Assembly: GCF_009923995.1 (NCBI RefSeq)
Contig: NZ_RFSK01000011.1
Location: 1 to 64,000 of the forward strand
DNA: 64,000 nt
Reading direction: 5' to 3'
Source: Janthinobacterium sp.
GTDB taxonomy: Bacteria > Pseudomonadota > Gammaproteobacteria > Burkholderiales > Burkholderiaceae_D
Shown: positions 1 to 64,000 of the stretch, piece after piece
Numbering within the stretch: the first letter of the stretch is position 1
Layout of the letters: each line of letters starts with the position of its first letter
Made by a program: the position numbers and the translations under genes
Notes under the pieces: model-generated
Told to the model about the DNA's origin: nothing
Database searches by the model: none
Seen by the model: only the letters and a program-made list of their open reading frames with translations

Positions 1-288
1 ATGGCCGCCGGCGGCCATGCGCCGGGCTGGGTCCTGATGGCCGCCGTCATCATCGCCGGCATCGCCGTGTCCGCCTGGCATGGCGTGGCCTACACGGAGC
101 TGGCGACGGAAGCGGGCGGCGCCAATGCGGGCACAGCCCTGGGCATGGCGAACACGGCCGTCTACGTGGGCCTGTTCCTCACGCCCATCGCCATCCCGCA
201 CGTGCTGGCCGCCAGCAGCTGGCCCGTCGTGTGGTGGCTGGCGGGGCTGGTGGCGCTGTGCACCTGGCCTTTGTTTCCCAAGGATTAA
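1..288 (+). CDS. MFS transporter, C-terminal end (partial)
   Basis: The frame is open from the first base and ends in TAA, so only the last 95 or so residues of a longer protein are present. They are strongly hydrophobic, with about three membrane-spanning stretches separated by short polar loops, and include a glycine-rich helix containing GTALGMANTAVYVG. This pattern fits the last helices of a 12-helix major facilitator transporter of the inner membrane. The substrate cannot be read from this fragment. It converges on the regulator gene that follows, with a gap of only 6 bases. Confidence 0.7.
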   Translation: MAAGGHAPGWVLMAAVIIAGIAVSAWHGVAYTELATEAGGANAGTALGMANTAVYVGLFLTPIAIPHVLAASSWPVVWWLAGLVALCTWPLFPKD

Positions 289-294
289 ATTAAC

Positions 295-954
295 TCAGGG
301 CAGCGGCGAAATGCGGTAGATGCAGCGCATGGCGTTGGCCAGCAAATGCTGCTCGCGCACGATGCTCGCGCCCGGTCCCACCACTTCCTGGAACAGCTGC
401 AGTTCGGACCGGCAAAAGCCCTGGCAGGTGCGCGCGGCGGCGCAGATGGGGCAGTGGTCCTCGATCAGCAGCCAGTCCTTGCCATCCGCTTCCACGCGGG
501 CCATATAACCCTCTTCATCGCGCACGGCCGCCAGCTGCCGCAGCCGCGTGGGCAAGTCCGGCGCCGAGCACGCCAGCGCGTACGCGCTGCGGCTTTCCTC
601 TTCACGCTGCGAAATGAGCTTATCCAGCCCCGCCTCGCCGAACAGCTGGCGCACGGAACCGATCAGCTTGATCGTCAGCTGCGCATGCGTGTCGGGAAAG
701 CGCGCATTGCCCGCTTCCGTCAAGACCCAGTTCTGGCGCGGCCGCCCGGCGCCCGCCTGTGCTTCCTGGCGCCCCTCGATGAGGCCCGCCGCCACCAGCT
801 TTTGCACCTGCTGGCGCGCCGCCTCGCCCGTCATGTCCAGGGTCTTGGCCAGGGTCGCCGTGGAGACGGGTCCCTTGGTCTTGATGAAATACAGGATGCG
901 CTCCGTCGTTTGCGGCGCTTCGCTATTATCCAAACGTTTACTTGTGTAATTCAT
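295..954 (-). CDS. Winged-helix regulator with C-terminal cysteine cluster (SufR/COG2345-like)
   Basis: A protein of about 219 residues. Residues near 15-75 form a winged helix-turn-helix (TTERILYFIKTKGPVSTATL, then a recognition helix around GEAARQQVQKL). Near residue 170 is a cysteine group, HCPICAAARTCQGFC, placed as in the COG2345/SufR-like regulators. In those families cysteines can bind an iron-sulfur cluster or another metal, so redox or metal sensing is plausible, but no ligand is proven. The ATG at 954 is preferred. A TTG at 963 would add three residues, and neither start has a clear Shine-Dalgarno sequence. It may control the convergent MFS gene or the divergent DUF2165 gene. Confidence 0.75.
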   Translation of the reverse strand: MNYTSKRLDNSEAPQTTERILYFIKTKGPVSTATLAKTLDMTGEAARQQVQKLVAAGLIEGRQEAQAGAGRPRQNWVLTEAGNARFPDTHAQLTIKLIGSVRQLFGEAGLDKLISQREEESRSAYALACSAPDLPTRLRQLAAVRDEEGYMARVEADGKDWLLIEDHCPICAAARTCQGFCRSELQLFQEVVGPGASIVREQHLLANAMRCIYRISPLP

Positions 955-1079
955 TTCACTCAACTATCATGGGGCCAGTTAACCAACTAATTGCTTGCAT
1001 AATAGGCCGGTAGCTCCCCGCTGTCGAGGAGTTTCCACGTCCGCATGCCGGCAAGACACTTTTTGGACTGGATTTCCCC

Positions 1080-1562
1080 ATGCAGCTGCAACACTCCATC
1101 TGGCTGTTTCACGCCATCCTCGCCATCGGCCTGGCCACCTGGCTGACCCTGGCCACCCTCAACAACCTGCACGCCTTCCACGGCGCCGTCTGGGCCATCG
1201 GCAACACCATGCGCATGGACCCGCTGCGCCAGGACCCGACCATCGAGACGCCGCTGCTGCGCCGCGCGCGCACCTCATTGACCCTGCACCGGCTGGCGCT
1301 GGGCGTGGTGCTGGCGCTGCAACTGCTGGCCGCCATCGCCGCCTGGACAGGCGTGGCCCTGTTCCTTGGCGCGTCCCTGATGGATGCGCTGCCCTGGCTG
1401 AACCTGGCCCTGTGCGCCATGGCCGCGTTTTTGCTGCTGATGCACCTGGGCGGCCTGTGGTTCGGTTACTGGATCGCGCAGGAAGGCTTGCAGACGACGC
1501 ACCTGGTGCTGCTGCTGTGGAGCATCGGCCTGTTCCTTCTTTTCAACGCGCAGCGGACCTGA
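1080..1562 (+). CDS. DUF2165-like small integral membrane protein
   Basis: A 160-residue protein with four predicted transmembrane helices at about 8-28, 72-95, 102-125 and 140-157. The first loop holds NNLHAF followed by a MDPL segment, and an aromatic WFGYWIAQ lies before the last helix. Size, four helices and these signatures match the DUF2165 family, which has no established biochemical role. It lies 46 bases upstream of the RND operon in the same orientation, so it could be co-transcribed, though nothing shows a shared function. An ATG preceded by a T-rich, C-rich stretch gives only a weak ribosome site. Confidence 0.7.
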   Translation: MQLQHSIWLFHAILAIGLATWLTLATLNNLHAFHGAVWAIGNTMRMDPLRQDPTIETPLLRRARTSLTLHRLALGVVLALQLLAAIAAWTGVALFLGASLMDALPWLNLALCAMAAFLLLMHLGGLWFGYWIAQEGLQTTHLVLLLWSIGLFLLFNAQRT

Positions 1563-1608
1563 TCAGCCTCCGCTGCGCCCCTTCTTCCCCGCTGTAAAGG
1601 ACTTCATC

Positions 1609-2727
1609 ATGCATACGAAACTCGTCGGCGCCTCCGCGCTGGCCCTCACCCTGGCCGTCGCCGGTGCCGCGCTCTACCCGCGGGCGGACTCCCATGCGGC
1701 CGATGCCGCCGCCACGCCCGCCACCAAGGTGGCACTGGTGCCCGTCGTGCTGGGCACACAGGAACGCTACTTCGCTGGCGTGGGCGAGCTGGAAGCGGCG
1801 CGCCAGGTACAGGTGGCGGCCGAAACGGGCGGGCGCATCACGCACATCGCGTTTGAATCGGGCCAGCACGTGGCGGCCGGCGCCGTACTGGTACAGCTGA
1901 ATGACGCCCAGGAACAGGCGGTGCTGCTGCGCCAGCGCGCGCAGCTGAAAAACGCGGAAAGCAGCCATGCCCGCACGGCGCAGATGGTCAAGGAAAAGGC
2001 GGCCACGCAGGAGCAGCTCGACAGCGCCCTGGCCGCGCGCGACGCGGCCCTGGGCGACGTGCGCCAGACGCAGGCCCTGATCGCGCAAAAGACCATCCGC
2101 GCCCCGTTCGCCGGGCAGCTGGGCATCCGCAAGGTGCACCCTGGCCAGTACCTGAGCGCAGGCGACACGCTGGCCAGCCTGATCGACACGAAGTCCCTGC
2201 TGGTGAACTTCGCCCTCGATGAACAGAGCAGCGCGAAGCTGGCGCCGGGGCAGGCCGTGCAAGTGCTGGTGGACGCCTATCCGCATGAAATCTTCACGGC
2301 GAAGATCAACGCCATCGACCCGCTCGTCGCCCGCTCGCGCATGGTGCAGGTGCAGGCGGCGCTGACCCATCCCCGCAACGCCCTGAGGCCGGGCATGTAT
2401 GCGAACGTGCGCGTGGCCCGCGAGGCCGGACAGCAGCTGACGGTGCCGGAAACGGCGGTGACCTACAGCGCGTATGGCGACACGGTCTTCGTCGCGCAGC
2501 AGGAGAGAAAACAGCCGCTCACCGTCAAGCGCGTGGGCGTGAAGCTGGGCGAGCGGGCAGGGGGCCGCGTGGCCATTGTGGACGGCTTGCGCGAGGGCCA
2601 GCGCGTGGTCGCTTCGGGCCAGCTGAAACTGGCCGACGGCATGGCCGTGCAGGCCGTGGCCAACACCCTCGATGAAGTCAAACGCGCCGCGCCCAAAGCC
2701 GGCTCTCAAGGGAAGGCCACACCATGA
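1609..2727 (+). CDS. RND efflux periplasmic adaptor (membrane fusion protein)
   Basis: A 372-residue adaptor of the AcrA/MexE type. An N-terminal hydrophobic segment (residues 6-22) acts as signal or anchor. It is followed by the lipoyl half-motif around GRITHIAFESGQHVAAG, an alpha-helical hairpin (about 100-150), the second lipoyl half around RAPFAGQLGIRKVHPGQYLS, then beta-barrel and membrane-proximal domains. Such adaptors link the inner-membrane pump to the outer-membrane channel in the periplasm. AAGGA lies 8 bases before the ATG. The stop overlaps the pump start (ATGA), which indicates translational coupling. Substrates are unknown. Confidence 0.93.
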   Translation: MHTKLVGASALALTLAVAGAALYPRADSHAADAAATPATKVALVPVVLGTQERYFAGVGELEAARQVQVAAETGGRITHIAFESGQHVAAGAVLVQLNDAQEQAVLLRQRAQLKNAESSHARTAQMVKEKAATQEQLDSALAARDAALGDVRQTQALIAQKTIRAPFAGQLGIRKVHPGQYLSAGDTLASLIDTKSLLVNFALDEQSSAKLAPGQAVQVLVDAYPHEIFTAKINAIDPLVARSRMVQVQAALTHPRNALRPGMYANVRVAREAGQQLTVPETAVTYSAYGDTVFVAQQERKQPLTVKRVGVKLGERAGGRVAIVDGLREGQRVVASGQLKLADGMAVQAVANTLDEVKRAAPKAGSQGKATP

Positions 2728-5700
2728 AATTGACCGATTTATTCGTGCGCCGCCCCGTGCTGGCGCTGGTGATCAGCACCTTGATCCTGATGCTGGGCGT
2801 GATCGCCATCAAGCAGCTGCCGATCCGCCAGTATCCCATGCTCGAATCGTCCACCATCACCGTGAAAACCACGTATCCGGGCGCCTCGGCGGAGCTGATG
2901 CAGGGTTTTGTCACGCAGCCGATTGCGCAAGCCGTATCGTCGGTGGAAGGCATCGACTACCTGACGTCGTCGTCCGTGCAGGGCAGCAGCACCGTCACAG
3001 TGCGCATGGAACTGAACCGCGATTCCACGCAGGCCTTGACGGAAGTCATGGCCAAGGTCAACCAGGTGCGCTATAAATTGCCGGAGGGCGCTTTCGATCC
3101 CGTCATCGAGCGCGCGGCCGGCGATTCCTCGGCCGTCGCGTATGTGGGCTTTGCCAGCGAAAGCGTGTCCGCGCCCGCGCTGACGGACTACCTGGCGCGC
3201 GTGGTGCAGCCCATGTTCGCCACCATCGACGGCGTGGCGAAAGTCGATGTGTATGGCGGCCAGCAGCTGGCCATGCGCTTGTGGATAGACCCGGCGAAAC
3301 TGGCCGCGCGGGGCTTGACGGCGGCCGACGTGGCCGCTGCCGTGCGGCGCAATAACTACCAAGCGGCACCGGGCAAGGTGAAGGGGCAGTTCGTCGTCGC
3401 CAACATCAGCGTCAACACGGACCTCACCAGCGTGGCGCAGTTCCGCGACATGGTCATTCGCAAGGGCGGCGACGAAAAGGACAGCGCCGCCCTCGTGCGC
3501 CTGAAGGACGTGGGCACGGTGGAACTGGGCGCTGCCGCGACGGAGACGAGCGGCATCATGGACGGCGTGCCGGCCGTGTACCTGGGCCTGTCGCCCACGC
3601 CCGGCGGCAATCCGCTGGTGATCGTCGACGGCATCAAGAAACTGCTGCCCGAGATCCAGAAAACCCTGCCGCCCGGCGTGAAGGTCGAGCTGGCATTCGA
3701 GACGGCGCGCTTCATCCAGTCCTCCATCGACGAGGTGGCGCATACCCTGCTCGAAGCGCTGCTCATCGTCGTCATCGTCATCTACCTGTGCATGGGTTCC
3801 CTGCGCTCCGTGCTCATTCCCGTCGTGACGATCCCCCTGTCGATGCTGGGTGCGGCGGCGCTGATGCTGGCCTTCGGCTTCAGCATCAATCTGCTTACCC
3901 TGCTGGCGATGGTGCTGGCCGTGGGCCTGGTGGTCGACGACGCCATCGTCGTGGTGGAAAACGTGCACCGGCATATCGAGGAAGGCAAGACGCCCGTGGC
4001 GGCCGCCCTCGTCGGCGCGCGCGAAGTGGCCGGCCCCGTGATCGCCATGACGATCACGCTGGCGGCCGTGTATGCGCCCATCGGCATGATGGGCGGGCTG
4101 ACGGGCGCGCTGTTCAAGGAATTCGCACTGACCCTGGCCGGCGCCGTGGTGGTGTCGGGCGTGGTGGCCTTGACCCTGTCGCCCGTGATGAGCTCCTTGC
4201 TGCTGCAGCCGAAACAATCGGAAGGGCGCATGGCGCGCGCCGCCGAGCATTTCTTTGCCGGCCTCACCAGCCGCTATGCGCGCCTGCTGGACCGCTCGCT
4301 GCACCACCGCTGGTGGAGCGCCAGTTTCGCCGCGCTGGTGATGGTCAGCCTGCCGTTCCTGTACCTGCTGCCGCAGCGCGAACTGGCGCCGTCGGAAGAC
4401 CAGGCCAGCGTCTTGACGGCGATCAAGGCGCCGCAGCATGCCAACCTCGATTACGTGGAGCGCTTCTCGTACAAGCTCGATGAGATTTATAAAAACGTGC
4501 CCGAAACGGCCTCGCGCTGGATCATCAACGGCGGCGAAGGCCCGGCATCGAGCATCGGCGGCATCAACCTCACGCCATGGGCCGAACGCGCGCGCAACGC
4601 GGCCGTCATCCAGGCCGAATTGCAGCACGCCGCGGGCGACGTGGAAGGCACCAGCATCTTCGCCTTCCAGCTGGCGCCCCTGCCGGGGTCGAGCGGCGGC
4701 TTGCCCGTGCAGATGGTGCTGCGCAGCGCGCAGGATTACGCCACCCTGTTCCGCACCATGGAAGACGTCAAGCAGCGCGCCCGCGCCAGCGGCCTGTTCG
4801 CCGTCGTCGACAGCGACCTCGATTACAACAACCCCGTCGTCAAGGTGCGCGTGGACCGGTCCAAGGCAAACAGCCTGGGTATCCAGATGCAGGACATCGG
4901 CGAGTCGCTGGCCGTGCTGGTGGGCGAAAATTACCTGAACCGCTTCGGCATGGATGGCCGCGCCTACGACGTCATCGCGCAAAGCCCGCGCGAACAGCGC
5001 TTGACGGCGCACGCCCTGACGCAGCAGTACGTGCGCGCCGACGATGGCAGCCTGCTGCCCCTGTCGGCCGTCGTCTCCGTGAGCGAAGCGGTCGAGCCGA
5101 ACATGCTGACGCAGTTCAACCAGCAAAATGCGGCCACCTTCCAGGGCGTGCCCGCGCCCGGCGTGACCCTGGGCGACGCCGTCGCCTTCCTCGATGGCGT
5201 GGCGAAAACCCTGCCGCCCGGCTTCAGCTACGACTGGCAGTCCGACGCGCGCCAGTTCGCCACGGAAGGCAATGCCCTGCTGCTGGCCTTCCTCGCGGCC
5301 GTCATCGTGATCTACCTGGTGCTCGCCGCCCAGTATGAAAGTTTGACGGACCCGCTGATCATCCTGATCACGGTGCCCCTGTCGATCTGCGGCGCCCTGA
5401 TTCCCCTGGCCCTGGGCTACGCCTCCGTCAACATCTACACGCAGATCGGCCTCGTGACCCTGATCGGCTTGATCAGCAAGCACGGCATCCTGATGGTGGA
5501 ATTTGCCAACGAATTGCAGCTGCATGAACAGCTCGACCGCGTCAGCGCCATCCGCAAGGCGGCGCAGATCCGTTTGCGCCCGATCCTGATGACGACGGCG
5601 GCCATGGTGGTGGGCCTGGTGCCGCTGCTGTTCGCTTCCGGCGCAGGCGCCAACAGCCGCTTCGGCCTGGGCGTGGTGATCGTCTCGGGCATGGTGATCG

Positions 5701-5831
5701 GCACCGTGTTTACGCTGTTCGTGCTGCCCACCGTGTACACCTTCCTGGCCCGCCGCCACGCGGCCGATCATGCCACGCCGCGTGCCCGCGATTTGTCGCA
5801 GGCGCTGGCGCACGATGCCGCGCCGCACTGA
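2724..5831 (+). CDS. RND efflux pump, inner-membrane permease (HAE1 family)
   Basis: A 1035-residue protein, the usual AcrB/MexF length. The start is a transmembrane helix after FVRRPVLALVISTLILML. The proton-relay helix 4 reads GLVVDDAIVVVENVHRH, carrying the adjacent aspartates expected in this family. Two large periplasmic loops (about 35-335 and 560-870) and a duplicated set of helices with GLISKHGILMVEFANE are present. It uses proton influx to expel hydrophobic or amphiphilic compounds. It overlaps the adaptor gene by 4 bases and is followed after 9 bases by the channel gene. No local regulator is adjacent apart from the cysteine-cluster regulator upstream. Confidence 0.95.
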   Translation: MKLTDLFVRRPVLALVISTLILMLGVIAIKQLPIRQYPMLESSTITVKTTYPGASAELMQGFVTQPIAQAVSSVEGIDYLTSSSVQGSSTVTVRMELNRDSTQALTEVMAKVNQVRYKLPEGAFDPVIERAAGDSSAVAYVGFASESVSAPALTDYLARVVQPMFATIDGVAKVDVYGGQQLAMRLWIDPAKLAARGLTAADVAAAVRRNNYQAAPGKVKGQFVVANISVNTDLTSVAQFRDMVIRKGGDEKDSAALVRLKDVGTVELGAAATETSGIMDGVPAVYLGLSPTPGGNPLVIVDGIKKLLPEIQKTLPPGVKVELAFETARFIQSSIDEVAHTLLEALLIVVIVIYLCMGSLRSVLIPVVTIPLSMLGAAALMLAFGFSINLLTLLAMVLAVGLVVDDAIVVVENVHRHIEEGKTPVAAALVGAREVAGPVIAMTITLAAVYAPIGMMGGLTGALFKEFALTLAGAVVVSGVVALTLSPVMSSLLLQPKQSEGRMARAAEHFFAGLTSRYARLLDRSLHHRWWSASFAALVMVSLPFLYLLPQRELAPSEDQASVLTAIKAPQHANLDYVERFSYKLDEIYKNVPETASRWIINGGEGPASSIGGINLTPWAERARNAAVIQAELQHAAGDVEGTSIFAFQLAPLPGSSGGLPVQMVLRSAQDYATLFRTMEDVKQRARASGLFAVVDSDLDYNNPVVKVRVDRSKANSLGIQMQDIGESLAVLVGENYLNRFGMDGRAYDVIAQSPREQRLTAHALTQQYVRADDGSLLPLSAVVSVSEAVEPNMLTQFNQQNAATFQGVPAPGVTLGDAVAFLDGVAKTLPPGFSYDWQSDARQFATEGNALLLAFLAAVIVIYLVLAAQYESLTDPLIILITVPLSICGALIPLALGYASVNIYTQIGLVTLIGLISKHGILMVEFANELQLHEQLDRVSAIRKAAQIRLRPILMTTAAMVVGLVPLLFASGAGANSRFGLGVVIVSGMVIGTVFTLFVLPTVYTFLARRHAADHATPRARDLSQALAHDAAPH

Positions 5832-5840
5832 GGAATCCCC

Positions 5841-7244
5841 ATGAAAAATTACCGCTTGTTTGTCTCCCTTTTCCCCGTGCTGGCCGGCTGCGCCGTCAGT
5901 CCGGCCTACGTCACGCCGGCCACGCTCGACATCGCCTTGGCCAGCCCGCAGCAGGCGCAGTTTGCGCCAGCTCAAACGGCAGCCAGCGATAGCGCCTGGT
6001 GGACGTTTTTCGACGATGCGCGCCTGTCGCAGCTGATCGCCGGCGCGCTCGAACACAATCTCGATATCGCTCAGGCGCAGGCCAATTTGCTGGCCGCGCG
6101 CGCCATCTTCGACGAGCGCCGCCTCGATGAACTGCCGGCCGTCACGGGCCAGGCGGGCTGGCAGCGCACCGTCGAACAGGACACGCCGGCGAGCCGCGCC
6201 GCCAGCGCGCAGACGCGGGTGGGATTCGACGCGCAATGGGAGATCGACCTGTTCGGCCGCCTGGCGCACATGAGCCGCTCGGCGCAGGCGCGCGCCGGTG
6301 CCGCGCAGGCGGACTTGCGCCAGGCGCAGCTGACGATCGCCGCCGACGTGGCGCGCAATTACTACGAGGCGCTGGGCTACCAGCAAGACCTGGCGCTGAC
6401 GCAGGCGCAGGTGCAAAGCTGGCGCGATACGGTGACATTGATCGACGCGCGCATCCGCGCCGGCAGCGGCCTGCCGGAAGAGCGCCACAACGCGCTGGCC
6501 AACCTGGCGCGCAGCGAGGCAGCCATCCCGCCCTTGCAGGCGGGCTTGCGCCAGGCGCAGTACCGGCTCGACGTGCTGAGCGGCCAGCGACCTGGCACAG
6601 ACACTGCGGACGCCATCGCGCTGGCCACCACGCCGCAGCAGCAGGCGCCGCTGGCGGGCCAGCTGCCGCTGGGCGACGTCAACCGCCTGATCAGGCAGCG
6701 CCCCGATGTGGTGCGCGCCGAGCGCCTGCTGGCCGCCTCCAGCGAAGACGTGGGCGCCGCCACGGCGGAGCTGTATCCGCGCCTCAGTCTCGGCGGTTTT
6801 CTGGGCTTCTTTGCCCTGCGCGGCAGCGGCGTGTTCGATGGCGGCGCGCGCGCGTTCGAGGTGGCGCCCACCGCCACGTATCCAGCCTTCCGCCTGGGCA
6901 GCGTGAAGGCACGCCTGCGCGGCACGCAGGCCGGGGCGCAAGGCGCGCAGGCACGCTATGCACAGACGCTGTTGGTCGCGCAGGAAGAGGTGGAAAACGC
7001 CGTCACGCAGCTGGCGGAAAACCAGGCTCGATTGGCGTCGCTGCTGCAGTCGGCGCGCCACGGCAACGCGGCGCTCGACATCGCCAGCACGCGCTATGCG
7101 GGCGGCTCGGGCAGCTACCAGGCCGTGCTGGAAAACCAGCGCGCCTTGTTCGCTATCCGGCGCGAGGCGCTGCAGGCGGAAACGGCGTCCTACATCGACG
7201 CGATCGCCCTGTACAAGGCGCTGGGATGGGGGCACACTATGTAG
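5841..7244 (+). CDS. Outer-membrane efflux lipoprotein (NodT/OprM family)
   Basis: A 467-residue TolC-type channel. The N-terminus has a lipoprotein signal ending in the lipobox LAGC (Cys at about residue 17), then the SDSAWWTFFDDARLSQLI segment typical of NodT-type proteins and two alpha-barrel repeats rich in A, Q and R, with a duplicated LRQAQ pattern. It forms the exit duct of the tripartite pump encoded by the two upstream genes. AGGAATCCCC precedes the ATG. The order adaptor, pump, channel is the complete, standard RND operon. Confidence 0.93.
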   Translation: MKNYRLFVSLFPVLAGCAVSPAYVTPATLDIALASPQQAQFAPAQTAASDSAWWTFFDDARLSQLIAGALEHNLDIAQAQANLLAARAIFDERRLDELPAVTGQAGWQRTVEQDTPASRAASAQTRVGFDAQWEIDLFGRLAHMSRSAQARAGAAQADLRQAQLTIAADVARNYYEALGYQQDLALTQAQVQSWRDTVTLIDARIRAGSGLPEERHNALANLARSEAAIPPLQAGLRQAQYRLDVLSGQRPGTDTADAIALATTPQQQAPLAGQLPLGDVNRLIRQRPDVVRAERLLAASSEDVGAATAELYPRLSLGGFLGFFALRGSGVFDGGARAFEVAPTATYPAFRLGSVKARLRGTQAGAQGAQARYAQTLLVAQEEVENAVTQLAENQARLASLLQSARHGNAALDIASTRYAGGSGSYQAVLENQRALFAIRREALQAETASYIDAIALYKALGWGHTM

Positions 7245-7269
7245 CATTTTTCGATCACAAGGAGAAGCG

Positions 7270-7845
7270 ATGTTCACGCAAGGCAGCTGGCTGAATGCAC
7301 CGGAAACCTGGTCCGCCGTCGGCGCGCAATTGCGCGTGACGACGGATGCCAGCACGGATTTCTGGCGCAAGACTGCGTATGGTTTTATCCGCGACAGCGG
7401 CCACTTTTTTGGCACGGACATCGCCGGCGATTTTACGGCGCAGCTGCACGTGGCGGCACCGTACGCGGCGCTGTACGACCAGGCCGGCATGATGGTGCGC
7501 ATCGACGAACAGAACTGGATCAAGTGCGGCGTCGAATTTGCCGATGGCCAGCTCTTGTTGAGCACGGTATTGACGCAGGACAAATCGGATTGGGCCGTCA
7601 GCCTGGCACCCGCCATGCCGGACGGCGTCTGGCTGCGCGTGACGGTGGCGCAAGGCGTGATCCGGGTACAGTATTCCACCGATGGACGGCACTGGCCGCT
7701 GCTGCGCCTGGCGCCGTTTCCCGAGGCCCCCCGCTACCTGGTGGGCCCCATGTGCTGCACGCCGGAACGCGGGGGCCTGGAGGTAGTCTTTTCGCAGTTT
7801 TCCACCGGTCCCGCGCTACGAAAAGCGTTGCATGATTTAAGCTGA
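7270..7845 (+). CDS. DUF1349 (concanavalin-like beta-sandwich) protein
   Basis: A cytosolic protein of 191 residues without a signal peptide. Motifs include LRVTTDASTDFWRKTAYGF, DQAGMMVRIDEQNWIKCGVE and YSTDGRHWPLLRLAPFP, which are characteristic of DUF1349. That family has a concanavalin A-like jelly-roll fold, with members sometimes annotated as regulation of enolase. The true start is the ATG at 7270 with AAGGAG upstream; the frame stays open further 5' only as an artefact of GC-rich sequence. It lies 25 bases after the efflux channel gene and may ride on that transcript, with no known link to efflux. Confidence 0.8.
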   Translation: MFTQGSWLNAPETWSAVGAQLRVTTDASTDFWRKTAYGFIRDSGHFFGTDIAGDFTAQLHVAAPYAALYDQAGMMVRIDEQNWIKCGVEFADGQLLLSTVLTQDKSDWAVSLAPAMPDGVWLRVTVAQGVIRVQYSTDGRHWPLLRLAPFPEAPRYLVGPMCCTPERGGLEVVFSQFSTGPALRKALHDLS

Positions 7846-7870
7846 TTTTCCGGCATAGAATCACCGCGGT

Positions 7871-8182
7871 TCATTCGTGCTGATTGAGCGACCGGTGCAC
7901 GTCCTTCGACTCGTTGCGGCCCGGCCTGTCATCGGCCAGTTTGCCCGCTTCGCTGTGCGGCTGCTGGGCAACTCCCTTGACGTGCTCGCGGTGCTCCGGC
8001 TGGCCCAGCGTGGGCATGTTTTCCTGCTCCACGGCGTCGGGTCCGCCCTGCGGCGTGATCACGTTATTGGCCCAGTGGCCGCTGGCGACGTTGCCGCTGG
8101 CAGGCTTGCCGCCATCGTCCTTGGCGGCATCGCTGCCGTCGCTGCGGCCCGGGTCGGCCGGCTTGGCGGGGTTCTCGTTCAT
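7871..8182 (-). CDS. Small hydrophilic protein of unknown function
   Basis: A polar protein of 103 residues, rich in D, G, N, P and K, with no membrane segment or cysteine. The ATG at 8182 has an excellent AGGAG site, and the start is therefore set there although the frame is open to 8368. The composition (NENPAKPADPGRSDG at the start, then GHWANNVITPQGGPDAVEQ and QPEHREHVKGVAQQPHSE) suggests an intrinsically disordered, perhaps stress-related protein. No family is recognised. It stands alone between convergent and co-directional genes. Confidence 0.6.
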   Translation of the reverse strand: MNENPAKPADPGRSDGSDAAKDDGGKPASGNVASGHWANNVITPQGGPDAVEQENMPTLGQPEHREHVKGVAQQPHSEAGKLADDRPGRNESKDVHRSLNQHE

Positions 8183-8294
8183 CGCGCTTCTCCTGTGTAT
8201 GGTCGCTAAAACCCCATCTTCGTCGGAAAATACCGCCTGCACAGCCGGCGCGCGGCTTGCCTGTCTGTAGGAAAATGCCGCGCAGCTTGCCGTT

Positions 8295-8705
8295 TTATTC
8301 GCCCGCCGGGGCCGTCCACGTCTCGTGCAGATGGCGCCACAGCAAGGTGCCGGCGGGCGAGGTGTCATACACGACGGTGGACAATCGCTCCGTGCTGTCG
8401 CCGCCGGGCAGGCACTGGAATTCGCGGTAGGAGACGGTGGCGCCGGCGGCGCTTTCCTGGATCAGCACGAGGTCGGCAATACGCATCTGCAAGCCCGCGC
8501 GGCTGCCGCCGGCGGCCCGGAAAAATGCCGCCAATCCGGCCGCATCGAGCAGCTTGCCGCCAGGTGAAATCATCGTGAAATCAGGGGAAAAACGGGCCAG
8601 CAATGCGGCGCAATATCCGGGCGCCGTCGCTTCGCCGCCGAGCCATTCCCGGATCATCACATGGGTGGCCAGCACGTCGTCAAAATAGCGGTTCGTTTCA
8701 TTCAT
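8295..8705 (-). CDS. SnoaL/DUF4440-like small protein (NTF2 fold)
   Basis: A protein of 136 residues beginning with a helix (FDDVLATHVMIREWLGG), followed by LLARFSPDFTMISPGGKLLD and a beta-rich half ending in LLWRHLHETWTAP. This layout is that of the DUF4440/SnoaL group of NTF2-like folds. The family includes polyketide cyclases and ketosteroid-isomerase-like proteins, but many members are unassigned and no catalytic residue can be named here. Its ATG overlaps the stop of the upstream DHA2 transporter by 4 bases, so the two are one transcriptional and probably translationally coupled unit. Confidence 0.7.
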   Translation of the reverse strand: MNETNRYFDDVLATHVMIREWLGGEATAPGYCAALLARFSPDFTMISPGGKLLDAAGLAAFFRAAGGSRAGLQMRIADLVLIQESAAGATVSYREFQCLPGGDSTERLSTVVYDTSPAGTLLWRHLHETWTAPAGE

Positions 8706-10123
8706 TTTTTAGCTTCCTGGGGGGGAGAAAAAAGGGCCAGCACGGCGCGGTTGTCGATGCGCGCGCACAGCATCAACGGCAGCACGCACGAGCACGCGGC
8801 GAGGGCAAAACACCAGTGAAACACCTGCGCCGCGCTGGCCTGCCGCGCGGGGTCGTCCAGCGACGCAATGCCGCGTGCCGCCAGCAGGCTGTTGAGCAGC
8901 ACGCCGAGCAGGGCGACGCCCAGGCAAAAGCCCAGCTGGCGGTTGATATTCCACACGGCGCTGGCCTGGCTCAGCTGCGTATCGGGCGTGCGCAAAAAGG
9001 CCGTGCTTTGCGCCGTGCTGCTGCACAAGCCGCCGCCAAACCCCATCACGGCGTACGCGCCGGCCAGCCAGAATAACTGGCCTGCGGAGTTCACCCGCAG
9101 CAGCATCAGCATGCCCGCCGCCTGCAGCAGCGCGCCAGCGATGAACAGGGGCTGCGGCCCCACGCGGCGATAGCTTTTTCCCGTCAGCGCAATGGCGCCA
9201 AACGAGGCCAGGGCCCACGGCAGCATCAGGGCGCCCGCTGTCGAAGCGGACATGCCCAGCACGCCCTGCAGGTAGAGCACGGCCAGCAGGCTTACGCCCA
9301 TGAAGACGCCGGGCACCAGCAGGTACATCAGCATGGAGACGCGCAGCAGGGGTTCGGCAGCCAGGCGCAGGTTGAGCAGGGGCGCAGACTTGCGCAAGGC
9401 GCCGCGCACGTAGACCCGGGCGCACACGGCGCCCAGCGCCAGCACGCCGGCGCCGGCCCAGGCATCGCCCGGCGTGCCCAGCATGGTCAGGCCCAGCAAC
9501 AGCAGCAGGATGGCCACGCAGCCCGCCAGCAGGCCGCCCGCGTCGAGCCGGGGCACGGCTGCGCGGGGCGGGTCCGGACGCAGCCAGCAGGCGGCCAGCA
9601 GCAGCGCCAGGGCGGCAAAGGGCACGTTCAGATAAAAAATCGCCCGCCACGACAGGCTGTCGACGATCACGCCGCCCAGGGCCGGCGACAGGGCCGGCGC
9701 CAGCAAGCCCACCAGCATGATGACGGACGACAGGCCGGGCCGCTCCGCGGGCGGGTACAGCTGGTAGGTCATGCTTTGTCCCAGCGGGATGAGCAGGCCG
9801 CCGCCCAGGCCCTGCACGCAGCGCCAGGCGATCAGCGCCTCGATCGACGGCGCCAGGCCGGCGCCCACGCTGGCGAATAAAAAAGTTAGCAACGAGGCCA
9901 TAAACACGGTTTTGCTGCCATAATAGGCAGCAAGCCACGCGCTGGCGGGAATGACGATGGTCAGGCCGAGGATGTAGCCGGTACTGATCCAGGCCAGCTG
10001 CGCCACCGACGCGTGCAGGGCACGGCCGATGTCGGGGTAGGCCACGCTGGTGATGAACATGTTGATCAGGTCAACGAAAAACCCCAGCAGATAGATGGCG
10101 GCGACCTTTTTGCGGTAGTCCAT
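8702..10123 (-). CDS. DHA2-type MFS drug efflux transporter (EmrB/QacA family)
   Basis: A 473-residue inner-membrane protein with about 14 predicted helices. Helix 1 region reads YLLGFFVDLINMFITSVAYP. The motif A-like loop is AAYYGSKTVFMAS, and motif C-like sequence around GPA/SPALGGVIVDSLSWRAIF is typical of DHA2 proton antiporters. The ATG at 10123 with GGAG upstream is the likely start; a longer frame to 10162 lacks a ribosome site. It is coupled to the downstream NTF2-fold gene and divergent from a LysR regulator, with a clear palindrome between them, so LysR control is likely. Confidence 0.88.
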   Translation of the reverse strand: MDYRKKVAAIYLLGFFVDLINMFITSVAYPDIGRALHASVAQLAWISTGYILGLTIVIPASAWLAAYYGSKTVFMASLLTFLFASVGAGLAPSIEALIAWRCVQGLGGGLLIPLGQSMTYQLYPPAERPGLSSVIMLVGLLAPALSPALGGVIVDSLSWRAIFYLNVPFAALALLLAACWLRPDPPRAAVPRLDAGGLLAGCVAILLLLLGLTMLGTPGDAWAGAGVLALGAVCARVYVRGALRKSAPLLNLRLAAEPLLRVSMLMYLLVPGVFMGVSLLAVLYLQGVLGMSASTAGALMLPWALASFGAIALTGKSYRRVGPQPLFIAGALLQAAGMLMLLRVNSAGQLFWLAGAYAVMGFGGGLCSSTAQSTAFLRTPDTQLSQASAVWNINRQLGFCLGVALLGVLLNSLLAARGIASLDDPARQASAAQVFHWCFALAACSCVLPLMLCARIDNRAVLALFSPPQEAKK

Positions 10124-10195
10124 GGTGCTCCGAATGGCAAACGGCCAGCTTAAGCGCCACACGCCATTTGCGTAACGGGCCAGCCCCGATTACAC

Positions 10196-10214
10196 TGTCA
10201 AATAAATTTTGACA
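10196..10214. promoter_or_regulatory. Palindromic LysR-type operator candidate
   Basis: The 19-base sequence TGTCAAATAAATTTTGACA is an inverted repeat with 7-base arms and a 5-base AT-rich centre. It fits the T-N11-A form bound by LysR regulators and lies in the shared promoter region of the divergent DHA2 pump and LysR genes. Confidence 0.65.
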
Positions 10215-10250
10215 AACTCCCGTAACCCGCATGTATCCTCATATTTATTT

Positions 10251-11153
10251 ATGATCAGTCTTGACCGTTTGGGTATTTTCATCGCCATCGTCGACGCCGG
10301 CTCGCTGACGGCCGCCGCCGCCGTGCTGGGCCAGAGCAAGGCCGTCGTCAGCTTTAACCTGAAACAGCTGGAAGCGGAGCTGGGCGTGTCGCTGCTCACG
10401 CGCAGCACGCGCAGCCTGGCCCTGACGGACGTGGGGCGGCGTTTTTATGAGGATTGCCAGCGCGTGCTCAGCGAAGCGCATGGCGCCATCGAAACGGCGC
10501 GCCAGGGCCACCAGGGCTTGCGCGGCACGCTGCGCCTGACCACCACCGTCGAATACGGCAACCGCACGGTGATTCCCGCGCTGATCGCCTTTGCCGCCGC
10601 CCACCCGCAGCTGCAGATCCAGCATTCCTCGTCGTCCTCGCACGAAGACCTGATCGCCGGGCGCTACGACCTGGCCATCCGCATGGGCTCGCTCAACGAT
10701 TCGAGCTACCGCGCCGCGCTGATCGAGCCCTACGCCATCTGGCCCGTGGCCTCGCCCGCCTACCTGGCCAGCCTGCCCGGCGCGGGCATCGCCACCCTGG
10801 ACGCGCTGCAGCGCGCGCGCTGGCTGGCGCACAGCCGCCTCGCTTCGCCCCTGCGCTGGGACGTGCAGACGCCGGACGGCCCCGCCGCCTTCTCCGCACA
10901 GGACGATGCCGTCATCCATTCCGACTCCGCCTCGGCCCTGCTGGGCTTTGCCCTGGGCGGCTGCGGCGTGGCCCTGCTGCCGCAGTGGCAGGTGGAAGCG
11001 GAGGTGCGCGCGGGGCGCCTGCGCCACCTGCTGCCGGACGTGGTCTTCCCCGGGCAGGGCGTGTATGCCGTGTATGCGCATACCCAGCATATCCCGGAAA
11101 AAGTACGCGCCTTCATCGATTTCCTGCGCGCCTTTGTCGGCACGACAGACTGA
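10251..11153 (+). CDS. LysR-family transcriptional regulator
   Basis: About 300 residues. The N-terminal winged helix-turn-helix (residues 1-60, FIAIVDAGSLTAAAAVLGQS with SLLTRSTRSLALTDVG after it) is followed by a LysR substrate-binding domain (about 85-290) with a hydrophobic effector cleft. The ATG at 10251 is chosen because it places the HTH at the usual distance from the start; an upstream TTG at 10209 lies within the operator. It belongs to the subgroup with a short linker helix often found next to drug pumps. It is divergent from the DHA2 transporter and likely regulates it in response to an unknown aromatic or toxic effector. Confidence 0.88.
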   Translation: MISLDRLGIFIAIVDAGSLTAAAAVLGQSKAVVSFNLKQLEAELGVSLLTRSTRSLALTDVGRRFYEDCQRVLSEAHGAIETARQGHQGLRGTLRLTTTVEYGNRTVIPALIAFAAAHPQLQIQHSSSSSHEDLIAGRYDLAIRMGSLNDSSYRAALIEPYAIWPVASPAYLASLPGAGIATLDALQRARWLAHSRLASPLRWDVQTPDGPAAFSAQDDAVIHSDSASALLGFALGGCGVALLPQWQVEAEVRAGRLRHLLPDVVFPGQGVYAVYAHTQHIPEKVRAFIDFLRAFVGTTD

Positions 11154-11291
11154 GGTTTCACGTGGCGCCAGGATGCCGATTCAGACGGTAAACAGTTGTT
11201 GAACACAACGATTTCCAAGGGGCAAACGGGCGCCCCTTTCGTTTTTCACGGCCTACACTGAAAGGACGTTGTTCACCGATTGGAGATCATC

Positions 11292-12119
11292 ATGGCACAC
11301 ACTTTGGCAGCAGTTTTCGCGCAGCGCGACATGGCCGAGCATGCGCGGCAAGACCTGATCACGGCAGGATTTCCCAGCGCCAACATCCGCCTGCACGATG
11401 CAGGCCGCGACGGTGCCGCCGACACGGACGATGCCCGCCGTGACGAGGGCGACAGCCTGCTCGACAGCGTCAAGCACTTCTTTACGGACCTGTTCGGCAG
11501 CCACGCCGACCGCCACATCTACGCGGAAGCCGTGCGCCGCGGCCACATCGTGCTGACCCTGGAAGAGGCCAGCGATGCCGATATCCAGCGCGCCACCGAC
11601 CTCGTCGAGCGCTACGCCCCCATCGATATCGACGCGCACGCGGAACACTGGCGTTCCAGCGGCTGGCCCGGCGCCGCGGCATCCGCCCCGGGCGACAGCG
11701 GCCAGCGCCAGGGCGCCAGCATGCAGTCGCAGCAGGGTACGTCGGCCGGCAATATGAACCCGCCGGGCGCGTCGTCGCAGCAGTTTGCCGGCAGCATGCC
11801 GCAGGAAGGGGGGCGCGGCAGCGCCACCGTGCGCCACTATCCCGGCGCCGACAACCTGCCGCGCACCAGCGACGACGACGAGCAGGATTACCAGGTGCAC
11901 TGGCGCAGCCAGTACGCGGCCAGCGGCGCGCGCTTCGAGGATTACGACCCCGCCTACCGCTATGGCCACTCGATGGCGGGCAGCGACAGCTACCGGGGGC
12001 AAAGCTGGGAGCAGGTGGAAGCCGAATTGCGCAGCAACTGGGAACACACCTATCCCCAATCGGCGTGGGAAGACTTCAAGGCGGCCGTCAGACATGGCTG
12101 GGAGCGCGTGACATCCTGA
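11292..12119 (+). CDS. Protein with YflT-like stress domain and disordered tail
   Basis: A 275-residue protein in two parts. Residues 1-110 (AHTLAAVFAQRDMAEHARQD, later GHIVLTLEEASDADIQRA) resemble the general stress protein 17M/YflT fold, a ferredoxin-like domain that often binds no known ligand. Residues 115-190 are low complexity, rich in S, G, Q and M. The C-terminal third is acidic and aromatic with repeated YRYGHSM and WEHTYPQ-like elements. The ATG at 11292 has GGAG 7 bases upstream. Similar proteins are common in Oxalobacteraceae as stress or envelope-related hypotheticals; no function is established. Confidence 0.6.
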   Translation: MAHTLAAVFAQRDMAEHARQDLITAGFPSANIRLHDAGRDGAADTDDARRDEGDSLLDSVKHFFTDLFGSHADRHIYAEAVRRGHIVLTLEEASDADIQRATDLVERYAPIDIDAHAEHWRSSGWPGAAASAPGDSGQRQGASMQSQQGTSAGNMNPPGASSQQFAGSMPQEGGRGSATVRHYPGADNLPRTSDDDEQDYQVHWRSQYAASGARFEDYDPAYRYGHSMAGSDSYRGQSWEQVEAELRSNWEHTYPQSAWEDFKAAVRHGWERVTS

Positions 12120-12150
12120 CGCGCCGGGGCGGGCCGGGCCTGCTGTCCCT

Positions 12151-13206
12151 CTAGCGCCCTTCGTGCGTGAGCTGCAGGAAGTGGTTCAGGATGTGGAAGT
12201 GGTCTTCGAAGAATTCCTCTTCCATGGCCGGCAGGACGCTCACCGGCACCCACTGCGCCAGCGCCGCATCGTCGGCGGCCGTCACGGCGGGCAGCTGGCG
12301 CGTCTTGAGGTCGAAATAATGCGCATGGGTGATGGTGCGCCCGCGCTGGCTGCGGTCCGGGTGGTCGAACACGGCCACGCCGACCAGCGCCTCGACGAGG
12401 GTGGGCGCCAGCACGCCCAGCTGGGTTTCTTCCGCCAGCTCGCGCAGGGCGCCCTGCAGCAGGCGTTCGCGCGGCTCCAGGAAGCCGCCCGGCAGCGCCC
12501 ACAGGCCCTTGCCCGGATAGCCGCCGCGGCGCACGAGCAGCACGTGGCCGCCCGTCTGCACCAGCGCGTCCACGGTGGTAAAGATGGGCGGATACGGCGC
12601 CACGCGCCAGCGCGCCTTGTAGGCCTCGATGGCGCGGTATTCCTGCACCAGCGGCGCGTACCACGGCAGCAGGGTCCACGCCTTCAGATACTGGCCGATG
12701 GCGGCGGGCAGCAGCTGCGCCACGGCGCTCAGCGACACGTCCACGTCTTCCGCCTCGAACAGCACGTTGCGGATGGCGGTGGCTCCGATGGGGGCGCCCG
12801 CATCGATCTCCAGGTTCAGCAGCTGCCAGTGGGGGAAGTGGTGCAGATAGTAGCTGGTGGCATCCTTGAAGCAGGCCACCAGGGTGACGCGCTGCGCGCG
12901 GGGCAGGGCAGCGGCCACGGCGCGCCGCACGGCATCGGCCCACAGGCCGTCATCGTAGTAGTCGCGCACGGCCACGTAGTGCACGCGCGCGCGCTGCGCC
13001 TCGGGTAACGTCGCGGCGATCATGGCGGCCCGTTCCTGCCACGTAAACGGGTTTTTCGGGCTGCGCGCATGAAAGGCGGAGCCGAGCACCACCACCACCT
13101 GGGCGGCCGTGGCCAGCGCCGTCTGCAGCAAGCCCGCGTGGCCATTGTGAAAGGGCTGGAAACGGCCGATCAGGATGGCCGCGTCGGCTGGGCAGGCGAG
13201 TGTCAT
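12151..13206 (-). CDS. nadM: Bifunctional nicotinamide-nucleotide adenylyltransferase / Nudix hydrolase
   Basis: A 351-residue fusion. Residues 1-170 are a NadM-type nucleotidyltransferase, with the GRFQPFHNGH nucleotide-binding motif near residue 15 and a late ISATAIR-like signature (IGATAIRNVLF). Residues 200-345 are a Nudix domain, with the Nudix box GGFLEPRERLLQGALRELAE. The enzyme makes NAD+ from NMN and ATP, and the Nudix part probably cleaves ADP-ribose or a related nucleotide. This architecture is known from cyanobacteria and proteobacteria. The ATG overlaps the nadE stop by 4 bases (ATGA), so both are expressed together for NAD synthesis or salvage. The start at 13206 gives the expected N-terminus. 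Confidence 0.88.
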   Translation of the reverse strand: MTLACPADAAILIGRFQPFHNGHAGLLQTALATAAQVVVVLGSAFHARSPKNPFTWQERAAMIAATLPEAQRARVHYVAVRDYYDDGLWADAVRRAVAAALPRAQRVTLVACFKDATSYYLHHFPHWQLLNLEIDAGAPIGATAIRNVLFEAEDVDVSLSAVAQLLPAAIGQYLKAWTLLPWYAPLVQEYRAIEAYKARWRVAPYPPIFTTVDALVQTGGHVLLVRRGGYPGKGLWALPGGFLEPRERLLQGALRELAEETQLGVLAPTLVEALVGVAVFDHPDRSQRGRTITHAHYFDLKTRQLPAVTAADDAALAQWVPVSVLPAMEEEFFEDHFHILNHFLQLTHEGR

Positions 13207-14918
13207 GCGTCGTCTCCGGTGGGATAGTGGGCGGCGATCGGCAATTGCCGGCCGCTGCCAAAGGCGCGCGAACGCACGCGGATGATGGGCGCCGCCTGGC
13301 GCCGCTTGTATTCGTTGCGGGCGACCAGGCCGAGGATGCGCGTCACGAGCGCGCGTCCGGCATCCGTCTCGCGCAGCTGGTCGACAAAGGTCAGCGCCTG
13401 CGCACTTTCGGCCGCCGGCAGGCGCCGCCCTTCGATATGCCACTTGAGGATTTCATCGAGCACGGGATACGGCGGCAAGCTGTCCGTGTCGCGCTGGCCC
13501 GGCGCCAGTTCTGCCGACGGCGGCTTGTCGAGGATGGCGGCGGGAATCAGCGCCCGCCCCGCGCTGGCGTTCACGTGGCGCGCCAGGGCGAACACCTCCG
13601 TTTTATACAGGTCGCCGATCAGCCCCAGCCCCCCGTTCGTGTCGCCATACAGGGTGCAGTAACCCACCGAGATTTCGCTCTTGTTGCCGGTGGTGAGCAG
13701 CAGGGCGCCGAAGGCGTTCGAGTATTCCATCAGGATCGTGCCGCGCACGCGCGCCTGCAGGTTTTCCAGCGGCAGGCCTTGCAGCTTGCCGTCGAAGGCT
13801 TGGGCATAACCGGCTTCGTATTGCGCCACGATGTCGCGGATGGGATGCGTGTGCAGGGCGATGCCCAGGTTGGCGCACAGGGTGATGGAATCGGTGACGG
13901 AGCCGGCGCTGGAAAACACGGACGGCATGGTGATGGCGACGACGTTATCCGCGCCCAGCGCCTCGACGGCCAGGGCCAGGGTCAGCGCGGAATCGATGCC
14001 GCCCGAGCAGCCGACGACGACCTGTGTAAAACCGCAGCGGCGCGCATAGTCGCGCAAGCCCAGCACGATCTGGCGCCGCGCAAACTCCACGGCGGGGATG
14101 CCGTCCGGGTCCGGCACGGCAAACGCCGCGCCGTCCGGGCGCGTAAAACCGCCATCGCCAAAGCGCAGCAGCGGAAAATCCTCGACGAAGCGGGCCGCCT
14201 CGAACTGCAGGCCGTGGCGCGGCGACATGGCGAACGAGGCGCCGTCGAACACGAGCTGGTCCTGGCCGCCCACCTGGTTGACGAAGAGCAAAGGCAAGTT
14301 GACGCGCGCGCAGGCGGCGCCGAACACGGCGTGGCGCTGCGCGCGCTTGCCGATGTCGGACGGGCTGGCGTTGATGCTGACGACGAGGTCGGGGCGCGCC
14401 GCGTGCAGGGCGTCGAAGGGGTTGACGGCGTAGGCGCGGCCATCGTCGTTCCAGCCATCCTCGCAGATCATGAAACCCACCTTGCAGCCGGCGATCTCCA
14501 GGGTGCAGGCGCCGGGCGGGCCCGGCTCGAAATGGCGGCCCTCGTCGAAGATGCCGTAGGTGGGCAGCAGCTGTTTGTAGTATTCGGCCACGATGCGCCC
14601 GTCGCGCAGCGCCAGCAGGGCGTTGTACAGAGGCTTGCCGACGCCGGGATTGGGCCGCGCCGTGCCGATGACGGTGACGAGTTCCGGCCAGCGCGTGGAA
14701 GCCTGCAGCAAGGTGTCCAGCGCCTGCTGCAAGCCGTGCAGGAATGCCGCATCCTCAAACAGGTCGCCCGGGTAGTACGCGCACAGCGACAGTTCCGGAC
14801 ACACCAGCAGGTCGGCGCCCTCGCCGCTAGCGCGGGCCATACGGGCGGTGATAGCGGCGACATTGCCGTCGAAATCGCCCACGGTGGGGTTGAGCTGGGC
14901 GAGGGCGATGGTCAGCAT
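13203..14918 (-). CDS. nadE: Glutamine-dependent NAD+ synthetase
   Basis: A 571-residue two-domain enzyme. The N-terminal nitrilase-type glutaminase (about 1-260) has the catalytic Glu in VCPELSLCAYYPGD, a Lys in the YYKQLLPTYG segment, and the catalytic Cys in GFMICEDGW. The C-terminal ATP-pyrophosphatase domain (about 290-560) has the P-loop SGGIDSALT. It converts deamido-NAD+ to NAD+ with ammonia from glutamine in the cytosol. The length is that of the short bacterial glutamine-dependent class. It is upstream of and overlaps the NadM-Nudix gene. Confidence 0.95.
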   Translation of the reverse strand: MLTIALAQLNPTVGDFDGNVAAITARMARASGEGADLLVCPELSLCAYYPGDLFEDAAFLHGLQQALDTLLQASTRWPELVTVIGTARPNPGVGKPLYNALLALRDGRIVAEYYKQLLPTYGIFDEGRHFEPGPPGACTLEIAGCKVGFMICEDGWNDDGRAYAVNPFDALHAARPDLVVSINASPSDIGKRAQRHAVFGAACARVNLPLLFVNQVGGQDQLVFDGASFAMSPRHGLQFEAARFVEDFPLLRFGDGGFTRPDGAAFAVPDPDGIPAVEFARRQIVLGLRDYARRCGFTQVVVGCSGGIDSALTLALAVEALGADNVVAITMPSVFSSAGSVTDSITLCANLGIALHTHPIRDIVAQYEAGYAQAFDGKLQGLPLENLQARVRGTILMEYSNAFGALLLTTGNKSEISVGYCTLYGDTNGGLGLIGDLYKTEVFALARHVNASAGRALIPAAILDKPPSAELAPGQRDTDSLPPYPVLDEILKWHIEGRRLPAAESAQALTFVDQLRETDAGRALVTRILGLVARNEYKRRQAAPIIRVRSRAFGSGRQLPIAAHYPTGDDA

Positions 14919-15011
14919 GGTGATCCTTCAGTCGGTTGCGCTTGAAACCACTATCCTGCCTGAAATGTTGCTTGTCGTACTGATGCAATCGTGCACGCCC
15001 GCAGCGGCGGG

Positions 15012-15524
15012 CTACAAGGTCTTGAGCCAGGACCGCAAGCGCGTGCGCGCATTCGCATACGGCGACGCCGTGTTGAACTGGATCATGCGTCCCATCGTGT
15101 AATGCGTGTACCAGGGCTGGCCATACAGCTGCGCGTCGTCGTGCGCATCGACCAGCGCCAGCAACCGGTCTTTCGCCTGCTCCAGGCGCTGCTGCAACTC
15201 CGGCATGCTCAGTTCAGCATAGTCGGCATAGAAGCGCTGCGCCAGTGCCCCCAGAGCGTTCCACGTGAAACCTTCGGCGGGAAAGGTAATCTCGTCCATT
15301 CGTTTGCCTTCGCGCAGCTGCGCGTGCCAGTGCAGGACCAGCGTATTCCAGCCCAGCAGATACGCGAGCAGGTCGCACACGCTCATGCGCGTGCCCTTGA
15401 CGTGTCCGACCAGCACGGGATCGCGCGCCAGCGCCGGCGGCACGCGCGCCACTTCCTGCATCAGCCTGGCATACGTGCCGTCGATGGCGGTGATGAGTTC
15501 CTGCTTGCTGTGGGGGATGGCCAT
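15012..15524 (-). CDS. ClbS/DfsB-family four-helix bundle protein (DUF1706)
   Basis: A soluble protein of 170 residues beginning IPHSKQELITAIDGTYARLM, with LLAYLLGWNTLVLHWH and QPWYTHYTMGRMIQFNTASP near the end, all DUF1706 signatures. The family forms DinB-like four-helix bundles. ClbS is a cyclopropane hydrolase giving colibactin resistance, and DfsB is linked to protection as well, but most members are uncharacterised, so a detoxification role is only inferred. Its ATG overlaps by one base the stop of the upstream ArsR-rhodanese gene (TGATG), so it lies in that operon. Confidence 0.85.
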   Translation of the reverse strand: MAIPHSKQELITAIDGTYARLMQEVARVPPALARDPVLVGHVKGTRMSVCDLLAYLLGWNTLVLHWHAQLREGKRMDEITFPAEGFTWNALGALAQRFYADYAELSMPELQQRLEQAKDRLLALVDAHDDAQLYGQPWYTHYTMGRMIQFNTASPYANARTRLRSWLKTL

Positions 15525-16168
15525 CAGCCCGCCCGGCTCACCGGCAAGCCGGCCGCCTGCCAGTCATCGTAGCCGCTGCCGAGGCGGCGCGCCTGCAAGC
15601 CGTGCTGGCGCAGGGCCGCCACGGCCTGCACGGACAGCACGCAATATGGCCCCCGGCAGTAGGCGGCGATATCCTGGTGCGCGGGCAATTCCGCCAGGCG
15701 GCGCTGCAAGTCGTCCAGGGGAATATTCAGCGCACCGGGCAGGTGGCCGGCGGCAAATTCGCGGGCGGGGCGCACGTCAAGCACGGTGATGCTGGCTTCG
15801 TCCATGCGCGCCAGCAGTTCATCGCCCGTGATGGCTTCCACGTGGTCGCCCCGGCCCAGCGCCTGCAACTCGCTGCGCTGGTGCTGGGCATACACGTCCA
15901 GCGCGGCCAGCAATTGCACGATGGGGCCGTTGCCGAGCCGGTACAACACGCGCTTGCCGTCGCGCCGGGCCTGCACGAAACCGGCGCGCCGCAGCTGCTG
16001 CAGGTGCTGGGAAGTATTCGCCACGGACAGGCCCGTCAACTCCACCAGCTGCTCCACCGCATGTTCGCCGCGCGCGATCTGCTCGAGCAGGCGCAAACGG
16101 GGTGCACTGCCTAAAATATGGGCAAACTCGGCCGGACTGGCCAGGGATTCGATTTCTGCATGGTTCAT
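15524..16168 (-). CDS. ArsR-family regulator fused to a rhodanese domain
   Basis: A 214-residue fusion. The N-terminal ArsR winged helix (about 10-90) contains LVELTGLSVANTSQHLQQLR and RRDGKRVLYRLGN. The C-terminal rhodanese domain (about 115-210) contains ITVLDVRPAREFAAGHLPGA and the active-site loop CRGPYC. Such fusions are thought to sense reactive sulfur or persulfide through the loop cysteine; the other ArsR metal-binding cysteines are absent. The ATG at 16168 is the only plausible start, since the longer frame runs into the operator. It is divergent from the DUF2938 gene with a palindrome between them and co-transcribed with the ClbS-like gene. Confidence 0.9.
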   Translation of the reverse strand: MNHAEIESLASPAEFAHILGSAPRLRLLEQIARGEHAVEQLVELTGLSVANTSQHLQQLRRAGFVQARRDGKRVLYRLGNGPIVQLLAALDVYAQHQRSELQALGRGDHVEAITGDELLARMDEASITVLDVRPAREFAAGHLPGALNIPLDDLQRRLAELPAHQDIAAYCRGPYCVLSVQAVAALRQHGLQARRLGSGYDDWQAAGLPVSRAG

Positions 16169-16193
16169 TGACAGGATGCTAGCACCCTTATAA

Positions 16194-16215
16194 CATTCAA
16201 GCAATTCATTGAATG
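16194..16215. promoter_or_regulatory. Operator palindrome between ArsR-rhodanese and DUF2938 genes
   Basis: CATTCAA and TTGAATG form an inverted repeat with an 8-base spacer. It sits between the two divergent starts and overlaps the first possible ATG (16213) of the DUF2938 gene, which favours the later ATG at 16228. Size and position fit an ArsR dimer site, so autoregulation and control of DUF2938 are expected. Confidence 0.65.
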
Positions 16216-16227
16216 ATGGGAGCGGCA

Positions 16228-16716
16228 ATGCAAATACTCTGGCTCGATGCGCTGGCGATCGGCGTGGGCGCGACGGCGGTGATGGATGTATGGGCCGTGG
16301 CCTTGAAGCGCTACTGGTGCATCCCCTCGCTGAACTTCGCCATGGTGGGACGCTGGCTCGGTCACTTAGCACGCGGCACCTTGAGCCACGTCAACATCGC
16401 CCAGGCGGCGCCCGTGCGCCATGAGGCGGTGCTGGGCTGGACGGCGCACTACCTCATCGGCGTGCTGTTTGCGGGCGTGCTGCTGGCGCTGGTGGGACGG
16501 GAGTGGGTGCAAGGGCCGACGTTCGCGCCGGCCCTGCTGGCGGGCCTGGTCAGCGTGGCCGCGCCGTTTTGCATCTTGCAGCCGGGCATGGGTGCCGGCC
16601 TGGCCGCCAGCAGGACGCCCCATCCAAACGCCGCCCGCCTGCGCAGCCTGATGGCCCATGCGGCGTTCGGCATCGGCCTGTACCTGGCGGCCCTGCTGTG
16701 GTCGACGGTGCGTTAA
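16228..16716 (+). CDS. DUF2938 membrane protein
   Basis: A protein of 162 residues with four predicted transmembrane helices (about 8-26, 70-90, 100-118, 142-160). The sequence starting LDALAIGVGATAVMDVW and the later FCILQPGMGAGLAASRTPHP match DUF2938, a family often found beside sulfur-sensing ArsR regulators and YeeE/PmpA-type transporters. GGGAG lies 5 bases before the ATG at 16228; the alternative ATG at 16213 lies inside the operator. Function is unknown; handling of reactive sulfur is inferred from context only. It converges on and abuts the mechanosensitive channel gene. Confidence 0.85.
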   Translation: MQILWLDALAIGVGATAVMDVWAVALKRYWCIPSLNFAMVGRWLGHLARGTLSHVNIAQAAPVRHEAVLGWTAHYLIGVLFAGVLLALVGREWVQGPTFAPALLAGLVSVAAPFCILQPGMGAGLAASRTPHPNAARLRSLMAHAAFGIGLYLAALLWSTVR

Positions 16717-19188
16717 TTAGCTCGTCAGCGGTGGCACGGGGGCGGGCGCGGCCGTCGGCGCGGCTGCCACCGCCGAGATGGGCGGCGCCTCGGGCTGGGC
16801 AGGTACCGTGCTCAGCACCATGGTGCTGGGCTTGGAAATCGGCATGTTCGCCGCGTGTAAGCGCTTGAGCAGGTCGAACAGCAGGTTGCTGCGCACGCCA
16901 TACGCGAGGCGCGGCGACCCCACGTAGCCGGTGGCGTTGAACATCAGGTAGCCATTGTCGATGCCGTCGAGCTGCACGCTGGGCGCCGGCGCGTCGAGCA
17001 CGTCGCGGTTCTCGACAAAGGCGGCCAGGATCAGCGCGCGCGCTTCGTCCGCATCCGTGGACAGGGGCAGCGGCAGCTTCAGCTGCACCAGGCCCAGCGG
17101 GTTGGCCAGGGTGACGTTGCGCACCGTCTTGGTGATGAATTCCGAGTTCGGCACAATCACCGTGGAACGGTCGCCCAGCTGGATTTCCGTGGCGCGCACA
17201 TTGATGCGGCGGATATCGCCCTCCACGCCGCCCAGCGACACCCAGTCGCCCACCTTCACGGGGCGCTCGGCCAGCAAAATCAGGCCGGAGACGAAGTTCT
17301 GCACCACCGCCTGCAGGCCGAAGCCGATACCCACCGACAAGGCCGACGCCACCCACGCGATGCGTTCCAGGCCGATGCCGGCCGCCGACAGGGCCAGCGC
17401 CACGGCCAGCACGCCGCCGATGTAGCCGAACAGGGTGATGAACGACACTTGCATGCCGGAATCGAGATTCGTCGTCGGCAGATAGCTGTTCTGCAGCCAG
17501 CGCTTGAACAGGCCCAGCGCGATGAAGCCCACCACCAGCACCAGCAGGGCCTGGATCACGGCGGCCGGGCGGATGGCCACTTCGCCGATGGCCAGCCCAT
17601 CCTGCAGCTTGCCGACGCGCTGGAACAGCTCGCCCGGCCCTTCGCCGAACGGCGCCAGCAGCAGCATCAGGGCCAGCAGCACGACGATGGCGCGGCCGAT
17701 GCCCGACAGCAGCACGGCCGCCTGGTCGCGCGCCTTGGGCGTGGCCAGCACGGGGTTGGCCGCGTCCGGCGGCGGCGGCGTGGATGCCAGCAGCATGCAG
17801 ATGTCGTCGACCAGCACCGTCAGCAGGTAGGTGCTGCACAGCACCACGATGACCCAGGCGATTTGCTTGGCGACAAAGCTGCCGAAGGCCACATAGCCGA
17901 TCAGCAGGCTGATGACGCTGGACGCCAGCGCCAGCCACAGCACGACCGTGACGCAGCGCAGCCACAACGGCGTGACGGGGGAGGCGGGATCGGCCTCGCG
18001 CAGCTGGCGCCAGCAGCGCTCGGCGCGCATCAGGCCATAGGCGATGGTGGTGCTCATCACGAGGGCCACGATGCAGTTGACGGCCACGGCCGTGGACAGG
18101 CCCGCATTGATGACGATGGTGACCCGTTCCGTCGCCCACACGAGCACGACGATGAAGGAAAACATGGACGGGAAGTTGCGCATGCGGTGCGCCAGCGCGT
18201 CGGGCAGGGGCAGCAAACGCCACGAGACGCGGCGCGGCGACAGCAGCGCGTGACCGAGACCTGCCGTAAAACCGGCAAAACAGATGATGCCGATCAAGCT
18301 GCTGAGGAAAGTCGAGCTTTTTTCGGACAGGCTGCCATCCCAGCGCAAGCCCATGGCCAGCAATTCCGCCACCAGCCCCGGCGTGGCCAGCGCCAGCACG
18401 ATGACGGCCAGCGCATGCAGCGAACGGCGCAAACGGCCATGCGGCACGCGCGTGGCCGTCACCACCAGCAGGTAGCGCGAGGCCCAGATGCTGGCGCCGA
18501 TCACGGCCACGACGGCGGCCAGCAAGCCGCCCCAGGCCGACCACGGCGTGGCGCGCGCCGCGTTCGCCAACTCCAGCTCCAGCGCCCGCAGGCGCTGCAG
18601 ATTCTGCGGCAGTTCGCCATGCAGCTGTTTCCAGAAGGAACCGGCGAGGATGGAGGCCGTGCGCTCGCCCAGGCGCGCCTGCAGCTGTGCGCGGCGCGCC
18701 GTCGACACCTGTTCCGAGGCCTGCGTCGCTTCCACGGCCAGCAGGCGCGCCAGTTTCACCTGCGCATCGAGGGCGCTGCTGGTGCGGTCCAGCTGGCTGC
18801 GCTGCGCCGCCACATCGGGCGCTTCCTTGGCCCCCGCCGCCGGCTTGCCCAGCTCGGCCAGCCGCGCCTGCACGCTCGACAGGGTCGGCACGAGCGACTC
18901 GGCCACCTTGTCCGCCTCGGCGCTGGCGGCCAGCGCATCGGCCTTCATCTGCGACAGGGTCGCGTCATCGAGGTCGGCATCGCCATCGAGCGCCTTCTGG
19001 ATGGTGGTGATCTGCTTGCGCAAGCCATCGAGGCGCTGGTCGGCCGTGGCCGCATCATCGACGGGCTGCGCCCGGGCGGCAGGCGTGGACAGGGAACACG
19101 CCAGCAGCAGGCTCAACAGCAGCGGCAGCAGCCAGCCGCGCCAGGGCCGGCGCGTGGAAACGGAATGGGGGATACGGAAAGAAATCAT
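16717..19188 (-). CDS. DUF3772-type large mechanosensitive channel (MscS family)
   Basis: An 823-residue inner-membrane protein. A signal peptide (cleaved after about residue 40, in a TPAARAQPVDDA context) leads into a periplasmic helical DUF3772 domain (about 45-200, with coiled-coil segments). About eleven membrane helices follow, then the MscS pore and beta domain (about 620-720) with GLQAVVQNFVSGLILLAERP and the GDWVSLGGVEGDIRRINVRA motif. It should open under membrane tension to release solutes after hypo-osmotic shock. The stop abuts that of the convergent DUF2938 gene. The C-terminus is rich in Ala and Pro. Confidence 0.92.
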   Translation of the reverse strand: MISFRIPHSVSTRRPWRGWLLPLLLSLLLACSLSTPAARAQPVDDAATADQRLDGLRKQITTIQKALDGDADLDDATLSQMKADALAASAEADKVAESLVPTLSSVQARLAELGKPAAGAKEAPDVAAQRSQLDRTSSALDAQVKLARLLAVEATQASEQVSTARRAQLQARLGERTASILAGSFWKQLHGELPQNLQRLRALELELANAARATPWSAWGGLLAAVVAVIGASIWASRYLLVVTATRVPHGRLRRSLHALAVIVLALATPGLVAELLAMGLRWDGSLSEKSSTFLSSLIGIICFAGFTAGLGHALLSPRRVSWRLLPLPDALAHRMRNFPSMFSFIVVLVWATERVTIVINAGLSTAVAVNCIVALVMSTTIAYGLMRAERCWRQLREADPASPVTPLWLRCVTVVLWLALASSVISLLIGYVAFGSFVAKQIAWVIVVLCSTYLLTVLVDDICMLLASTPPPPDAANPVLATPKARDQAAVLLSGIGRAIVVLLALMLLLAPFGEGPGELFQRVGKLQDGLAIGEVAIRPAAVIQALLVLVVGFIALGLFKRWLQNSYLPTTNLDSGMQVSFITLFGYIGGVLAVALALSAAGIGLERIAWVASALSVGIGFGLQAVVQNFVSGLILLAERPVKVGDWVSLGGVEGDIRRINVRATEIQLGDRSTVIVPNSEFITKTVRNVTLANPLGLVQLKLPLPLSTDADEARALILAAFVENRDVLDAPAPSVQLDGIDNGYLMFNATGYVGSPRLAYGVRSNLLFDLLKRLHAANMPISKPSTMVLSTVPAQPEAPPISAVAAAPTAAPAPVPPLTS

Positions 19189-19551
19189 GCGGTCCTATCG
19201 GCCAGGTCAATACGGTGGAAGCGAGACGGCATCGCGCCGGCTGGCGCTGCCGCGGCGGCGGCCAGCGTGTGGGCGATGGGTGGTACGGGGTTTGCTGAAC
19301 TGTACGGCAAACAGCGACAGCCTAGCGCACTCCTGCGGCGGATGGCGGATATTTTCGTGCGGCAAGAGTCCTGGCCAGGCGCACACGGCATCGACGCTGC
19401 CCCGCGCTCAGAAACGGCAACGCCGGCCTCGGGGCCGGCGTTACATGTCGCCATCGCTTGCGTCTTGGCTTGCTGTCAATAAACAATCACGGCTGACACT
19501 ACACCGTCAGGTAGCGGGCAAAACGCCGCTGTACGCTCTGTCACCGGCCGC
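19189..19551. other. Intergenic stretch upstream of the MscS gene
   Basis: This 363-base gap lies between the start of the channel gene and the end of mesD, both on the minus strand. It holds a strong hairpin near 19419-19442 and presumably the channel promoter. I see no credible gene; short frames here lack ribosome sites. Confidence 0.6.
19419..19442 (-). terminator. Hairpin terminator candidate downstream of mesD
   Basis: A perfect 10-base inverted repeat (AACGCCGGCC / GGCCGGCGTT) with a 4-base loop, about 110 bases past the mesD stop. No long T-run follows on either strand, so termination is probable but not certain. Confidence 0.55.
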
Positions 19552-20577
19552 CTAGGCGATTTCTCTGCGGATGATTGCTGCGCCGGCACTGAGCGCATGG
19601 AGTTTGCCCCGTGCGACCCGGCGCGCCAGGGGCGCCATGCCGCAGTTGGTGCTCGGGTAGAGCTTGTCGGCATCGACAAACTGCAGCGCCTTGCGCAGGG
19701 TGTTGGCCACTTCCTCCGGCGTTTCAATGGTGTTGGATGCCACGTCGATGGCCCCGACCATCACTTTTTTGCCACGAATGAGTTCAATCAGGTCGATGGG
19801 CACACGCGAGTTGTGGCATTCCAGCGAGATGATGTCGATATTCGATTGCTGCAGCTTGGGGAACGACTCTTCATATTGACGCCACTCGGACCCCAGCGTG
19901 TTTTTCCAGTCCGTATTGGCCTTGATGCCGTAACCATAGCAAATATGCACGGCCGTTTCGCATTTGAGGCCTTCGATCGCCCGCTCCAGCGTGGCAATGC
20001 CCCAGTCATTGACCTCGTCAAAGAAGACATTGAAGGCGGGTTCGTCGAACTGGATGATGTCGACGCCGGCCGCCTCCAGTTCCCGCGCTTCCTGATTGAG
20101 GATCTTGGCGAATTCCCAGGCCAGTTTTTCGCGGCTTTTATAGTGGCTGTCGTACAGCGTGTCGATCATCGTCATCGGACCGGGCAGGGCCCATTTGATG
20201 GGCTGCGTGGTTTGCTGGCGCAGGAACCTGGCGTCGTCGACAAACACGGACTTCGGGCGGCTCACCGCGCCGACGACGGTCGGCACGCTCGCATCGTAGC
20301 GGTCACGGATTCTGACGGTTTCACGCTTGTCAAAATCGACGCCGCTCAAATGCTCGATAAACGTCGTGACAAAATGCTGGCGGGTTTGCTCGCCATCACT
20401 GACGATATCGATGCCTGCCTGCTGCTGTTCCTGCAGCGACAGCAGCAAGGCATCCTGTTTTCCCTCGACTAATTCCTCGCCCTGCAATTTCCAGGGCGAC
20501 CACAGCTTTTCAGGCTGGGCAAGCCAGGAAGGTTTCGGCAGGCTGCCGGCAGTCGAAGTAGGTAATAATTTTTTCAT
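19552..20577 (-). CDS. mesD: Core methionine synthase, MesD family
   Basis: A 341-residue protein equal to the C-terminal catalytic half of MetE, without the N-terminal folate-binding half. It starts KKLLPTSTAGSLPKPSWLA, has QFDEPAF near residue 170, HICYGYG and LECHNSR for zinc and homocysteine binding, and a late YPSTNCGMAPLARRVARGK with the zinc-site Cys. The MesD family (aerobic bacteria) makes methionine from homocysteine and is reported to need neither 5-methyl-THF nor cobalamin but to require DUF1852 and oxygen. The gene follows mesX by about 20 bases. An ATG at 20583 is an equally possible start. Confidence 0.9.
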   Translation of the reverse strand: MKKLLPTSTAGSLPKPSWLAQPEKLWSPWKLQGEELVEGKQDALLLSLQEQQQAGIDIVSDGEQTRQHFVTTFIEHLSGVDFDKRETVRIRDRYDASVPTVVGAVSRPKSVFVDDARFLRQQTTQPIKWALPGPMTMIDTLYDSHYKSREKLAWEFAKILNQEARELEAAGVDIIQFDEPAFNVFFDEVNDWGIATLERAIEGLKCETAVHICYGYGIKANTDWKNTLGSEWRQYEESFPKLQQSNIDIISLECHNSRVPIDLIELIRGKKVMVGAIDVASNTIETPEEVANTLRKALQFVDADKLYPSTNCGMAPLARRVARGKLHALSAGAAIIRREIA

Positions 20578-20601
20578 GATCAATGATGTCGTGTATTGAG
20601 A

Positions 20602-21582
20602 TTAATTAAAGAGCGTGGTCGCAGCCCATTGTTCCAGCACATGCTTGTAGGGCTTGATGAAGTGCTCTTCCGTGTATTTGCCCTGCTGGACCGCCAGTTG
20701 GCTGCGCTCTTCCCGGTCATAGACAATTTGCGTCAGCGAGTAATCCTGGTTCTTCAAGCTGGGCTGGTAAAACTTTCCCGCCGCCGAATTGGCGTTGTAA
20801 ATCTCGGGCCGGTAAATCTTCTGGAATGTCTCCATCGTGCTGATGGTGCCGATCAGCTCCAGGTTCGTGTAGTCGCCCAGCAGGTCGCCGACAAAATAAA
20901 AAGCCAGCGGCGCGGCACTGTCTGGCGGCATGAAATAGCGGACCTGCAGCCCCATTTTTTCGAAATATTGATCCGTCGGCGAAAATTCATTTTGCCGATA
21001 TTCGACGCCGAGTATGGGATGCCGGTTCTCGGTCCGATGATAGGTCTTGCTGCTCGAGGCGCTGATGCAGATGACAGGCGGCTTGCTGAAATGCTCCTTG
21101 TAAGTCGTGGAATTGACAAAGTGCTTGAACAGCTTGCCATGAAAATCGCCGAAGTTCTCCGGCGTGCCAAAGGTGGCCTTATTATTGTTGTACTCCGGCA
21201 GCAGCACGCTGAAGTCGTAATCGCGCACGTACGAGGAGAAGTTATTCCCCGCGATGCCGGCCAGGCGCACTCCCGTTTCCCGGTCCAGGATATTCGGCTT
21301 CAAAATCTCGATCAGCGGGATATTGCCGCCCTGGACGTCAATATTGAGCTCGACGGAAATGATTTCGAGCTCGACCGAGTAGCGCTCCCCCTTCGGGTTG
21401 TCCCAATGCGCCAGGTTATTGAAGCGATTGCTGATCATCCGCAAGGTATTGCGCAAATTCTCCCGGCGACTCGCTCCTCTGGCCAGATTGGCAAAGTTGG
21501 TCGTCAGGCGCGTATTGTCCGAAGGATGATAGTTTTCATCGAAAGCGATGCTCTTGATGCTGAATACAAAGTCTTTGCTCAT
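20602..21582 (-). CDS. mesX: DUF1852 protein, MesX (partner of MesD)
   Basis: A soluble protein of 326 residues starting SKDFVFSIKSIAFDENYHPS, followed by RLTTNFANLARGASRRENLR and a stretch rich in N, F and Y (LNIDVQGGNIPLIEILKPNI). These are DUF1852 signatures. DUF1852 is required for MesD activity in the published genetics of folate-independent methionine synthases, and its chemistry is not known; oxygen dependence suggests that it oxidises a methyl donor. The start at 21582 gives the family N-terminus, although the frame is open to 21693. It sits between an FMN reductase gene and mesD on one strand, a likely operon. Confidence 0.9.
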   Translation of the reverse strand: MSKDFVFSIKSIAFDENYHPSDNTRLTTNFANLARGASRRENLRNTLRMISNRFNNLAHWDNPKGERYSVELEIISVELNIDVQGGNIPLIEILKPNILDRETGVRLAGIAGNNFSSYVRDYDFSVLLPEYNNNKATFGTPENFGDFHGKLFKHFVNSTTYKEHFSKPPVICISASSSKTYHRTENRHPILGVEYRQNEFSPTDQYFEKMGLQVRYFMPPDSAAPLAFYFVGDLLGDYTNLELIGTISTMETFQKIYRPEIYNANSAAGKFYQPSLKNQDYSLTQIVYDREERSQLAVQQGKYTEEHFIKPYKHVLEQWAATTLFN

Positions 21583-21652
21583 GGTGATCGGCTGTCCTGA
21601 TTGCTGCGAATAAAGGAATGTGTGTATGACGTAATGACCGTGGTGAGGCGTA

Positions 21653-22234
21653 TCAAGCCGCGACCGCTTCGTTGGCGGCGGCAGGTCTCGCATGGCGCGT
21701 CAATGCGAGCAATGGCACTGCCCGCTGGACGGCCAGCGCGGCGCGCTGCAGCAAGGCCTCGTCCTGCACCCGGTAGTCGGCGAAATCCTTGTCCGTGGCG
21801 TACACGCCCAGCGGCAAGGTGCGTGCCTGGAAAAAGCTGAACAGGGGCCGCAACTGGTGGTCGATCATCAGCGCATGCCGCTCGCTGCCGCCGGTGGCCG
21901 CCAACAGGACGGGCTTGTCGATCAGGGCGTCCTGGTCAATAAAATCGAAGAAGTGCTTGAACAGGCCCGTGTAGGAGCCGCGGTAGACGGGCGTGGCCAC
22001 CACCAGGATGTCGGCCTGCTCGACCGCCGCAAGTTCCCGCTCCACCGCATGGGGCAGCTGGGAGCGCCAAACCGCGCCGGCCAGCTGGGGCGCGAGCTGG
22101 CCCAGTTCGACCAGGCGCTGTTCGCACGGGACTACGCCGGCGATCAGGTCCAGCAAGTGCTCTGCCAGGGCGGCGGCCTTGGAAGGGCGTTGCAGCCCGC
22201 CGGAAACGGCGACTAAACGCAGTGGACGTGTCAT
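21653..22234 (-). CDS. NADPH-dependent FMN reductase (MsuE/SsuE-like)
   Basis: A protein of about 193 residues with the flavodoxin-like fold. It begins PLRLVAVSGGLQRPSKAAAL (FMN phosphate-binding loop), then ADILVVATPVYRGSYTGLFK and KPVLLAATGGSERHALMIDH, as in SsuE/MsuE. It would supply reduced FMN to a partner flavin monooxygenase. As the first gene of the mesX-mesD unit it may provide reducing power for the oxygen-dependent MesX/MesD reaction, which is an inference from position. An ATG at 22246 is an alternative start. Spacing to mesX is about 70 bases. Confidence 0.85.
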   Translation of the reverse strand: MTRPLRLVAVSGGLQRPSKAAALAEHLLDLIAGVVPCEQRLVELGQLAPQLAGAVWRSQLPHAVERELAAVEQADILVVATPVYRGSYTGLFKHFFDFIDQDALIDKPVLLAATGGSERHALMIDHQLRPLFSFFQARTLPLGVYATDKDFADYRVQDEALLQRAALAVQRAVPLLALTRHARPAAANEAVAA

Positions 22235-22331
22235 GTTTGCTTTCATAGGGGTGATGCGCGCGGGCCGAGAAATGCCGCCAGCAAGGGAATGGATGATAAC
22301 GGCGGGAATCGATGAAGTATAATGGTCTTAT

Positions 22332-22347
22332 TTCATAAATCCATGAA
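22332..22347. promoter_or_regulatory. Inverted repeat in the metR / FMN reductase promoter region
   Basis: TTCAT and ATGAA flank a 6-base AT-rich spacer, and another TGAA/TTCA pair lies just to the right (22343-22360). MetR sites are described as TGAA-N5-TTCA; the match here has different spacing, so assignment to the MetR-like protein is tentative. Confidence 0.4.
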
Positions 22348-22361
22348 TATGGCTCATTCAA

Positions 22362-23267
22362 ATGCTTGAACGCATCCACCTCAGCATCGTCCAGCAAGTC
22401 GAGAAACAAGGGTCCTTGACGGCCGCCGCAGGTGTGCTGAACCTGACCCAGTCGGCCCTGAGCCACAGCATGAAGAAGCTGGAGCAGCAACTGGGCACCG
22501 ACGTCTGGCTGCGCGAAGGGCGAAATTTGCGCCTGACGCAGGCCGGCCAGTACTTGCTGGCGGTGGCGAACCGGGTACTGCCGCAGCTGGACCTGGCGGA
22601 GGAGCGCCTGGGCCAGTTCGCACAGGGCGAGCGCGGCACGCTGCGCATCGGCATGGAATGCCACCCGTGCTACCAGTGGCTGCTCAAGGTGGTGTCGCCC
22701 TATCTGACCGCATGGCCCGACGTGGATGTGGACGTCAAGCAGAAGTTCCAGTTCGGCGGGATCGGCGCGCTGTTCGGCTACGAGATCGACTTGCTGGTCA
22801 CGCCCGACCCGCTGTACAAGCCGGGGCTGACCTTCGAACCCGTGTTCGACTACGAGCAGGTGCTCGTCGTGGCCAAGGGCCATGCCCTGGCTGGGGCGGC
22901 CTGTGTGCAGCCCCAGCAGCTGAGCCAGGAAGTGCTCATCAGCTACCCCGTGGACATCGAACGCCTGGACATCTACAACCAGTTCCTGCTGCCGGCCGGT
23001 GTCACGCCCAAGCGCCACAAAGCCATCGAAACGACCGACATCATGCTGCAGATGGTGGCCAGCGGGCGCGGCGTGGCCGCCCTGCCGCGCTGGCTGGTGG
23101 AGGAATACGCGGCCAAGATGGACGTGGTGCCCGTGCGCCTGGGTGCGCGCGGCGTCGCCAAGCAGATCTTCCTGGGCGCACGCGAGACGGACACGGCCAT
23201 CGACTACGTGCGCGCCTTCATCGCACTGGCGCGCCAGCCGGCCATTGCGCCAGAAAACCAGGGCTAG
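22362..23267 (+). CDS. metR: MetR-like LysR regulator
   Basis: A 301-residue LysR protein whose sequence follows MetR closely in order: VEKQGSLTAAAGVLNLTQSA in the HTH, then MECHPCYQWLLKVVSPYLTAWP, VLISYPVDIERLD and QMVASGRGVAALPRWLVEE. MetR uses homocysteine as effector and activates methionine synthase genes. The gene is divergent from the FMN reductase-mesX-mesD unit and 4 bases upstream of an MTHFR-like gene, so control of both transcripts by homocysteine is a natural inference. The symbol is used for similarity; a separate MetR may exist elsewhere in the genome. Confidence 0.85.
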   Translation: MLERIHLSIVQQVEKQGSLTAAAGVLNLTQSALSHSMKKLEQQLGTDVWLREGRNLRLTQAGQYLLAVANRVLPQLDLAEERLGQFAQGERGTLRIGMECHPCYQWLLKVVSPYLTAWPDVDVDVKQKFQFGGIGALFGYEIDLLVTPDPLYKPGLTFEPVFDYEQVLVVAKGHALAGAACVQPQQLSQEVLISYPVDIERLDIYNQFLLPAGVTPKRHKAIETTDIMLQMVASGRGVAALPRWLVEEYAAKMDVVPVRLGARGVAKQIFLGARETDTAIDYVRAFIALARQPAIAPENQG

Positions 23268-23271
23268 CCCC

Positions 23272-24144
23272 ATGATGCATCCCGATCAGCCCACGCCCGC
23301 CAGCGGCCTCACGCACGCCTATTCCCTGGAAGTGGGCGCGAAGGACATGGCTGCCTTGCGCGCAGCGGCGCCTCGGATAATGCCCGGGTCGACCATTGCC
23401 ATTCCCTACCTGCCGCGCGAGGACGACGACGCGCGGCTGGCCGCCGTGCGGACCGTGCGCGGGCTGGGCTTCGAGCCCATGCCGCACTTGTCTGCGCGCC
23501 GCATCGCCTCGCTCGCCGGGTTTGAGTCGTTCGTCCAGCGCGCGGTGGCGGAAGCGGGCGTCGAGCGCTGCTTCGTCATCGCCGGCGACCCGTCCACCCC
23601 GACGGGGCCGTTTGCCGACAGTGCCGCGCTGATCGCCACCGGCGTGTTCGAGCGACGAGGCATGCAGGTGATCGGCGTGGGTGGGCATCCGGAAGGCCAT
23701 CCGGTCATGAGCAAGGCCGAGCAATGGGAGGTGCTTGAACGCAAGTGCCGCAGCATCGAGGAGCGCGGCATGGCGCCCATGATCGTCACGCAGTTTGCGT
23801 TTGATGCCGACATCGTATTGACGTGGCTCACAGCGCTGCGCGAACGCGGCATGGACCATCCCGTGTGCGTGGGCGTGCCGGGTCCCGCGAGCATCGCCGT
23901 ACTGGCGCGCTATGCGGCATTGTGCGGCGTGGGCGCCTGCGCATCGATGTGGTCCAAGTACGGCATCTCGATCGGCAAGCTGCTCGGCACGGCGGGGCCG
24001 GACCTGTTTGTCGAGCGCCTGGCCGGCGGCCTGACGGCGGGCCATGGCAAGGTCAGCCTGCATTTCTTCCCCTTCGGCGGCGTCGCACAGTCCGTGAAGT
24101 GGATAGAGCAGTACCGGGCACGCGCCGTTCCGGCCGCTGGATGA
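23272..24144 (+). CDS. Methylenetetrahydrofolate reductase-like protein
   Basis: A 290-residue TIM-barrel protein related to MetF. Motifs include EVGAKDMAAL, RGLGFEPMPHLSARRIAS, CFVIAGDPSTPTGPF, VIGVGGHPEGHPVM (the MetF GYPEGHP element, here GGHPEGHP) and APMIVTQFAFDADIV. MetF reduces 5,10-methylene-THF to 5-methyl-THF with FAD. The C-terminal part is divergent, so its substrate may differ. Coupling to the MetR-like gene (4-base gap) and to the mesD/mesX locus places it in methionine metabolism, although MesD itself is reported not to need methyl-folate. Sequence after its stop is the flank of the Tn7-like insertion. Confidence 0.82.
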   Translation: MMHPDQPTPASGLTHAYSLEVGAKDMAALRAAAPRIMPGSTIAIPYLPREDDDARLAAVRTVRGLGFEPMPHLSARRIASLAGFESFVQRAVAEAGVERCFVIAGDPSTPTGPFADSAALIATGVFERRGMQVIGVGGHPEGHPVMSKAEQWEVLERKCRSIEERGMAPMIVTQFAFDADIVLTWLTALRERGMDHPVCVGVPGPASIAVLARYAALCGVGACASMWSKYGISIGKLLGTAGPDLFVERLAGGLTAGHGKVSLHFFPFGGVAQSVKWIEQYRARAVPAAG

Positions 24145-24157
24145 TGACTGCCTCGCC

Positions 24158-24174
24158 GGCGGCATTGCGCCGCC
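24158..24174 (-). terminator. Probable original glmS terminator hairpin, now separated from glmS
   Basis: GGCGGC-ATTGC-GCCGCC. Before the insertions this hairpin lay about 25-40 bases past the glmS stop, in the position of the glmS terminator. Both Tn7-like elements therefore landed between the glmS stop and its terminator, as Tn7 does. Confidence 0.5.
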
Positions 24175-24192
24175 AGCGACTATTCTTGCCAA

Positions 24193-24325
24193 ATATAGTC
24201 GTAAATTGATCAAGGGCCGAAACCCAGAATTGTCACGGCGCGGAACTTGATAAAGTCGTAAATTGGCAGCCCACCATACACCAATCTTTAGTGAGGTTGC
24301 AAAATAAAGTAGTAAAGTGATACTT
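24193..24325. repeat. Left-end TnsB-type sites of the older element
   Basis: Three directly repeated sites, ATAGTCGTAAATTG (about 24196), AAAGTCGTAAATTG (about 24252) and AAAGTAGTAAAGTG (about 24307), spaced by about 55 bases. They are the inverse of the right-end sites, as expected for the two ends of one element. Confidence 0.85.
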
Positions 24326-24643
24326 TCTGAGGCTGTCAAGCATCTAGCAAACTCATGGCGATTCACTATGCCAAAATTCCTGAGTCGTGCTTTGAACTTG
24401 CGACATCTTGCTGAACAAGAATCGTCTATTAGCGCCCCGTAATTTGGCGCCCCGCCTACGACGATACATCAAGGAACCCATGAATTTCGGTTTGCCGATA
24501 TCTATTTTTTTGCCTAGCTCAGGCAATTTTTCTCGAATGAAGCATAAGTAGGGAAACAGCAGACTGAACGTTGCTTATGAACTATGATAAACCACTAGTG
24601 CCAATGCTATGCTCACGATGTCTTTTTAATTAGAAAGCGATTC

Positions 24644-25486
24644 ATGTTGAACTTCGATGGCCAGTGGCGCTTCCAATCGCCTGGAACGATCGCGCCGGAC
24701 GTGCAAGAGGATATCCTCATAAAGGTTATCGGTCGAATAGGTACAAGTGCCCGTCGGCAGGACGTACTCGAAACGTTTAAGCGTCGTTTCGCGCAAGCTG
24801 CGGGGAAAACGTCAAGCAACAGCTCGAACGAGAGTTGGGCGGAAAGTGATCTTCGCCAATACATGAAGGATGCAGCGGAAAACGCCCCACTGTTTGTCGA
24901 GGCTTTGCACAACGGCCTAATTGACATGGGCCATTTGCGTGCAGTTATTCCTCCATGGAACTATGTGAACACAGTGCTAGCATCGAGCGGCTATGTGATC
25001 GATCCTCCGAATCTAATCATGAGCAGCGTGCCGGTGCCTATCTCCGTGCCGGCGAATGTGCCATCGCTTGACACTCAAGCGAACGAGCGCATTCAGCGCT
25101 CTTTGAGTGACTCCGAGACGTTTTTAAACACGGGCAGCTATCGAGCTGGGGTTCAGGAAATCTTGTGGTTACTGGAGACCATTTCAACCGCGTTTCAAGG
25201 AGCAGAGTATCCCGAGGGGAATATCACAGGGAAATACTTTAACAAGATCATCGGCGATCTCCGCCGTTTTAATCGCGCTCGCACTCTCAGCACGGTAGTG
25301 GACTGGATAGAGAAGTTGCATGGATATTTGTCTTCGCCCGGCGGCGGCGGCATCCGTCACGGGGCCTTGCTTAATGAAAACATCGAAATCACGGAAAGCG
25401 AAGCGAGGTTGTATTGCGACCTCACACGTAGCTACATCTCATTTTTGCTACATGAGCATTCGCGTTTGGGACCTGTTACCTCTTGA
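24644..25486 (+). CDS. Unknown protein with Abi-C/HEPN-like C-terminus
   Basis: A 280-residue soluble protein. The first 110 residues are polar and helical, with no family recognised. The C-terminal 140 residues (SDSETFLNTGSYRAGVQEIL onward, ending GGGIRHGALLNENIEITESE and a final YISFLLHEHS helix) resemble the abortive-infection C-terminal domain and HEPN-like proteins, including an Arg-His-Gly step before a long helix. This would suggest a phage-defence role, but the match is by eye and weak. It is cargo of the older Tn7-like element and its codon use is AT-richer than the chromosome. The ribosome site is weak. Confidence 0.5.
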   Translation: MLNFDGQWRFQSPGTIAPDVQEDILIKVIGRIGTSARRQDVLETFKRRFAQAAGKTSSNSSNESWAESDLRQYMKDAAENAPLFVEALHNGLIDMGHLRAVIPPWNYVNTVLASSGYVIDPPNLIMSSVPVPISVPANVPSLDTQANERIQRSLSDSETFLNTGSYRAGVQEILWLLETISTAFQGAEYPEGNITGKYFNKIIGDLRRFNRARTLSTVVDWIEKLHGYLSSPGGGGIRHGALLNENIEITESEARLYCDLTRSYISFLLHEHSRLGPVTS

Positions 25487-25541
25487 GGCTATGGTTCGGT
25501 CGATTGTCGATTCGGTCGAGTAGCATCGTAAACGACTGTTT

Positions 25542-26018
25542 GTGCACGGCGGGGGGATAGCCGGACCACCGGGCAGCCGGAGGCAGGGTTGTTTCCTATT
25601 TCAACTTGTGAACCCAGCTACGTTCTGGGTAGACACGCTGCGCGTAGCTGGCGAAGAGCGTCTATTTCCTGAGCTTAGCCAGCGGAGAGAAGGATTCGCG
25701 CACGCTGCATCAAATTGGTTTCAGCGCTATAAAAAGCGTTGTGGTATAGATGGCAAGCACACAAAGGTATTTCATAGCTTCAGGCACACCTTCATATCGG
25801 CGCTGTTTGATCACGACGTTCCTGAACATGCAGTTGCTAAGATCGTTGGTCATGAAGCTCAATTGATCACCGGGCGCGTTTACTGGAACATAAGGGATAC
25901 TGCAAAACGGAAGCCGACATTTTATAAGTACCATCCACCACTGGAAGTATGGAATCTTCTGCCGAGATTCGAGGCAGTTTTATTCGAAAACTCCAATTTT
26001 AACTTGGGCATAAATTAA
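25542..26018 (+). pseudogene. Tyrosine recombinase, C-terminal remnant
   Basis: About 158 codons, of which the last 120 encode the catalytic end of a phage-type integrase. FHSFRHTFISALFDHDVPEH holds the His-X-X-Arg pair, VGHEAQLITGRVYW holds the second His region and the nucleophile Tyr. The N-terminal DNA-binding half and the first catalytic Arg are missing; the frame opens with a GTG in unrelated sequence. It is therefore a truncated integrase, probably from a genomic island that used the tRNA-Phe gene whose 3' fragment lies 1.7 kb downstream in the same element. Confidence 0.75.
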
Positions 26019-26033
26019 CTTGGGCGTAAACTT

Positions 26034-26831
26034 ATGACATTACTGCTAGCCTGGGCGGCCTTTGATGACGGAAAAACTGATCCATCGGCGGTCTATATTA
26101 CTACAGACAGCCGAATTTCGTGGGGAAACAACTCTACGTGGGATTATGCGCAAAAAGTTTTTTGCATTCCGATAACCAAAGAAATATTTGGTTACTGCGG
26201 CGACGTCATGTGCGTGACACAAACACTCAGTCAGATTGTGCAACTTGGTAACCTAGGAGGATTTAATAGTCTTCCGACCACTCTGAATCGCGTGGAATTG
26301 TATGCAGATCTAATTAAAGATGCCTTGATCAGCTATCCTAAAGAACAAATTGTTTCGTCCTCAAATATCATTTATATACAGCGACATATCAATAGTTACA
26401 ACGTTTTTGAAATTATAATTTCCAAAGAAATGGTTGTAACAATTAATAAAATCGAGTTTACTAGAAATGTAAAACCGTCAAAAAAAAAAGACCGAACAGA
26501 TAGAATTATAAGGGGCAGTGGCGCTTCAAAATTTAGGGGAAAAGTGCCCCCAGATACAACTTATCAAGCGTTCCATAGATTTTGCGAATGCATAGATGAT
26601 GTTAATTTGCCGAGTGTCGGAGGTGTGCCACAAGTAGTAACGATCCGGCGAAATGGCCATTGCTTATTGCTCGGCATTAACAAAAATGGAGATAATCGCG
26701 TTCTTGGATTACCAGTTCAAGCTCCAGATTTGTTTTCTGGAATAAATGAATGGAAGAACGAAAATTTCGAAAGATGGGACCCGAAACAGAACCAACTAGT
26801 GATTGGAGCCAAGAGACAACCGAAAGCTTGA
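26034..26831 (+). CDS. HslV/proteasome-like Ntn hydrolase
   Basis: A 265-residue protein whose N-terminus follows the threonine-protease plan. After the initiator Met comes Thr2 (TLLLAWA), then ITTDSRISWG with Asp25 where HslV has the Asp of its GDGQ motif, then AQKVFCI with Lys41 matching the catalytic Lys33 of proteasome beta subunits, then FGYCGDVMC where HslV has AGFAGG. The following SQIVQLGNLG helix also fits. The rest (100-265) is divergent. A free N-terminal Thr after Met removal would be the nucleophile. It is cargo of the older element. Partner or target is unknown; a role in stress or phage response is a guess. Confidence 0.6.
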   Translation: MTLLLAWAAFDDGKTDPSAVYITTDSRISWGNNSTWDYAQKVFCIPITKEIFGYCGDVMCVTQTLSQIVQLGNLGGFNSLPTTLNRVELYADLIKDALISYPKEQIVSSSNIIYIQRHINSYNVFEIIISKEMVVTINKIEFTRNVKPSKKKDRTDRIIRGSGASKFRGKVPPDTTYQAFHRFCECIDDVNLPSVGGVPQVVTIRRNGHCLLLGINKNGDNRVLGLPVQAPDLFSGINEWKNENFERWDPKQNQLVIGAKRQPKA

Positions 26832-27688
26832 GAAATGCGTCGGTCAAATTTTTTCTTGAATTAAAATTCAAGTTGGCTTTGGCCAATAGCTTTATTCATA
26901 TTTCGGAAGGAAAAAGCTAATTTGTTGTTGGTTCCTCAAGGTTTTGGAAATTTGCAGGAGGGCTTTGCTCCCTCTTCTCTTACTTATGAAGTAAGCGTTT
27001 TAACTAATATAAACTACCGCACTGATCCGATATTACCTCATTGGGTTGGAAGTCACAATACCCATGACGGCGAGAATGCCAAGTTGATTCAATTCGGCAG
27101 CCATTTGGCACTGGTTGTCGATCAGGCTGACGTTCTTTATTTCCTAGGCATTGCCCGGCCATGAACGACATGCTGATAGGTCACTGCATTTGCAAACTCA
27201 GCCCTGGCCCGCTGTTCGGTGTCATCTTCATGCTGCCGGCTACAACTGCGAAGCGGCAACTAGTTCGCTCAGTATAAAGGTCGGCAACCAGCGGACTGCG
27301 TCCCTACAGAGTAACGAGGCCCTCTAACGTGTTCACAAAATGAGGGGCGGCTCGTTATGACCAAGGCTTCCCCTTACCCAAAGCTATTACTTATAATGAC
27401 ATTGGGAAACTTCACCAAAGATGCCCCCCTCGAGTCATGAAAAAATGCGGGTTTTGCGCACCTAACCAGTAACCTATCGAAGATCCTAACGGCTGGTGTG
27501 CTGAGAATTCGAATCCGCGTTACATTGTGGACTTGCTAAAACGAATTGTCCGCGTAAGTCTTGAAAGCGTCCGCATCGTGAAGAGTCTTCCGCCTATGAA
27601 TGAATATATTGCCTAATCGCTAGCTATCAGTCCCCCCGGCGGAACCAGAAATGGACCGGGCACGAGGACTGCAAACCCCGGAAACGAC

Positions 27689-27714
27689 AACGCCAATCTC
27701 GATGGGTTGGCGTT
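27689..27714. terminator. Hairpin downstream of the tRNA-Phe fragment
   Basis: AACGCCAA and TTGGCGTT with a 10-base loop, just beyond the CCA end of the tRNA fragment in its direction of transcription. It is probably the terminator of the original tRNA-Phe gene carried along with the fragment. Confidence 0.5.
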
Positions 27715-27731
27715 GCGTGAACGATGTTCCT

Positions 27732-27787
27732 TGGTGGTCCGGGGCGGAATCGAACCACCGACACAAGGATTTTCAATCCTTGTGTTG
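27732..27787 (-). pseudogene. tRNA-Phe(GAA), 3' fragment (probable att site remnant)
   Basis: On the minus strand the sequence has an anticodon stem-loop with loop TTGAAAA (anticodon GAA), a variable region GTGTC, a T-arm GGTGG-TTCGATT-CCGCC, the acceptor 3' strand CCGGACC, a discriminator A and CCA. The 5' half (acceptor 5' strand and D-arm) is absent; AT-rich unrelated sequence replaces it. Such 3' halves are the usual attachment sites of integrative islands, which fits the truncated integrase upstream. Confidence 0.8.
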
Positions 27788-27862
27788 TCTATGAATAAAA
27801 TAGAACTTCGCTCCAAGGCTAAGAACATCAATGTTGGATCAAGTCTCCCGCTCGCCTACTCA

Positions 27863-27919
27863 ATTTACGACTTTAATGACTCATTTACGACTTTAATGAA
27901 CCATTTACGACTTTAATGA
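27863..27919. repeat. Right-end TnsB-type sites of the older element
   Basis: Three copies of ATTTACGACTTTAATGA at 27863, 27883 and 27903, exactly 20 bases apart. They are the inverse of the left-end sites at 24.2-24.3 kb. This tight array is the right-end pattern of Tn7-type transposons. Confidence 0.9.
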
Positions 27920-27925
27920 GCAGGA

Positions 27926-27930
27926 ATAGC
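27926..27930. repeat. Target site duplication ATAGC, left copy
   Basis: ATAGC directly abuts the TGT terminus of the younger element; the second copy is at 46323-46327. The first three bases are the end of the older element and the last two are the start of its own duplication GCGAC. Confidence 0.95.
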
Positions 27931-27940
27931 TGTCGACACA

Positions 27941-28079
27941 TAAAAAAGTTTGACACAAGTAGCCCATACAAATCAATGATTTACGAAAAATACATAAAGA
28001 CGATTTTCGAGAAAAGTTTGATACAAACAAACCAGATTTTAAACGACATCGGAATCTTGCAATAAAAATGTTTGACACA
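27941..28079. repeat. Left-end TnsB-type sites of the younger element
   Basis: Three spaced sites with core AAAWGTTTGAYACA at 27941-27957, 28011-28027 and 28061-28079. They are the inverse of the three copies at the right end. Confidence 0.9.
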
Positions 28080-28122
28080 ATATCGGGGGGACTCACCCTC
28101 CGTCCGTTCCACGCCGCCTTCA

Positions 28123-29832
28123 ATGCCTGCAAAACTCCTTTTCTTTCCGCCTACGTTCCCTGACGAAACCCTCATTTCGAGGGTCTCACGCTATCATCTG
28201 ATGTCAGGCAACAGAACTGACCAGTCCACATTTATCGAGCTTTTCGGTAGAGCGGGTTTTGGATTGGGGGCGGTAGTGCCGCCGCATATTGGGGAACTGG
28301 CATTGCGCCTACCAGGAGACCTCGACACCAATGTAGTCGCCATTCACTGGGAGAGCACCTTGCTTCCGGCATTTCGCCCGTTTTTAGGGAGATCAAGCAA
28401 ATCTCCCTCGCCCCCCAGCGATGAGGCTGGCGAGGGCGCGGGAGTCAGCCACCTGCCCAGGCACGTGGTCGGCATGAGCGGAGAGGCGAAACTTTGCCTG
28501 AGCTGCGCCAACGATGATGAAAAGTTGCATGGCGCCGGGTATTGGCACCGATCCCATCAAATCCCTGGCGTGACCGTATGCTATAAACACCAAGAGGCAC
28601 TGATCAGCAGCTGTCCGAATTGCCGATACCCGTTTCAACACGCGAATCGACTGCTCTCCGTGCCTTGGGGGTCTTGCTACCAATGTAAGCAGCGTTTGAG
28701 CAAGGCCGGCCAAGGGCAGACCGTATCGGAGTTGGAAGTTGCGTTTGCGAGATACGCGCACGATCTGCTCCAGGAAAACATGGCGTCGGTGCCGCCTGAC
28801 ATTCTCATGAACACGTATCGGGAAAAGATCCGGCAACGCGGCTATGTCCGAAAGTCCCAAATCGATCTCAAAAGTTTTCAGGAGGCGATGATTCGATATC
28901 TGGGAGAGCCATTTATCCGCAAGGTGGATCCCGCTTTTTCATTGAACCGGACCAGCACTTGGCTGCGCTTATCCTACCTTCAGTCAGCACTGGATCTGCC
29001 GATTACGCGTCATCTCCTGATGGGAATGCATCTGTTTGGCACGGCCTCTCATTTTCATATCGAAGTGCAAGCGATGCAGAACGCTGGGCATATTACGCTC
29101 CGCAAGAAGGCCACGCAGTCCCACGCCAGCCAAAACATGCTGCGGGATGAATTCAGACAAAAAATCACAAAGGAATTGAAGAAAAATCCCACGCTCAGTA
29201 TGGAAAAACTTTGGAAGAAGCAAGTGCGTACGATGGCATGGTTATTCGAGCACGACAAGACCTGGCTGAACAACACAGTGACTGCGGGCGTAAGTAGAGA
29301 AACCGATGCGTTAGCGTCCAAGATACAAGCCGCTGATGCCCTCGATCGTGAAGGTGCCCGTCAAATTGAAGAGGTATCGCGCAAGCTGTTTGAACAGACA
29401 GGTAAACCTCAGCGTGTGACAATCAGCAAAATTCTCACCGGTCTGTCCAAGCCAGTAGCCAGCACAGCAGGCAATCGGGAGCGCTATCCGCTGTTGTTCG
29501 CCGCCCTCGATCTGTGCAAGGAAACCGCTTGGTGCTTTAGTGCACGCCGGATATTGTGGGCCTTGGGAGAGCTGGATCGCTTCGAAGAAACGATCACGAT
29601 AGGCAACATCGTATTGAGATCTGCTGTCGGAACTCGCGCCGTGGAGGAAATATTGCAATTTTGTGGCTGGGATGGAGAGAAGCTGAGCAAGACCACGATC
29701 AACCCCAAACTCTTGCTGGCGAAAGCAGGCATCACGCGCACATGGCGCGGCCCGTCCGAAAACAAGTTAGGAGAATTTGCTGGCCGCGGCTACGTGTCAA
29801 AAGGCACGCGCCGAAAAAAATGGGCTATTTAA
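28123..29832 (+). CDS. TniQ/TnsD-like target selector, left copy
   Basis: A 569-residue TniQ protein starting AKLLFFPPTFPDETLISRVS, the typical N-terminus. Zinc-binding groups follow: CLSCANDDEKLHGAGYWHRS with VCYKH (CCCH), then CPNC and CYQC. The long C-terminal half is basic and helical with possible HTH segments, as in TnsD. TniQ proteins bind a DNA target and recruit TnsC. It lies on the opposite strand to the other tns genes, right next to the left end, so it has its own promoter. The ATG at 28123 is the start; the frame opens earlier inside the end repeats. It could be the glmS selector or one for another target. Confidence 0.88.
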   Translation: MPAKLLFFPPTFPDETLISRVSRYHLMSGNRTDQSTFIELFGRAGFGLGAVVPPHIGELALRLPGDLDTNVVAIHWESTLLPAFRPFLGRSSKSPSPPSDEAGEGAGVSHLPRHVVGMSGEAKLCLSCANDDEKLHGAGYWHRSHQIPGVTVCYKHQEALISSCPNCRYPFQHANRLLSVPWGSCYQCKQRLSKAGQGQTVSELEVAFARYAHDLLQENMASVPPDILMNTYREKIRQRGYVRKSQIDLKSFQEAMIRYLGEPFIRKVDPAFSLNRTSTWLRLSYLQSALDLPITRHLLMGMHLFGTASHFHIEVQAMQNAGHITLRKKATQSHASQNMLRDEFRQKITKELKKNPTLSMEKLWKKQVRTMAWLFEHDKTWLNNTVTAGVSRETDALASKIQAADALDREGARQIEEVSRKLFEQTGKPQRVTISKILTGLSKPVASTAGNRERYPLLFAALDLCKETAWCFSARRILWALGELDRFEETITIGNIVLRSAVGTRAVEEILQFCGWDGEKLSKTTINPKLLLAKAGITRTWRGPSENKLGEFAGRGYVSKGTRRKKWAI

Positions 29833-30014
29833 CCCAACACCAGCGAAAACAAGACGCAGGCCACCGCACTGATCGAGAAAAGCGACAAGACCTCAGGCGC
29901 TCTCGACGTACTGGCGCCTCGTGCGCCTGGAAATCAATATTGATTGACAAGCCGATTCAATAACAGTTCTACCTCCTTGGCCAGGGGTGGTCTCAGTCTG
30001 GCCATATGCATCAA

Positions 30015-31763
30015 CTACCACGATGGCGGCAAGCCCTGATGATACATTTGCCGAGCGGCCCAAGACAGGCGGCGACACTGGAATTGCGCCGTCGTCTCCA
30101 CGCATGCGGCAAGCGCAACAGCGGTCAGAGGCAACTTGATCAAATGTTTTTCCAGCACCGCGAGGCAGCCAATTTTCCGGCCTATTGCCGATTGACTGAC
30201 TCGAACAGGCTTTTCCACTGCGTAAAGCTCCTGGCTACATTCCCGTACAGCGTCGGCCATTTCTTGGTCTCGTCGGCCCCAATCTATCCGCGCATTGTGC
30301 ACTATCAACCGGCGTGGTGTTGTCTCAATAGTATGGGTCAACCATTCCCGGTCATTCCTGTGCAACCAAGCGTAGTCGGGTCGCGCACGCAGTAAGGCGG
30401 TTGGATGTCCGCGTACAAATCGCTTCCGTCGCCGATCTCGTTGATTCACAAAGATCAATTCCTTTCTGACTTTTGCCACATCAGGAAACATGCGCAGTAA
30501 ACGATACAAGCTGACGGTCGAAGTCTGATGGCGTCGCGCCAGTGTCTCGAGCGCAGTGTTGGACTGGAGCGCCCTCGTCAGTATTGCCATCGTGGGTCCA
30601 TCGAGTTTCTTGGGCCGCTTGGCAACAGGGATGCCGCCTTGGGCAGCCTCGATACGCAAAGTAGTCACGGACTTGCCGAGAAGTTGGGCACAGCGCCGCA
30701 ACGAGTACTGAAGATCCACGAGCATCGTGCGTAACTGATTTCCAGGAAGTGCAGGCACAGGCGGCGGTAGCGAACGACTGGATGGGCGCGATATCTTGAC
30801 CGTCTCATTCGCCGCCATCAAAAGGTGCTCAATCTTGCCGTTGAGACACTGCAGCAGAACGAGATGCTTAAGCGGATGCGTTGACTTACGTGACTTGCGC
30901 AGCAAACTGATCGCCCAATCCTGGAGGCCGGAAGCCGGTCGCTGGAGGCATTGCATTGCGCCATTTGCGGACAGCGATGACACTTGCTGTCTTACTTGCT
31001 GGGACAATTCGGCAACCATCACCCGTCCGCCAGCATGAGTGAATCCGAGGTCCGATGCCAGACTGCGATAAAAGTCCTGAAGTCGCCTTGTAGGGATAAT
31101 ATCCAAATGCAAATTGAGAACTTGCCGACTCAGGATCGAGAGGGCTAGCATCCCTTCTCGATGCTGTGCTGAAACGACGACGTGCTTTGCGTGCAAGATG
31201 ACTTCCCTGTCCGCTGGGAGAAACAGTTGGTGGCGATGCTGTGCCACCCAGCTCGCCGCCAGTTCGACAAGCGGTGCGCCATGTTGCGCGCAGATATGAA
31301 CCGCCGGCAGCTGATGGGCTCGATGCCAATACGGTTGTCCAACAAGTTCCACATCCCGCTCGCTGCATTGTTCGCAATAACGATAGCAATTTCCCCCGCC
31401 CACTTGGCTTGCGATCAGCCCCATCAACGTCTTGAGCCCTGAAGCCGATGGACCTTTCATGGCAATGAGACTAAGTGCGACCTGCCGCTCAGTCAAGAAT
31501 GGACGGTAATACGGGAACAAGGTATGTCGGTCGACAATGTCTTGGGCATCAAGCGCCACTGCTTGGGGAAGCCTGGAAGCGAGGGTATCGAGCAAACTCG
31601 GAAGGTGTGACGACACGATCTGTGTGTGCTTACCGAATAGTTCATGCAATGTGTCCCGATCGTCATGATGGCCGGAAAGACGATGGTATCGCGCAATCAA
31701 ACTAAACAGCGACTCGTCCGGGAAACTGGTAGGGAAAAATTGCAAGCGGCCGCAACCACTCAT
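30015..31763 (-). CDS. TnsD/TniQ-family target selector of the tns operon
   Basis: A 582-residue TniQ protein. It begins SGCGRLQFFPTSFPDESLFS; the zinc-finger region YCEQCSERDVELVGQPYWHR continues to HICAQHG (CCCH pattern). The C-terminal half contains AQLLGKSVTTLRIEAAQGG and LARRHQTSTVSLYRLLRMF, two HTH-like segments expected of a DNA-binding TnsD. The ATG at 31763 lies 4 bases after the tnsC stop, so it is the last gene of a tnsA-tnsB-tnsC-tniQ operon. By position it is the best candidate for the glmS-specific TnsD, which recognises the 3' end of glmS. It is intact, unlike its operon partners. Confidence 0.88.
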   Translation of the reverse strand: MSGCGRLQFFPTSFPDESLFSLIARYHRLSGHHDDRDTLHELFGKHTQIVSSHLPSLLDTLASRLPQAVALDAQDIVDRHTLFPYYRPFLTERQVALSLIAMKGPSASGLKTLMGLIASQVGGGNCYRYCEQCSERDVELVGQPYWHRAHQLPAVHICAQHGAPLVELAASWVAQHRHQLFLPADREVILHAKHVVVSAQHREGMLALSILSRQVLNLHLDIIPTRRLQDFYRSLASDLGFTHAGGRVMVAELSQQVRQQVSSLSANGAMQCLQRPASGLQDWAISLLRKSRKSTHPLKHLVLLQCLNGKIEHLLMAANETVKISRPSSRSLPPPVPALPGNQLRTMLVDLQYSLRRCAQLLGKSVTTLRIEAAQGGIPVAKRPKKLDGPTMAILTRALQSNTALETLARRHQTSTVSLYRLLRMFPDVAKVRKELIFVNQRDRRRKRFVRGHPTALLRARPDYAWLHRNDREWLTHTIETTPRRLIVHNARIDWGRRDQEMADAVRECSQELYAVEKPVRVSQSAIGRKIGCLAVLEKHLIKLPLTAVALAACVETTAQFQCRRLSWAARQMYHQGLPPSW

Positions 31764-31767
31764 TGTC

Positions 31768-33228
31768 CTATGCACTCTTGCAATAGCTGTCGGAAAACTC
31801 CAGCGCATCGGTTTGCAACCAATTCTCCAGACGAAGAATCTCCAGTGGGTTTGCCTGTTCCGCGATGGTGGCAGAAATCGTCGGCGTTGATGGGGTGGCG
31901 TTGGCGGCCACTTGCTGCGGAGATGCCGCCGAAGACGGCGATTCTTCCGTAGTTGGCACGGTTGACGGCGGTGTGCCCCTGGCGGCCTTGGCCTGACGCA
32001 GTATCGACAGGCGGCTCTCGGAGGACAGCACGCCAGCATCGATCATCATATCGTCGAGCTGATCGTCGGTCGGCATCAGGTCTTCAAATTTGCGCATTTT
32101 TTTGGGATCCCGGCTGCGCAGAACCGCCAGCGCCGGCTTCAGGAGTTTCATTTTGGTGTCGGCGACATGCTTAAAGACAGCCTCCGTCAGCGTCTCCTCA
32201 TTGGACTGGATGGCGTAACGCTGTCCCAGTATCATTAGTTTGGCTAGGAAGTCAGTGACGCCCTGCGTGAGGTCGTACAGAGTGGCCCGTATGCCGTCGG
32301 TCAGCACTGCGGGATTGCTGACCCATTGGTACTCCCAGATAGTTTCGACGAGCAATGTCCAGGCATCACCACTTTCCTCGGGTTGCTTGAAATCATAAGT
32401 ACCCAAGCCACACGCGCGCCTGGCATTTCGAAGCACGTCCGCAAACAACTCGAATCCCGATGGTATTGATCAGATTGACGAAAAAATTAAGCATGTTATC
32501 TTTGCCGCCGGTCTTGGCCGCGTTCAGATGCTGCAATTCGTCAATAAAGATCGCACCGATAAAATAGGTGCTGGCGATTTGTTCCATCCTTTGAATCATT
32601 TCAAGGATGCCGCCCTTAGATTTATATCGCTGGCGTACTTCTGCTGTCCCAAGGCTTGATCCACGGCCCGGAAAAACGCGTGACACAGGCCAGATAGAGA
32701 GCCATCGAAAGGGCATTCAATTTTCAGCCAGACAATCTGTGTGTGGATGAATTCGCGATCCTTGTAGCGCTTATGGAGTATCGTTTGCGGATACAAGCGC
32801 AAGATCGAATTGAGCGCAGTGGTCTTGCCAATACCGCTTAAGCCGACCAAGCTAAAGGTTGTGGCCGAGGACTGGAAATTTGCCATGGCGCGTCGATCGG
32901 TCGACAAGGTATGCAAATGCCGCCAAGTGGCCGCCGACATGGGATTGCGGCTGACATAGCCGCTGCGGATCAGCGACGAGACTGCGCTCTCCAGTTCAAG
33001 GTGAATCTCCAACGGCTGCACTACGGTTCTCAACCGATCAATGCAATGGAGCCGGACTTCCTTGGGCAAGCTGCGCTCTTGTTCGCTCCCGTCAGGAAAG
33101 TGGCCAATCAAACACGCCGCATCCTGCTCCGATAGAATCGGCGGCAGTGCTTCGATCAAAGGATTGCCGCCATATTCGGAAACGGGAGACGGGGTGTAGG
33201 TGGCATATACCGGTGCTTGGTTGCTCAT
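31768..33228 (-). pseudogene. tnsC: TnsC ATPase, broken by two reading-frame lesions
   Basis: Three frames together give a full TnsC. Frame one (33228 to about 32650) has TTFSLVGLSGIGKTTALNSI, the Walker A. Frame two has RYKSKGGILEMIQRMEQIAS and IGAIFIDELQHLNAAKTGG, the Walker B region. Frame three (from about 32448) has FADVLRNARRACGLGTYDF and the C-terminus. The first break lies at a run of three Gs (32648-32650 as C on the plus strand) and would be restored by one extra G. The second, near 32445-32462, has lost the strand that joins NTIGI to GFELFADV, probably by a small deletion. TnsC is the AAA+ regulator that passes the target to TnsAB. Confidence 0.85.
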
Positions 33229-33237
33229 GGTGACGGC

Positions 33238-35420
33238 TTATTGTTTTCGACGCAGACGGCTCAGTAGATCGATAACCTCACCACTGCGCTGCCCATAGGT
33301 TTCAGAAACGGCGGGGACTGGTGGAGGAACATGGCGTGCAGTAACGCTTGGAGAGGCAAGCGCTGGATTCACGCTGCCAGCCCGCTCGGCGGCCTTTTCG
33401 ATTGCGCGATTGCCGCGGATGTCCGCTACGCTTTGCGCCGCCGACAGATGATCCGGGGCCAGCTTTTTTCCGCGGTAGCCTGCACAATAATGCTTTGCAC
33501 CTGATCATCGAGTTGGACCTTACTGGTCAGCTCGACGTACTTTTCTTCAGGCGATGCGTGCTCGATCACTGCTAGCATGTCCTGGATTTCCTCCAGCCGA
33601 TGCCCTTGATATCGAACCTCGGATGCGCGCAGATTATATTGAACAAATGAATGGTCGTCGCCGCGTATCCAGAGGTGTTCGGGCTTGGTCGGATCGTGCC
33701 ACACATCGATCGACTCACGTCCCTTGGCGCGAGCACGAGCGAATTTCAAGCCTTCGCGGTCACCGGCCGAGGTGTAATACATGCCTGAGAAGTAAATACC
33801 GCCGGACTGCACACTCGCCTTTGCCTTCGGCAAAAGATGCAGGTAGATCAATTCGGAGGCCTGGATATTTGGCGTGCCAAAGCCATGCTCGATACCCCAG
33901 TTCCAGATACCCAAGGGTGTGGAATCAATCCCTTGAGCGATCATGTCCGCGTTGAGCCAATCGGGCTGCCGGCTATGGCGGTTATAGTGCAAAGTACTGG
34001 CTACGATGATTTTGGTGAACTCCTGCAGGTCCAGCGTCGCATCCAGACGATAGTCCCGTTCGCCACGCTCCTTAACTCGTTCGGCAACACCACCAGGCGC
34101 CCACTGTATTTGAGTCAAGCGATTGAGTACCCGGAAACGGCTCTCGACAATCGCTTTCCAGTCAGGGCGGTACGGCGGAGGAAACACCAGGTCGATGCCC
34201 AAGCCCGTTGCCAAGCTTGCGGCCCCGGTCCCCAGCATCTCACCGCGATCGCCGCATATTTCTTGCGGCAAATGATGGCATGGCCAATCGTTTACACTGA
34301 TCTGGATATCGAATTGCCGGCAAAATTCCACCTTGTCACTAAAGGCATTCCACAGGGCTTGCCGAGCGCCGCTCCAGCTCGGCCCCTCCAGCCCGACATA
34401 CAAGCCGACGATCATCCTGGAAAACACATCGACCACGACATATACCACGGGCCGGCCGATGATCCAATTGCGGTTAAAGCGGCTGACCAAATAGACATCG
34501 GCAATGGTGGCGTCAATTTCAAAGCGGTGGCAAGGACCAAACAGACCTTGATTGGCTCGGCCCGCCAGGGCACGATGATCTTTTGCCCATTTGCGCTCAC
34601 CTTTACGGCCACGCAGCACTGTAATTTCGTCGAATGCTTTCTTGCCCCAGTAGTCGAATTGCGTGAACTTGGGCAGTTCGTGCGCGGGCTTGAGTTCTAC
34701 CTCATCGTCCGAATAGCCTGCTACCGGTTGTGTCGTCCGGTAAAATTTGTTCAGTGTCCTGGTATAGGCGTCGGTGATACATTGGACCTCATTGTTCTTA
34801 TAAAGAGCGTAGCCGATCTTGATCATGGCCTTGTCCTGGTCAGACAGAATTTTGGCCTTGGAGTCCATCACGACGCCTTGAAATTTCGGAGGGCGGCCGT
34901 TAATCTTCCCGTTGACGAAGGTCTTCGGCTTGCCAGGGCCACCAGAACGTACATAGTCAGGTAACAGCGTATTTTCGGTGGAGCCAAATAGCCAATAACG
35001 GTACAACAATCGATATAACGTCTTGCGTGGCAAACCCATGGCGGCAGCATGCGCAGACAACAAAGGTCCCATGGCGTCAGGGACGAATATCTCGCCGGGA
35101 TATTTGGTTTGCACGAGAGGCCGGATACGCTCCCAGCTGGTTTGGCGGATAAGTTTGGCTTTGGTGGTGAGCTCGTCCTCCAGCAGCAACATAAAGGCCG
35201 GCACTTTGATGTCAACACGACGGATCTTCTGCTCTTGCAGTAGTCCATGCAGCTCATCAAGGGATATCGTCCACGGCTGCCGAGGTGGAACCTGCATAGT
35301 GATTAGGCTGGCGAGATTGTTCTCTTTATCCAACCACAGTACCCTGGCCGGCAGCGCAAAGGGTTCTTCTTGATGGATGGATTCGAACACCTCCTGGGTG
35401 GTAATCGTGGGAGTCATCAT
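33238..35420 (-). CDS. tnsB: TnsB DDE transposase with frameshifted C-terminal tail
   Basis: The main frame (33426-35420) gives 664 residues: N-terminal HTH domains, an RNase H-like core with Asp303 (RFEIDATIAD), Asp391 (ICGDRGEM) and Glu426 (IVESRFRVLN), and a beta-barrel domain. All three catalytic acids are present. At a run of six As (T-run 33464-33469 on the plus strand) the frame ends early as SWPRIICRRRKA. One extra A would restore about 75 further residues ending in IDLLSRLRRKQ with TAA at 33238, just before tnsC. In Tn7 the TnsB C-terminal tail contacts TnsC, so the truncation should matter. Slippage on the A-run could rescue some product. Confidence 0.88.
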
Positions 35421-35421
35421 C

Positions 35422-36281
35422 TCAAGGGGCCTTTAATTGGCTCACAGCGGATATCGGGCCGTGGTGAATCGTCAACGCCGGACAGAGCCCGCCAAGCGTC
35501 AGAGCATGGTATGCTATATCAAGCCGGATTGCCTTTTGAAGAACCAAATATTTGAACAGCAAAACACCATCCGGATAGGGGACATGGGTGGCGGTCGCCG
35601 CAGCACGGATCATGGACGACAATGTTCGCTCTCCTCGGGCATAATGCTCCAAGGCATCCAGGAATTGAAGCTGAACGTCCAGCTTCTGCAGGTGCCGCTC
35701 CAACGACTTACCTTTTCTAAGCCAGATCAGATTTGTGATTAATGTCGGCCCTAAAGTATTTTCCGTGACCACCTTCCAGTCGTCAATGCCTTGAGCATGC
35801 CAGATGGCCTTTTCCAGTTCCAGCTTCTCAACAGTGTGTTTCAGGTCGGGGGATGGTTGGAAGGCTTCTTCGTATTTGATCGTGCGGGCCACCAGTTTTG
35901 TGCTCCATCGGGCGCCTGCAGTGTGACCATAAAGTCAGTGCTCATCACGTAGTGAAGTTGGGTACCGTGGAAGCGGGGATAGCGAATGCCAAGCTGCGCT
36001 GCGATATCGATGGTCTGTTCCGTTGGGAAAATCGGAAACTGCTCTCGGATATCGACTACCTGTTCAGAAAATTCGAGAACCAGAAAATAACCAAATTCCA
36101 GCTCCGACAGAAATTCGTGCAGCCGGCCCGTCTTGACGCCTTGCACCCTGCGTGAACGACCTTGTGATGGAACATCCTGTACGCGTAGCCAGGGCTTGTA
36201 GCTTGCACCATCCCCTTGCCCGTATCCGTGCGCAATATGACGATCAATATCGGCTTGCGTTTTAAAGCGTCGTCCCCGCAC
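35422..36281 (-). pseudogene. tnsA: TnsA endonuclease, split by a frameshift
   Basis: The N-terminal frame (GTG at 36281, AGGAA before it) has RLHEFLSELEFGYFLVLEFS and HYVMSTDFMVTL, with the catalytic Glu and Asp of the TnsA restriction-like fold. The C-terminal frame continues VARTIKYEEAF and VEKLELEKAIWHAQGIDDW. The junction is a run of four As (T-run 35896-35899 on the plus strand); five As would join them as a protein of about 285 residues. The catalytic Lys falls just after the break. TnsA cuts the 5' strands so that Tn7 moves by cut and paste. The downstream half could start on a GTG at 35892, but without the nuclease N-terminus. Confidence 0.85.
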
Positions 36282-36871
36282 TGTTCCTGCCTTTCAAAAA
36301 GAAATTGCACGTAATTATAGCGAAAGGCATCCCCTTTATTCGCGGCTTTTTCCTGCGACCGCCATCGTGTGCTTCGAAGTCGATGCCGACGGAGCTGCGG
36401 CCACGCGCTTGTCAGTGACGACGCCCCCTCGCGGCACAATGAGCTGCGAACTGCCGAGTGAACCGGTATGCGAATTTCGCACGGCGTTTGATCTCCAGCT
36501 CGCGCCGGTCACGCTTTCCAAGGTTGAGTTCAATCCAATCGCCCATTGCCGCCAACACGCGTCGCTAACGAAGTCCTGACACGCCATTCATGACAATCAA
36601 TTGGGCGGCACAACTCCATGAGACGCCCACTTGTTGGCGCCGACCAAATACTGCCCCACCATGCCAATCGAAAAATGACCCAGGGCGGGGCGCTGCGTTT
36701 GTGAGTAGCAGCTGTGGATAAATGTACCAAATAAAGAAGGGGAATTCGTGGAGGGCGTAGCCTGGAACTAATTAGGGGCTATAGCTGTGATTTCGTGCCC
36801 CTCTATTACCATCGCGATATCACATGATTTCATGCTATGGTGACAGGCTAAGACCACAAGAAAGGATTGTC
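36282..36871. other. Gap between tnsA and the hydrolase operon (divergent promoters)
   Basis: No credible gene. A minus-strand TATAAT (36314-36319) about 35 bases before the tnsA GTG is a likely -10 element. Around 36610-36730 a minus-strand frame reads LGHFSIGMVGQYLVG, which recalls the end of a tyrosine recombinase, too short to call. One DnaA-box match (TGTGGATAA) lies at 36713-36721. The promoter of the cargo operon should lie in 36730-36860. Confidence 0.5.
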
Positions 36872-38059
36872 ATGCCATTTGTGTTTGTTCACGGTGTTAA
36901 CAATCGCAAGGACGTTGACTATACGCGGGAAGAAAAGTTGCGAGAGGCGTTCCTGCGCGAGATCGTTGCCCCGGTAGTAGGAATCGATCCACAGCATCCT
37001 GTGTTTGCTCCCTATTGGGGAGGAGATGGAGTCAGCTTCTGGCGCGATCTGGCCGTGATTCCTAAAGGTAGCGAAGTCGAGACATTCGGTAGCATTGAGA
37101 GTGAACTGTCACCCTCGCTGGGAATCGCTATCGCGACGGGCGCCTTGACGACAGGAGATAGCTTAGATGCTTTGGCGCGCCGTCGGCCTGACGTTGCGAT
37201 TGACTTATTATTCGATGCGATCATTCAGGAGGCACAGTCCGATGCCGATATACATGCGGTCGCAAAAGCATATCGACTTGTACAGGCTCGCTTAGCCGAT
37301 ACCGCCTCGCCTTGGTTGGCACAGAGTACCAAAGATGACCTGTTGGATCAGATATTCGACGTCGTCAGTCCACCTAAGACTACAGGTGCTGAATCGTTTG
37401 GCGGTGTCGGTTTTTGGAGTATGCTCGAAGAGGGCGCTAAACGTCTCAAACTATTCGGCCCCGATCAACTCTCCCATGCCGTCGTCGGCCTTTCACGCCG
37501 TCCCTTGACGCGCAAGATCGCGACCTTTATCGGCGATGCTTTCCGGTATTTGAGCGAGCGCGGTGATGGTACCACGCCTGGCCCTATTGCCTCCGCGGTG
37601 CTCCAATCTCTGCTAGAGGCGTCCGAACTCGCTCGCGCAAAAAACGAGCCTCTCGTGATCATCAGCCATAGTTTTGGCGGTGAGATCGTTTACGACATCC
37701 TTACCCACTACGCTGAAGGCACTAACCTTGAGATCGATGCTTGGATTACCGTAGGGTCACAAGTCGGATTATTTGAAGAGATGTCGCTATTGTGGGCCAG
37801 TCCTGGGCGAACGGACCGTAAGGCAGTGCCGCAAGAGGCCATCACCTCGCCTAAGCGGGTAAAGCGCTGGCTGAACATCATCGATACCAATGATGTGCTG
37901 GGCTTTCTTGTTTTGCCGACGTTCACTGCAGCGGTACCCGACACTGTACATGACTTCAAGTACAACACTGGTTACCCTGTCACCGGCGCGCATTCCGGGT
38001 ACTTTAAATGGCCGAGTTTCTATCAACGGTTGGCGCAACATATCCTCGAGGGGAAATGA
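36872..38059 (+). CDS. Alpha/beta-hydrolase (lipase-like) of a caspase operon
   Basis: A 395-residue protein with an N-terminal PFVFVHGVNNRKDVDYT (oxyanion His-Gly) and the nucleophile elbow IISHSFGGEIVYDIL, with Ser267. A late HDFKYNTGYPVTGAHSGYF may supply the catalytic His. It has no signal peptide and is presumably cytosolic; substrates could be lipids, esters or amides. AAAGGA lies before the ATG at 36872. It is followed after 4 bases by a caspase-like gene, and that by an overlapping third gene, so the three act together. The GC content is lower than the chromosome. A phospholipase-type effector role is inference. Confidence 0.78.
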   Translation: MPFVFVHGVNNRKDVDYTREEKLREAFLREIVAPVVGIDPQHPVFAPYWGGDGVSFWRDLAVIPKGSEVETFGSIESELSPSLGIAIATGALTTGDSLDALARRRPDVAIDLLFDAIIQEAQSDADIHAVAKAYRLVQARLADTASPWLAQSTKDDLLDQIFDVVSPPKTTGAESFGGVGFWSMLEEGAKRLKLFGPDQLSHAVVGLSRRPLTRKIATFIGDAFRYLSERGDGTTPGPIASAVLQSLLEASELARAKNEPLVIISHSFGGEIVYDILTHYAEGTNLEIDAWITVGSQVGLFEEMSLLWASPGRTDRKAVPQEAITSPKRVKRWLNIIDTNDVLGFLVLPTFTAAVPDTVHDFKYNTGYPVTGAHSGYFKWPSFYQRLAQHILEGK

Positions 38060-38063
38060 GCAA

Positions 38064-39245
38064 ATGACTCAAATTCGACTGCGCAGTGCCGACGATATGC
38101 CGGGTACTCATGTATTGATCATCGGTGTCGGCTACTACCGTCACCTGCGAGGGGGGCCCGAGCAACGAAACAAAGTGCACTTAGGATTAAACGTATTAAG
38201 CTCACCGCCGATATCCGCCATGCGTTTGGCACGCTGGCTGATTGATGGTGACGGTGCTGGCAGCGGCTTACACAACCCGCGCGCGCCACTTACGACGCTT
38301 GAAGTTCTAGTATCGTCGGAGCAGAGTGAGCAGCTTAACGCGGCAGGCGTTGCATATAGCATTGAGCGAGCTTCTTTGCCTCTTGTCCAAGCTGGCTTCG
38401 ACCGCTGGATCGACGAGGTTCAACGCCATGCCAATAATGTGGGTATGATCTACTTTTGCGGGCACGGCGTGATGGGTAATGGCCCTGAGCATATCCTGCT
38501 TCTAGATGATCACGGTGCTAATGGCAACCGTCCATTTCAAACCGGAAGCTTTGATCTGTCCAACACCGTTCGCGCGCTTTGGCGACAGGTGCCTGCTCAA
38601 CTCTACGTATTCGTCGATGCCTGCCGAACATATAGCCGGGGCATTGGCGAACGGCTTGGCGCGCGGCCAGCTCCGTTGTTGGACGATGGACTCTCCTCAG
38701 CTAACGTCAACCGTGGTACCACCTGGATCGAGTCCACCACGGAAGGCGAGTTGGCCTACGGCGATAGCGTAGGGATCTCACGCTTTACGGATGCATTGCT
38801 GCAGGCGCTGGATGGCTATTGTGGCGTTCCTCAGCCCGGAACAGCAAACTGGCACGTTAATGGCAGTGCACTTACCCAGGCGATGCCAAAGCTGCTGGCC
38901 ATGGTGAACAAGGAGCGTGGCGGCGATCCCCAATCCTGCACTCCACATCCTTCTGGTGCAGTGGATGCTCCATTGCATATAACGGCCATGGTACCTAAAG
39001 TCAGGGTAGAGATCGAACTCTCGCCCGAGGCGTTGCGAATGAAAAGCCGTTACGAGATTCACAATTTGGCTGATACCAGCGCGCCACCGATCACTGGTGG
39101 GCAAGCGGATGGTATCTGGTGTACTGAAGCGAATAAAGGGATGTACGAAGTACGGATAGATTGCGCGAGCCACCAACCCTATGCGAGTGGTGTACAGTAC
39201 TTAGAACCGCCGCATTACCATCTTCCTGTGGAGGTGCAGCCATGA
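38064..39245 (+). CDS. Caspase-like (C14) protease
   Basis: A 393-residue protein. THVLIIGVGYYRHLRGG is the first caspase strand. The catalytic dyad is visible: His134 in MIYFCGHGVMGNGP and Cys187 in LYVFVDACRTYSRG. Between them ILLLDDHGANGNRPF is the usual loop. Residues from about 300 form a beta-rich tail (VRVEIELSPEALRMKSRYEI and following). Bacterial caspase-like proteases often act as executioners in phage defence and usually cut a partner protein. Here the partners would be the co-encoded hydrolase and the unknown protein. The stop overlaps the next ATG by 4 bases. Confidence 0.82.
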   Translation: MTQIRLRSADDMPGTHVLIIGVGYYRHLRGGPEQRNKVHLGLNVLSSPPISAMRLARWLIDGDGAGSGLHNPRAPLTTLEVLVSSEQSEQLNAAGVAYSIERASLPLVQAGFDRWIDEVQRHANNVGMIYFCGHGVMGNGPEHILLLDDHGANGNRPFQTGSFDLSNTVRALWRQVPAQLYVFVDACRTYSRGIGERLGARPAPLLDDGLSSANVNRGTTWIESTTEGELAYGDSVGISRFTDALLQALDGYCGVPQPGTANWHVNGSALTQAMPKLLAMVNKERGGDPQSCTPHPSGAVDAPLHITAMVPKVRVEIELSPEALRMKSRYEIHNLADTSAPPITGGQADGIWCTEANKGMYEVRIDCASHQPYASGVQYLEPPHYHLPVEVQP

Positions 39246-40642
39246 GTCAGCATCGTTTACGTATCCGACTGAGCTTGCGCGAGGAGCTTGGTTTTCTCCC
39301 TGCCTTTCTTCCGGTGAGTATTGTTGACGCGCACGGACAAGTGCTTACCACTGGCGCCGTGAATACCCGTCGCTTCACGGAAATTCACTACGACCGGACC
39401 GACGCACCGATTTTCGTTCGTTTGACTCTGCCTAATGGAACGGCCGAGATGCAGCCGCTGCAAACACGTGATCGTGTGTGGCGCGACGAAGTGACATTTA
39501 GTCTTGGAGATGATGTCACAACCTCCCACTGGATGGCATGGTCGGCTATGCGTGTAAACATGAAGCGACATGGTGGGGCCCTGCTGAATCAACCTGGTAT
39601 GAAGGACGCTTGGTTTCAACTGTGGGAGAAAACACCGGATGCCCGGGCCTGGCGGCAGATTCCGATGGACGCACAATTGATTGATCTTCCTCGCTCACAG
39701 GACGCAATTCAATTGGAGCTTCGGGATTCGCACAACCCACGTGCACTGGTTGTGCGCCTGGACAGTGATACGCCACAGATTGTGTCCTTACCCACACTGG
39801 AAACTAGAGTGTTGGTTACGTCGTTGCGCACTCTGTCGGGAGTGGTGACGCCGCGAGTAGTGGTAGGCGGGTATAGCCCTAATGCCGAGGCTATTATGGA
39901 GTTTTTACTGGCTGGCAGGCTCAGCTCGGTTGAATCGATGCTTGATCCAGGTAGTAAACTAGCACATCAGCTGTTGCGCGATAAGCTCGAAGATCCTATC
40001 GCTGCAACTGCTGCAGCTTACTATCTGCTTCGTAAGCGTGATTGGGATCGCCTGCCGTCCTCATGGCTGGACAACCTTGTCAACTGGAATGAGGGGATCC
40101 CCGATGCACAGCTGATTCGTGCTACAAGCCAGATCGAACGTGGTATGTCAATGGACCGCGCCGCTAGCCTTGCCGTCGAAACGTTGTCGCGTTTTCTTGA
40201 TAACGGGATGCCGTTGTTTGCGGAGGCTAGCACGTTACTTAGCGACCTTCTAGCATTGGCGGAGAAAGCTGAGTCGCCGTTGGACCCGCAGACTGCGAAG
40301 ATGTTGCGCATGATGCTTGCATCCTCACGTCCTGCCGGACTGAGCTTTGGCTTCGCGGGAAAGGCCCCCGACAAGCCGATGACCGCTCACAAAGCGTTCG
40401 AGCGGCGGCAAGAGGTTCGTAGTCGACAACTTTTGGCTGAAGCAACTAGGCAAGTAAACGTCCTTACCCACTTTGAAACGGTCGGATCCTTCCCAGCCCT
40501 CCGCAATGATTCTTCGCGCCGACAGCTTCGCATGGCGGCGGAAACCATTCGGCTAAGTGCGAATGTATTATTGTCTACCCCGCAGCGTGCAGTTTCTGGT
40601 AGTGCTGCAAAGACGTTATTCCTGCAGGACGTCCTAGAGTAA
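39242..40642 (+). CDS. Unknown protein of the hydrolase-caspase operon
   Basis: A 466-residue protein with no family I recognise. Residues 1-95 are beta-rich (RLRIRLSLREELGFLPAFLP, ending VTFSLGD), like a small immunoglobulin or prealbumin-type domain. Residues 95-215 are mixed. From about 215 to the end it is almost all helix, with AHQLLRDKLEDPIAATAAAY and AQLIRATSQIERGMSMDRAA, possibly helical repeats. GGAGGTG precedes the ATG, which overlaps the caspase stop. It may be the sensor, a scaffold or the caspase substrate. The strict coupling of three genes indicates a fixed module. Confidence 0.65.
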   Translation: MSQHRLRIRLSLREELGFLPAFLPVSIVDAHGQVLTTGAVNTRRFTEIHYDRTDAPIFVRLTLPNGTAEMQPLQTRDRVWRDEVTFSLGDDVTTSHWMAWSAMRVNMKRHGGALLNQPGMKDAWFQLWEKTPDARAWRQIPMDAQLIDLPRSQDAIQLELRDSHNPRALVVRLDSDTPQIVSLPTLETRVLVTSLRTLSGVVTPRVVVGGYSPNAEAIMEFLLAGRLSSVESMLDPGSKLAHQLLRDKLEDPIAATAAAYYLLRKRDWDRLPSSWLDNLVNWNEGIPDAQLIRATSQIERGMSMDRAASLAVETLSRFLDNGMPLFAEASTLLSDLLALAEKAESPLDPQTAKMLRMMLASSRPAGLSFGFAGKAPDKPMTAHKAFERRQEVRSRQLLAEATRQVNVLTHFETVGSFPALRNDSSRRQLRMAAETIRLSANVLLSTPQRAVSGSAAKTLFLQDVLE

Positions 40643-40724
40643 GGCACATTGAACTTCCGTAGGGTGCGGGCGCCCCACTCCTGCACTGGTAGACAGTTTA
40701 GTACTGCCCGCCAGCGCAGGTGGT

Positions 40725-42941
40725 TTACACTCGAATTGGCAGAGAAACCTGAGACTGAAGTGGCGTCAGAATGCTCACGTAAGTACGAAGGATATCATTG
40801 TAGAGATCCGCATGTTTGGGGGCCTTAATGGTTATCACTAATGCGTATCGGATTTTCTCGGCATTGCTTGCTTTGCCCCCACCCTCACGGGCGTTGTAGT
40901 GGATGTCGAATACTGGATCACTTAATGACGAGCCACGCATGCTCTTTTCTCCATGCAGGACAGTCTCCCATTTACCCAAATCGGAACGCCGCTCCTCTTC
41001 AGTAGCAAATTGCTTCATATCGAAGAACCCCTTAGACGATGCATTTGAGGCACCGTCTTTTACTTTCGCCGAGTTGGGGCGAAACACCACGTCTAGTCCG
41101 GCGCGAGTATACGCGGAAGCATCTTGCGGATCGGTTGGACAGGCATAGCAGAATGTAGCGCCCAGGACAATATTGCCCGTGAGGCCACCTTGCGGCAACG
41201 GTAATGCTGCGCGCAAGTACTTTCCAGGCTTAAGCTCGCCTTGGTAGATAATTCGTGCGACGCCATCTGGACAGGTGATCAGCGTCATAAGGTCCTCAGG
41301 AATTTTTCCCCAGCCTACTTCGCACTTATCATGTTCCCCAGCGTCCGCGCCGTGAATCATGAGCGCCTTGAGGGTAAGTGGTGACAACTCCGTACCTAAA
41401 ATCGCCCGCATGCCTACTGCAGATCGCAGGAGATACGGTCCCGCTAGGCTTGTTCCCATCTGTGGAGCAAGGCGTGCCCGATTAGAGGGCGTCAACACAT
41501 GAAAATAATGAGATGAATCGCCACCAAATGCGAGAAGGTCCGGTTTCATTACTCCTGGACTGCGTCCCGGTCCGACGGCACTGTATGCTGCTCGCGCCCA
41601 TTTTGCAGTTGTGCTATCAGCAGCACCAACCGCAATGCCGTTGACACAGTCGGCTGGAACTTGTATCCGCGCATTACCAGAAACACGATCGTTCTCTCCA
41701 TTATTTCCTACTGAGATGGTCATAAATGTATCACCATCTCCGAGAAGATCGTCAATAACAGCGGTCCAAGCGTGGACATCTGAATCTTCGATTGGTAAAT
41801 CAGGGCCTAGGCTTAGATTAATAAATTCGTATTGGCGAGATAGAAGTACCTGCTCGACAAATCCGAGTGTGCGGTACATTTCTAGCCGATCTTCAGTATG
41901 TGAATCATCGTCGAGGACACGAATGCTGTCCACGTATGAGTAAGGTCGATCAGCCATACCATTTGGCTGTAAGGGGCCAAACAAAAATGCAGAGGTCACG
42001 CCGAGGCCGTGCTCGTTTGCCTCAAGATCGTCAGCTGCATTTGGATCCAAGCGGTGATACGCCTTCACCCAAGGAGAAATCGGATGTTGAGATGGGAGCC
42101 CTCCATCTAAGATTGCTACCCGGGGCTCAGAAGATAACGGCTGCGTCGTGGGTAATTGGCATGTAATGGAAACACTCGATGTACGCGTGATCGGCCTCAT
42201 TCCTCGAAGTTTAGGCATCGGCCTGATTACGCGTACGAACGAAAATAGAGCCAGACGCTCTACGCTTTGCCTACTACCCTCTGCGGGTATGAACCACAAA
42301 TTTCCTGCTCGGAATGCCAAATCTCCGTATAACTTCACGTCGAGTTTAGCTGCGAATTTCGCGAATCCTTGTTGAATGAACGCAGAGCTATCTTCTTGCA
42401 GAAGATGAAGGCCTACCTCAAAAAATCGTTCCTTTAGACTGCCATAATCTCGCACTCTTGCATCCGGTGAAAATGCTTGAAATTCTTCAATGTGTGCGAT
42501 ATCTAGTGCTTCATCTGAACCTTGCTCCGCATGTTGTATCCAATCGGGTAGGCTACGAAAAACGCTGCGCTTTCCAGCGACAAATAACTGAGTAGTACTA
42601 GACTCAGCAGGTTCTCCCTTTTTTGTCCAAGCCTCCGGCGTTACCTTCACTGTTCGACTGCCTACCGATTCTAGGCCTGCTGCTCGTAATAATGCGACGG
42701 GAAAATACGATCGTGCAATGTAACCTGGGTTGAGAGTTAGCAAGGCCACCCCAAAGTCACGAGGGCACGCATCATCGGGCAGACTATCCAGCGTTTGGGA
42801 GGCGTCTTTCAACTTTGGTCGGAGACGTTGAATGGCATAGGAGTAAGGATAAACCTCAGCTTTATCACCAAAACGCTTCGGACCTTTGATGTCACGTACC
42901 AGAAGCTCGCCGCGGCCAATCAGAAAGTTCGGTTTGTTCAT
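40725..42941 (-). CDS. Subtilisin-like serine protease (IetS-like)
   Basis: A 738-residue protein with an S8 domain in the middle. The catalytic Asp is in VAILDGGLPSQHP (about residue 275), the His in NEHGLGVTSAFLF and the Ser in MGTSLAGPYLLRSA. The N-terminal 250 residues are unique to this group and the C-terminus is beta-rich. There is no signal peptide, so it should act inside the cell. Its ATG overlaps the stop of the upstream AAA ATPase by 4 bases. An ATPase plus subtilase pair is the layout of IetAS, first described as a plasmid-stability system in Agrobacterium and later as an anti-phage system. Confidence 0.85.
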   Translation of the reverse strand: MNKPNFLIGRGELLVRDIKGPKRFGDKAEVYPYSYAIQRLRPKLKDASQTLDSLPDDACPRDFGVALLTLNPGYIARSYFPVALLRAAGLESVGSRTVKVTPEAWTKKGEPAESSTTQLFVAGKRSVFRSLPDWIQHAEQGSDEALDIAHIEEFQAFSPDARVRDYGSLKERFFEVGLHLLQEDSSAFIQQGFAKFAAKLDVKLYGDLAFRAGNLWFIPAEGSRQSVERLALFSFVRVIRPMPKLRGMRPITRTSSVSITCQLPTTQPLSSEPRVAILDGGLPSQHPISPWVKAYHRLDPNAADDLEANEHGLGVTSAFLFGPLQPNGMADRPYSYVDSIRVLDDDSHTEDRLEMYRTLGFVEQVLLSRQYEFINLSLGPDLPIEDSDVHAWTAVIDDLLGDGDTFMTISVGNNGENDRVSGNARIQVPADCVNGIAVGAADSTTAKWARAAYSAVGPGRSPGVMKPDLLAFGGDSSHYFHVLTPSNRARLAPQMGTSLAGPYLLRSAVGMRAILGTELSPLTLKALMIHGADAGEHDKCEVGWGKIPEDLMTLITCPDGVARIIYQGELKPGKYLRAALPLPQGGLTGNIVLGATFCYACPTDPQDASAYTRAGLDVVFRPNSAKVKDGASNASSKGFFDMKQFATEEERRSDLGKWETVLHGEKSMRGSSLSDPVFDIHYNAREGGGKASNAEKIRYALVITIKAPKHADLYNDILRTYVSILTPLQSQVSLPIRV

Positions 42942-44092
42942 GCCTTTTTATACCTCTCTTTAGTTTGATTGCTTTTGTTTCCATGTTTACGAATTGTGTC
43001 TCGGCTTACCCCAGTGAGATCCGAAGCTGTATGCTGAGACAATGTTTTGCTATTTGTCAACGTGACAGCTAATTCTATCCGTGCCGTGTGCTCAAGCATT
43101 TGGGCTCGCCCGCGAATAAACTCTTCAATTAGATCAGTGTCTGAAGCAATTCCCAGCACCAAGGTGCGCCGAAACTTCTGAATTGAGCGTTCGATATCGC
43201 TTATCGAGAGGCCTTTAAACGCATAAGTAAGCACATCTATCCACTTAGCTAGAAGAGGGTAATCATTGCCTAGGAAGCGTCGCACGGAATCTTTGATGGC
43301 GGTCTCATCAGGCATTTCAAATTTAATTTCGAGATCGAAGCGACGCCAGAGCGCTGGATCTATTAGTTCCGGATGATTGGTTGCTGCAATTAGTAAGCTT
43401 GTGACAGGCCAGTTATCGACCTCTTGCAGTATTACGTTTACCAATCGTTTAAGTTCTCCGATATCGGCTTCATCGCTTCGGCGTTTTGCAATCGCATCAA
43501 TCTCATCAAGAAATAGAACGCATGGAACTCGCTTTGCAAAATCCAACGCTGCACGTAGATTGCTCCCACTCTTGCCCAACAAACTGCTCATTACGGCAGT
43601 TAGGTCCAGTACATAAAGTGGTACACCTAACTGTGCAGCAATCCATCTGGCAGTCAACGATTTGCCAACACCAGGAGGACCGACAAAGATTGCTGACCTT
43701 GAGGGCTCAAGTCCGGCTGCCTTTAGCCTATCGGCTTGACGGCGCTCCTCTAGCAGTTGACTCAACGAGGCTCCCAAATCTTCAGAGAGCAATGGCTCGG
43801 GAAAATCCCGTGGATCGTTGAATGTCCGAAGGAGAGTTAATCGTGACTCATCATCGACCGGCATTGCATGCTCTGCGTTCCTCGGCGGTACTGCAGCTCG
43901 TCGCAGTGGAGTGTTCGTCCTTGTTGCACGATTCTTAAGAAACAGATCTAGCTGCTCTGCTAATTGAGGCTCAGTAGTTCGGTATTTGCGAACCAATCGG
44001 GCGACGTACAGACGTACATCATCCGCTTGCTCCAAAAGAGATAGCCTAACGAGCTGGACTAAATCTTTTTTAACTGCATTTTGTTCGTCCAT
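42938..44092 (-). CDS. AAA ATPase (IetA-like)
   Basis: A 384-residue AAA+ protein. Residues 1-130 are helical. The ATPase core has Walker A IFVGPPGVGKSLTARWIAAQ and Walker B PCVLFLDEIDAIAKRRSDEA, plus sensor 1 LLIAATNHPELIDPALWRRF with arginine fingers. The C-terminus has a short helical region (TLSQHTASDLTGVSRDTIRK) that looks like a helix-turn-helix. It is upstream of and overlaps the subtilase gene. In the IetAS model the ATPase restrains or directs the protease. The pair is encoded on the strand opposite to the caspase operon. Confidence 0.86.
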   Translation of the reverse strand: MDEQNAVKKDLVQLVRLSLLEQADDVRLYVARLVRKYRTTEPQLAEQLDLFLKNRATRTNTPLRRAAVPPRNAEHAMPVDDESRLTLLRTFNDPRDFPEPLLSEDLGASLSQLLEERRQADRLKAAGLEPSRSAIFVGPPGVGKSLTARWIAAQLGVPLYVLDLTAVMSSLLGKSGSNLRAALDFAKRVPCVLFLDEIDAIAKRRSDEADIGELKRLVNVILQEVDNWPVTSLLIAATNHPELIDPALWRRFDLEIKFEMPDETAIKDSVRRFLGNDYPLLAKWIDVLTYAFKGLSISDIERSIQKFRRTLVLGIASDTDLIEEFIRGRAQMLEHTARIELAVTLTNSKTLSQHTASDLTGVSRDTIRKHGNKSNQTKERYKKA

Positions 44093-44271
44093 TTTAAATA
44101 TAAGTCTTTGATTTTAATGTGAAAAGTTACGATGATTTCTGGACTAATTAAATTTTACACTGTTTTGCGCTCAATGTGTATAGATATACAGTATTTGTGC
44201 CAGATGAAGCGCGAAGTAGGGTGATCATACCTATCAGAAGTGTCCGTCATACTGGTGGGGGTAGCCCCCAC

Positions 44272-45270
44272 GTCGAGGTCTACAGTATCGATGAGTCATT
44301 CCTGAACTTGAACGGCCTGGGCGAGCTGTGGGCCTCGCCTACGGCCATGGGCCAGGATATCCGCGCCAAGGTACTACTCTGGACCAGTCTGCCGGTTTGT
44401 GTTGGAATTGGCGCCTCGAAGACGCAAGCGAAGCTGACCAACCATATTGCCAAGAAATTCCCGCTCTTCGACAGCGTGTGTGACCTCTCCACCATGTCCG
44501 CTGCCCGTATGCACTGGCTATTCACCCATATCGACGTAGGCGAAGTAAGCGGCGTTGGCCGGCGCATCGGCGAAAAGCTACGCGCCCCGGACATCAACAC
44601 TGTGCAAGACCTCAAGAATGCCTCGCCGCGCGACATGCGCGCCAGGTTCGGCGTGGTCATGGAAAGAACGTGCCGCGAGCTACAGGGAATATCGTGCCTG
44701 GCATTGGATGAAGTAGCCCCGCCACGTAAGGAAATCATCAGCTCAAGGTCGTTCGGCGCCATGGTGGCCAGCGTTGACGAGCTGGCCCAGGCCATGACCG
44801 CCTATGTCACCCGAGCGGGCGAGAAGCTGCGGGCACAAGGGTCGGTGTGTGGCGCTGTGCATGTTTTCGTGCAAACGGATCGCTGCCGCCGCAATGAACT
44901 CCAGTACAGCAACGGACTAACCGTCCCGTTGATCGTGCCGACGGATGATAGCCGCGTACTTGCAGGTGCTGCCTTGCATGGGCTGGATCGCATTTTCATC
45001 GAGGGGTTCCGCTACAAGAAGGCCAGGGTGATGCTCATGGACCTGTCCCCGAAGAGTATGCTGCAGGGTGTGCTGTTTGATGAGGCACGCCCGCGCGAGC
45101 CAGGTGTCAAGGTGATGGCAACGCTCGATGCGTTGAACAGCCGCTTCGGGCGCGATACGGTCACGCTGGCATCGTCCGGACTGGCACCGCGCTGGTGCAT
45201 GCGATCAGAAAATAAGACGCCGGCATACACGACTCGACGGAATGAATTGCCAAAAACATTCGCTTCTTGA
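44272..45270 (+). pseudogene. UmuC/DNA polymerase V catalytic subunit, N-terminally truncated
   Basis: Homology to Y-family polymerases starts abruptly with VEVYSIDESFLNLNGL, which holds the catalytic SIDE motif, and continues with VCVGIGASKTQAKLTNHIAK, the helix-hairpin-helix GEVSGVGRRIGEKL and a normal C-terminus. The first 95 or so residues, including the start of the palm (DCNNFYASCE in family members) are missing and replaced by unrelated codons from 44176. It cannot be a working polymerase. No umuD is adjacent. GC content is higher than the neighbouring IetA gene, so this fragment has a separate origin. Confidence 0.82.
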
Positions 45271-45349
45271 TATGTTCTGATACTATATATTACTGCCAAG
45301 ATGTAGTTTTAGGCATTATCAAAATACCGAATCTAAATATGGAGAATTT

Positions 45350-45637
45350 ATGAGCAATATCATAAACGTGGGTCTTGATTTTCTAACGCTTTCTGATAAT
45401 AAAGTAGACATAAAAGTCTACCAAGACCGTTTGAGTGCAGCACTCCCTGACTATAAGCTTGAATTCTCTTTTCCAAAAAGTAGCAGTCCTGACGCCAGCT
45501 ATATTTGGGCAATCAATTCTGCTGGGGGGATAGATGTTCATCCCTCTGTGGTTTTTAAGGCTGCTGAACTGATATGGCCAGACGTTGTCGGAACTGCAGC
45601 TCAACAACCACCATCAACACTTAAAACTGATGCATAG
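45350..45637 (+). CDS. Small hypothetical cargo protein
   Basis: A 95-residue protein starting SNIINVGLDFLTLSDNKVDI, with no recognisable motif, no membrane segment and no cysteine. GGAG lies 7 bases before the ATG, and the upstream region is AT-rich with possible promoter elements, so it looks like a real gene. It is the last cargo gene before the right end of the Tn7-like element. Function unknown. Confidence 0.5.
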   Translation: MSNIINVGLDFLTLSDNKVDIKVYQDRLSAALPDYKLEFSFPKSSSPDASYIWAINSAGGIDVHPSVVFKAAELIWPDVVGTAAQQPPSTLKTDA

Positions 45638-46182
45638 AATTCTTGTTGGTGGCCAGTGCTGAACTCTGGCTCGGGGCCGCGGTGATTTTTTATCGTAGCT
45701 GCTTTGCTCACATTCTTGGTACAGCCTAGTACATTCGCCGGCGCCGGTTCGGTCCATCTGCCTCGCATCTGCCTGCGCATTCACCAACAAGAGAGGTTCG
45801 CTAGCCCCCAGCCGGCTACCTCTCGTTTTGGCCGCCGCTTACGCCCGGCGAGTCGATTGCATTTTACTTTGCTGCGTTGATGAACGGCAACGGCGCGCCG
45901 GCATACATGTTGGCCGGCAACACGCCATCCCCCCTTTGCCGGCGCGCACCATGTCCACCTCGATGCGGCGCAGCTCCAGCACGTCTCGGTTCTGCGCCAG
46001 CGCCGCGCCCTGCAGGCGTAACCGCCGATGGCTCACACTATTCGCACGACGACGCATACTACGCGTTCGGCGACGACGTCATTGCGGCGCAGCTTGTCAT
46101 CTTCAAGAGAATATTCGAGGGAACCAACCACATGCCGCACTACGATATGATGATTGAAAGGGCGTAGGTCGAGTCCTTTTTC

Positions 46183-46230
46183 CGACCACTTTGGCTCGAC
46201 CAACTTTATTCGAGTCCGACCAACTTTATT
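46183..46230. repeat. Third TnsB-like repeat array inside the right end
   Basis: CGACCAACTTTATT occurs at 46197 and 46217, exactly 20 bases apart, with a weaker CGACCACTTTGGCT at 46183. The inverse, AATAAAGTTGGTCG, recalls Tn7-type sites (AATAAAGTC...) but differs from both arrays used by the two elements. No matching inverted set was found by eye. Confidence 0.5.
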
Positions 46231-46257
46231 TGGCTCTCGTCACACTCGATATTCTTG

Positions 46258-46312
46258 TGTCAAACATTTTTAGACAGTGTCAAACATTTTTAGTTTGTGT
46301 CAAACATTTTTA
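46258..46312. repeat. Right-end TnsB-type sites of the younger element
   Basis: Three direct copies of TGTCAAACATTTTTA at 46258, 46278 and 46298 with an exact 20-base period, inverse to the left-end sites. The tight array marks this as the Tn7-type right end, which faces glmS as in Tn7. Confidence 0.92.
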
Positions 46313-46322
46313 TTTATCAACA

Positions 46323-46330
46323 ATAGCGAC
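46323..46330. repeat. Overlapping target duplications ATAGC and GCGAC
   Basis: ATAGC (46323-46327) is the right copy for the younger element and GCGAC (46326-46330) the right copy for the older one. The overlap shows that the younger transposon inserted across the end of the older one. Confidence 0.92.
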
Positions 46331-46348
46331 AGGCAGCATCCGGCCCGC

Positions 46349-48178
46349 TTACTCCACCGTCACCGACTTGGCCAGATTGCGTGGCTTGTCGACGTCCGTG
46401 CCGCGTGCCAGGGCCGTGTGGTACGCCAGCAGCTGCAGGGCGCAGACGTGCAGGATGGGCGACAGGTCGCCGTAGTGCTCGGGCAGGCGGATGACGTGCA
46501 AGCCTTCGCCGGAGTGGATGTGCGAGTCGACGTCGGCAAAGACGTACAGCTGGCCGCCGCGGGCGCGCACTTCCTGCATGTTCGATTTCAGCTTCTCGAT
46601 CAGGGCATCGTTCGGCGCGATGGTGACGACCGGCATTTCATTCGTCACCAGGGCCAGCGGGCCGTGTTTCAGTTCACCGGCCGGATACGCTTCGGCGTGG
46701 ATGTAGGAGATTTCTTTGAGCTTCAGGGCGCCTTCCAGGGCGATCGGGTAGTGCATGCCGCGGCCCAGGAAGAGGGCGTTTTCCTTGCGCGCGAATTCCT
46801 CGGACCAGGCGATGATCTGCGGTTCCAGCGCCAGCACGGAGGCGATGGCGACGGGCAGGTGGCGCATGGCTTTCAGGTGCGCAGCTTCCTGCTCTTCGGA
46901 CAGGTGGCCATTGACTTGCGCCAGGCACAGGGTCAGCAGGAACAGGCCGGCCAGCTGCGTCGTAAACGCCTTGGTCGAGGCCACGCCCACTTCCACGCCG
47001 GCGCGCGTGATGTAGGCCAGGGCGCATTCGCGCACCATGGCGCTGGTGGCCACGTTGCAGATGGTCAGGGTGTGGTGCATGCCGAGGCTGCGCGCATGTT
47101 TCAGGGCGGCCAGGGTGTCGGCCGTCTCGCCGCTTTGCGAAATCGTCACCACCAGCGTGTTCGGGTGCGGCACGCTGTCGCGGTAGCGGTATTCGCTGGC
47201 CACTTCCACGCTGACGGGCACTTTCGCGATCGATTCGATCCAGTATTTGGCCGTCATGCCCGCATACGAGCTGGTGCCGCAGGCGAGGATCAGCACGCGG
47301 TCGATCTGCTTGAAGATTTTATAGGCGTCGTCGCCGAACAGTTCCGGCATGATGCCGGTCACGCCTTCGAGCGTGTCGCCGATGGCGCGCGGCTGTTCGA
47401 AGATTTCCTTCTGCATGTAGTGGCGGTACGGGCCCAGCTCGGCCGCGCCCGTGTGCGCATGCACGGTCTTCACTTCGCGCTCGACGGGCTTGCCATCGAC
47501 GTCGACGATCCAGCAGCGCGACAGTTGCAGGTCGACCACGTCGCCTTCTTCCAGGTAGATGATCTGGTCCGTCGTGCCGGCCAGGGCCATGGCGTCGGAG
47601 GCGACAAAGTTTTCACCATTGCCCAGGCCGACGATCAGCGGCGAACCCTGGCGCGCGGCCACGACGCGGTGCGGCTCGTCGCGGCAGAAGACGGCGATCG
47701 CATACGCGCCGTCCAGGCGTTTGACGGCTTGCTGCACGGTTTCGAACAGGTCGCCGTTGTACATGTGCTCGACCAGGTGGGCGATCACTTCCGTGTCCGT
47801 CTGGCTCTGGAAGACGTAACCCAGGGCCGTCAGTTCGGCGCGCAGTTCGTCGTGGTTTTCGATGATGCCGTTATGCACCAGTGCCACGCGGGCGTTCTCT
47901 TCCGTCGGGGAAAAGTGCGGATGCGCGTTGAACGAGACAGGGGCGCCATGCGTGGCCCAGCGCGTGTGGGCGATGCCCGTGAAACCGCTCAAGCCTTCTT
48001 CCGCGATCTGCTTTTCCAGCTCGGCCACGCGCGAGGTGGAGCGCGAACGCTGCAGGCGGCCATCCGCGTGCAGGGCGATGCCGCAGGAATCATAGCCGCG
48101 GTATTCCAGGCGCTTCAAGCCTTCGAGCAGGATGGGAGTGATATTACGTTGCGCAACTGCGCCGACGATGCCGCACAT
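46349..48178 (-). CDS. glmS: Glutamine-fructose-6-phosphate aminotransferase
   Basis: A 609-residue enzyme, the usual length. Cys2 ([11 protein letters not shown]) is the glutaminase nucleophile; the glutaminase domain (1-240) is followed by two SIS sugar-isomerase domains (about 285-430 and 460-595), with [16 protein letters not shown] and [15 protein letters not shown]. It makes glucosamine-6-phosphate, the first step to UDP-GlcNAc. The C-terminus AKSVTVE matches the conserved end that TnsD proteins recognise. The gene's own terminator has been displaced 22 kb by the insertions. The promoter region contains Lrp-type half-sites shared with the divergent regulator. Confidence 0.98.
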
Positions 48179-48228
48179 GGAAACCTCTGGTTAAAAATTA
48201 ATCAATGCACGCATGCTAAAGCAGAGCG

Positions 48229-48299
48229 TATGAAATATGCTTTCTAAATCATGGTATTTTTGACTGAATATTTCACACCTATTTTGCGATGAAATATTC
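48229..48299. promoter_or_regulatory. Lrp-type operator between glmS and an Lrp-family gene
   Basis: GAATATTTCA (48266-48275) and TGAAATATTC (48290-48299) are perfect inverted arms with a 14-base spacer, and another TGAAATAT half-site is at about 48231. Lrp/AsnC proteins bind such repeated AT-rich half-sites, so autoregulation, and maybe regulation of glmS, is likely. Confidence 0.6.
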
Positions 48300-48339
48300 T
48301 TTCATTTATACTTGATTTATTTTCCAATTCATCAAAATC

Positions 48340-48813
48340 ATGAGCGAACACCACCTCATCCTCGACGAGATCGATCGTCGCATCCTGAACGCCTTGCAAA
48401 TTGATGCATCGCAAACCAACAGCGAGCTGGCCCAGGCCGTGCACGTGTCGGCGCCCACTTGCTTGCGGCGCGTCAAGCATTTACGGGAAAGCGGCGTGAT
48501 CGAACGGCAAGTGGCCATCGTCGCGCCGCAGCTGGTGGGCGCGCGCCTGACGGCCATCGTGGAAATCACGCTCGACGTGCAGGCGGCGGAACGCTTGGCG
48601 GAATTCGAGCAGCTCGTGGCGGACGAGTCCGCCGTGCTGCAGTGCTACCGCGTCTCACCCGGCCCCGACTTCGTGCTGATGGTGCAGGTGGCCGACATGC
48701 CCGCGTATCACGCGCTGGCGCACCGCCTGTTTGCCGCGCATGCCAATGTGCGCAACGTGAAAAGCTATTTTTCCACGTTTCGCAGCAAGTTCGAGACGCG
48801 CATCGCCGTCTGA
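48340..48813 (+). CDS. Lrp/AsnC-family transcriptional regulator
   Basis: A 157-residue protein with an N-terminal HTH (LDEIDRRILNALQIDASQTN, then ELAQAVHVSAPTCLRRVKHL) and a C-terminal RAM domain (LVGARLTAIVEITLDV, then SPGPDFVLMVQVADMPAYHA). It is divergent from glmS; typical members regulate amino-acid genes and their own promoter as octamers. The target is unknown. A long DnaA-box region follows its stop codon. Confidence 0.92.
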   Translation: MSEHHLILDEIDRRILNALQIDASQTNSELAQAVHVSAPTCLRRVKHLRESGVIERQVAIVAPQLVGARLTAIVEITLDVQAAERLAEFEQLVADESAVLQCYRVSPGPDFVLMVQVADMPAYHALAHRLFAAHANVRNVKSYFSTFRSKFETRIAV

Positions 48814-49416
48814 ATCCCCGTGGCGGCGAAGTTATCCCGCGCTATCAGTGCACTTATGCACAATATTATCCACAAGCCATTCTCTCCCTCCCGCCAGGCA
48901 TGCACATTGACTGGCAGAAAAAGACCGGCGCCGAATTTGGCAAGCTGGCCAGTGCTGAAGACTTATCCCGCCTTATCCTCAGCTTGCTCACCCGTTAGCA
49001 ACATGCTTATGCACAGTCTTACCCACAGGGGCGTGACGCGCATCTCGCAAAAATATGCTGTCGATACAATGGCTTGCAAGTTATTCCCGGCTTATTCACG
49101 CCTTGCGCACAGGTTTATCCACATTCCCTGGCGTTCACACAGCACGGTGATTTCCCATTGACATGAGACGGCTCTTTCCTGGGCATAAGGCTGACGGGAG
49201 GAAAAACTTATCCCGGCTTGTCCACGGCTTGTCCAGCGCTTATACAAGGCTTATACCGGGCTTGTCCATGACTTGTGCGCAGGCTTGTGCACACGGTTAT
49301 CCACACTGTAAAAAACGCGGTGGCAAGGGCAGCAACCCAAGAGTCCCAGTTATCCCTTCTTATGCGCAAGCTTTCCACAGGCTTACCCACAGACGGGGGA
49401 GGGATCTGGCAGGCGT
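48814..49416 (+). other. DnaA-box array region between the Lrp gene and glmU
   Basis: Five consensus boxes TTATNCACA (48854, 48866, 49007, 49115, 49297) and two TTACCCACA (49019, 49383) lie on one strand. Between them run weaker copies such as TTATCCCGGC, TTGTCCACGGC and TTATACAAGGC at an 11-12 base period. Five groups start with a TTATCCC- or TTATTCC-type box (48832, 48963, 49081, 49208, 49350) and end in a consensus or TTACCCACA box. There is no AT-rich unwinding stretch and no gene. The spacing equals that of DnaA filaments on arrayed low-affinity sites in E. coli oriC. It is probably a DnaA-binding regulatory or titration locus. Confidence 0.72.
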
Positions 49417-49449
49417 AAAAAAAGCCGCCAGCCCGGAAAGGCTGGCGGC
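49417..49449 (-). terminator. glmU intrinsic terminator
   Basis: On the minus strand GCCGCCAGCC, a 6-base loop and GGCTGGCGGC are followed by seven Ts. It starts 28 bases past the glmU stop. Confidence 0.9.
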
Positions 49450-49476
49450 GTCATGCTTGCCGGACGGTGCGCCCGC

Positions 49477-50853
49477 TTACTTCGGTATCTTCACGGGGCG
49501 GCTCCAGCCGTCGATGGTCACTTGCTTGGCGCGTGAAATGGTCAGCTTGCCAGCCGGCGCATCTTTCGACAGGGTCGTGCCGGCGCCCAGGGTGGCGCCC
49601 TTGCCCACGGTGACGGGGGCGATCAGCTGGCTGTCGCTGCCGATGAAGGCATCATCCTCGATGACCGTGCGGAACTTGTTGACGCCATCGTAGTTGCAGG
49701 TAATGGTGCCGGCGCCCACGTTGACGCGCGAACCGATGGTGGCGTCGCCGATGTAGGCCAGGTGGTTGGCCTTGCTGTGCGCGGCGACCTGGCTGTTCTT
49801 CACTTCGACAAAGTTACCGATATGCACGTCTTCCGCCAGCACGGTGCCGGGGCGCAGGCGCGCGTAGGGGCCGATGATGGACGCGGCGCCGACGACGGCA
49901 TCCTCGATGTGGCAGAACGGCTTGATGTGCGCGCCATCGGCCACCGTGGCGTTGATGATGACGTTGTTGGCGCCCACGCGCACGCCGTCACCCAGCACCA
50001 CCTTGCCTTCAAACACGCAGCCGACATCGATGGTGACATCGCGGCCGCAAACAAGTTCGCCGCGCACGTCGATGCGGGCCGGGTCGAGCAGGGTCACGCC
50101 CCGCTCCAGCAAGGCCTGGGCGATGTTGTTCTGGTGGATGCGCTCGAGCTGGGCCAGCTGCACCTTGCTGTTGACGCCAGCCACTTCCCACACGGCGGCC
50201 GGGTGGGCCGAAGTGACGGCCACGCCATCGGCGACGGCCTGGGCGACGATATCGGTCAGATAATATTCCCCTTGGGCATTGTTATTCGACAAAGCCGACA
50301 GCCATTTCTTCAGCGGCACGGTGGGCGCGACCATGATGCCGCTGTTGATTTCGCGGATGGCGCGCTCTGCCGGCGTGGCATCCTTTTCCTCGACGATGCG
50401 CACGATGGCGCCGTTGTCGCGCACGATGCGGCCCAGGCCGAAGGGATCGTCCTGTTCCACCGTCAGGATGGCCAGCTTGTCGCTGCCGGCCGCCTGCACC
50501 AATTTCTGCAGGGAAACGGCACTCGTCAGCGGCACGTCGCCGTACAGGATCAGGGTCGGTACCGACTCGTCGAGCAGGGACACGGCTTGCTGCACCGCAT
50601 GGCCCGTGCCCAGCTGCTGCGTTTGCTCGGCAGCGTCGAGGGTCAGGCCATGGCTGGTCTTGTAGCCGTCGAGCAACTTCAGCACCGCAGCGCCCCCATG
50701 TCCGTAAATCACGCATAATCGGGACGGCGCCAACGTGCGCGCCGTATCGATCACATGCGACAGCAGCGGCTTGCCAGCCAGCGGGTGCAGTACCTTGGGC
50801 AGGGCCGACTGCATGCGTTTCCCCATACCGGCGGCGAGAATGACAACGTTCAT
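49477..50853 (-). CDS. glmU: Bifunctional UDP-N-acetylglucosamine pyrophosphorylase / glucosamine-1-phosphate acetyltransferase
   Basis: A 458-residue enzyme. The N-terminal uridyltransferase starts [15 protein letters not shown]; the GTGHAV-type loop reads [10 protein letters not shown]. The C-terminal left-handed beta-helix has hexapeptide repeats, and the acetyltransferase active site includes [12 protein letters not shown] and [13 protein letters not shown]. It performs the last two steps to UDP-GlcNAc, complementing glmS nearby. The start at 50853 is conserved; the frame extends upstream into the promoter. It is divergent from the DUF6279 gene with only 28 bases between the two starts, so their promoters must overlap each other's coding regions or leader. 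Confidence 0.97.
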
Positions 50854-50881
50854 AGACCGTAATTTTTTAAAAGTTAAGAAT

Positions 50882-51787
50882 ATGGAAAAGTTTAACACGC
50901 AGGCCCCGTATTCCACGCCGTTCCGGCGCTTTACTTATGCCGTGCTGGCCATCCTGCTCGTCATCATGGCCGGCTGCAGCGGCTTGCGCCTGGCCTACAA
51001 CAACGGCGACACCGTGCTGTACTGGTGGCTCAATGCATACGTCGACCTGGACCGCGACCAGAAGGGCTGGGTGCGGGAAGACATCGACAAGCTGTTCGAC
51101 TGGCACCGCAAGACGCAGCTGAAGGATTACGTGGACATCCTGCGCACGGGGCAGAAACAGTTGCAGGGCAACATCACGCAGGCGGACTTGCTGGCCGATT
51201 ACAGCGAGATCAAGCACCGCACCCAGACGCTGCTGCTGAGGGCGGCGCCGGAGCTGGCCGACCTGGCGCGCTCGCTCAAGCCCGAGCAGATCGCGCAGAT
51301 GGAAAAGAAGTTCAAGTCGAACAATGACGACTACCGCAAGAAATACCTGAGCGGCGACCAGGACAAGCGCCAGAAGCTGCGCTACAAGAAAGCCATGGAG
51401 CAGTTCGAGCTGTGGTTCGGCGGTTTCAGCAGCGAGCAGGAAGCCATCATCCGCAAGGCGTCCGACGCGCGCCCGCTGAACAACGAGATCTGGCTCGACG
51501 AGCGCATGCGGCGCCAGCAGAATGTGTTGAACCTGGTCAAGAAAGTGCAGCAGGAAAAGCTCGGCAAGGACGCCACCGTGGCCTTAATCAATACCCTGAT
51601 CAAGGACAGTTTCGAGCGCCTGGAGCACTCCGAGCGCAAGGCCTTCTTTGACGCTTACCAGGACAGCACGGCGCAGATGGTCTTGACGGTGATCAAGATT
51701 GCCACGCCGGCGCAGAAAGCCCATGCCGTCAAGCGCATGCAGGGCTGGATCGACGACTTCAATTCCCTCGCCAGCCAGCCCAAATAA
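50882..51787 (+). CDS. DUF6279-type lipoprotein
   Basis: A 301-residue protein with a lipoprotein signal: a basic start ([20 protein letters not shown]) with the lipobox Cys at about 37. The rest is helical and highly charged; [20 protein letters not shown] after the Cys and [20 protein letters not shown] are DUF6279 marks. The function of the family is unknown; it should be anchored in a membrane, facing the periplasm. The start ATG at 50882 lies in a very short divergent region with glmU. Confidence 0.85.
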
Positions 51788-51876
51788 GGCCAGGCGGAGA
51801 GCAGCGCCAGCCGGGGGGCCGGCGCTGGGCGAGGGGGCCATATGCTATAGTGGCCGCCATCGAATTGAAGAAATGG

Positions 51877-51996
51877 AACGCCTGACAAAACCTGCTGCGC
51901 GTCGCGATTTGCGGCCTGCGATGCTCACTGTGCCTGCGCACAGCCGCGCTTCCTGGCCACAACGCACTGCCGCTCGCTATGGTTTTGTCAGGCGTT
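51877..51996. repeat. Long inverted repeat upstream of rsmD
   Basis: AACGCCTGACAAAACC at 51877-51892 and its exact complement at 51981-51996 enclose an 88-base GC-rich loop. The right arm ends 4 bases before the rsmD start. It may be a dispersed palindromic (REP/MITE-like) repeat or a leader RNA structure. Confidence 0.75.
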
Positions 51997-52000
51997 TTAA

Positions 52001-52666
52001 ATGCCCATGCAAAAGAAAATTAAAAAACCCGCCAAAGTTCCCGTCCACCACGCGCCGCCACCGAACCAGGTGCGCATCATCGGCGGCCAGTGGAAGCGCT
52101 CCGTGCTGCCTGTCTTGCAGGCACTGGGCTTGCGCCCCACGCCGGACCGCGTGCGCGAAACCGTGTTCAACTGGATCAACCACCTGCGCGACGGCGACTG
52201 GGCCAACGCCCAGGTGCTGGACCTGTTCGCCGGCAGCGGCGCCCTGGGCTTCGAGGCGGCCAGCCGCGGCGCGGCCTGCGTCACCATGGTCGACACGCAC
52301 ACGCCCGTGATCCGCCAGCTGGAAGAGAACAAGGCCAAATTGCGCGCCGACAATGTCCAGCTGCTGCGCGGCGACGCCCTGCTGACGGCGCAAGGCCTGG
52401 CGGCACGGGGCCAGCGTTTCGACCTGATCTTCCTCGACCCGCCGTACCAGCAGGATTTCCTCGCCAAAGTGCTGCCGCTGTGCGCCAACCTGCTCAAGGA
52501 AGGCGGCATGGTGTACGCGGAATCGGGCTTGCCGCTGGTCTTCGACGAACACAGCGCACTGGAAAAGCCCGAGTGGATGGCGCCGTGGGAAGTCATCCGC
52601 GCCGACAAGGCGGGCACCGTTTACTATCATTTGCTAACTTACAACAAAGTGCCGGCAACAGCCTGA
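52001..52666 (+). CDS. rsmD: 16S rRNA (guanine966-N2)-methyltransferase RsmD
   Basis: A 221-residue protein with a Lys/Pro-rich N-terminal extension, the RsmD start VRIIGGQWKRSVLPV, then RPTPDRVRETVFNWI, the SAM site VLDLFAGSGALGFEAASRGA and the catalytic motif FLDPPY near 150. It methylates G966 in the 30S subunit. A second ATG at 52007 is possible. The ribosome site would lie in the arm of the long inverted repeat, so translation could depend on that structure. coaD follows after 111 bases. Confidence 0.93.
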   Translation: MPMQKKIKKPAKVPVHHAPPPNQVRIIGGQWKRSVLPVLQALGLRPTPDRVRETVFNWINHLRDGDWANAQVLDLFAGSGALGFEAASRGAACVTMVDTHTPVIRQLEENKAKLRADNVQLLRGDALLTAQGLAARGQRFDLIFLDPPYQQDFLAKVLPLCANLLKEGGMVYAESGLPLVFDEHSALEKPEWMAPWEVIRADKAGTVYYHLLTYNKVPATA

Positions 52667-52768
52667 ATCTGCCTATAAAACAGGCAAAAGAGGGCTAAAA
52701 CGGCGCCCCGGCCCAGGGCGAGGCACCATTTTCAGGCATAATGCGCGTCTATATTGGTGCATCGTTAG

Positions 52769-53556
<788 letters not shown>

Positions 53557-53663
53557 GCGTTTCCTCGCCACCGCGCCTGCGTGGCGCCAGCTTCTGCCAA
53601 CTGTTCTACACTGTGTGCTTGTGCAAACTTATCCACAGCACATGGTTTCCACGGAGGTAGAAG

Positions 53664-54260
53664 ATGCACATCAGTACATCCCGTTTGCGCCCTTGCCTCG
53701 CCGCCGCCTGCCTGTGCGGCCTCTTGGCGCAGCCGGCCCTGGCCGTCGACGTGGGCGGCGTCAGGCTGGACGAGACGGTACAGCTGGCCAACCGCGAACT
53801 CAAGCTCAACGGCGCCGGCGTGCGCTATAAAGTCATCTTCAAGGTCTACACGATCGCCCTGTACCTGCCGGAAAAGAAAACCCAGCTGGCCGACATCCTC
53901 GCGCTGCCCGGGCCGCGCCGTCTCGAGATCGTCATGCTGCGCGACATCACCTCCGACGAACTGGGGCAAGCCTTCATGCAGGGCTTGAACCGCAGTTCCG
54001 ACCAGGCCGACCGCACGCGCCTGCTGAGCCAGACGATGCAGTTCGGCGCCATGTTCGAGATGGTCCCGGGCCTGAAGAAGGGCGACATCCTGACCGTCGA
54101 CTGGCTGCCGGAGGAAGGCACTTTATGCAAGCTGAACGGCAAGCAAGTGGGCGACAAGGTGCCCGAGCTGGCTTTCTACAATGCGCTGCTGAAAATCTGG
54201 ATCGGCGCCCATCCCGCCGATACCCAGCTGCGCGCCCACTTGCTGGGCGACGTGGCGTAG
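53664..54260 (+). CDS. Chalcone isomerase-like periplasmic protein
   Basis: A 198-residue protein with a signal peptide (cleaved after about 27, AQPALAVDVGG) followed by VRLDETVQLANRELKLNGAG and YKVIFKVYTIALYLPEKKTQ, a typical bacterial chalcone-isomerase-like start, and RRLEIVMLRDITSDELGQAF. The bacterial family adopts the CHI fold but usually lacks the isomerase residues; its role, perhaps lipid binding, is uncertain. A consensus DnaA box TTATCCACA lies at 53629-53637, about 30 bases before the start, in the promoter region. Confidence 0.85.
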   Translation: MHISTSRLRPCLAAACLCGLLAQPALAVDVGGVRLDETVQLANRELKLNGAGVRYKVIFKVYTIALYLPEKKTQLADILALPGPRRLEIVMLRDITSDELGQAFMQGLNRSSDQADRTRLLSQTMQFGAMFEMVPGLKKGDILTVDWLPEEGTLCKLNGKQVGDKVPELAFYNALLKIWIGAHPADTQLRAHLLGDVA

Positions 54261-54282
54261 GCAAAAACGCGGGCGTAAAAAA

Positions 54283-54302
54283 AGCCGGTGCGCACACCGG
54301 CT
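54283..54302 (-). terminator. Terminator of the small membrane protein gene
   Basis: AGCCGGTG, a 4-base loop and CACCGGCT followed on the minus strand by a run of seven Ts, 22 bases past the stop at 54324. It may also stop transcription from the CHI-like gene. Confidence 0.85.
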
Positions 54303-54323
54303 GGTCTTTCCGTCACAGCGAGC

Positions 54324-54629
54324 TTATGCGCGTGTCGACAGGGCGCGCAGTTCGGCGGCATTGCTCGGCGACACGCCATCCATCTTGCCCAGGGTGCGCT
54401 TGAGCGCCTGCGCTTCGCGCATCTGCTGGCGCGCCAGGCGCTCTTCGCGGCTCAGTTTGGGACGCACCACCAGCACCATGGCGCGGGCGATGCCCACCAG
54501 CAAGGGCTTGAACAGCAGGGCGAAGGCGCCCGCGGCGACGATCACCAGCACGATTTGCAGGGCGTTGAGCAGGGAAATCTCCAGCACGGGTGCGGATACT
54601 GCGTACAGGGCGGAGGCGAAGGTAGACAT
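54324..54629 (-). CDS. Small membrane protein of unknown function
   Basis: A 101-residue protein with one or two hydrophobic segments (residues 3-20 weak, 22-50 strong, LLNALQIVLVIVAAGAFALL) and a basic cytoplasmic tail (RPKLSREERLARQQMREAQA). No family recognised. The ATG at 54629 with GGAAC upstream is preferred; longer starts at 54644 or 54680 are possible. It stands alone between two convergent or divergent genes and has its own terminator. Confidence 0.65.
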   Translation of the reverse strand: MSTFASALYAVSAPVLEISLLNALQIVLVIVAAGAFALLFKPLLVGIARAMVLVVRPKLSREERLARQQMREAQALKRTLGKMDGVSPSNAAELRALSTRA

Positions 54630-54825
54630 ACTGTTCCAGTGCATTATAGAATTTGCCAGTACTATAGTGCAGTGCAACATATAAATCTAATTCCATTTCC
54701 TGATACCAATTATATGAATCGTGAATGGAAAACTGTAATATTTTTTTACGAGTGAAAATATTCGTGCCCGGCGCGGTTTACACTCCTGACTAATTCTTCG
54801 AATTCAACTTTTATCTGGGCTTTCC

Positions 54826-55806
54826 ATGAGTTTTCTGACGCTGGATCTGAACTTGCTGCGTGTTTTCGACGCCGTCATGACGGAACAAAACCTGACGCGC
54901 GCAGCCGGCCACCTGGCGATGACGCAGCCGGCGGTATCGAACGCCATCAAGCGCCTGCGCGAAAGCCTCGGTGACGAATTGCTGATCCGCACGGCCTATG
55001 GCGTGAAACCCACGCCGCGCGCCGAAGCCCTGTGGCCTTCCGTGCGCTCGGCCCTGGCCAGCCTGGAAGCGGCCGTCACGCCGGAAACCTTCGACGTGTC
55101 GAAAACCCACGCCACCTTCCGCATGGCCATGGCCGACGCCACGGCCGCGTTCTGGCTGCCCTCGCTGATGCGCTCGATCGAACGGGAAGCGCCGGGCGTG
55201 AACGTGCGCATGATGCCGCTGACCACGCGCGAACCGCGCCCCATGCTGCTGCGCGGCGACATCGACCTGGCCGTGGGCTTCTTTCCCGGCGTGGCGGCGC
55301 AATTGTCGAGCGATACCAGCTCGCCCATCCGCCATGAGCGCCTGTATTCGGGCAAGTATGTGTGCGTGATGCGGCGCGGCCATCCGCTGGCCAAGGTGGA
55401 ACTCAACCTGGATAACTATTGCGCGGCGAATCACCTGCTGGTGAGCTTTTCCGGCCGCGCCCACGGCCTCGTCGACGAAGCGCTGGCGCAGATCCACCGC
55501 GAACGCCGCATTTTACTGACGGTGAACCAGTTCTTCACGGCCGGGCGCGTCGTCGCCAATTCCGACCTGATCACCGTCCTGCCGCGCCACCTGATCGCCT
55601 CGACGGGCATGACGGAATCCCTGCTGTACAAGGATTTGCCGTTCACCTTGCCGGCCGTCCACCTGGACATGCTGTGGCACGAGCGCGACGCCCGCAGCCC
55701 CGCCCACAAATGGCTGCGCAACCACCTGGAAGAAATGAATACGCCCACCCTGCGCTCGGCCACGGCGGCCGGCGGCGGCGTGGCGCCGAAACCGCATATC
55801 GAGTAA
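54826..55806 (+). CDS. LysR-family transcriptional regulator
   Basis: A 326-residue regulator beginning SFLTLDLNLLRVFDAVMTEQ, with HTH NLTRAAGHLAMTQPAVSNAI and an effector domain with MAMADATAAFWLPSLMRSIE and RGDIDLAVGFFPG. The start pattern DLNLLRVFDAV puts it in the NahR/NodD/SyrM branch, which often responds to aromatic compounds. The C-terminus has an extra Gly/Ala-rich tail of about 20 residues. No divergent target gene is adjacent except the small membrane protein. It ends in a bidirectional terminator. Confidence 0.9.
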   Translation: MSFLTLDLNLLRVFDAVMTEQNLTRAAGHLAMTQPAVSNAIKRLRESLGDELLIRTAYGVKPTPRAEALWPSVRSALASLEAAVTPETFDVSKTHATFRMAMADATAAFWLPSLMRSIEREAPGVNVRMMPLTTREPRPMLLRGDIDLAVGFFPGVAAQLSSDTSSPIRHERLYSGKYVCVMRRGHPLAKVELNLDNYCAANHLLVSFSGRAHGLVDEALAQIHRERRILLTVNQFFTAGRVVANSDLITVLPRHLIASTGMTESLLYKDLPFTLPAVHLDMLWHERDARSPAHKWLRNHLEEMNTPTLRSATAAGGGVAPKPHIE

Positions 55807-55824
55807 ATGATCTGCCAGCACCAG

Positions 55825-55858
55825 AAAAAACGCCTGATGAGTAATCATCAGGCGTTTT
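55825..55858. terminator. Bidirectional terminator between LysR and chemoreceptor genes
   Basis: CGCCTGATGA, a 4-base loop and TCATCAGGCG, flanked by six As on one side and four Ts on the other, between two convergent stops. Confidence 0.9.
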
Positions 55859-55859
55859 G

Positions 55860-57422
55860 CTATGCGTGGCTGCTGGAGCGGTAGCCGACCCGGAACCCGC
55901 CCCAGTGCTTGCCCTCGACGTGGATGGGCACGGACAAGTCGTGCATGACCTCGCCCGTGTCGCGTTTATACGTCTGCAACAGGAACGGCTTGGTATTGCT
56001 GCCGCAGCGCTTGCCCGTGCGGTCGCTGAAGATGCGCTTGGTGCGGTTATTGATGATATCGGTGGCGTAATCGCCCGTCAGCGGCTGGGAAAACTTCTTG
56101 TTGTGCGTTGGAAAGTATCCATTGTTGTCGACGGCGCCCGCGTACGCCAGATGGGGCAGGGCGGCCAGCACGCCTTCCTGCAGGTCCGGCAGAACCTTGT
56201 CCGTGAATGCGTCGAACTGCGTGTTGTGCTTGGGCGGATTGGTGTTCGGGATGGGCCGGTAGTGGCGGTCGAACAGGGCTTCGCGCGTGATGCGGCCCGA
56301 GGCGATGGCATGCTCGAACAATTTGCCCACCTCGCGCGCGGCGCGCTGGGCGGCCTCGCGGATTTCATCGTGGGGCGTGGCCACGCTCGCTTCGCCGAGA
56401 GCGCCGGCGATCACTTCGGCCCGCTCGGCCAGGGCCATCGCCGACTGCGTGGCGCGCGGCAATTCCGCGTTGGTCGACAGCATGCTGTCGCGGATTTGCC
56501 CGATGGCATCGGCGATCACCTGCGTCGTGTCGACGTGCTCGCGCGAGGCGCGGGCAATCTGCCCGATCTCGTCCTCGGACACGCCCGACGATTCCTCGAT
56601 ATGGCTGAGCGAGGCATGCACGCTTTCCACATTGCGCGCCGCTTCCGTCACGCCGGCCGCCAGCGAGCGCATGCCGCGCGCGGCTTTTTCCGCCTGTTCA
56701 TTGATTTCGCGCACCATCACGCTGATTTCATCGGACGCTTCCTTGGTGCGCTGCGCCAGTTGCCGCACTTCCCCGGCCACCACGGCAAAGCCGCGCCCGT
56801 GTTCCCCGGCGCGGGCCGCCTCGATGGCGGCATTCAGCGCCAGCAGATTGGTGCGCGCGGAAATATCGGAAATGGCTTCCGTGAAGCCCGTGATGCGTTT
56901 GGATTTTTCCTGCAGGCTCAGCATGGTGCTGGACGCGCCTTGCGCCTCTTCGCGGGCGCTATTGATGCGCCGCAAGCCCTGGTCCACTTCGGCCCGCGCC
57001 GCCACGCTTTCCTGCCGCACGCCGGCCGCCACTTTGGCGGCCCGTTCCGCATTGGCGGCGATCTTTTCCGTCATGACCGCATTTTGTCCGGAACTGTCGG
57101 CGATGTCGCTGGCCGTCTGCACGTCCAGTTCCACCTTCTGTTTGACGGAGTCGACAAAATACGACGTTTCCGCCGCCCCGATCATGATGGCGTCGATGGC
57201 CTTGCCCACCGTGTCGGTGAACTGCTGCAAGCCCGTGTCGCCGCGGGGGCGGCTGGCCAGCGCCAGCAGCGCGGCGCCCGTGCAGGCGGCCACGCAGGCA
57301 ATCAGATAGGGAGAGGCGCCGCCGCCCAGCGCCAGCAGCAGATAAACCAGGCAACAGGCGACGGCCATGGCCAGGATCGTGAATACAAAGAAACGCACCA
57401 GCTGATGCTGCAACTGCTTCAT
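55860..57422 (-). CDS. Methyl-accepting chemotaxis protein with C-terminal sensor domain
   Basis: A 520-residue chemoreceptor. Two N-terminal hydrophobic helices (about 10-35 and 38-57) with almost no periplasmic loop are followed by the signalling coiled coil; its hairpin tip reads [20 protein letters not shown] and [20 protein letters not shown]. After the signalling domain comes an extra domain of about 130 residues ([20 protein letters not shown], later [18 protein letters not shown] and [20 protein letters not shown]) that looks PAS/Cache-like. Sensing should be in the cytosol. The ATG at 57422 with GGGG upstream is the start. Confidence 0.88.
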
Positions 57423-57624
57423 TTGTCCCCCGCTGCGAGAACCCGTCCCCCTCCCGTGGAGAAGGGGGTGTAACCGTATGCGGATGGGCACGATTGCCCG
57501 CCTTGCACCCTGAACTGGCGTCTGCGCGTCGTTTCAGGCGGCTACCGGATGGCAGAATTGTGGTTCTACCCTACAACATTTGTTCCGATAGCTCAATCAG
57601 AAAAACGGCAGCACTACACCGGGG

Positions 57625-58080
57625 TCACTTAATCGGCAATTTGGTGGTGTTTTTGACCTCTTCCATGACGGCATAAGTGTGGGTTTCCCGCACACCTTTT
57701 TGCAACAGCGTCTTGCCCAGGAATTCGCGGTAAGCGGCCATATCCTTGACGCGCGCCTTGACCAGGTAATCGAAACCGCCGGCCACCATGTGACATTCCA
57801 GTACCTCTGGAATGATTTGTACGCTATGCTTGAAGGCGTCGAACACTTCCGGTGTCGTGCGATCGAGCACGACTTCGATAAACACCAGCAACGAGACGTC
57901 GAGCAGCTGCGGGTTCAACTGGGCCGTATAGCCCATGATGTAGCCCGATTCGTGCAGCTTGCGCACGCGCTCCAGGCAGGCGGCCGGCGACAGGTTCACG
58001 CGCGCGGCCAGTTCCACGTTGCTGATGCGTCCATCACTCTGCAATTCCATCAAGATTTTCTTACTGATCTTGTCCAGCAT
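57625..58080 (-). CDS. Lrp/AsnC-family regulator (probable putA regulator)
   Basis: A 151-residue protein: HTH LDKISKKILMELQSDGRISN and ELAARVNLSPAACLERVRKL, then a RAM domain with TAQLNPQLLDVSLLVFIEVV and HMVAGGFDYLVKARVKDMAA. The ATG at 58080 has a GGGGGTGA site; an ATG at 58095 is less well placed. It is divergent from putA; in many proteobacteria such a gene (PutR, BkdR or Lrp type) activates putA in response to proline. The PutA here lacks its own DNA-binding domain, which supports this role. Confidence 0.9.
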   Translation of the reverse strand: MLDKISKKILMELQSDGRISNVELAARVNLSPAACLERVRKLHESGYIMGYTAQLNPQLLDVSLLVFIEVVLDRTTPEVFDAFKHSVQIIPEVLECHMVAGGFDYLVKARVKDMAAYREFLGKTLLQKGVRETHTYAVMEEVKNTTKLPIK

Positions 58081-58287
58081 GCGAATCACCCCCATATAAA
58101 TATTATTTGGTTAAATTGTCGCATCAAAAACTATCTATTGCTAGTCCTCTGTATTACCAGAATTAATCCATAAGAATCCCCTTTACAATCGAATCATCTT
58201 AACGTTCGACTTTCTGTATTTTTTTGCACCAAAAAAGAGCAAAAATTACCGCAGGTTTCGTCCCATTTTTCCTTGTAAAGAGTCCCT

Positions 58288-61200
58288 ATGCACCCTGCTG
58301 GCCCTTCGGCTTTTACCCCGATTCCCTTTGCTGCGCTCCAGGCGGAAATCCTGCCCGAAGCGACGCCACACCGCGCCGCCATCACTGCCGCCTATAGGCG
58401 CGACGAGGTTTCCGCCGTGCAGTGGCTATTGCAACAAGTGCGCGCCAGCAGCACCGAAACGACGGCCGAAGGCCAGGCCCTGGCGCACCGCCTTGTCTCG
58501 AACGTGCGCCAAAAACGCACACGCGCGTCCGGTGTCGATGCACTGATGCATGAGTTCTCGCTGTCCTCGGAAGAGGGTGTTGCATTGATGTGTCTGGCTG
58601 AAGCGCTGTTGCGTATACCCGACAGTCAAACGGCCGACCGCCTGATCGCCGACAAGATCAGCAAAGGCGACTGGCGCAAGCACCTGGGCGAATCGCCGTC
58701 GCTGTTCGTCAATGCGGCCACGTGGGGCTTGCTGATTACGGGAAAATTGGTCAGTACCAGCAGCGAATCGGGCCTCGGTTCGGCCATGACCAAGCTCATC
58801 GCCAAGGGCGGCGAGCCGCTGATCCGCAAAGGCGTCGACCTGGCCATGCGCATGCTGGGCAACCAGTTCGTGACGGGCCAGACCATCGAGGAAGCCTTGA
58901 AAAACAGCCGCGACAACGAAACGCGCGGCTACCGCTATTCCTACGACATGCTGGGCGAGGCGGCCCTGACGGAAAAAGACGCGGCCAGCTACTATGCCTC
59001 GTATGAAACGGCGATCCACGCCATCGGCAAGGCGTCGAACGGCCGCGGCATCAAGAACGGCCCCGGCATTTCCGTCAAACTGTCGGCCCTGCACGCGCGC
59101 TACAGCCGCGCCCAGCACGCCCGCGTCATGCAGGAATTGCTGCCCAAGGTCAAAGCCCTGCTCTTGCTGGCAAAACAGTACAACATCGGCTTCAACATCG
59201 ATGCGGAAGAAACGGACCGCCTGGAACTGTCGCTGGACCTGATGGAAGCACTTGCCTTTGATACCGATCTGGCCGGCTTTGACGGCATCGGCTACGTGGT
59301 GCAGGCCTACCAGAAGCGCTGCCCGTTTGCCATCGATTACCTGATCGACCTGGCCAAGCGCAGCGGCCGCAAGTTCATGGTGCGCCTGGTGAAGGGCGCG
59401 TATTGGGACGCGGAAATCAAGCGCGCGCAAGTCGACGGCCAGGAAGGCTATCCCGTCTACACGCGCAAGGTCTACACGGACGTGTCCTACCTCGTGTGCG
59501 CGCAGAAACTGCTGGGCGCCAGCGGCCTGATCTACCCGCAATTTGCCACGCACAACGCGCAAACCCTGTCGACCATCTTTACCTGGGCGAAACGCGACGG
59601 CATCACCGACTACGAATTCCAGTGCCTGCACGGCATGGGCGAGACCCTGTACGACCAGGTCGTCGGCCCGGCCAACCTGGACAAGCCCTGCCGCATCTAC
59701 GCCCCCGTCGGCTCGCACGAAACCCTGCTGGCCTACCTGGTGCGCCGCCTGCTGGAAAACGGCGCCAACTCGTCCTTCGTCAACCAGATCGTCGACGAGA
59801 GCGTGGCCATCGATAGCCTGATCCGCGATCCGCTGGAACAGGCGCGCCTGCAGGGCGGCTTGCCGCACCCGTCGATTCCCTTGCCGCTGGACATGTTTGG
59901 CAGCGAACGCAAGAACTCGGCCGGCCTGGACCTGTCGAACGAGGACACCTTGCGCACCCTGGCCGCCGGCCTGGCGCAGCAGCAGCAATGGCAGGCGGGT
60001 CCCCTGATCGACGGCGCCGTCAGCCTGAATGCGCCCACACATGCCATCCACAATCCGGCGCAGCACGACGATCTCGTCGGCAAGGTCATGGAAGCGGGCC
60101 CGGCGGACGTGGAAACGGCCCTGGCCAGCGCCAGCGCCTACGCCATGGACTGGCAAACGACGGAACCGTCGCTGCGCGCGCAAGCCCTGCAGCGCGCCGC
60201 CGACCTGTTCGAGGAACACCATATCGAGCTGATGGCCCTGGCGGTGCGCGAAGCGGGCAAGTCCTTGCCGAACGCCATCGCGGAAATCCGCGAAGCCGTC
60301 GACTTCCTGCGCTACTACGCGGCGCAGGTGGAACATGCGCCGAACAGCCTGGCGCTCGGTCCCGTGACCTGCATCAGCCCGTGGAATTTCCCATTGGCCA
60401 TCTTCACGGGCCAGCTGGCCGCCGCCCTGGCGGCCGGCAACGTGGTACTGGCCAAGCCGGCCGAGCAAACGCCGCTGATCGCCCACCGCGCCGTGCAATT
60501 GCTGCACGCGGCGGGCGTGCCGCGGGGCGCGCTGCAATTCTTGCCCGGCAGCGGAGAAGTGGTCGGTGCCGGCCTGTGCAATGACGCGCGTGTCAAAGGC
60601 GTGATTTTCACGGGTTCGACGGAAGTGGCGCAATTGATCAACCGCAACCTGGCCGCGCGCGCCGTCGCCGAAGGCATCGACCTGCCCCTGATCGCCGAGA
60701 CGGGCGGACAGAATGCCCTGATCGTCGATTCCTCCGCCTTGCCGGAGCAGGTGGTGCAGGACGTGATGTCGTCCGCCTTCGACAGCGCCGGCCAGCGCTG
60801 CTCGGCCTTGCGCGTGCTGTTCCTGCAAGCGGAAATCGCCGACAAGACCATCCACATGCTGAAAGGCGCCATGCAGGAGTTGCGCGTTGGCAATCCTGAC
60901 CGCCTGGCCACGGATATCGGCCCCGTCATCGATGCGGAAGCGCAAGGCAATCTGCTGGCGCACATCAACAAGATGAAAACCGTGGCCCTCGACCACTATT
61001 CGCTCGACCTGCCGACCGTGAAAGGCACGTTTGTCGCGCCGACCGTGCTGGAAATCAAGTCGCTGGAGCAACTGACGCACGAAGTCTTCGGCCCCGTGCT
61101 GCACGTGATCCGCTACAAGCGGGCCGAACTGCCGCAACTGGTGCAATCGATCAATGACAGCGGCTACGGTCTGACCCTGGGCATCCATACGCGCATCGAT

Positions 61201-61941
61201 GAAACCATCGACTTCATCACCAAGCGCGCGCACGTGGGCAATATCTACGTGAACCGCAACATCGTCGGCGCCGTCGTCGGCGTGCAGCCCTTCGGCGGCG
61301 AGGGCAAATCGGGGACGGGTCCGAAAGCGGGCGGCCCCCTGTACCTGAAGCGCCTGCAGCGCAACGCGCCGGCCGGCGCGCAGCACCAGCGCCAGGCGCC
61401 GCCAGCCCTCGACGCGCTGACCGTGTGGGCCAAGATGCATGGCCACGACCAGGTGCAGCAGCTGGCGCAGGAATACGCGCGTACGACCTTGCTGGGCAGC
61501 ACCACCGTCTTGCCGGGCCCGACGGGCGAACGCAATACCCTGAGCTTTGCCCCGCGCGGCACGATCTTGTGCGCGGCAGCCACTTCCGGCACCTTGATGA
61601 ACCAGCTGGCAGCCGTGCTGGCGACAGGCAACCAGGCCCTCGTGATGGCGCAATCGGCTGGCCTGATTCCCGGCGACCTGCCGGCCGCGCTGAAGGACCG
61701 CATCCAGGTCATCCATGATCTTGCGTCCATTCAACAGGATTTCCAGATCGCCATGATCGAGCCCAGCCTCGATGGCCAGCTCAAAGCGCCGCTGGCGGCC
61801 CGGGAAGGCGCCCTGGTGGGCACCATCGCCACCACGCAGGAAGGTGTCATCCCCCTGTGGCGCCTGGTCGCCGAGCGGGCCCTGTGCGTGAACACGACGG
61901 CGGCAGGCGGTAACGCCAGTCTGATGATGCTGAGTGTCTAA
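58288..61941 (+). CDS. putA: Bifunctional proline dehydrogenase / P5C dehydrogenase
   Basis: A 1217-residue PutA. There is no N-terminal ribbon-helix-helix; the protein starts with the helical arm. The FAD-binding PRODH barrel (about 140-470) contains LSALHARYSRAQHARVMQEL and YPVYTRKVYTDVSYLVCAQK. The aldehyde dehydrogenase domain (about 550-1000) has CISPWNFPLAIFTGQLAAAL, FTGSTEVAQLINRNL and catalytic Cys838 in GQRCSALRVLF. A C-terminal ALDH-like extra domain follows. It oxidises proline to glutamate at the membrane with channelling between sites. Because it lacks the repressor domain, regulation presumably falls to the divergent Lrp-type gene. Confidence 0.96.
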   Translation: MHPAGPSAFTPIPFAALQAEILPEATPHRAAITAAYRRDEVSAVQWLLQQVRASSTETTAEGQALAHRLVSNVRQKRTRASGVDALMHEFSLSSEEGVALMCLAEALLRIPDSQTADRLIADKISKGDWRKHLGESPSLFVNAATWGLLITGKLVSTSSESGLGSAMTKLIAKGGEPLIRKGVDLAMRMLGNQFVTGQTIEEALKNSRDNETRGYRYSYDMLGEAALTEKDAASYYASYETAIHAIGKASNGRGIKNGPGISVKLSALHARYSRAQHARVMQELLPKVKALLLLAKQYNIGFNIDAEETDRLELSLDLMEALAFDTDLAGFDGIGYVVQAYQKRCPFAIDYLIDLAKRSGRKFMVRLVKGAYWDAEIKRAQVDGQEGYPVYTRKVYTDVSYLVCAQKLLGASGLIYPQFATHNAQTLSTIFTWAKRDGITDYEFQCLHGMGETLYDQVVGPANLDKPCRIYAPVGSHETLLAYLVRRLLENGANSSFVNQIVDESVAIDSLIRDPLEQARLQGGLPHPSIPLPLDMFGSERKNSAGLDLSNEDTLRTLAAGLAQQQQWQAGPLIDGAVSLNAPTHAIHNPAQHDDLVGKVMEAGPADVETALASASAYAMDWQTTEPSLRAQALQRAADLFEEHHIELMALAVREAGKSLPNAIAEIREAVDFLRYYAAQVEHAPNSLALGPVTCISPWNFPLAIFTGQLAAALAAGNVVLAKPAEQTPLIAHRAVQLLHAAGVPRGALQFLPGSGEVVGAGLCNDARVKGVIFTGSTEVAQLINRNLAARAVAEGIDLPLIAETGGQNALIVDSSALPEQVVQDVMSSAFDSAGQRCSALRVLFLQAEIADKTIHMLKGAMQELRVGNPDRLATDIGPVIDAEAQGNLLAHINKMKTVALDHYSLDLPTVKGTFVAPTVLEIKSLEQLTHEVFGPVLHVIRYKRAELPQLVQSINDSGYGLTLGIHTRIDETIDFITKRAHVGNIYVNRNIVGAVVGVQPFGGEGKSGTGPKAGGPLYLKRLQRNAPAGAQHQRQAPPALDALTVWAKMHGHDQVQQLAQEYARTTLLGSTTVLPGPTGERNTLSFAPRGTILCAAATSGTLMNQLAAVLATGNQALVMAQSAGLIPGDLPAALKDRIQVIHDLASIQQDFQIAMIEPSLDGQLKAPLAAREGALVGTIATTQEGVIPLWRLVAERALCVNTTAAGGNASLMMLSV

Positions 61942-62058
61942 AGGAAGCTGAGAAAAAGTCCATGGCGTTATTGCCTTGCCTGGCCGTACATTCGTACTGC
62001 CTGCGGCAAGGCGCCTGGCCCTGAACATTTTTCAGGCTCCTTTGTTGTTAAGTAAAAA

Positions 62059-62088
62059 GGGCAGAACCAGTGGTTCTGCCCTTTTTTT
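62059..62088. terminator. Intrinsic terminator between putA and mtnN
   Basis: GGGCAGAACC-AGT-GGTTCTGCCC followed by seven Ts; As on the other side make it work in both directions for the convergent putA and mtnN genes. Confidence 0.92.
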
Positions 62089-62106
62089 ATGCATTGACCC
62101 AAAAAA

Positions 62107-62883
62107 TCAGCCAGCCAGGCGCCGGCACAGCTGTTGAATCACGGCAAACGCGTACGGCGACGCGACCGTCTGCACGAAACGCATGAAGTCGACGGCCGCC
62201 TCTTCGTTGGCATTGTCGGAAACGGTGCGCATGACCGTAAACGGCACGCCCAGCTCAAAACACACTTGCGCCACGGCCGCGCCTTCCATCTCGAGGGCCA
62301 GCAAATCGGGCAAATCCGCCTTCAATTGCCGCACCTGCGCGGCGCTGCTGATGAACTGGTCGCCGCTGGCGATCATGCCGCGGTGCACTTGCGCGTGCTG
62401 CAAGCCAAATTCCACGACCTCGGCTGGCTTGAGCACGCTGGAAACATCGTCACGCAGGAAATCGGCGGCGGCGCCAGCCAGCTGCGTGCTCAATTCCCGG
62501 TCCGTGGCAAAACGCTGCAGTCCCGTCAGCGGCACTTCGAAGCGGGGAAACAGAGGGCGGGCATCCATATCGTGCTGCAACAGCGCTTCGGCCACGACGA
62601 TATCGCCCACTTTCACGTGTTTATCCCCGCTGCCGGCCACGCCCGTGAAGACGATGTGGGTAACTCCGTACTTTTCCACAAGGATGGAAGCCGTCATGGC
62701 GGCGGCAACCTTGCCCAGACGCGACAGGACGCACACAGCGTCGATATTCCACAGGGTCCCCAGGGTGTAGTCGCGCATGCCGTGTGAACGCCTCTGGGGG
62801 CCTTGCATGGCTTCTACCAGCCCCTGCTGTTCTTCGTGCAAGGCACTGATGATGCCTAAACGCATTTTTTTAGGTGAATTCAT
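62107..62883 (-). CDS. mtnN: 5'-methylthioadenosine / S-adenosylhomocysteine nucleosidase
   Basis: A 258-residue PNP-family protein. GIISALHEEQQGLVEAM is the start, VFTGVAGSGDKHVKVGDIVV the phosphate/ribose region, LALEMEGAAVAQVCFELGVP the ribose-binding Met-Glu, and MRTVSDNANEEA holds the catalytic Asp in the SDNAN motif. It cleaves MTA and SAH to adenine and the thioribose or ribosyl product. The ATG at 62883 gives a short extra N-terminus; 62865 (MRLGI) is also possible and neither has a good ribosome site. It is the last gene before oriC. Confidence 0.92.
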   Translation of the reverse strand: MNSPKKMRLGIISALHEEQQGLVEAMQGPQRRSHGMRDYTLGTLWNIDAVCVLSRLGKVAAAMTASILVEKYGVTHIVFTGVAGSGDKHVKVGDIVVAEALLQHDMDARPLFPRFEVPLTGLQRFATDRELSTQLAGAAADFLRDDVSSVLKPAEVVEFGLQHAQVHRGMIASGDQFISSAAQVRQLKADLPDLLALEMEGAAVAQVCFELGVPFTVMRTVSDNANEEAAVDFMRFVQTVASPYAFAVIQQLCRRLAG

Positions 62884-62988
62884 GCTGTTTTTACAGGTTT
62901 TCAGGATTGCCAAACGGTTTTCATGGCGAAAACAGCTATTCCGGTGACTTTTCTACCGTGCGCGTTTGTCTCTGTGTTTTAAATAAAG

Positions 62989-63043
62989 ATGTATACATAA
63001 AAATAGTAGTGATAGTAAACGGCCATTTTTCTGTGGATAAGTC
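62989..63043. repeat. oriC unwinding module 1
   Basis: GTATACATAAAAATAGTAGT, then GATAGTAAACGG, a T-run and TGTGGATAAG. The trinucleotide run next to a DnaA box across a short GC step is the arrangement described for DnaA-trio elements. Confidence 0.7.
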
Positions 63044-63450
63044 GGTATACCGTATAAAAATCATCGACTTGGCGTACAAAAAAGTAGGCGCACAAGCATT
63101 GTATCTACGGAGGACTTGTTTGGGATAAAAATCGGCTTGTGGACAAAGAACGACTTTTCCCACATCTCATCCTGTGGATATGCAGGCACTTATCCACACC
63201 GGCAAGCAAAAATCACGGATTTTCTTGCTGTCGTGGCATGTTTGACGCGCTTCACTGTCCCCCATGCTTGTCGGGCAATCCACCTTGAACGAACACGAGC
63301 GCTGTTCTTGCACGGACCTTGGCATCCAGGTGATTCCTGGAAGACGGTTTGGCAGTGGGTCTGAGTGTCGCCGTTGGCTTTTTTTTTTGGTCGTTTTTGC
63401 TTGTTTTTTGGAAATATCCCCGGACTTCCGTTTTTTTTGTCGGTTTACAA

Positions 63451-63510
63451 TAGATCTATATATAAAAATAGTAGTAATAGTAAACGCGTTTTTTTCTGTG
63501 GATAAGTCGC
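63451..63510. repeat. oriC unwinding module 2
   Basis: TATATATAAAAATAGTAGTA, ATAGTAAACGCG, seven Ts and TGTGGATAAG, nearly identical to module 1 and 465 bases from it. Confidence 0.7.
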
Positions 63511-63927
63511 CTTTTTTCAACAGGATCAAGCGTTTACGTGAAAAATAAAGCGTGCATAATCGCTGTATCGCGCGAGGAGCAAAATTGTATAAAATGCGGG
63601 CCTGCGCATAACTTCGTGTTTACTCACAAGTCATCCTGTGGATATCAAGTGACTTATCCACAATCGCTTCAAATTCCCCCTCTTTTCGACGTCGAATGGC
63701 TGGCTGGCAAGATGCCTGGCCAGGCCGGTTGACAATTCTATTTTGCGAAACGGTTTGGCAGTGCTGTTGGCGTGATGTCGGCCGTGCCGGTTTTCGTCGC
63801 TCAGTTGTTGGCTCGATTTTTTTTTGTCAGTGAACGCCGTTCGTCGGCTTTTTTTTTGACGACAAGCGGGCGAAGCTGCTTGACGGAGAAGGGCAGGCAA
63901 AACGTGTCTTGTCGGGTTTACCTTAAC

Positions 63928-63985
63928 AAGATCGTATACAAGAATAGTAATAGTAGTTAACGGCGGCAACTTCTGTGGATAAGTC
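63928..63985. repeat. oriC unwinding module 3
   Basis: GTATACAAGAATAGTAATAG, TAGTTAACGG, a short spacer and TGTGGATAAG, 477 bases after module 2 and closest to the expected dnaA gene. Confidence 0.65.
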
Positions 63986-64000
63986 CTGATTTATCCTTGT

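Follow-up and report, generated by a model that had tools for sequence, protein, structure and literature searches.

Arrangement of the two elements beside glmS

The attTn7 site beside glmS carries two adjoining elements in the window (the whole 64,000-nucleotide stretch of Janthinobacterium sp. DNA that was analysed), which raises the question of whether they were inserted independently and in which order. Both had been delimited from the sequence alone, and their coordinates proved correct when read directly and then recomputed. The older element (24181..27928, forward strand; 3,748 bp) starts with TATTCTTGCCAAATATAGTCGTAAATTG, its inverted right end starts with TATTCCTGCTCATTAAAGTCGTAAATGG, and it has 5'-TATTC at both ends in place of TGT/ACA, with a 33-nt terminal inverted repeat that is 79% complementary. 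The younger Tn7-like element (27931..46322, forward strand; 18,392 bp), read directly, has TGT...ACA ends, with TGTCGACACATAAAAAAGTTTGACACAAG as its start and TGTTGATAAATAAAAATGTTTGACACAAA at the start of its inverted right end. The glmS gene (46349..48178, reverse strand) ends in a TAA stop; 26 bp separate this stop from the younger terminus, and 23 bp formerly separated it from the older. In both elements, internal repeats are spaced at 20 bp in the right end and more widely in the left. The older left end has three 16-nt repeats that start at 24193, 24250, and 24304 (24193..24319, forward strand), presumed to be sites that TnsB would bind, and a repeat search found three 20-nt repeats in its right end, at 27863, 27883, and 27903 (27863..27922, reverse strand). 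The corresponding starts in the younger element are 27948, 28016, and 28070 on the left, and 46255, 46275, and 46295 on the right, where the recomputed array reaches the ACA terminus (46255..46322, reverse strand).

The younger element lies between two copies of ATAGC (27926..27930 and, read directly, 46323..46327). Its target was made of the last three bases of the older element (ATA) and two bases (GC) from the start of the older duplication, as had been noticed at the outset. The older duplication, GCGAC, has its left copy at 24176..24180 and its right copy, read directly, at 46326..46330, where it shares GC with the younger one. Once the younger element and one ATAGC are taken out, GCGAC flanks the older element on both sides; this claim of the sequence-only reading was recomputed, and the local empty site of a relative from the same genus (G013) agrees with it. 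Removing both elements predicts the empty site CCAGCGACAGG, and the site is uninterrupted in G013 (CCAGCGACAGGC), with a single copy of GCGAC. A second genome, G039, also has GCGACAGG, with a few surrounding changes. In the empty site, GCGAC is preceded by CCA and not by ATA. The order is forced because the right-hand ATAGC requires the terminal ATA of the older element to be already in place; the reverse order is ruled out, as the empty site cannot yield ATAGC. These data support two independent insertions, the older first and then the younger. The initial view of unrelated ends, independent events, and a known order is thus borne out by the differing end families, by a separate 5-bp duplication for each element, and by the empty site of G013.

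The sequence-only reading had proposed that related strains might show an empty site, the older element alone, or the younger element alone. The first is the case in G013, and the family of the older element occurs at glmS without the younger element in G032. A family-wide search of 392 genomes with the younger TnsB found no strain with the younger element only, and a contig search with the same protein confirmed no relative. The right end of G006 is similar to the younger one (37 bp, 95%), yet this genome has no TniQ.

Proposed history and alternative scenarios

We are confident that attTn7 was used twice, by a TATTC-ended element and then by an unrelated TGT-ended one. A Tn7-like element of the TATTC family came first, entering at a distance of 23 bp from the glmS stop and duplicating GCGAC, and comparison with G032 shows that its transposition genes were lost, be it before or after this insertion. 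The TGT-ended element then inserted 26 bp from the stop, across the junction between the older element and its duplication, duplicating ATAGC. The position of this insertion and the two TniQ/TnsD genes of the younger element suggest that a TnsD-type protein guided it to the intact glmS end. From what is expected of Tn7, and consistently with the sequence, every new arrival would shift the earlier ones outward; distance from glmS would then give relative age, because TnsD would read inside glmS and insertion would follow at a fixed distance. The older element was probably unable to keep the newcomer out: its ends are of another family and, as it encodes no TnsB of its own kind, it would confer no immunity. 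The reuse of an occupied attTn7, to which the sequence-only reading had drawn attention, is real but, given the unrelated ends, expected rather than surprising: stacking of unrelated elements is a prediction of Tn7 biology, and this case of it is real and well ordered.

Three other scenarios bear on these junctions. The stack may have been made in another strain and both elements brought in as one block, by homologous recombination of the glmS region. Such a swap is compatible with the junctions, and glmS flanks differ strongly among relatives, but the GCGAC at the outer borders is the exact local empty-site sequence of G013, which makes this scenario unlikely; it would in any case relocate both events and leave their order unchanged. 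There is hardly any chance that 24181..46322 moved whole, as a composite transposon whose left end came from the older element and whose right end came from the younger. The two elements do adjoin in the same orientation, but we reject this scenario because the outer 5-mers differ (GCGAC on the left, ATAGC on the right); moreover, the two elements have ends of different families, and each is flanked by a matching duplication of its own. Equally negligible, in our estimation, is an artefact of assembly at the junctions: the source assembly is a draft genome of 154 contigs and there are frame breaks in tnsA and tnsC, but a misjoin does not give base-exact duplications together with a restored empty site. 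The window is without any N and the region is interior to a single contig of 135,347 bases. Two successive insertions at attTn7 remain the preferred scenario.

The older element and the TATTC family

The sequence-only reading had described both elements as Tn7-like. This holds for the younger element, whereas no tns gene could be recognised in the older one: neither tnsABC nor tniQ/tnsD was recognised among its ORFs of at least 158 aa, and TniQ occurs at only two places in the genome, both within the younger element. The missing tns genes and the TATTC ends, instead of TGT, would fit an unrelated insertion that is not Tn7-like. We consider this very improbable, because the element has a 5-bp duplication and asymmetric repeat arrays (sparse on the left, dense on the right) and lies at a distance of 23 bp from the glmS stop, and because its right end and one internal stretch are shared with a glmS element of G032 that carries tnsA, tnsB, tnsC, tniQ, and tnsD. 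The right ends match at 84% over 285 columns; the internal stretch (24373..24588, forward strand) matches the DNA just upstream of the G032 tnsD at 80% over 218 columns, tnsD itself being absent here. On these comparisons, the older element is best read as a deletion derivative, not as an autonomous member of the family.

The family starts with 5'-TATTC at eight right ends in eight genomes, with differing flanks. Its right end lies at glmS, in an independent flank and 22–24 bp from the stop, in G032, G078, G106, and G292, and the boundary of the G032 element is consistent with the flank of G019, which is uninterrupted. No left end of the G032 element was found on its contig, which starts inside the element; hence, TATTC ends are tied to those Tns proteins by a single right end and one shared internal stretch. 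When a complete TATTC element was sought, the contigs of G078 and G155 stopped shortly past the right end, and in G106 and G292, which have the right end, the 39 kb taken contained no Tns match. The only close relative of the G032 TnsB among 399 genomes is that of G579 (58% identical), where no TATTC end was found and a repeat search gave no clear ends.

The cargo of the older element includes, on the forward strand, two ORFs without a family match (280 aa, 24644..25486; 265 aa, 26034..26831) and a C-terminal fragment of a tyrosine recombinase (25542..26018; PF00589 E 1.6e-8, profile positions 107–169 of 172). A fragment resembling the 3' half of tRNA-Phe (27736..27795, reverse strand) matches two tRNA-Phe genes of the same genome at 98% in their 3' halves. 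Such a fragment is also found near glmS in G032, G019, and G015, in the last inside an element of another family. Because similar 100–140-bp stretches occur at many other places (in the results of 39 of 40 genomes, many being the tRNA gene alone), it is as likely to be a scrap of a tRNA-Phe island as a capture from the glmS flank.

The younger element

The younger element has TnsA, TnsB, TnsC, and a TniQ/TnsD selector (Pfam, tblastn), together with TGT/ACA ends, arrays of TnsB sites, a 5-bp duplication, and a position past the glmS stop that fits the usual distance of about 20 bp. There are two TniQ/TnsD-family proteins, one of 586 aa (28072..29832, forward strand; PF15978 E 1.1e-17, PF06527 E 3.2e-11) and one in a 674-aa ORF (30015..32039, reverse strand; PF15978 E 5.6e-37, PF06527 E 6.2e-19). 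The other transposition genes are on the reverse strand. The 664-aa tnsB (33426..35420) is one open frame with 38–57% identity to near full-length TnsB-like frames elsewhere, the length checked varying between matches. In the family-wide search, 35 of the 392 genomes had TnsB-like matches, none of them close: near-full-length identity is at most 57% in the genomes searched, with a partial match of 65% in G056. The tnsA gene (35422..36281; PF08722/PF08721) is split over two frames (36281-35841, 35892-35422) and tnsC (31768..33228) over three (33228-32596, 32716-32393, 32448-31768), which match successive parts of a single frame in the loci of five relatives. Because of these splits, the present function of the transposition genes is doubtful; the breaks could be sequencing errors.

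The cargo ORFs on the forward strand (36824..40642) include a caspase-like protein (37890-39245; PF00656 E 9.5e-8). On the reverse strand (40725..44092), an IetS-like S8 peptidase (40725-42941) adjoins an IetA-like AAA ATPase (42938-44092), the arrangement of an IetAS defence system, and both have PADLOC matches (E 1.8e-45 and 3.2e-84, respectively). With a score of 116 bits, where the NCBIfam cut-off is 900, this IetS is divergent. A UmuC-like polymerase frame (44176..45270, forward strand) is without its N-terminal part, the match starting at model position 92 of 422. Just inside the right end lies the relic of another right end, one that belongs to a third Tn7-like family (46183..46242, reverse strand), with CGACCAACTTTATT at 46197 and 46217, then CTCTCGTCA. 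This pattern was found in 5 of 40 genomes at up to two mismatches, and exactly and by glmS in two (G027, G029). Only exact matches count, because a reversed-pattern control also matched many genomes at two mismatches; within this set, the relic is limited to the window and these two genomes.

Relation to known systems

In the extracts of the literature used here, the Tn7 insertion point is about 20 bp past the glmS stop (PMC2918618), TGT ends are typical of Tn7-like elements without being universal, and non-TGT ends occur in CRISPR-associated Tn7-like transposons of type I-D and some of type I-F3 (PMC11406308). As far as these extracts describe attTn7 elements, both of ours are like them in inserting beyond the glmS stop, in their 5-bp duplications, and in their fixed orientation, in which the right end with its dense repeats faces glmS, and the younger one shares the TnsA/TnsB/TnsC/TniQ-TnsD gene set. 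In contrast with these elements, two unrelated ones stand in series here, the older without tns genes and the younger with broken tnsA and tnsC and a TnsB at no more than 57% identity to the near-full-length matches searched. The older family also departs from TGT/ACA ends, as some CRISPR-associated elements do in the same extracts, but it has TATTC ends and glmS as its target, and no cas gene was recognised in the older element or among the eight ORFs scanned in the G032 element. More generally, no cas family was found among the ORFs scanned in the two elements of the window. Parks and Peters (2007) reportedly described genomic islands that grew as Tn7-like elements inserted again and again into a single site. 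Those islands likewise hold several Tn7-type insertions at one attTn7, whereas here the overlapping target duplications give the order base by base, and do so without a phylogeny.

The glmS site across the genus

The glmS site is a hotspot, with a right-end repeat array against glmS in 9 of 36 relatives. Among 40 genomes of the genus, G037 (no match to the glmS probe) and G028 (a 27-base match only) were dropped, which left 37 relatives and the window's own genome; G023, with 10 bases of flank, does not figure in the array count. Short repeat pairs at least 414 bases from glmS (G030, G014, G036, G012, G011) were not taken for right ends, and G029, G003, and G001, which seem by eye to have ends but in which none was detected, were excluded from the count.

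We tentatively suggest, as a possibility still short of an even chance, that repeated insertion at glmS leaves a readable stratigraphy in the genus and makes composite elements, right ends and island scraps being fused into later ones, and that the TATTC family represents a lineage of non-CRISPR Tn7-like elements that target glmS, with a transposase that cuts at non-TGT ends. The third-family right end in the younger element, and the tRNA-Phe-like fragments in the older one and in the G015 element of another family, would be examples of such fusion. If the pattern were genus-wide, glmS flanks could be read as layers, in order to ask at what rate Tn7-like elements reuse an occupied site, whether immunity stops at the limits of a family, and how ends that are stacked come to form chimeric cargo. 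Why TGT has been kept by most Tn7-like elements is a further question, for which the TATTC-ended family would offer a natural test. A gene that recurs in these flanks is metF-like: the same one lies 31–202 bp from the glmS end in 8 of the 37 relatives' loci.

Boundaries and order of the two insertions

The sequence-only reading placed two elements in a stack beside glmS, and its boundaries and duplications proved exact to the base. On direct reading of the window, copies of ATAGC lie on both sides of the younger, TGT-ended element (27931-46322), and once this element is set aside, GCGAC lies on both sides of the older, TATTC-ended one (24181-27928). Both have terminal inverted repeats and internal repeats, of a separate family in each element; the internal repeats are spaced at 20 bp in the right end, next to glmS, and more widely in the left. 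In this they resemble Tn7, for which the available text of PMC11406308 describes dense right and sparse left repeats. The glmS stop is 23 bp from the older terminus and 26 bp from the younger one, compared with about 20 bp for Tn7 (PMC2918618, available text).

The empty site reconstructed from the window flanks is CCAGCGACAGGCAG. This predicted site occurs in relatives: CCAGCGACAGGC is uninterrupted in genome G013, and GCGACAGG lies at the same distance in G039. In the window a metF-like gene flanks the older element; among the 37 loci from relatives, eight (G013, G035, G039, G004, G005, G007, G010, G018) have this gene 31-202 bp from the end of glmS and no element between. The bases preceding GCGAC in the empty site are CCA, not ATA, so the right-hand ATAGC arose only after the ATA end of the older element was in place. 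At the sequence level, this difference forces the proposed order, older then younger. The metF-like gene is 1.3 to 8.7 kb from glmS in the L021-type relatives G001, G026, G002, and G008 (loci L039, L059, L066, L036), which means that other insertions of this size occupy the same place there.

Stacking itself is expected from known biology. TnsD recognises the end of glmS, and the site remains open because each insertion spares that end. Target immunity would be expected to let in an element whose ends are unrelated, and Tn7 biology thus predicts such a stack. New in this case are the overlapping duplications as an exact record, the family with TATTC ends, and the hint of more layers buried at the site. 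In the available text of PMC11406308, the continued openness of attTn7 is the reason that immunity is needed.

A family with TATTC ends

A search of 294 genomes of the family for the TATTC-end pattern found nine places in 8 genomes; the reversed control pattern had no match in the same set. Eight of the nine are right ends, including the window's own, and the five bases preceding TATTC differ in all eight. The TATTC boundary in G032 is consistent with the uninterrupted flank of G019. The differing flanks and this agreement rule out a misread boundary. TATTC starts 24 bp (G078) or 22 bp (G106, G292) beyond the glmS stop. The family is unlike typical Tn7-like elements, which end in TGT/ACA with exceptions among type I-F3 and type I-D elements (PMC11406308, available text). 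It was not found in the literature on stacked or tandem Tn7-like insertions, nor was a paper on it found in that on non-TGT ends, subscription journals being mostly outside the coverage of both searches.

At locus L128 (G050:C4, 4160-4230), left and right ends of this family face each other across the five bases GCTAT, as if in a tandem pair. At L133 (G155:C31, 10140-10200), an apparent end of another Tn7-like element, CGACGGACTTTATTGCATGACA, was seen by eye directly before the TATTC right end, possibly marking another stack.

Gene content of the two elements

No tns genes were recognised in the older element. Its right end matches one at glmS in G032 (84% over 285 columns) with a different flank, CTGGT, on a contig that also encodes tnsA, tnsB, tnsC, tniQ, and tnsD. 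The two genomes also share a stretch (window 24373-24588; 80% over 218 columns) that in G032 is found immediately upstream of the tnsD start. In the window, about 50 bp separate this stretch from the repeats of the left end, so the tns block was apparently lost from between that end and the stretch. The left end of the G032 element was searched for and not seen; the link is therefore based on a pair of shared stretches in a single genome.

The older element also contains a tRNA-Met-like gene (26950-27023, minus strand, anticodon cat; Rfam 35.5 bits, cut-off 29) and a stretch (27640-27862) ending in a fragment like the 3' half of tRNA-Phe. The latter stretch (L044, L051, L052) recurs in the G032 element and in a different element in G015, and adjoins glmS in G019, where there is no element; many genomes have similar stretches at other places.

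The younger element has an intact TnsB frame and encodes two TniQ/TnsD-family proteins, with tnsA split over two frames and tnsC over three. In relatives, the pieces line up with consecutive parts of a single frame; at the G017 locus, the match to the N-terminal part of tnsA is in turn divided into two. Near-full-length matches to TnsB reach at most 57% identity in 392 genomes (a partial match in G056 reaches 65%) and at most 53.6% in the plasmid records listed. Among the cargo are IetAS-like genes, a UmuC-like frame lacking its N-terminal part, and a caspase-like protein; the IetAS-like defence pair (40725-44092) is divergent.

Further layers beside glmS

The glmS flank is a hotspot with more than two layers. 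Scanning the 600 bases adjoining glmS for repeats 18-24 bp apart, in 36 relatives and the window, revealed an array ending at most 30 bases from glmS in the window and in nine relatives (G017, G021, G032, G015, G006, G026, G027, G016, G011); shuffled segments gave means of 0 to 0.15. A second array is present in the window and in G027. In the window it is the relic right end of a third Tn7-like family, CGACCAACTTTATT twice, 20 bp apart, then CTCTCGTCA, inside the younger element just ahead of its own right-end repeats. In G029 the third-family 14-mer directly adjoins glmS; in G027 it is about 200 bases away, behind another right end. We infer that a deletion fusing stacked elements may have brought this foreign right end into the younger element.

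By eye, L061 (G003) has a third-family-like right end, CTTTATTAGCTCGAGTCA, at about 230 bases from glmS and behind another right end, and two further end-like sequences precede the glmS-adjacent right end in the last 250 bases before glmS at L052 (G015).
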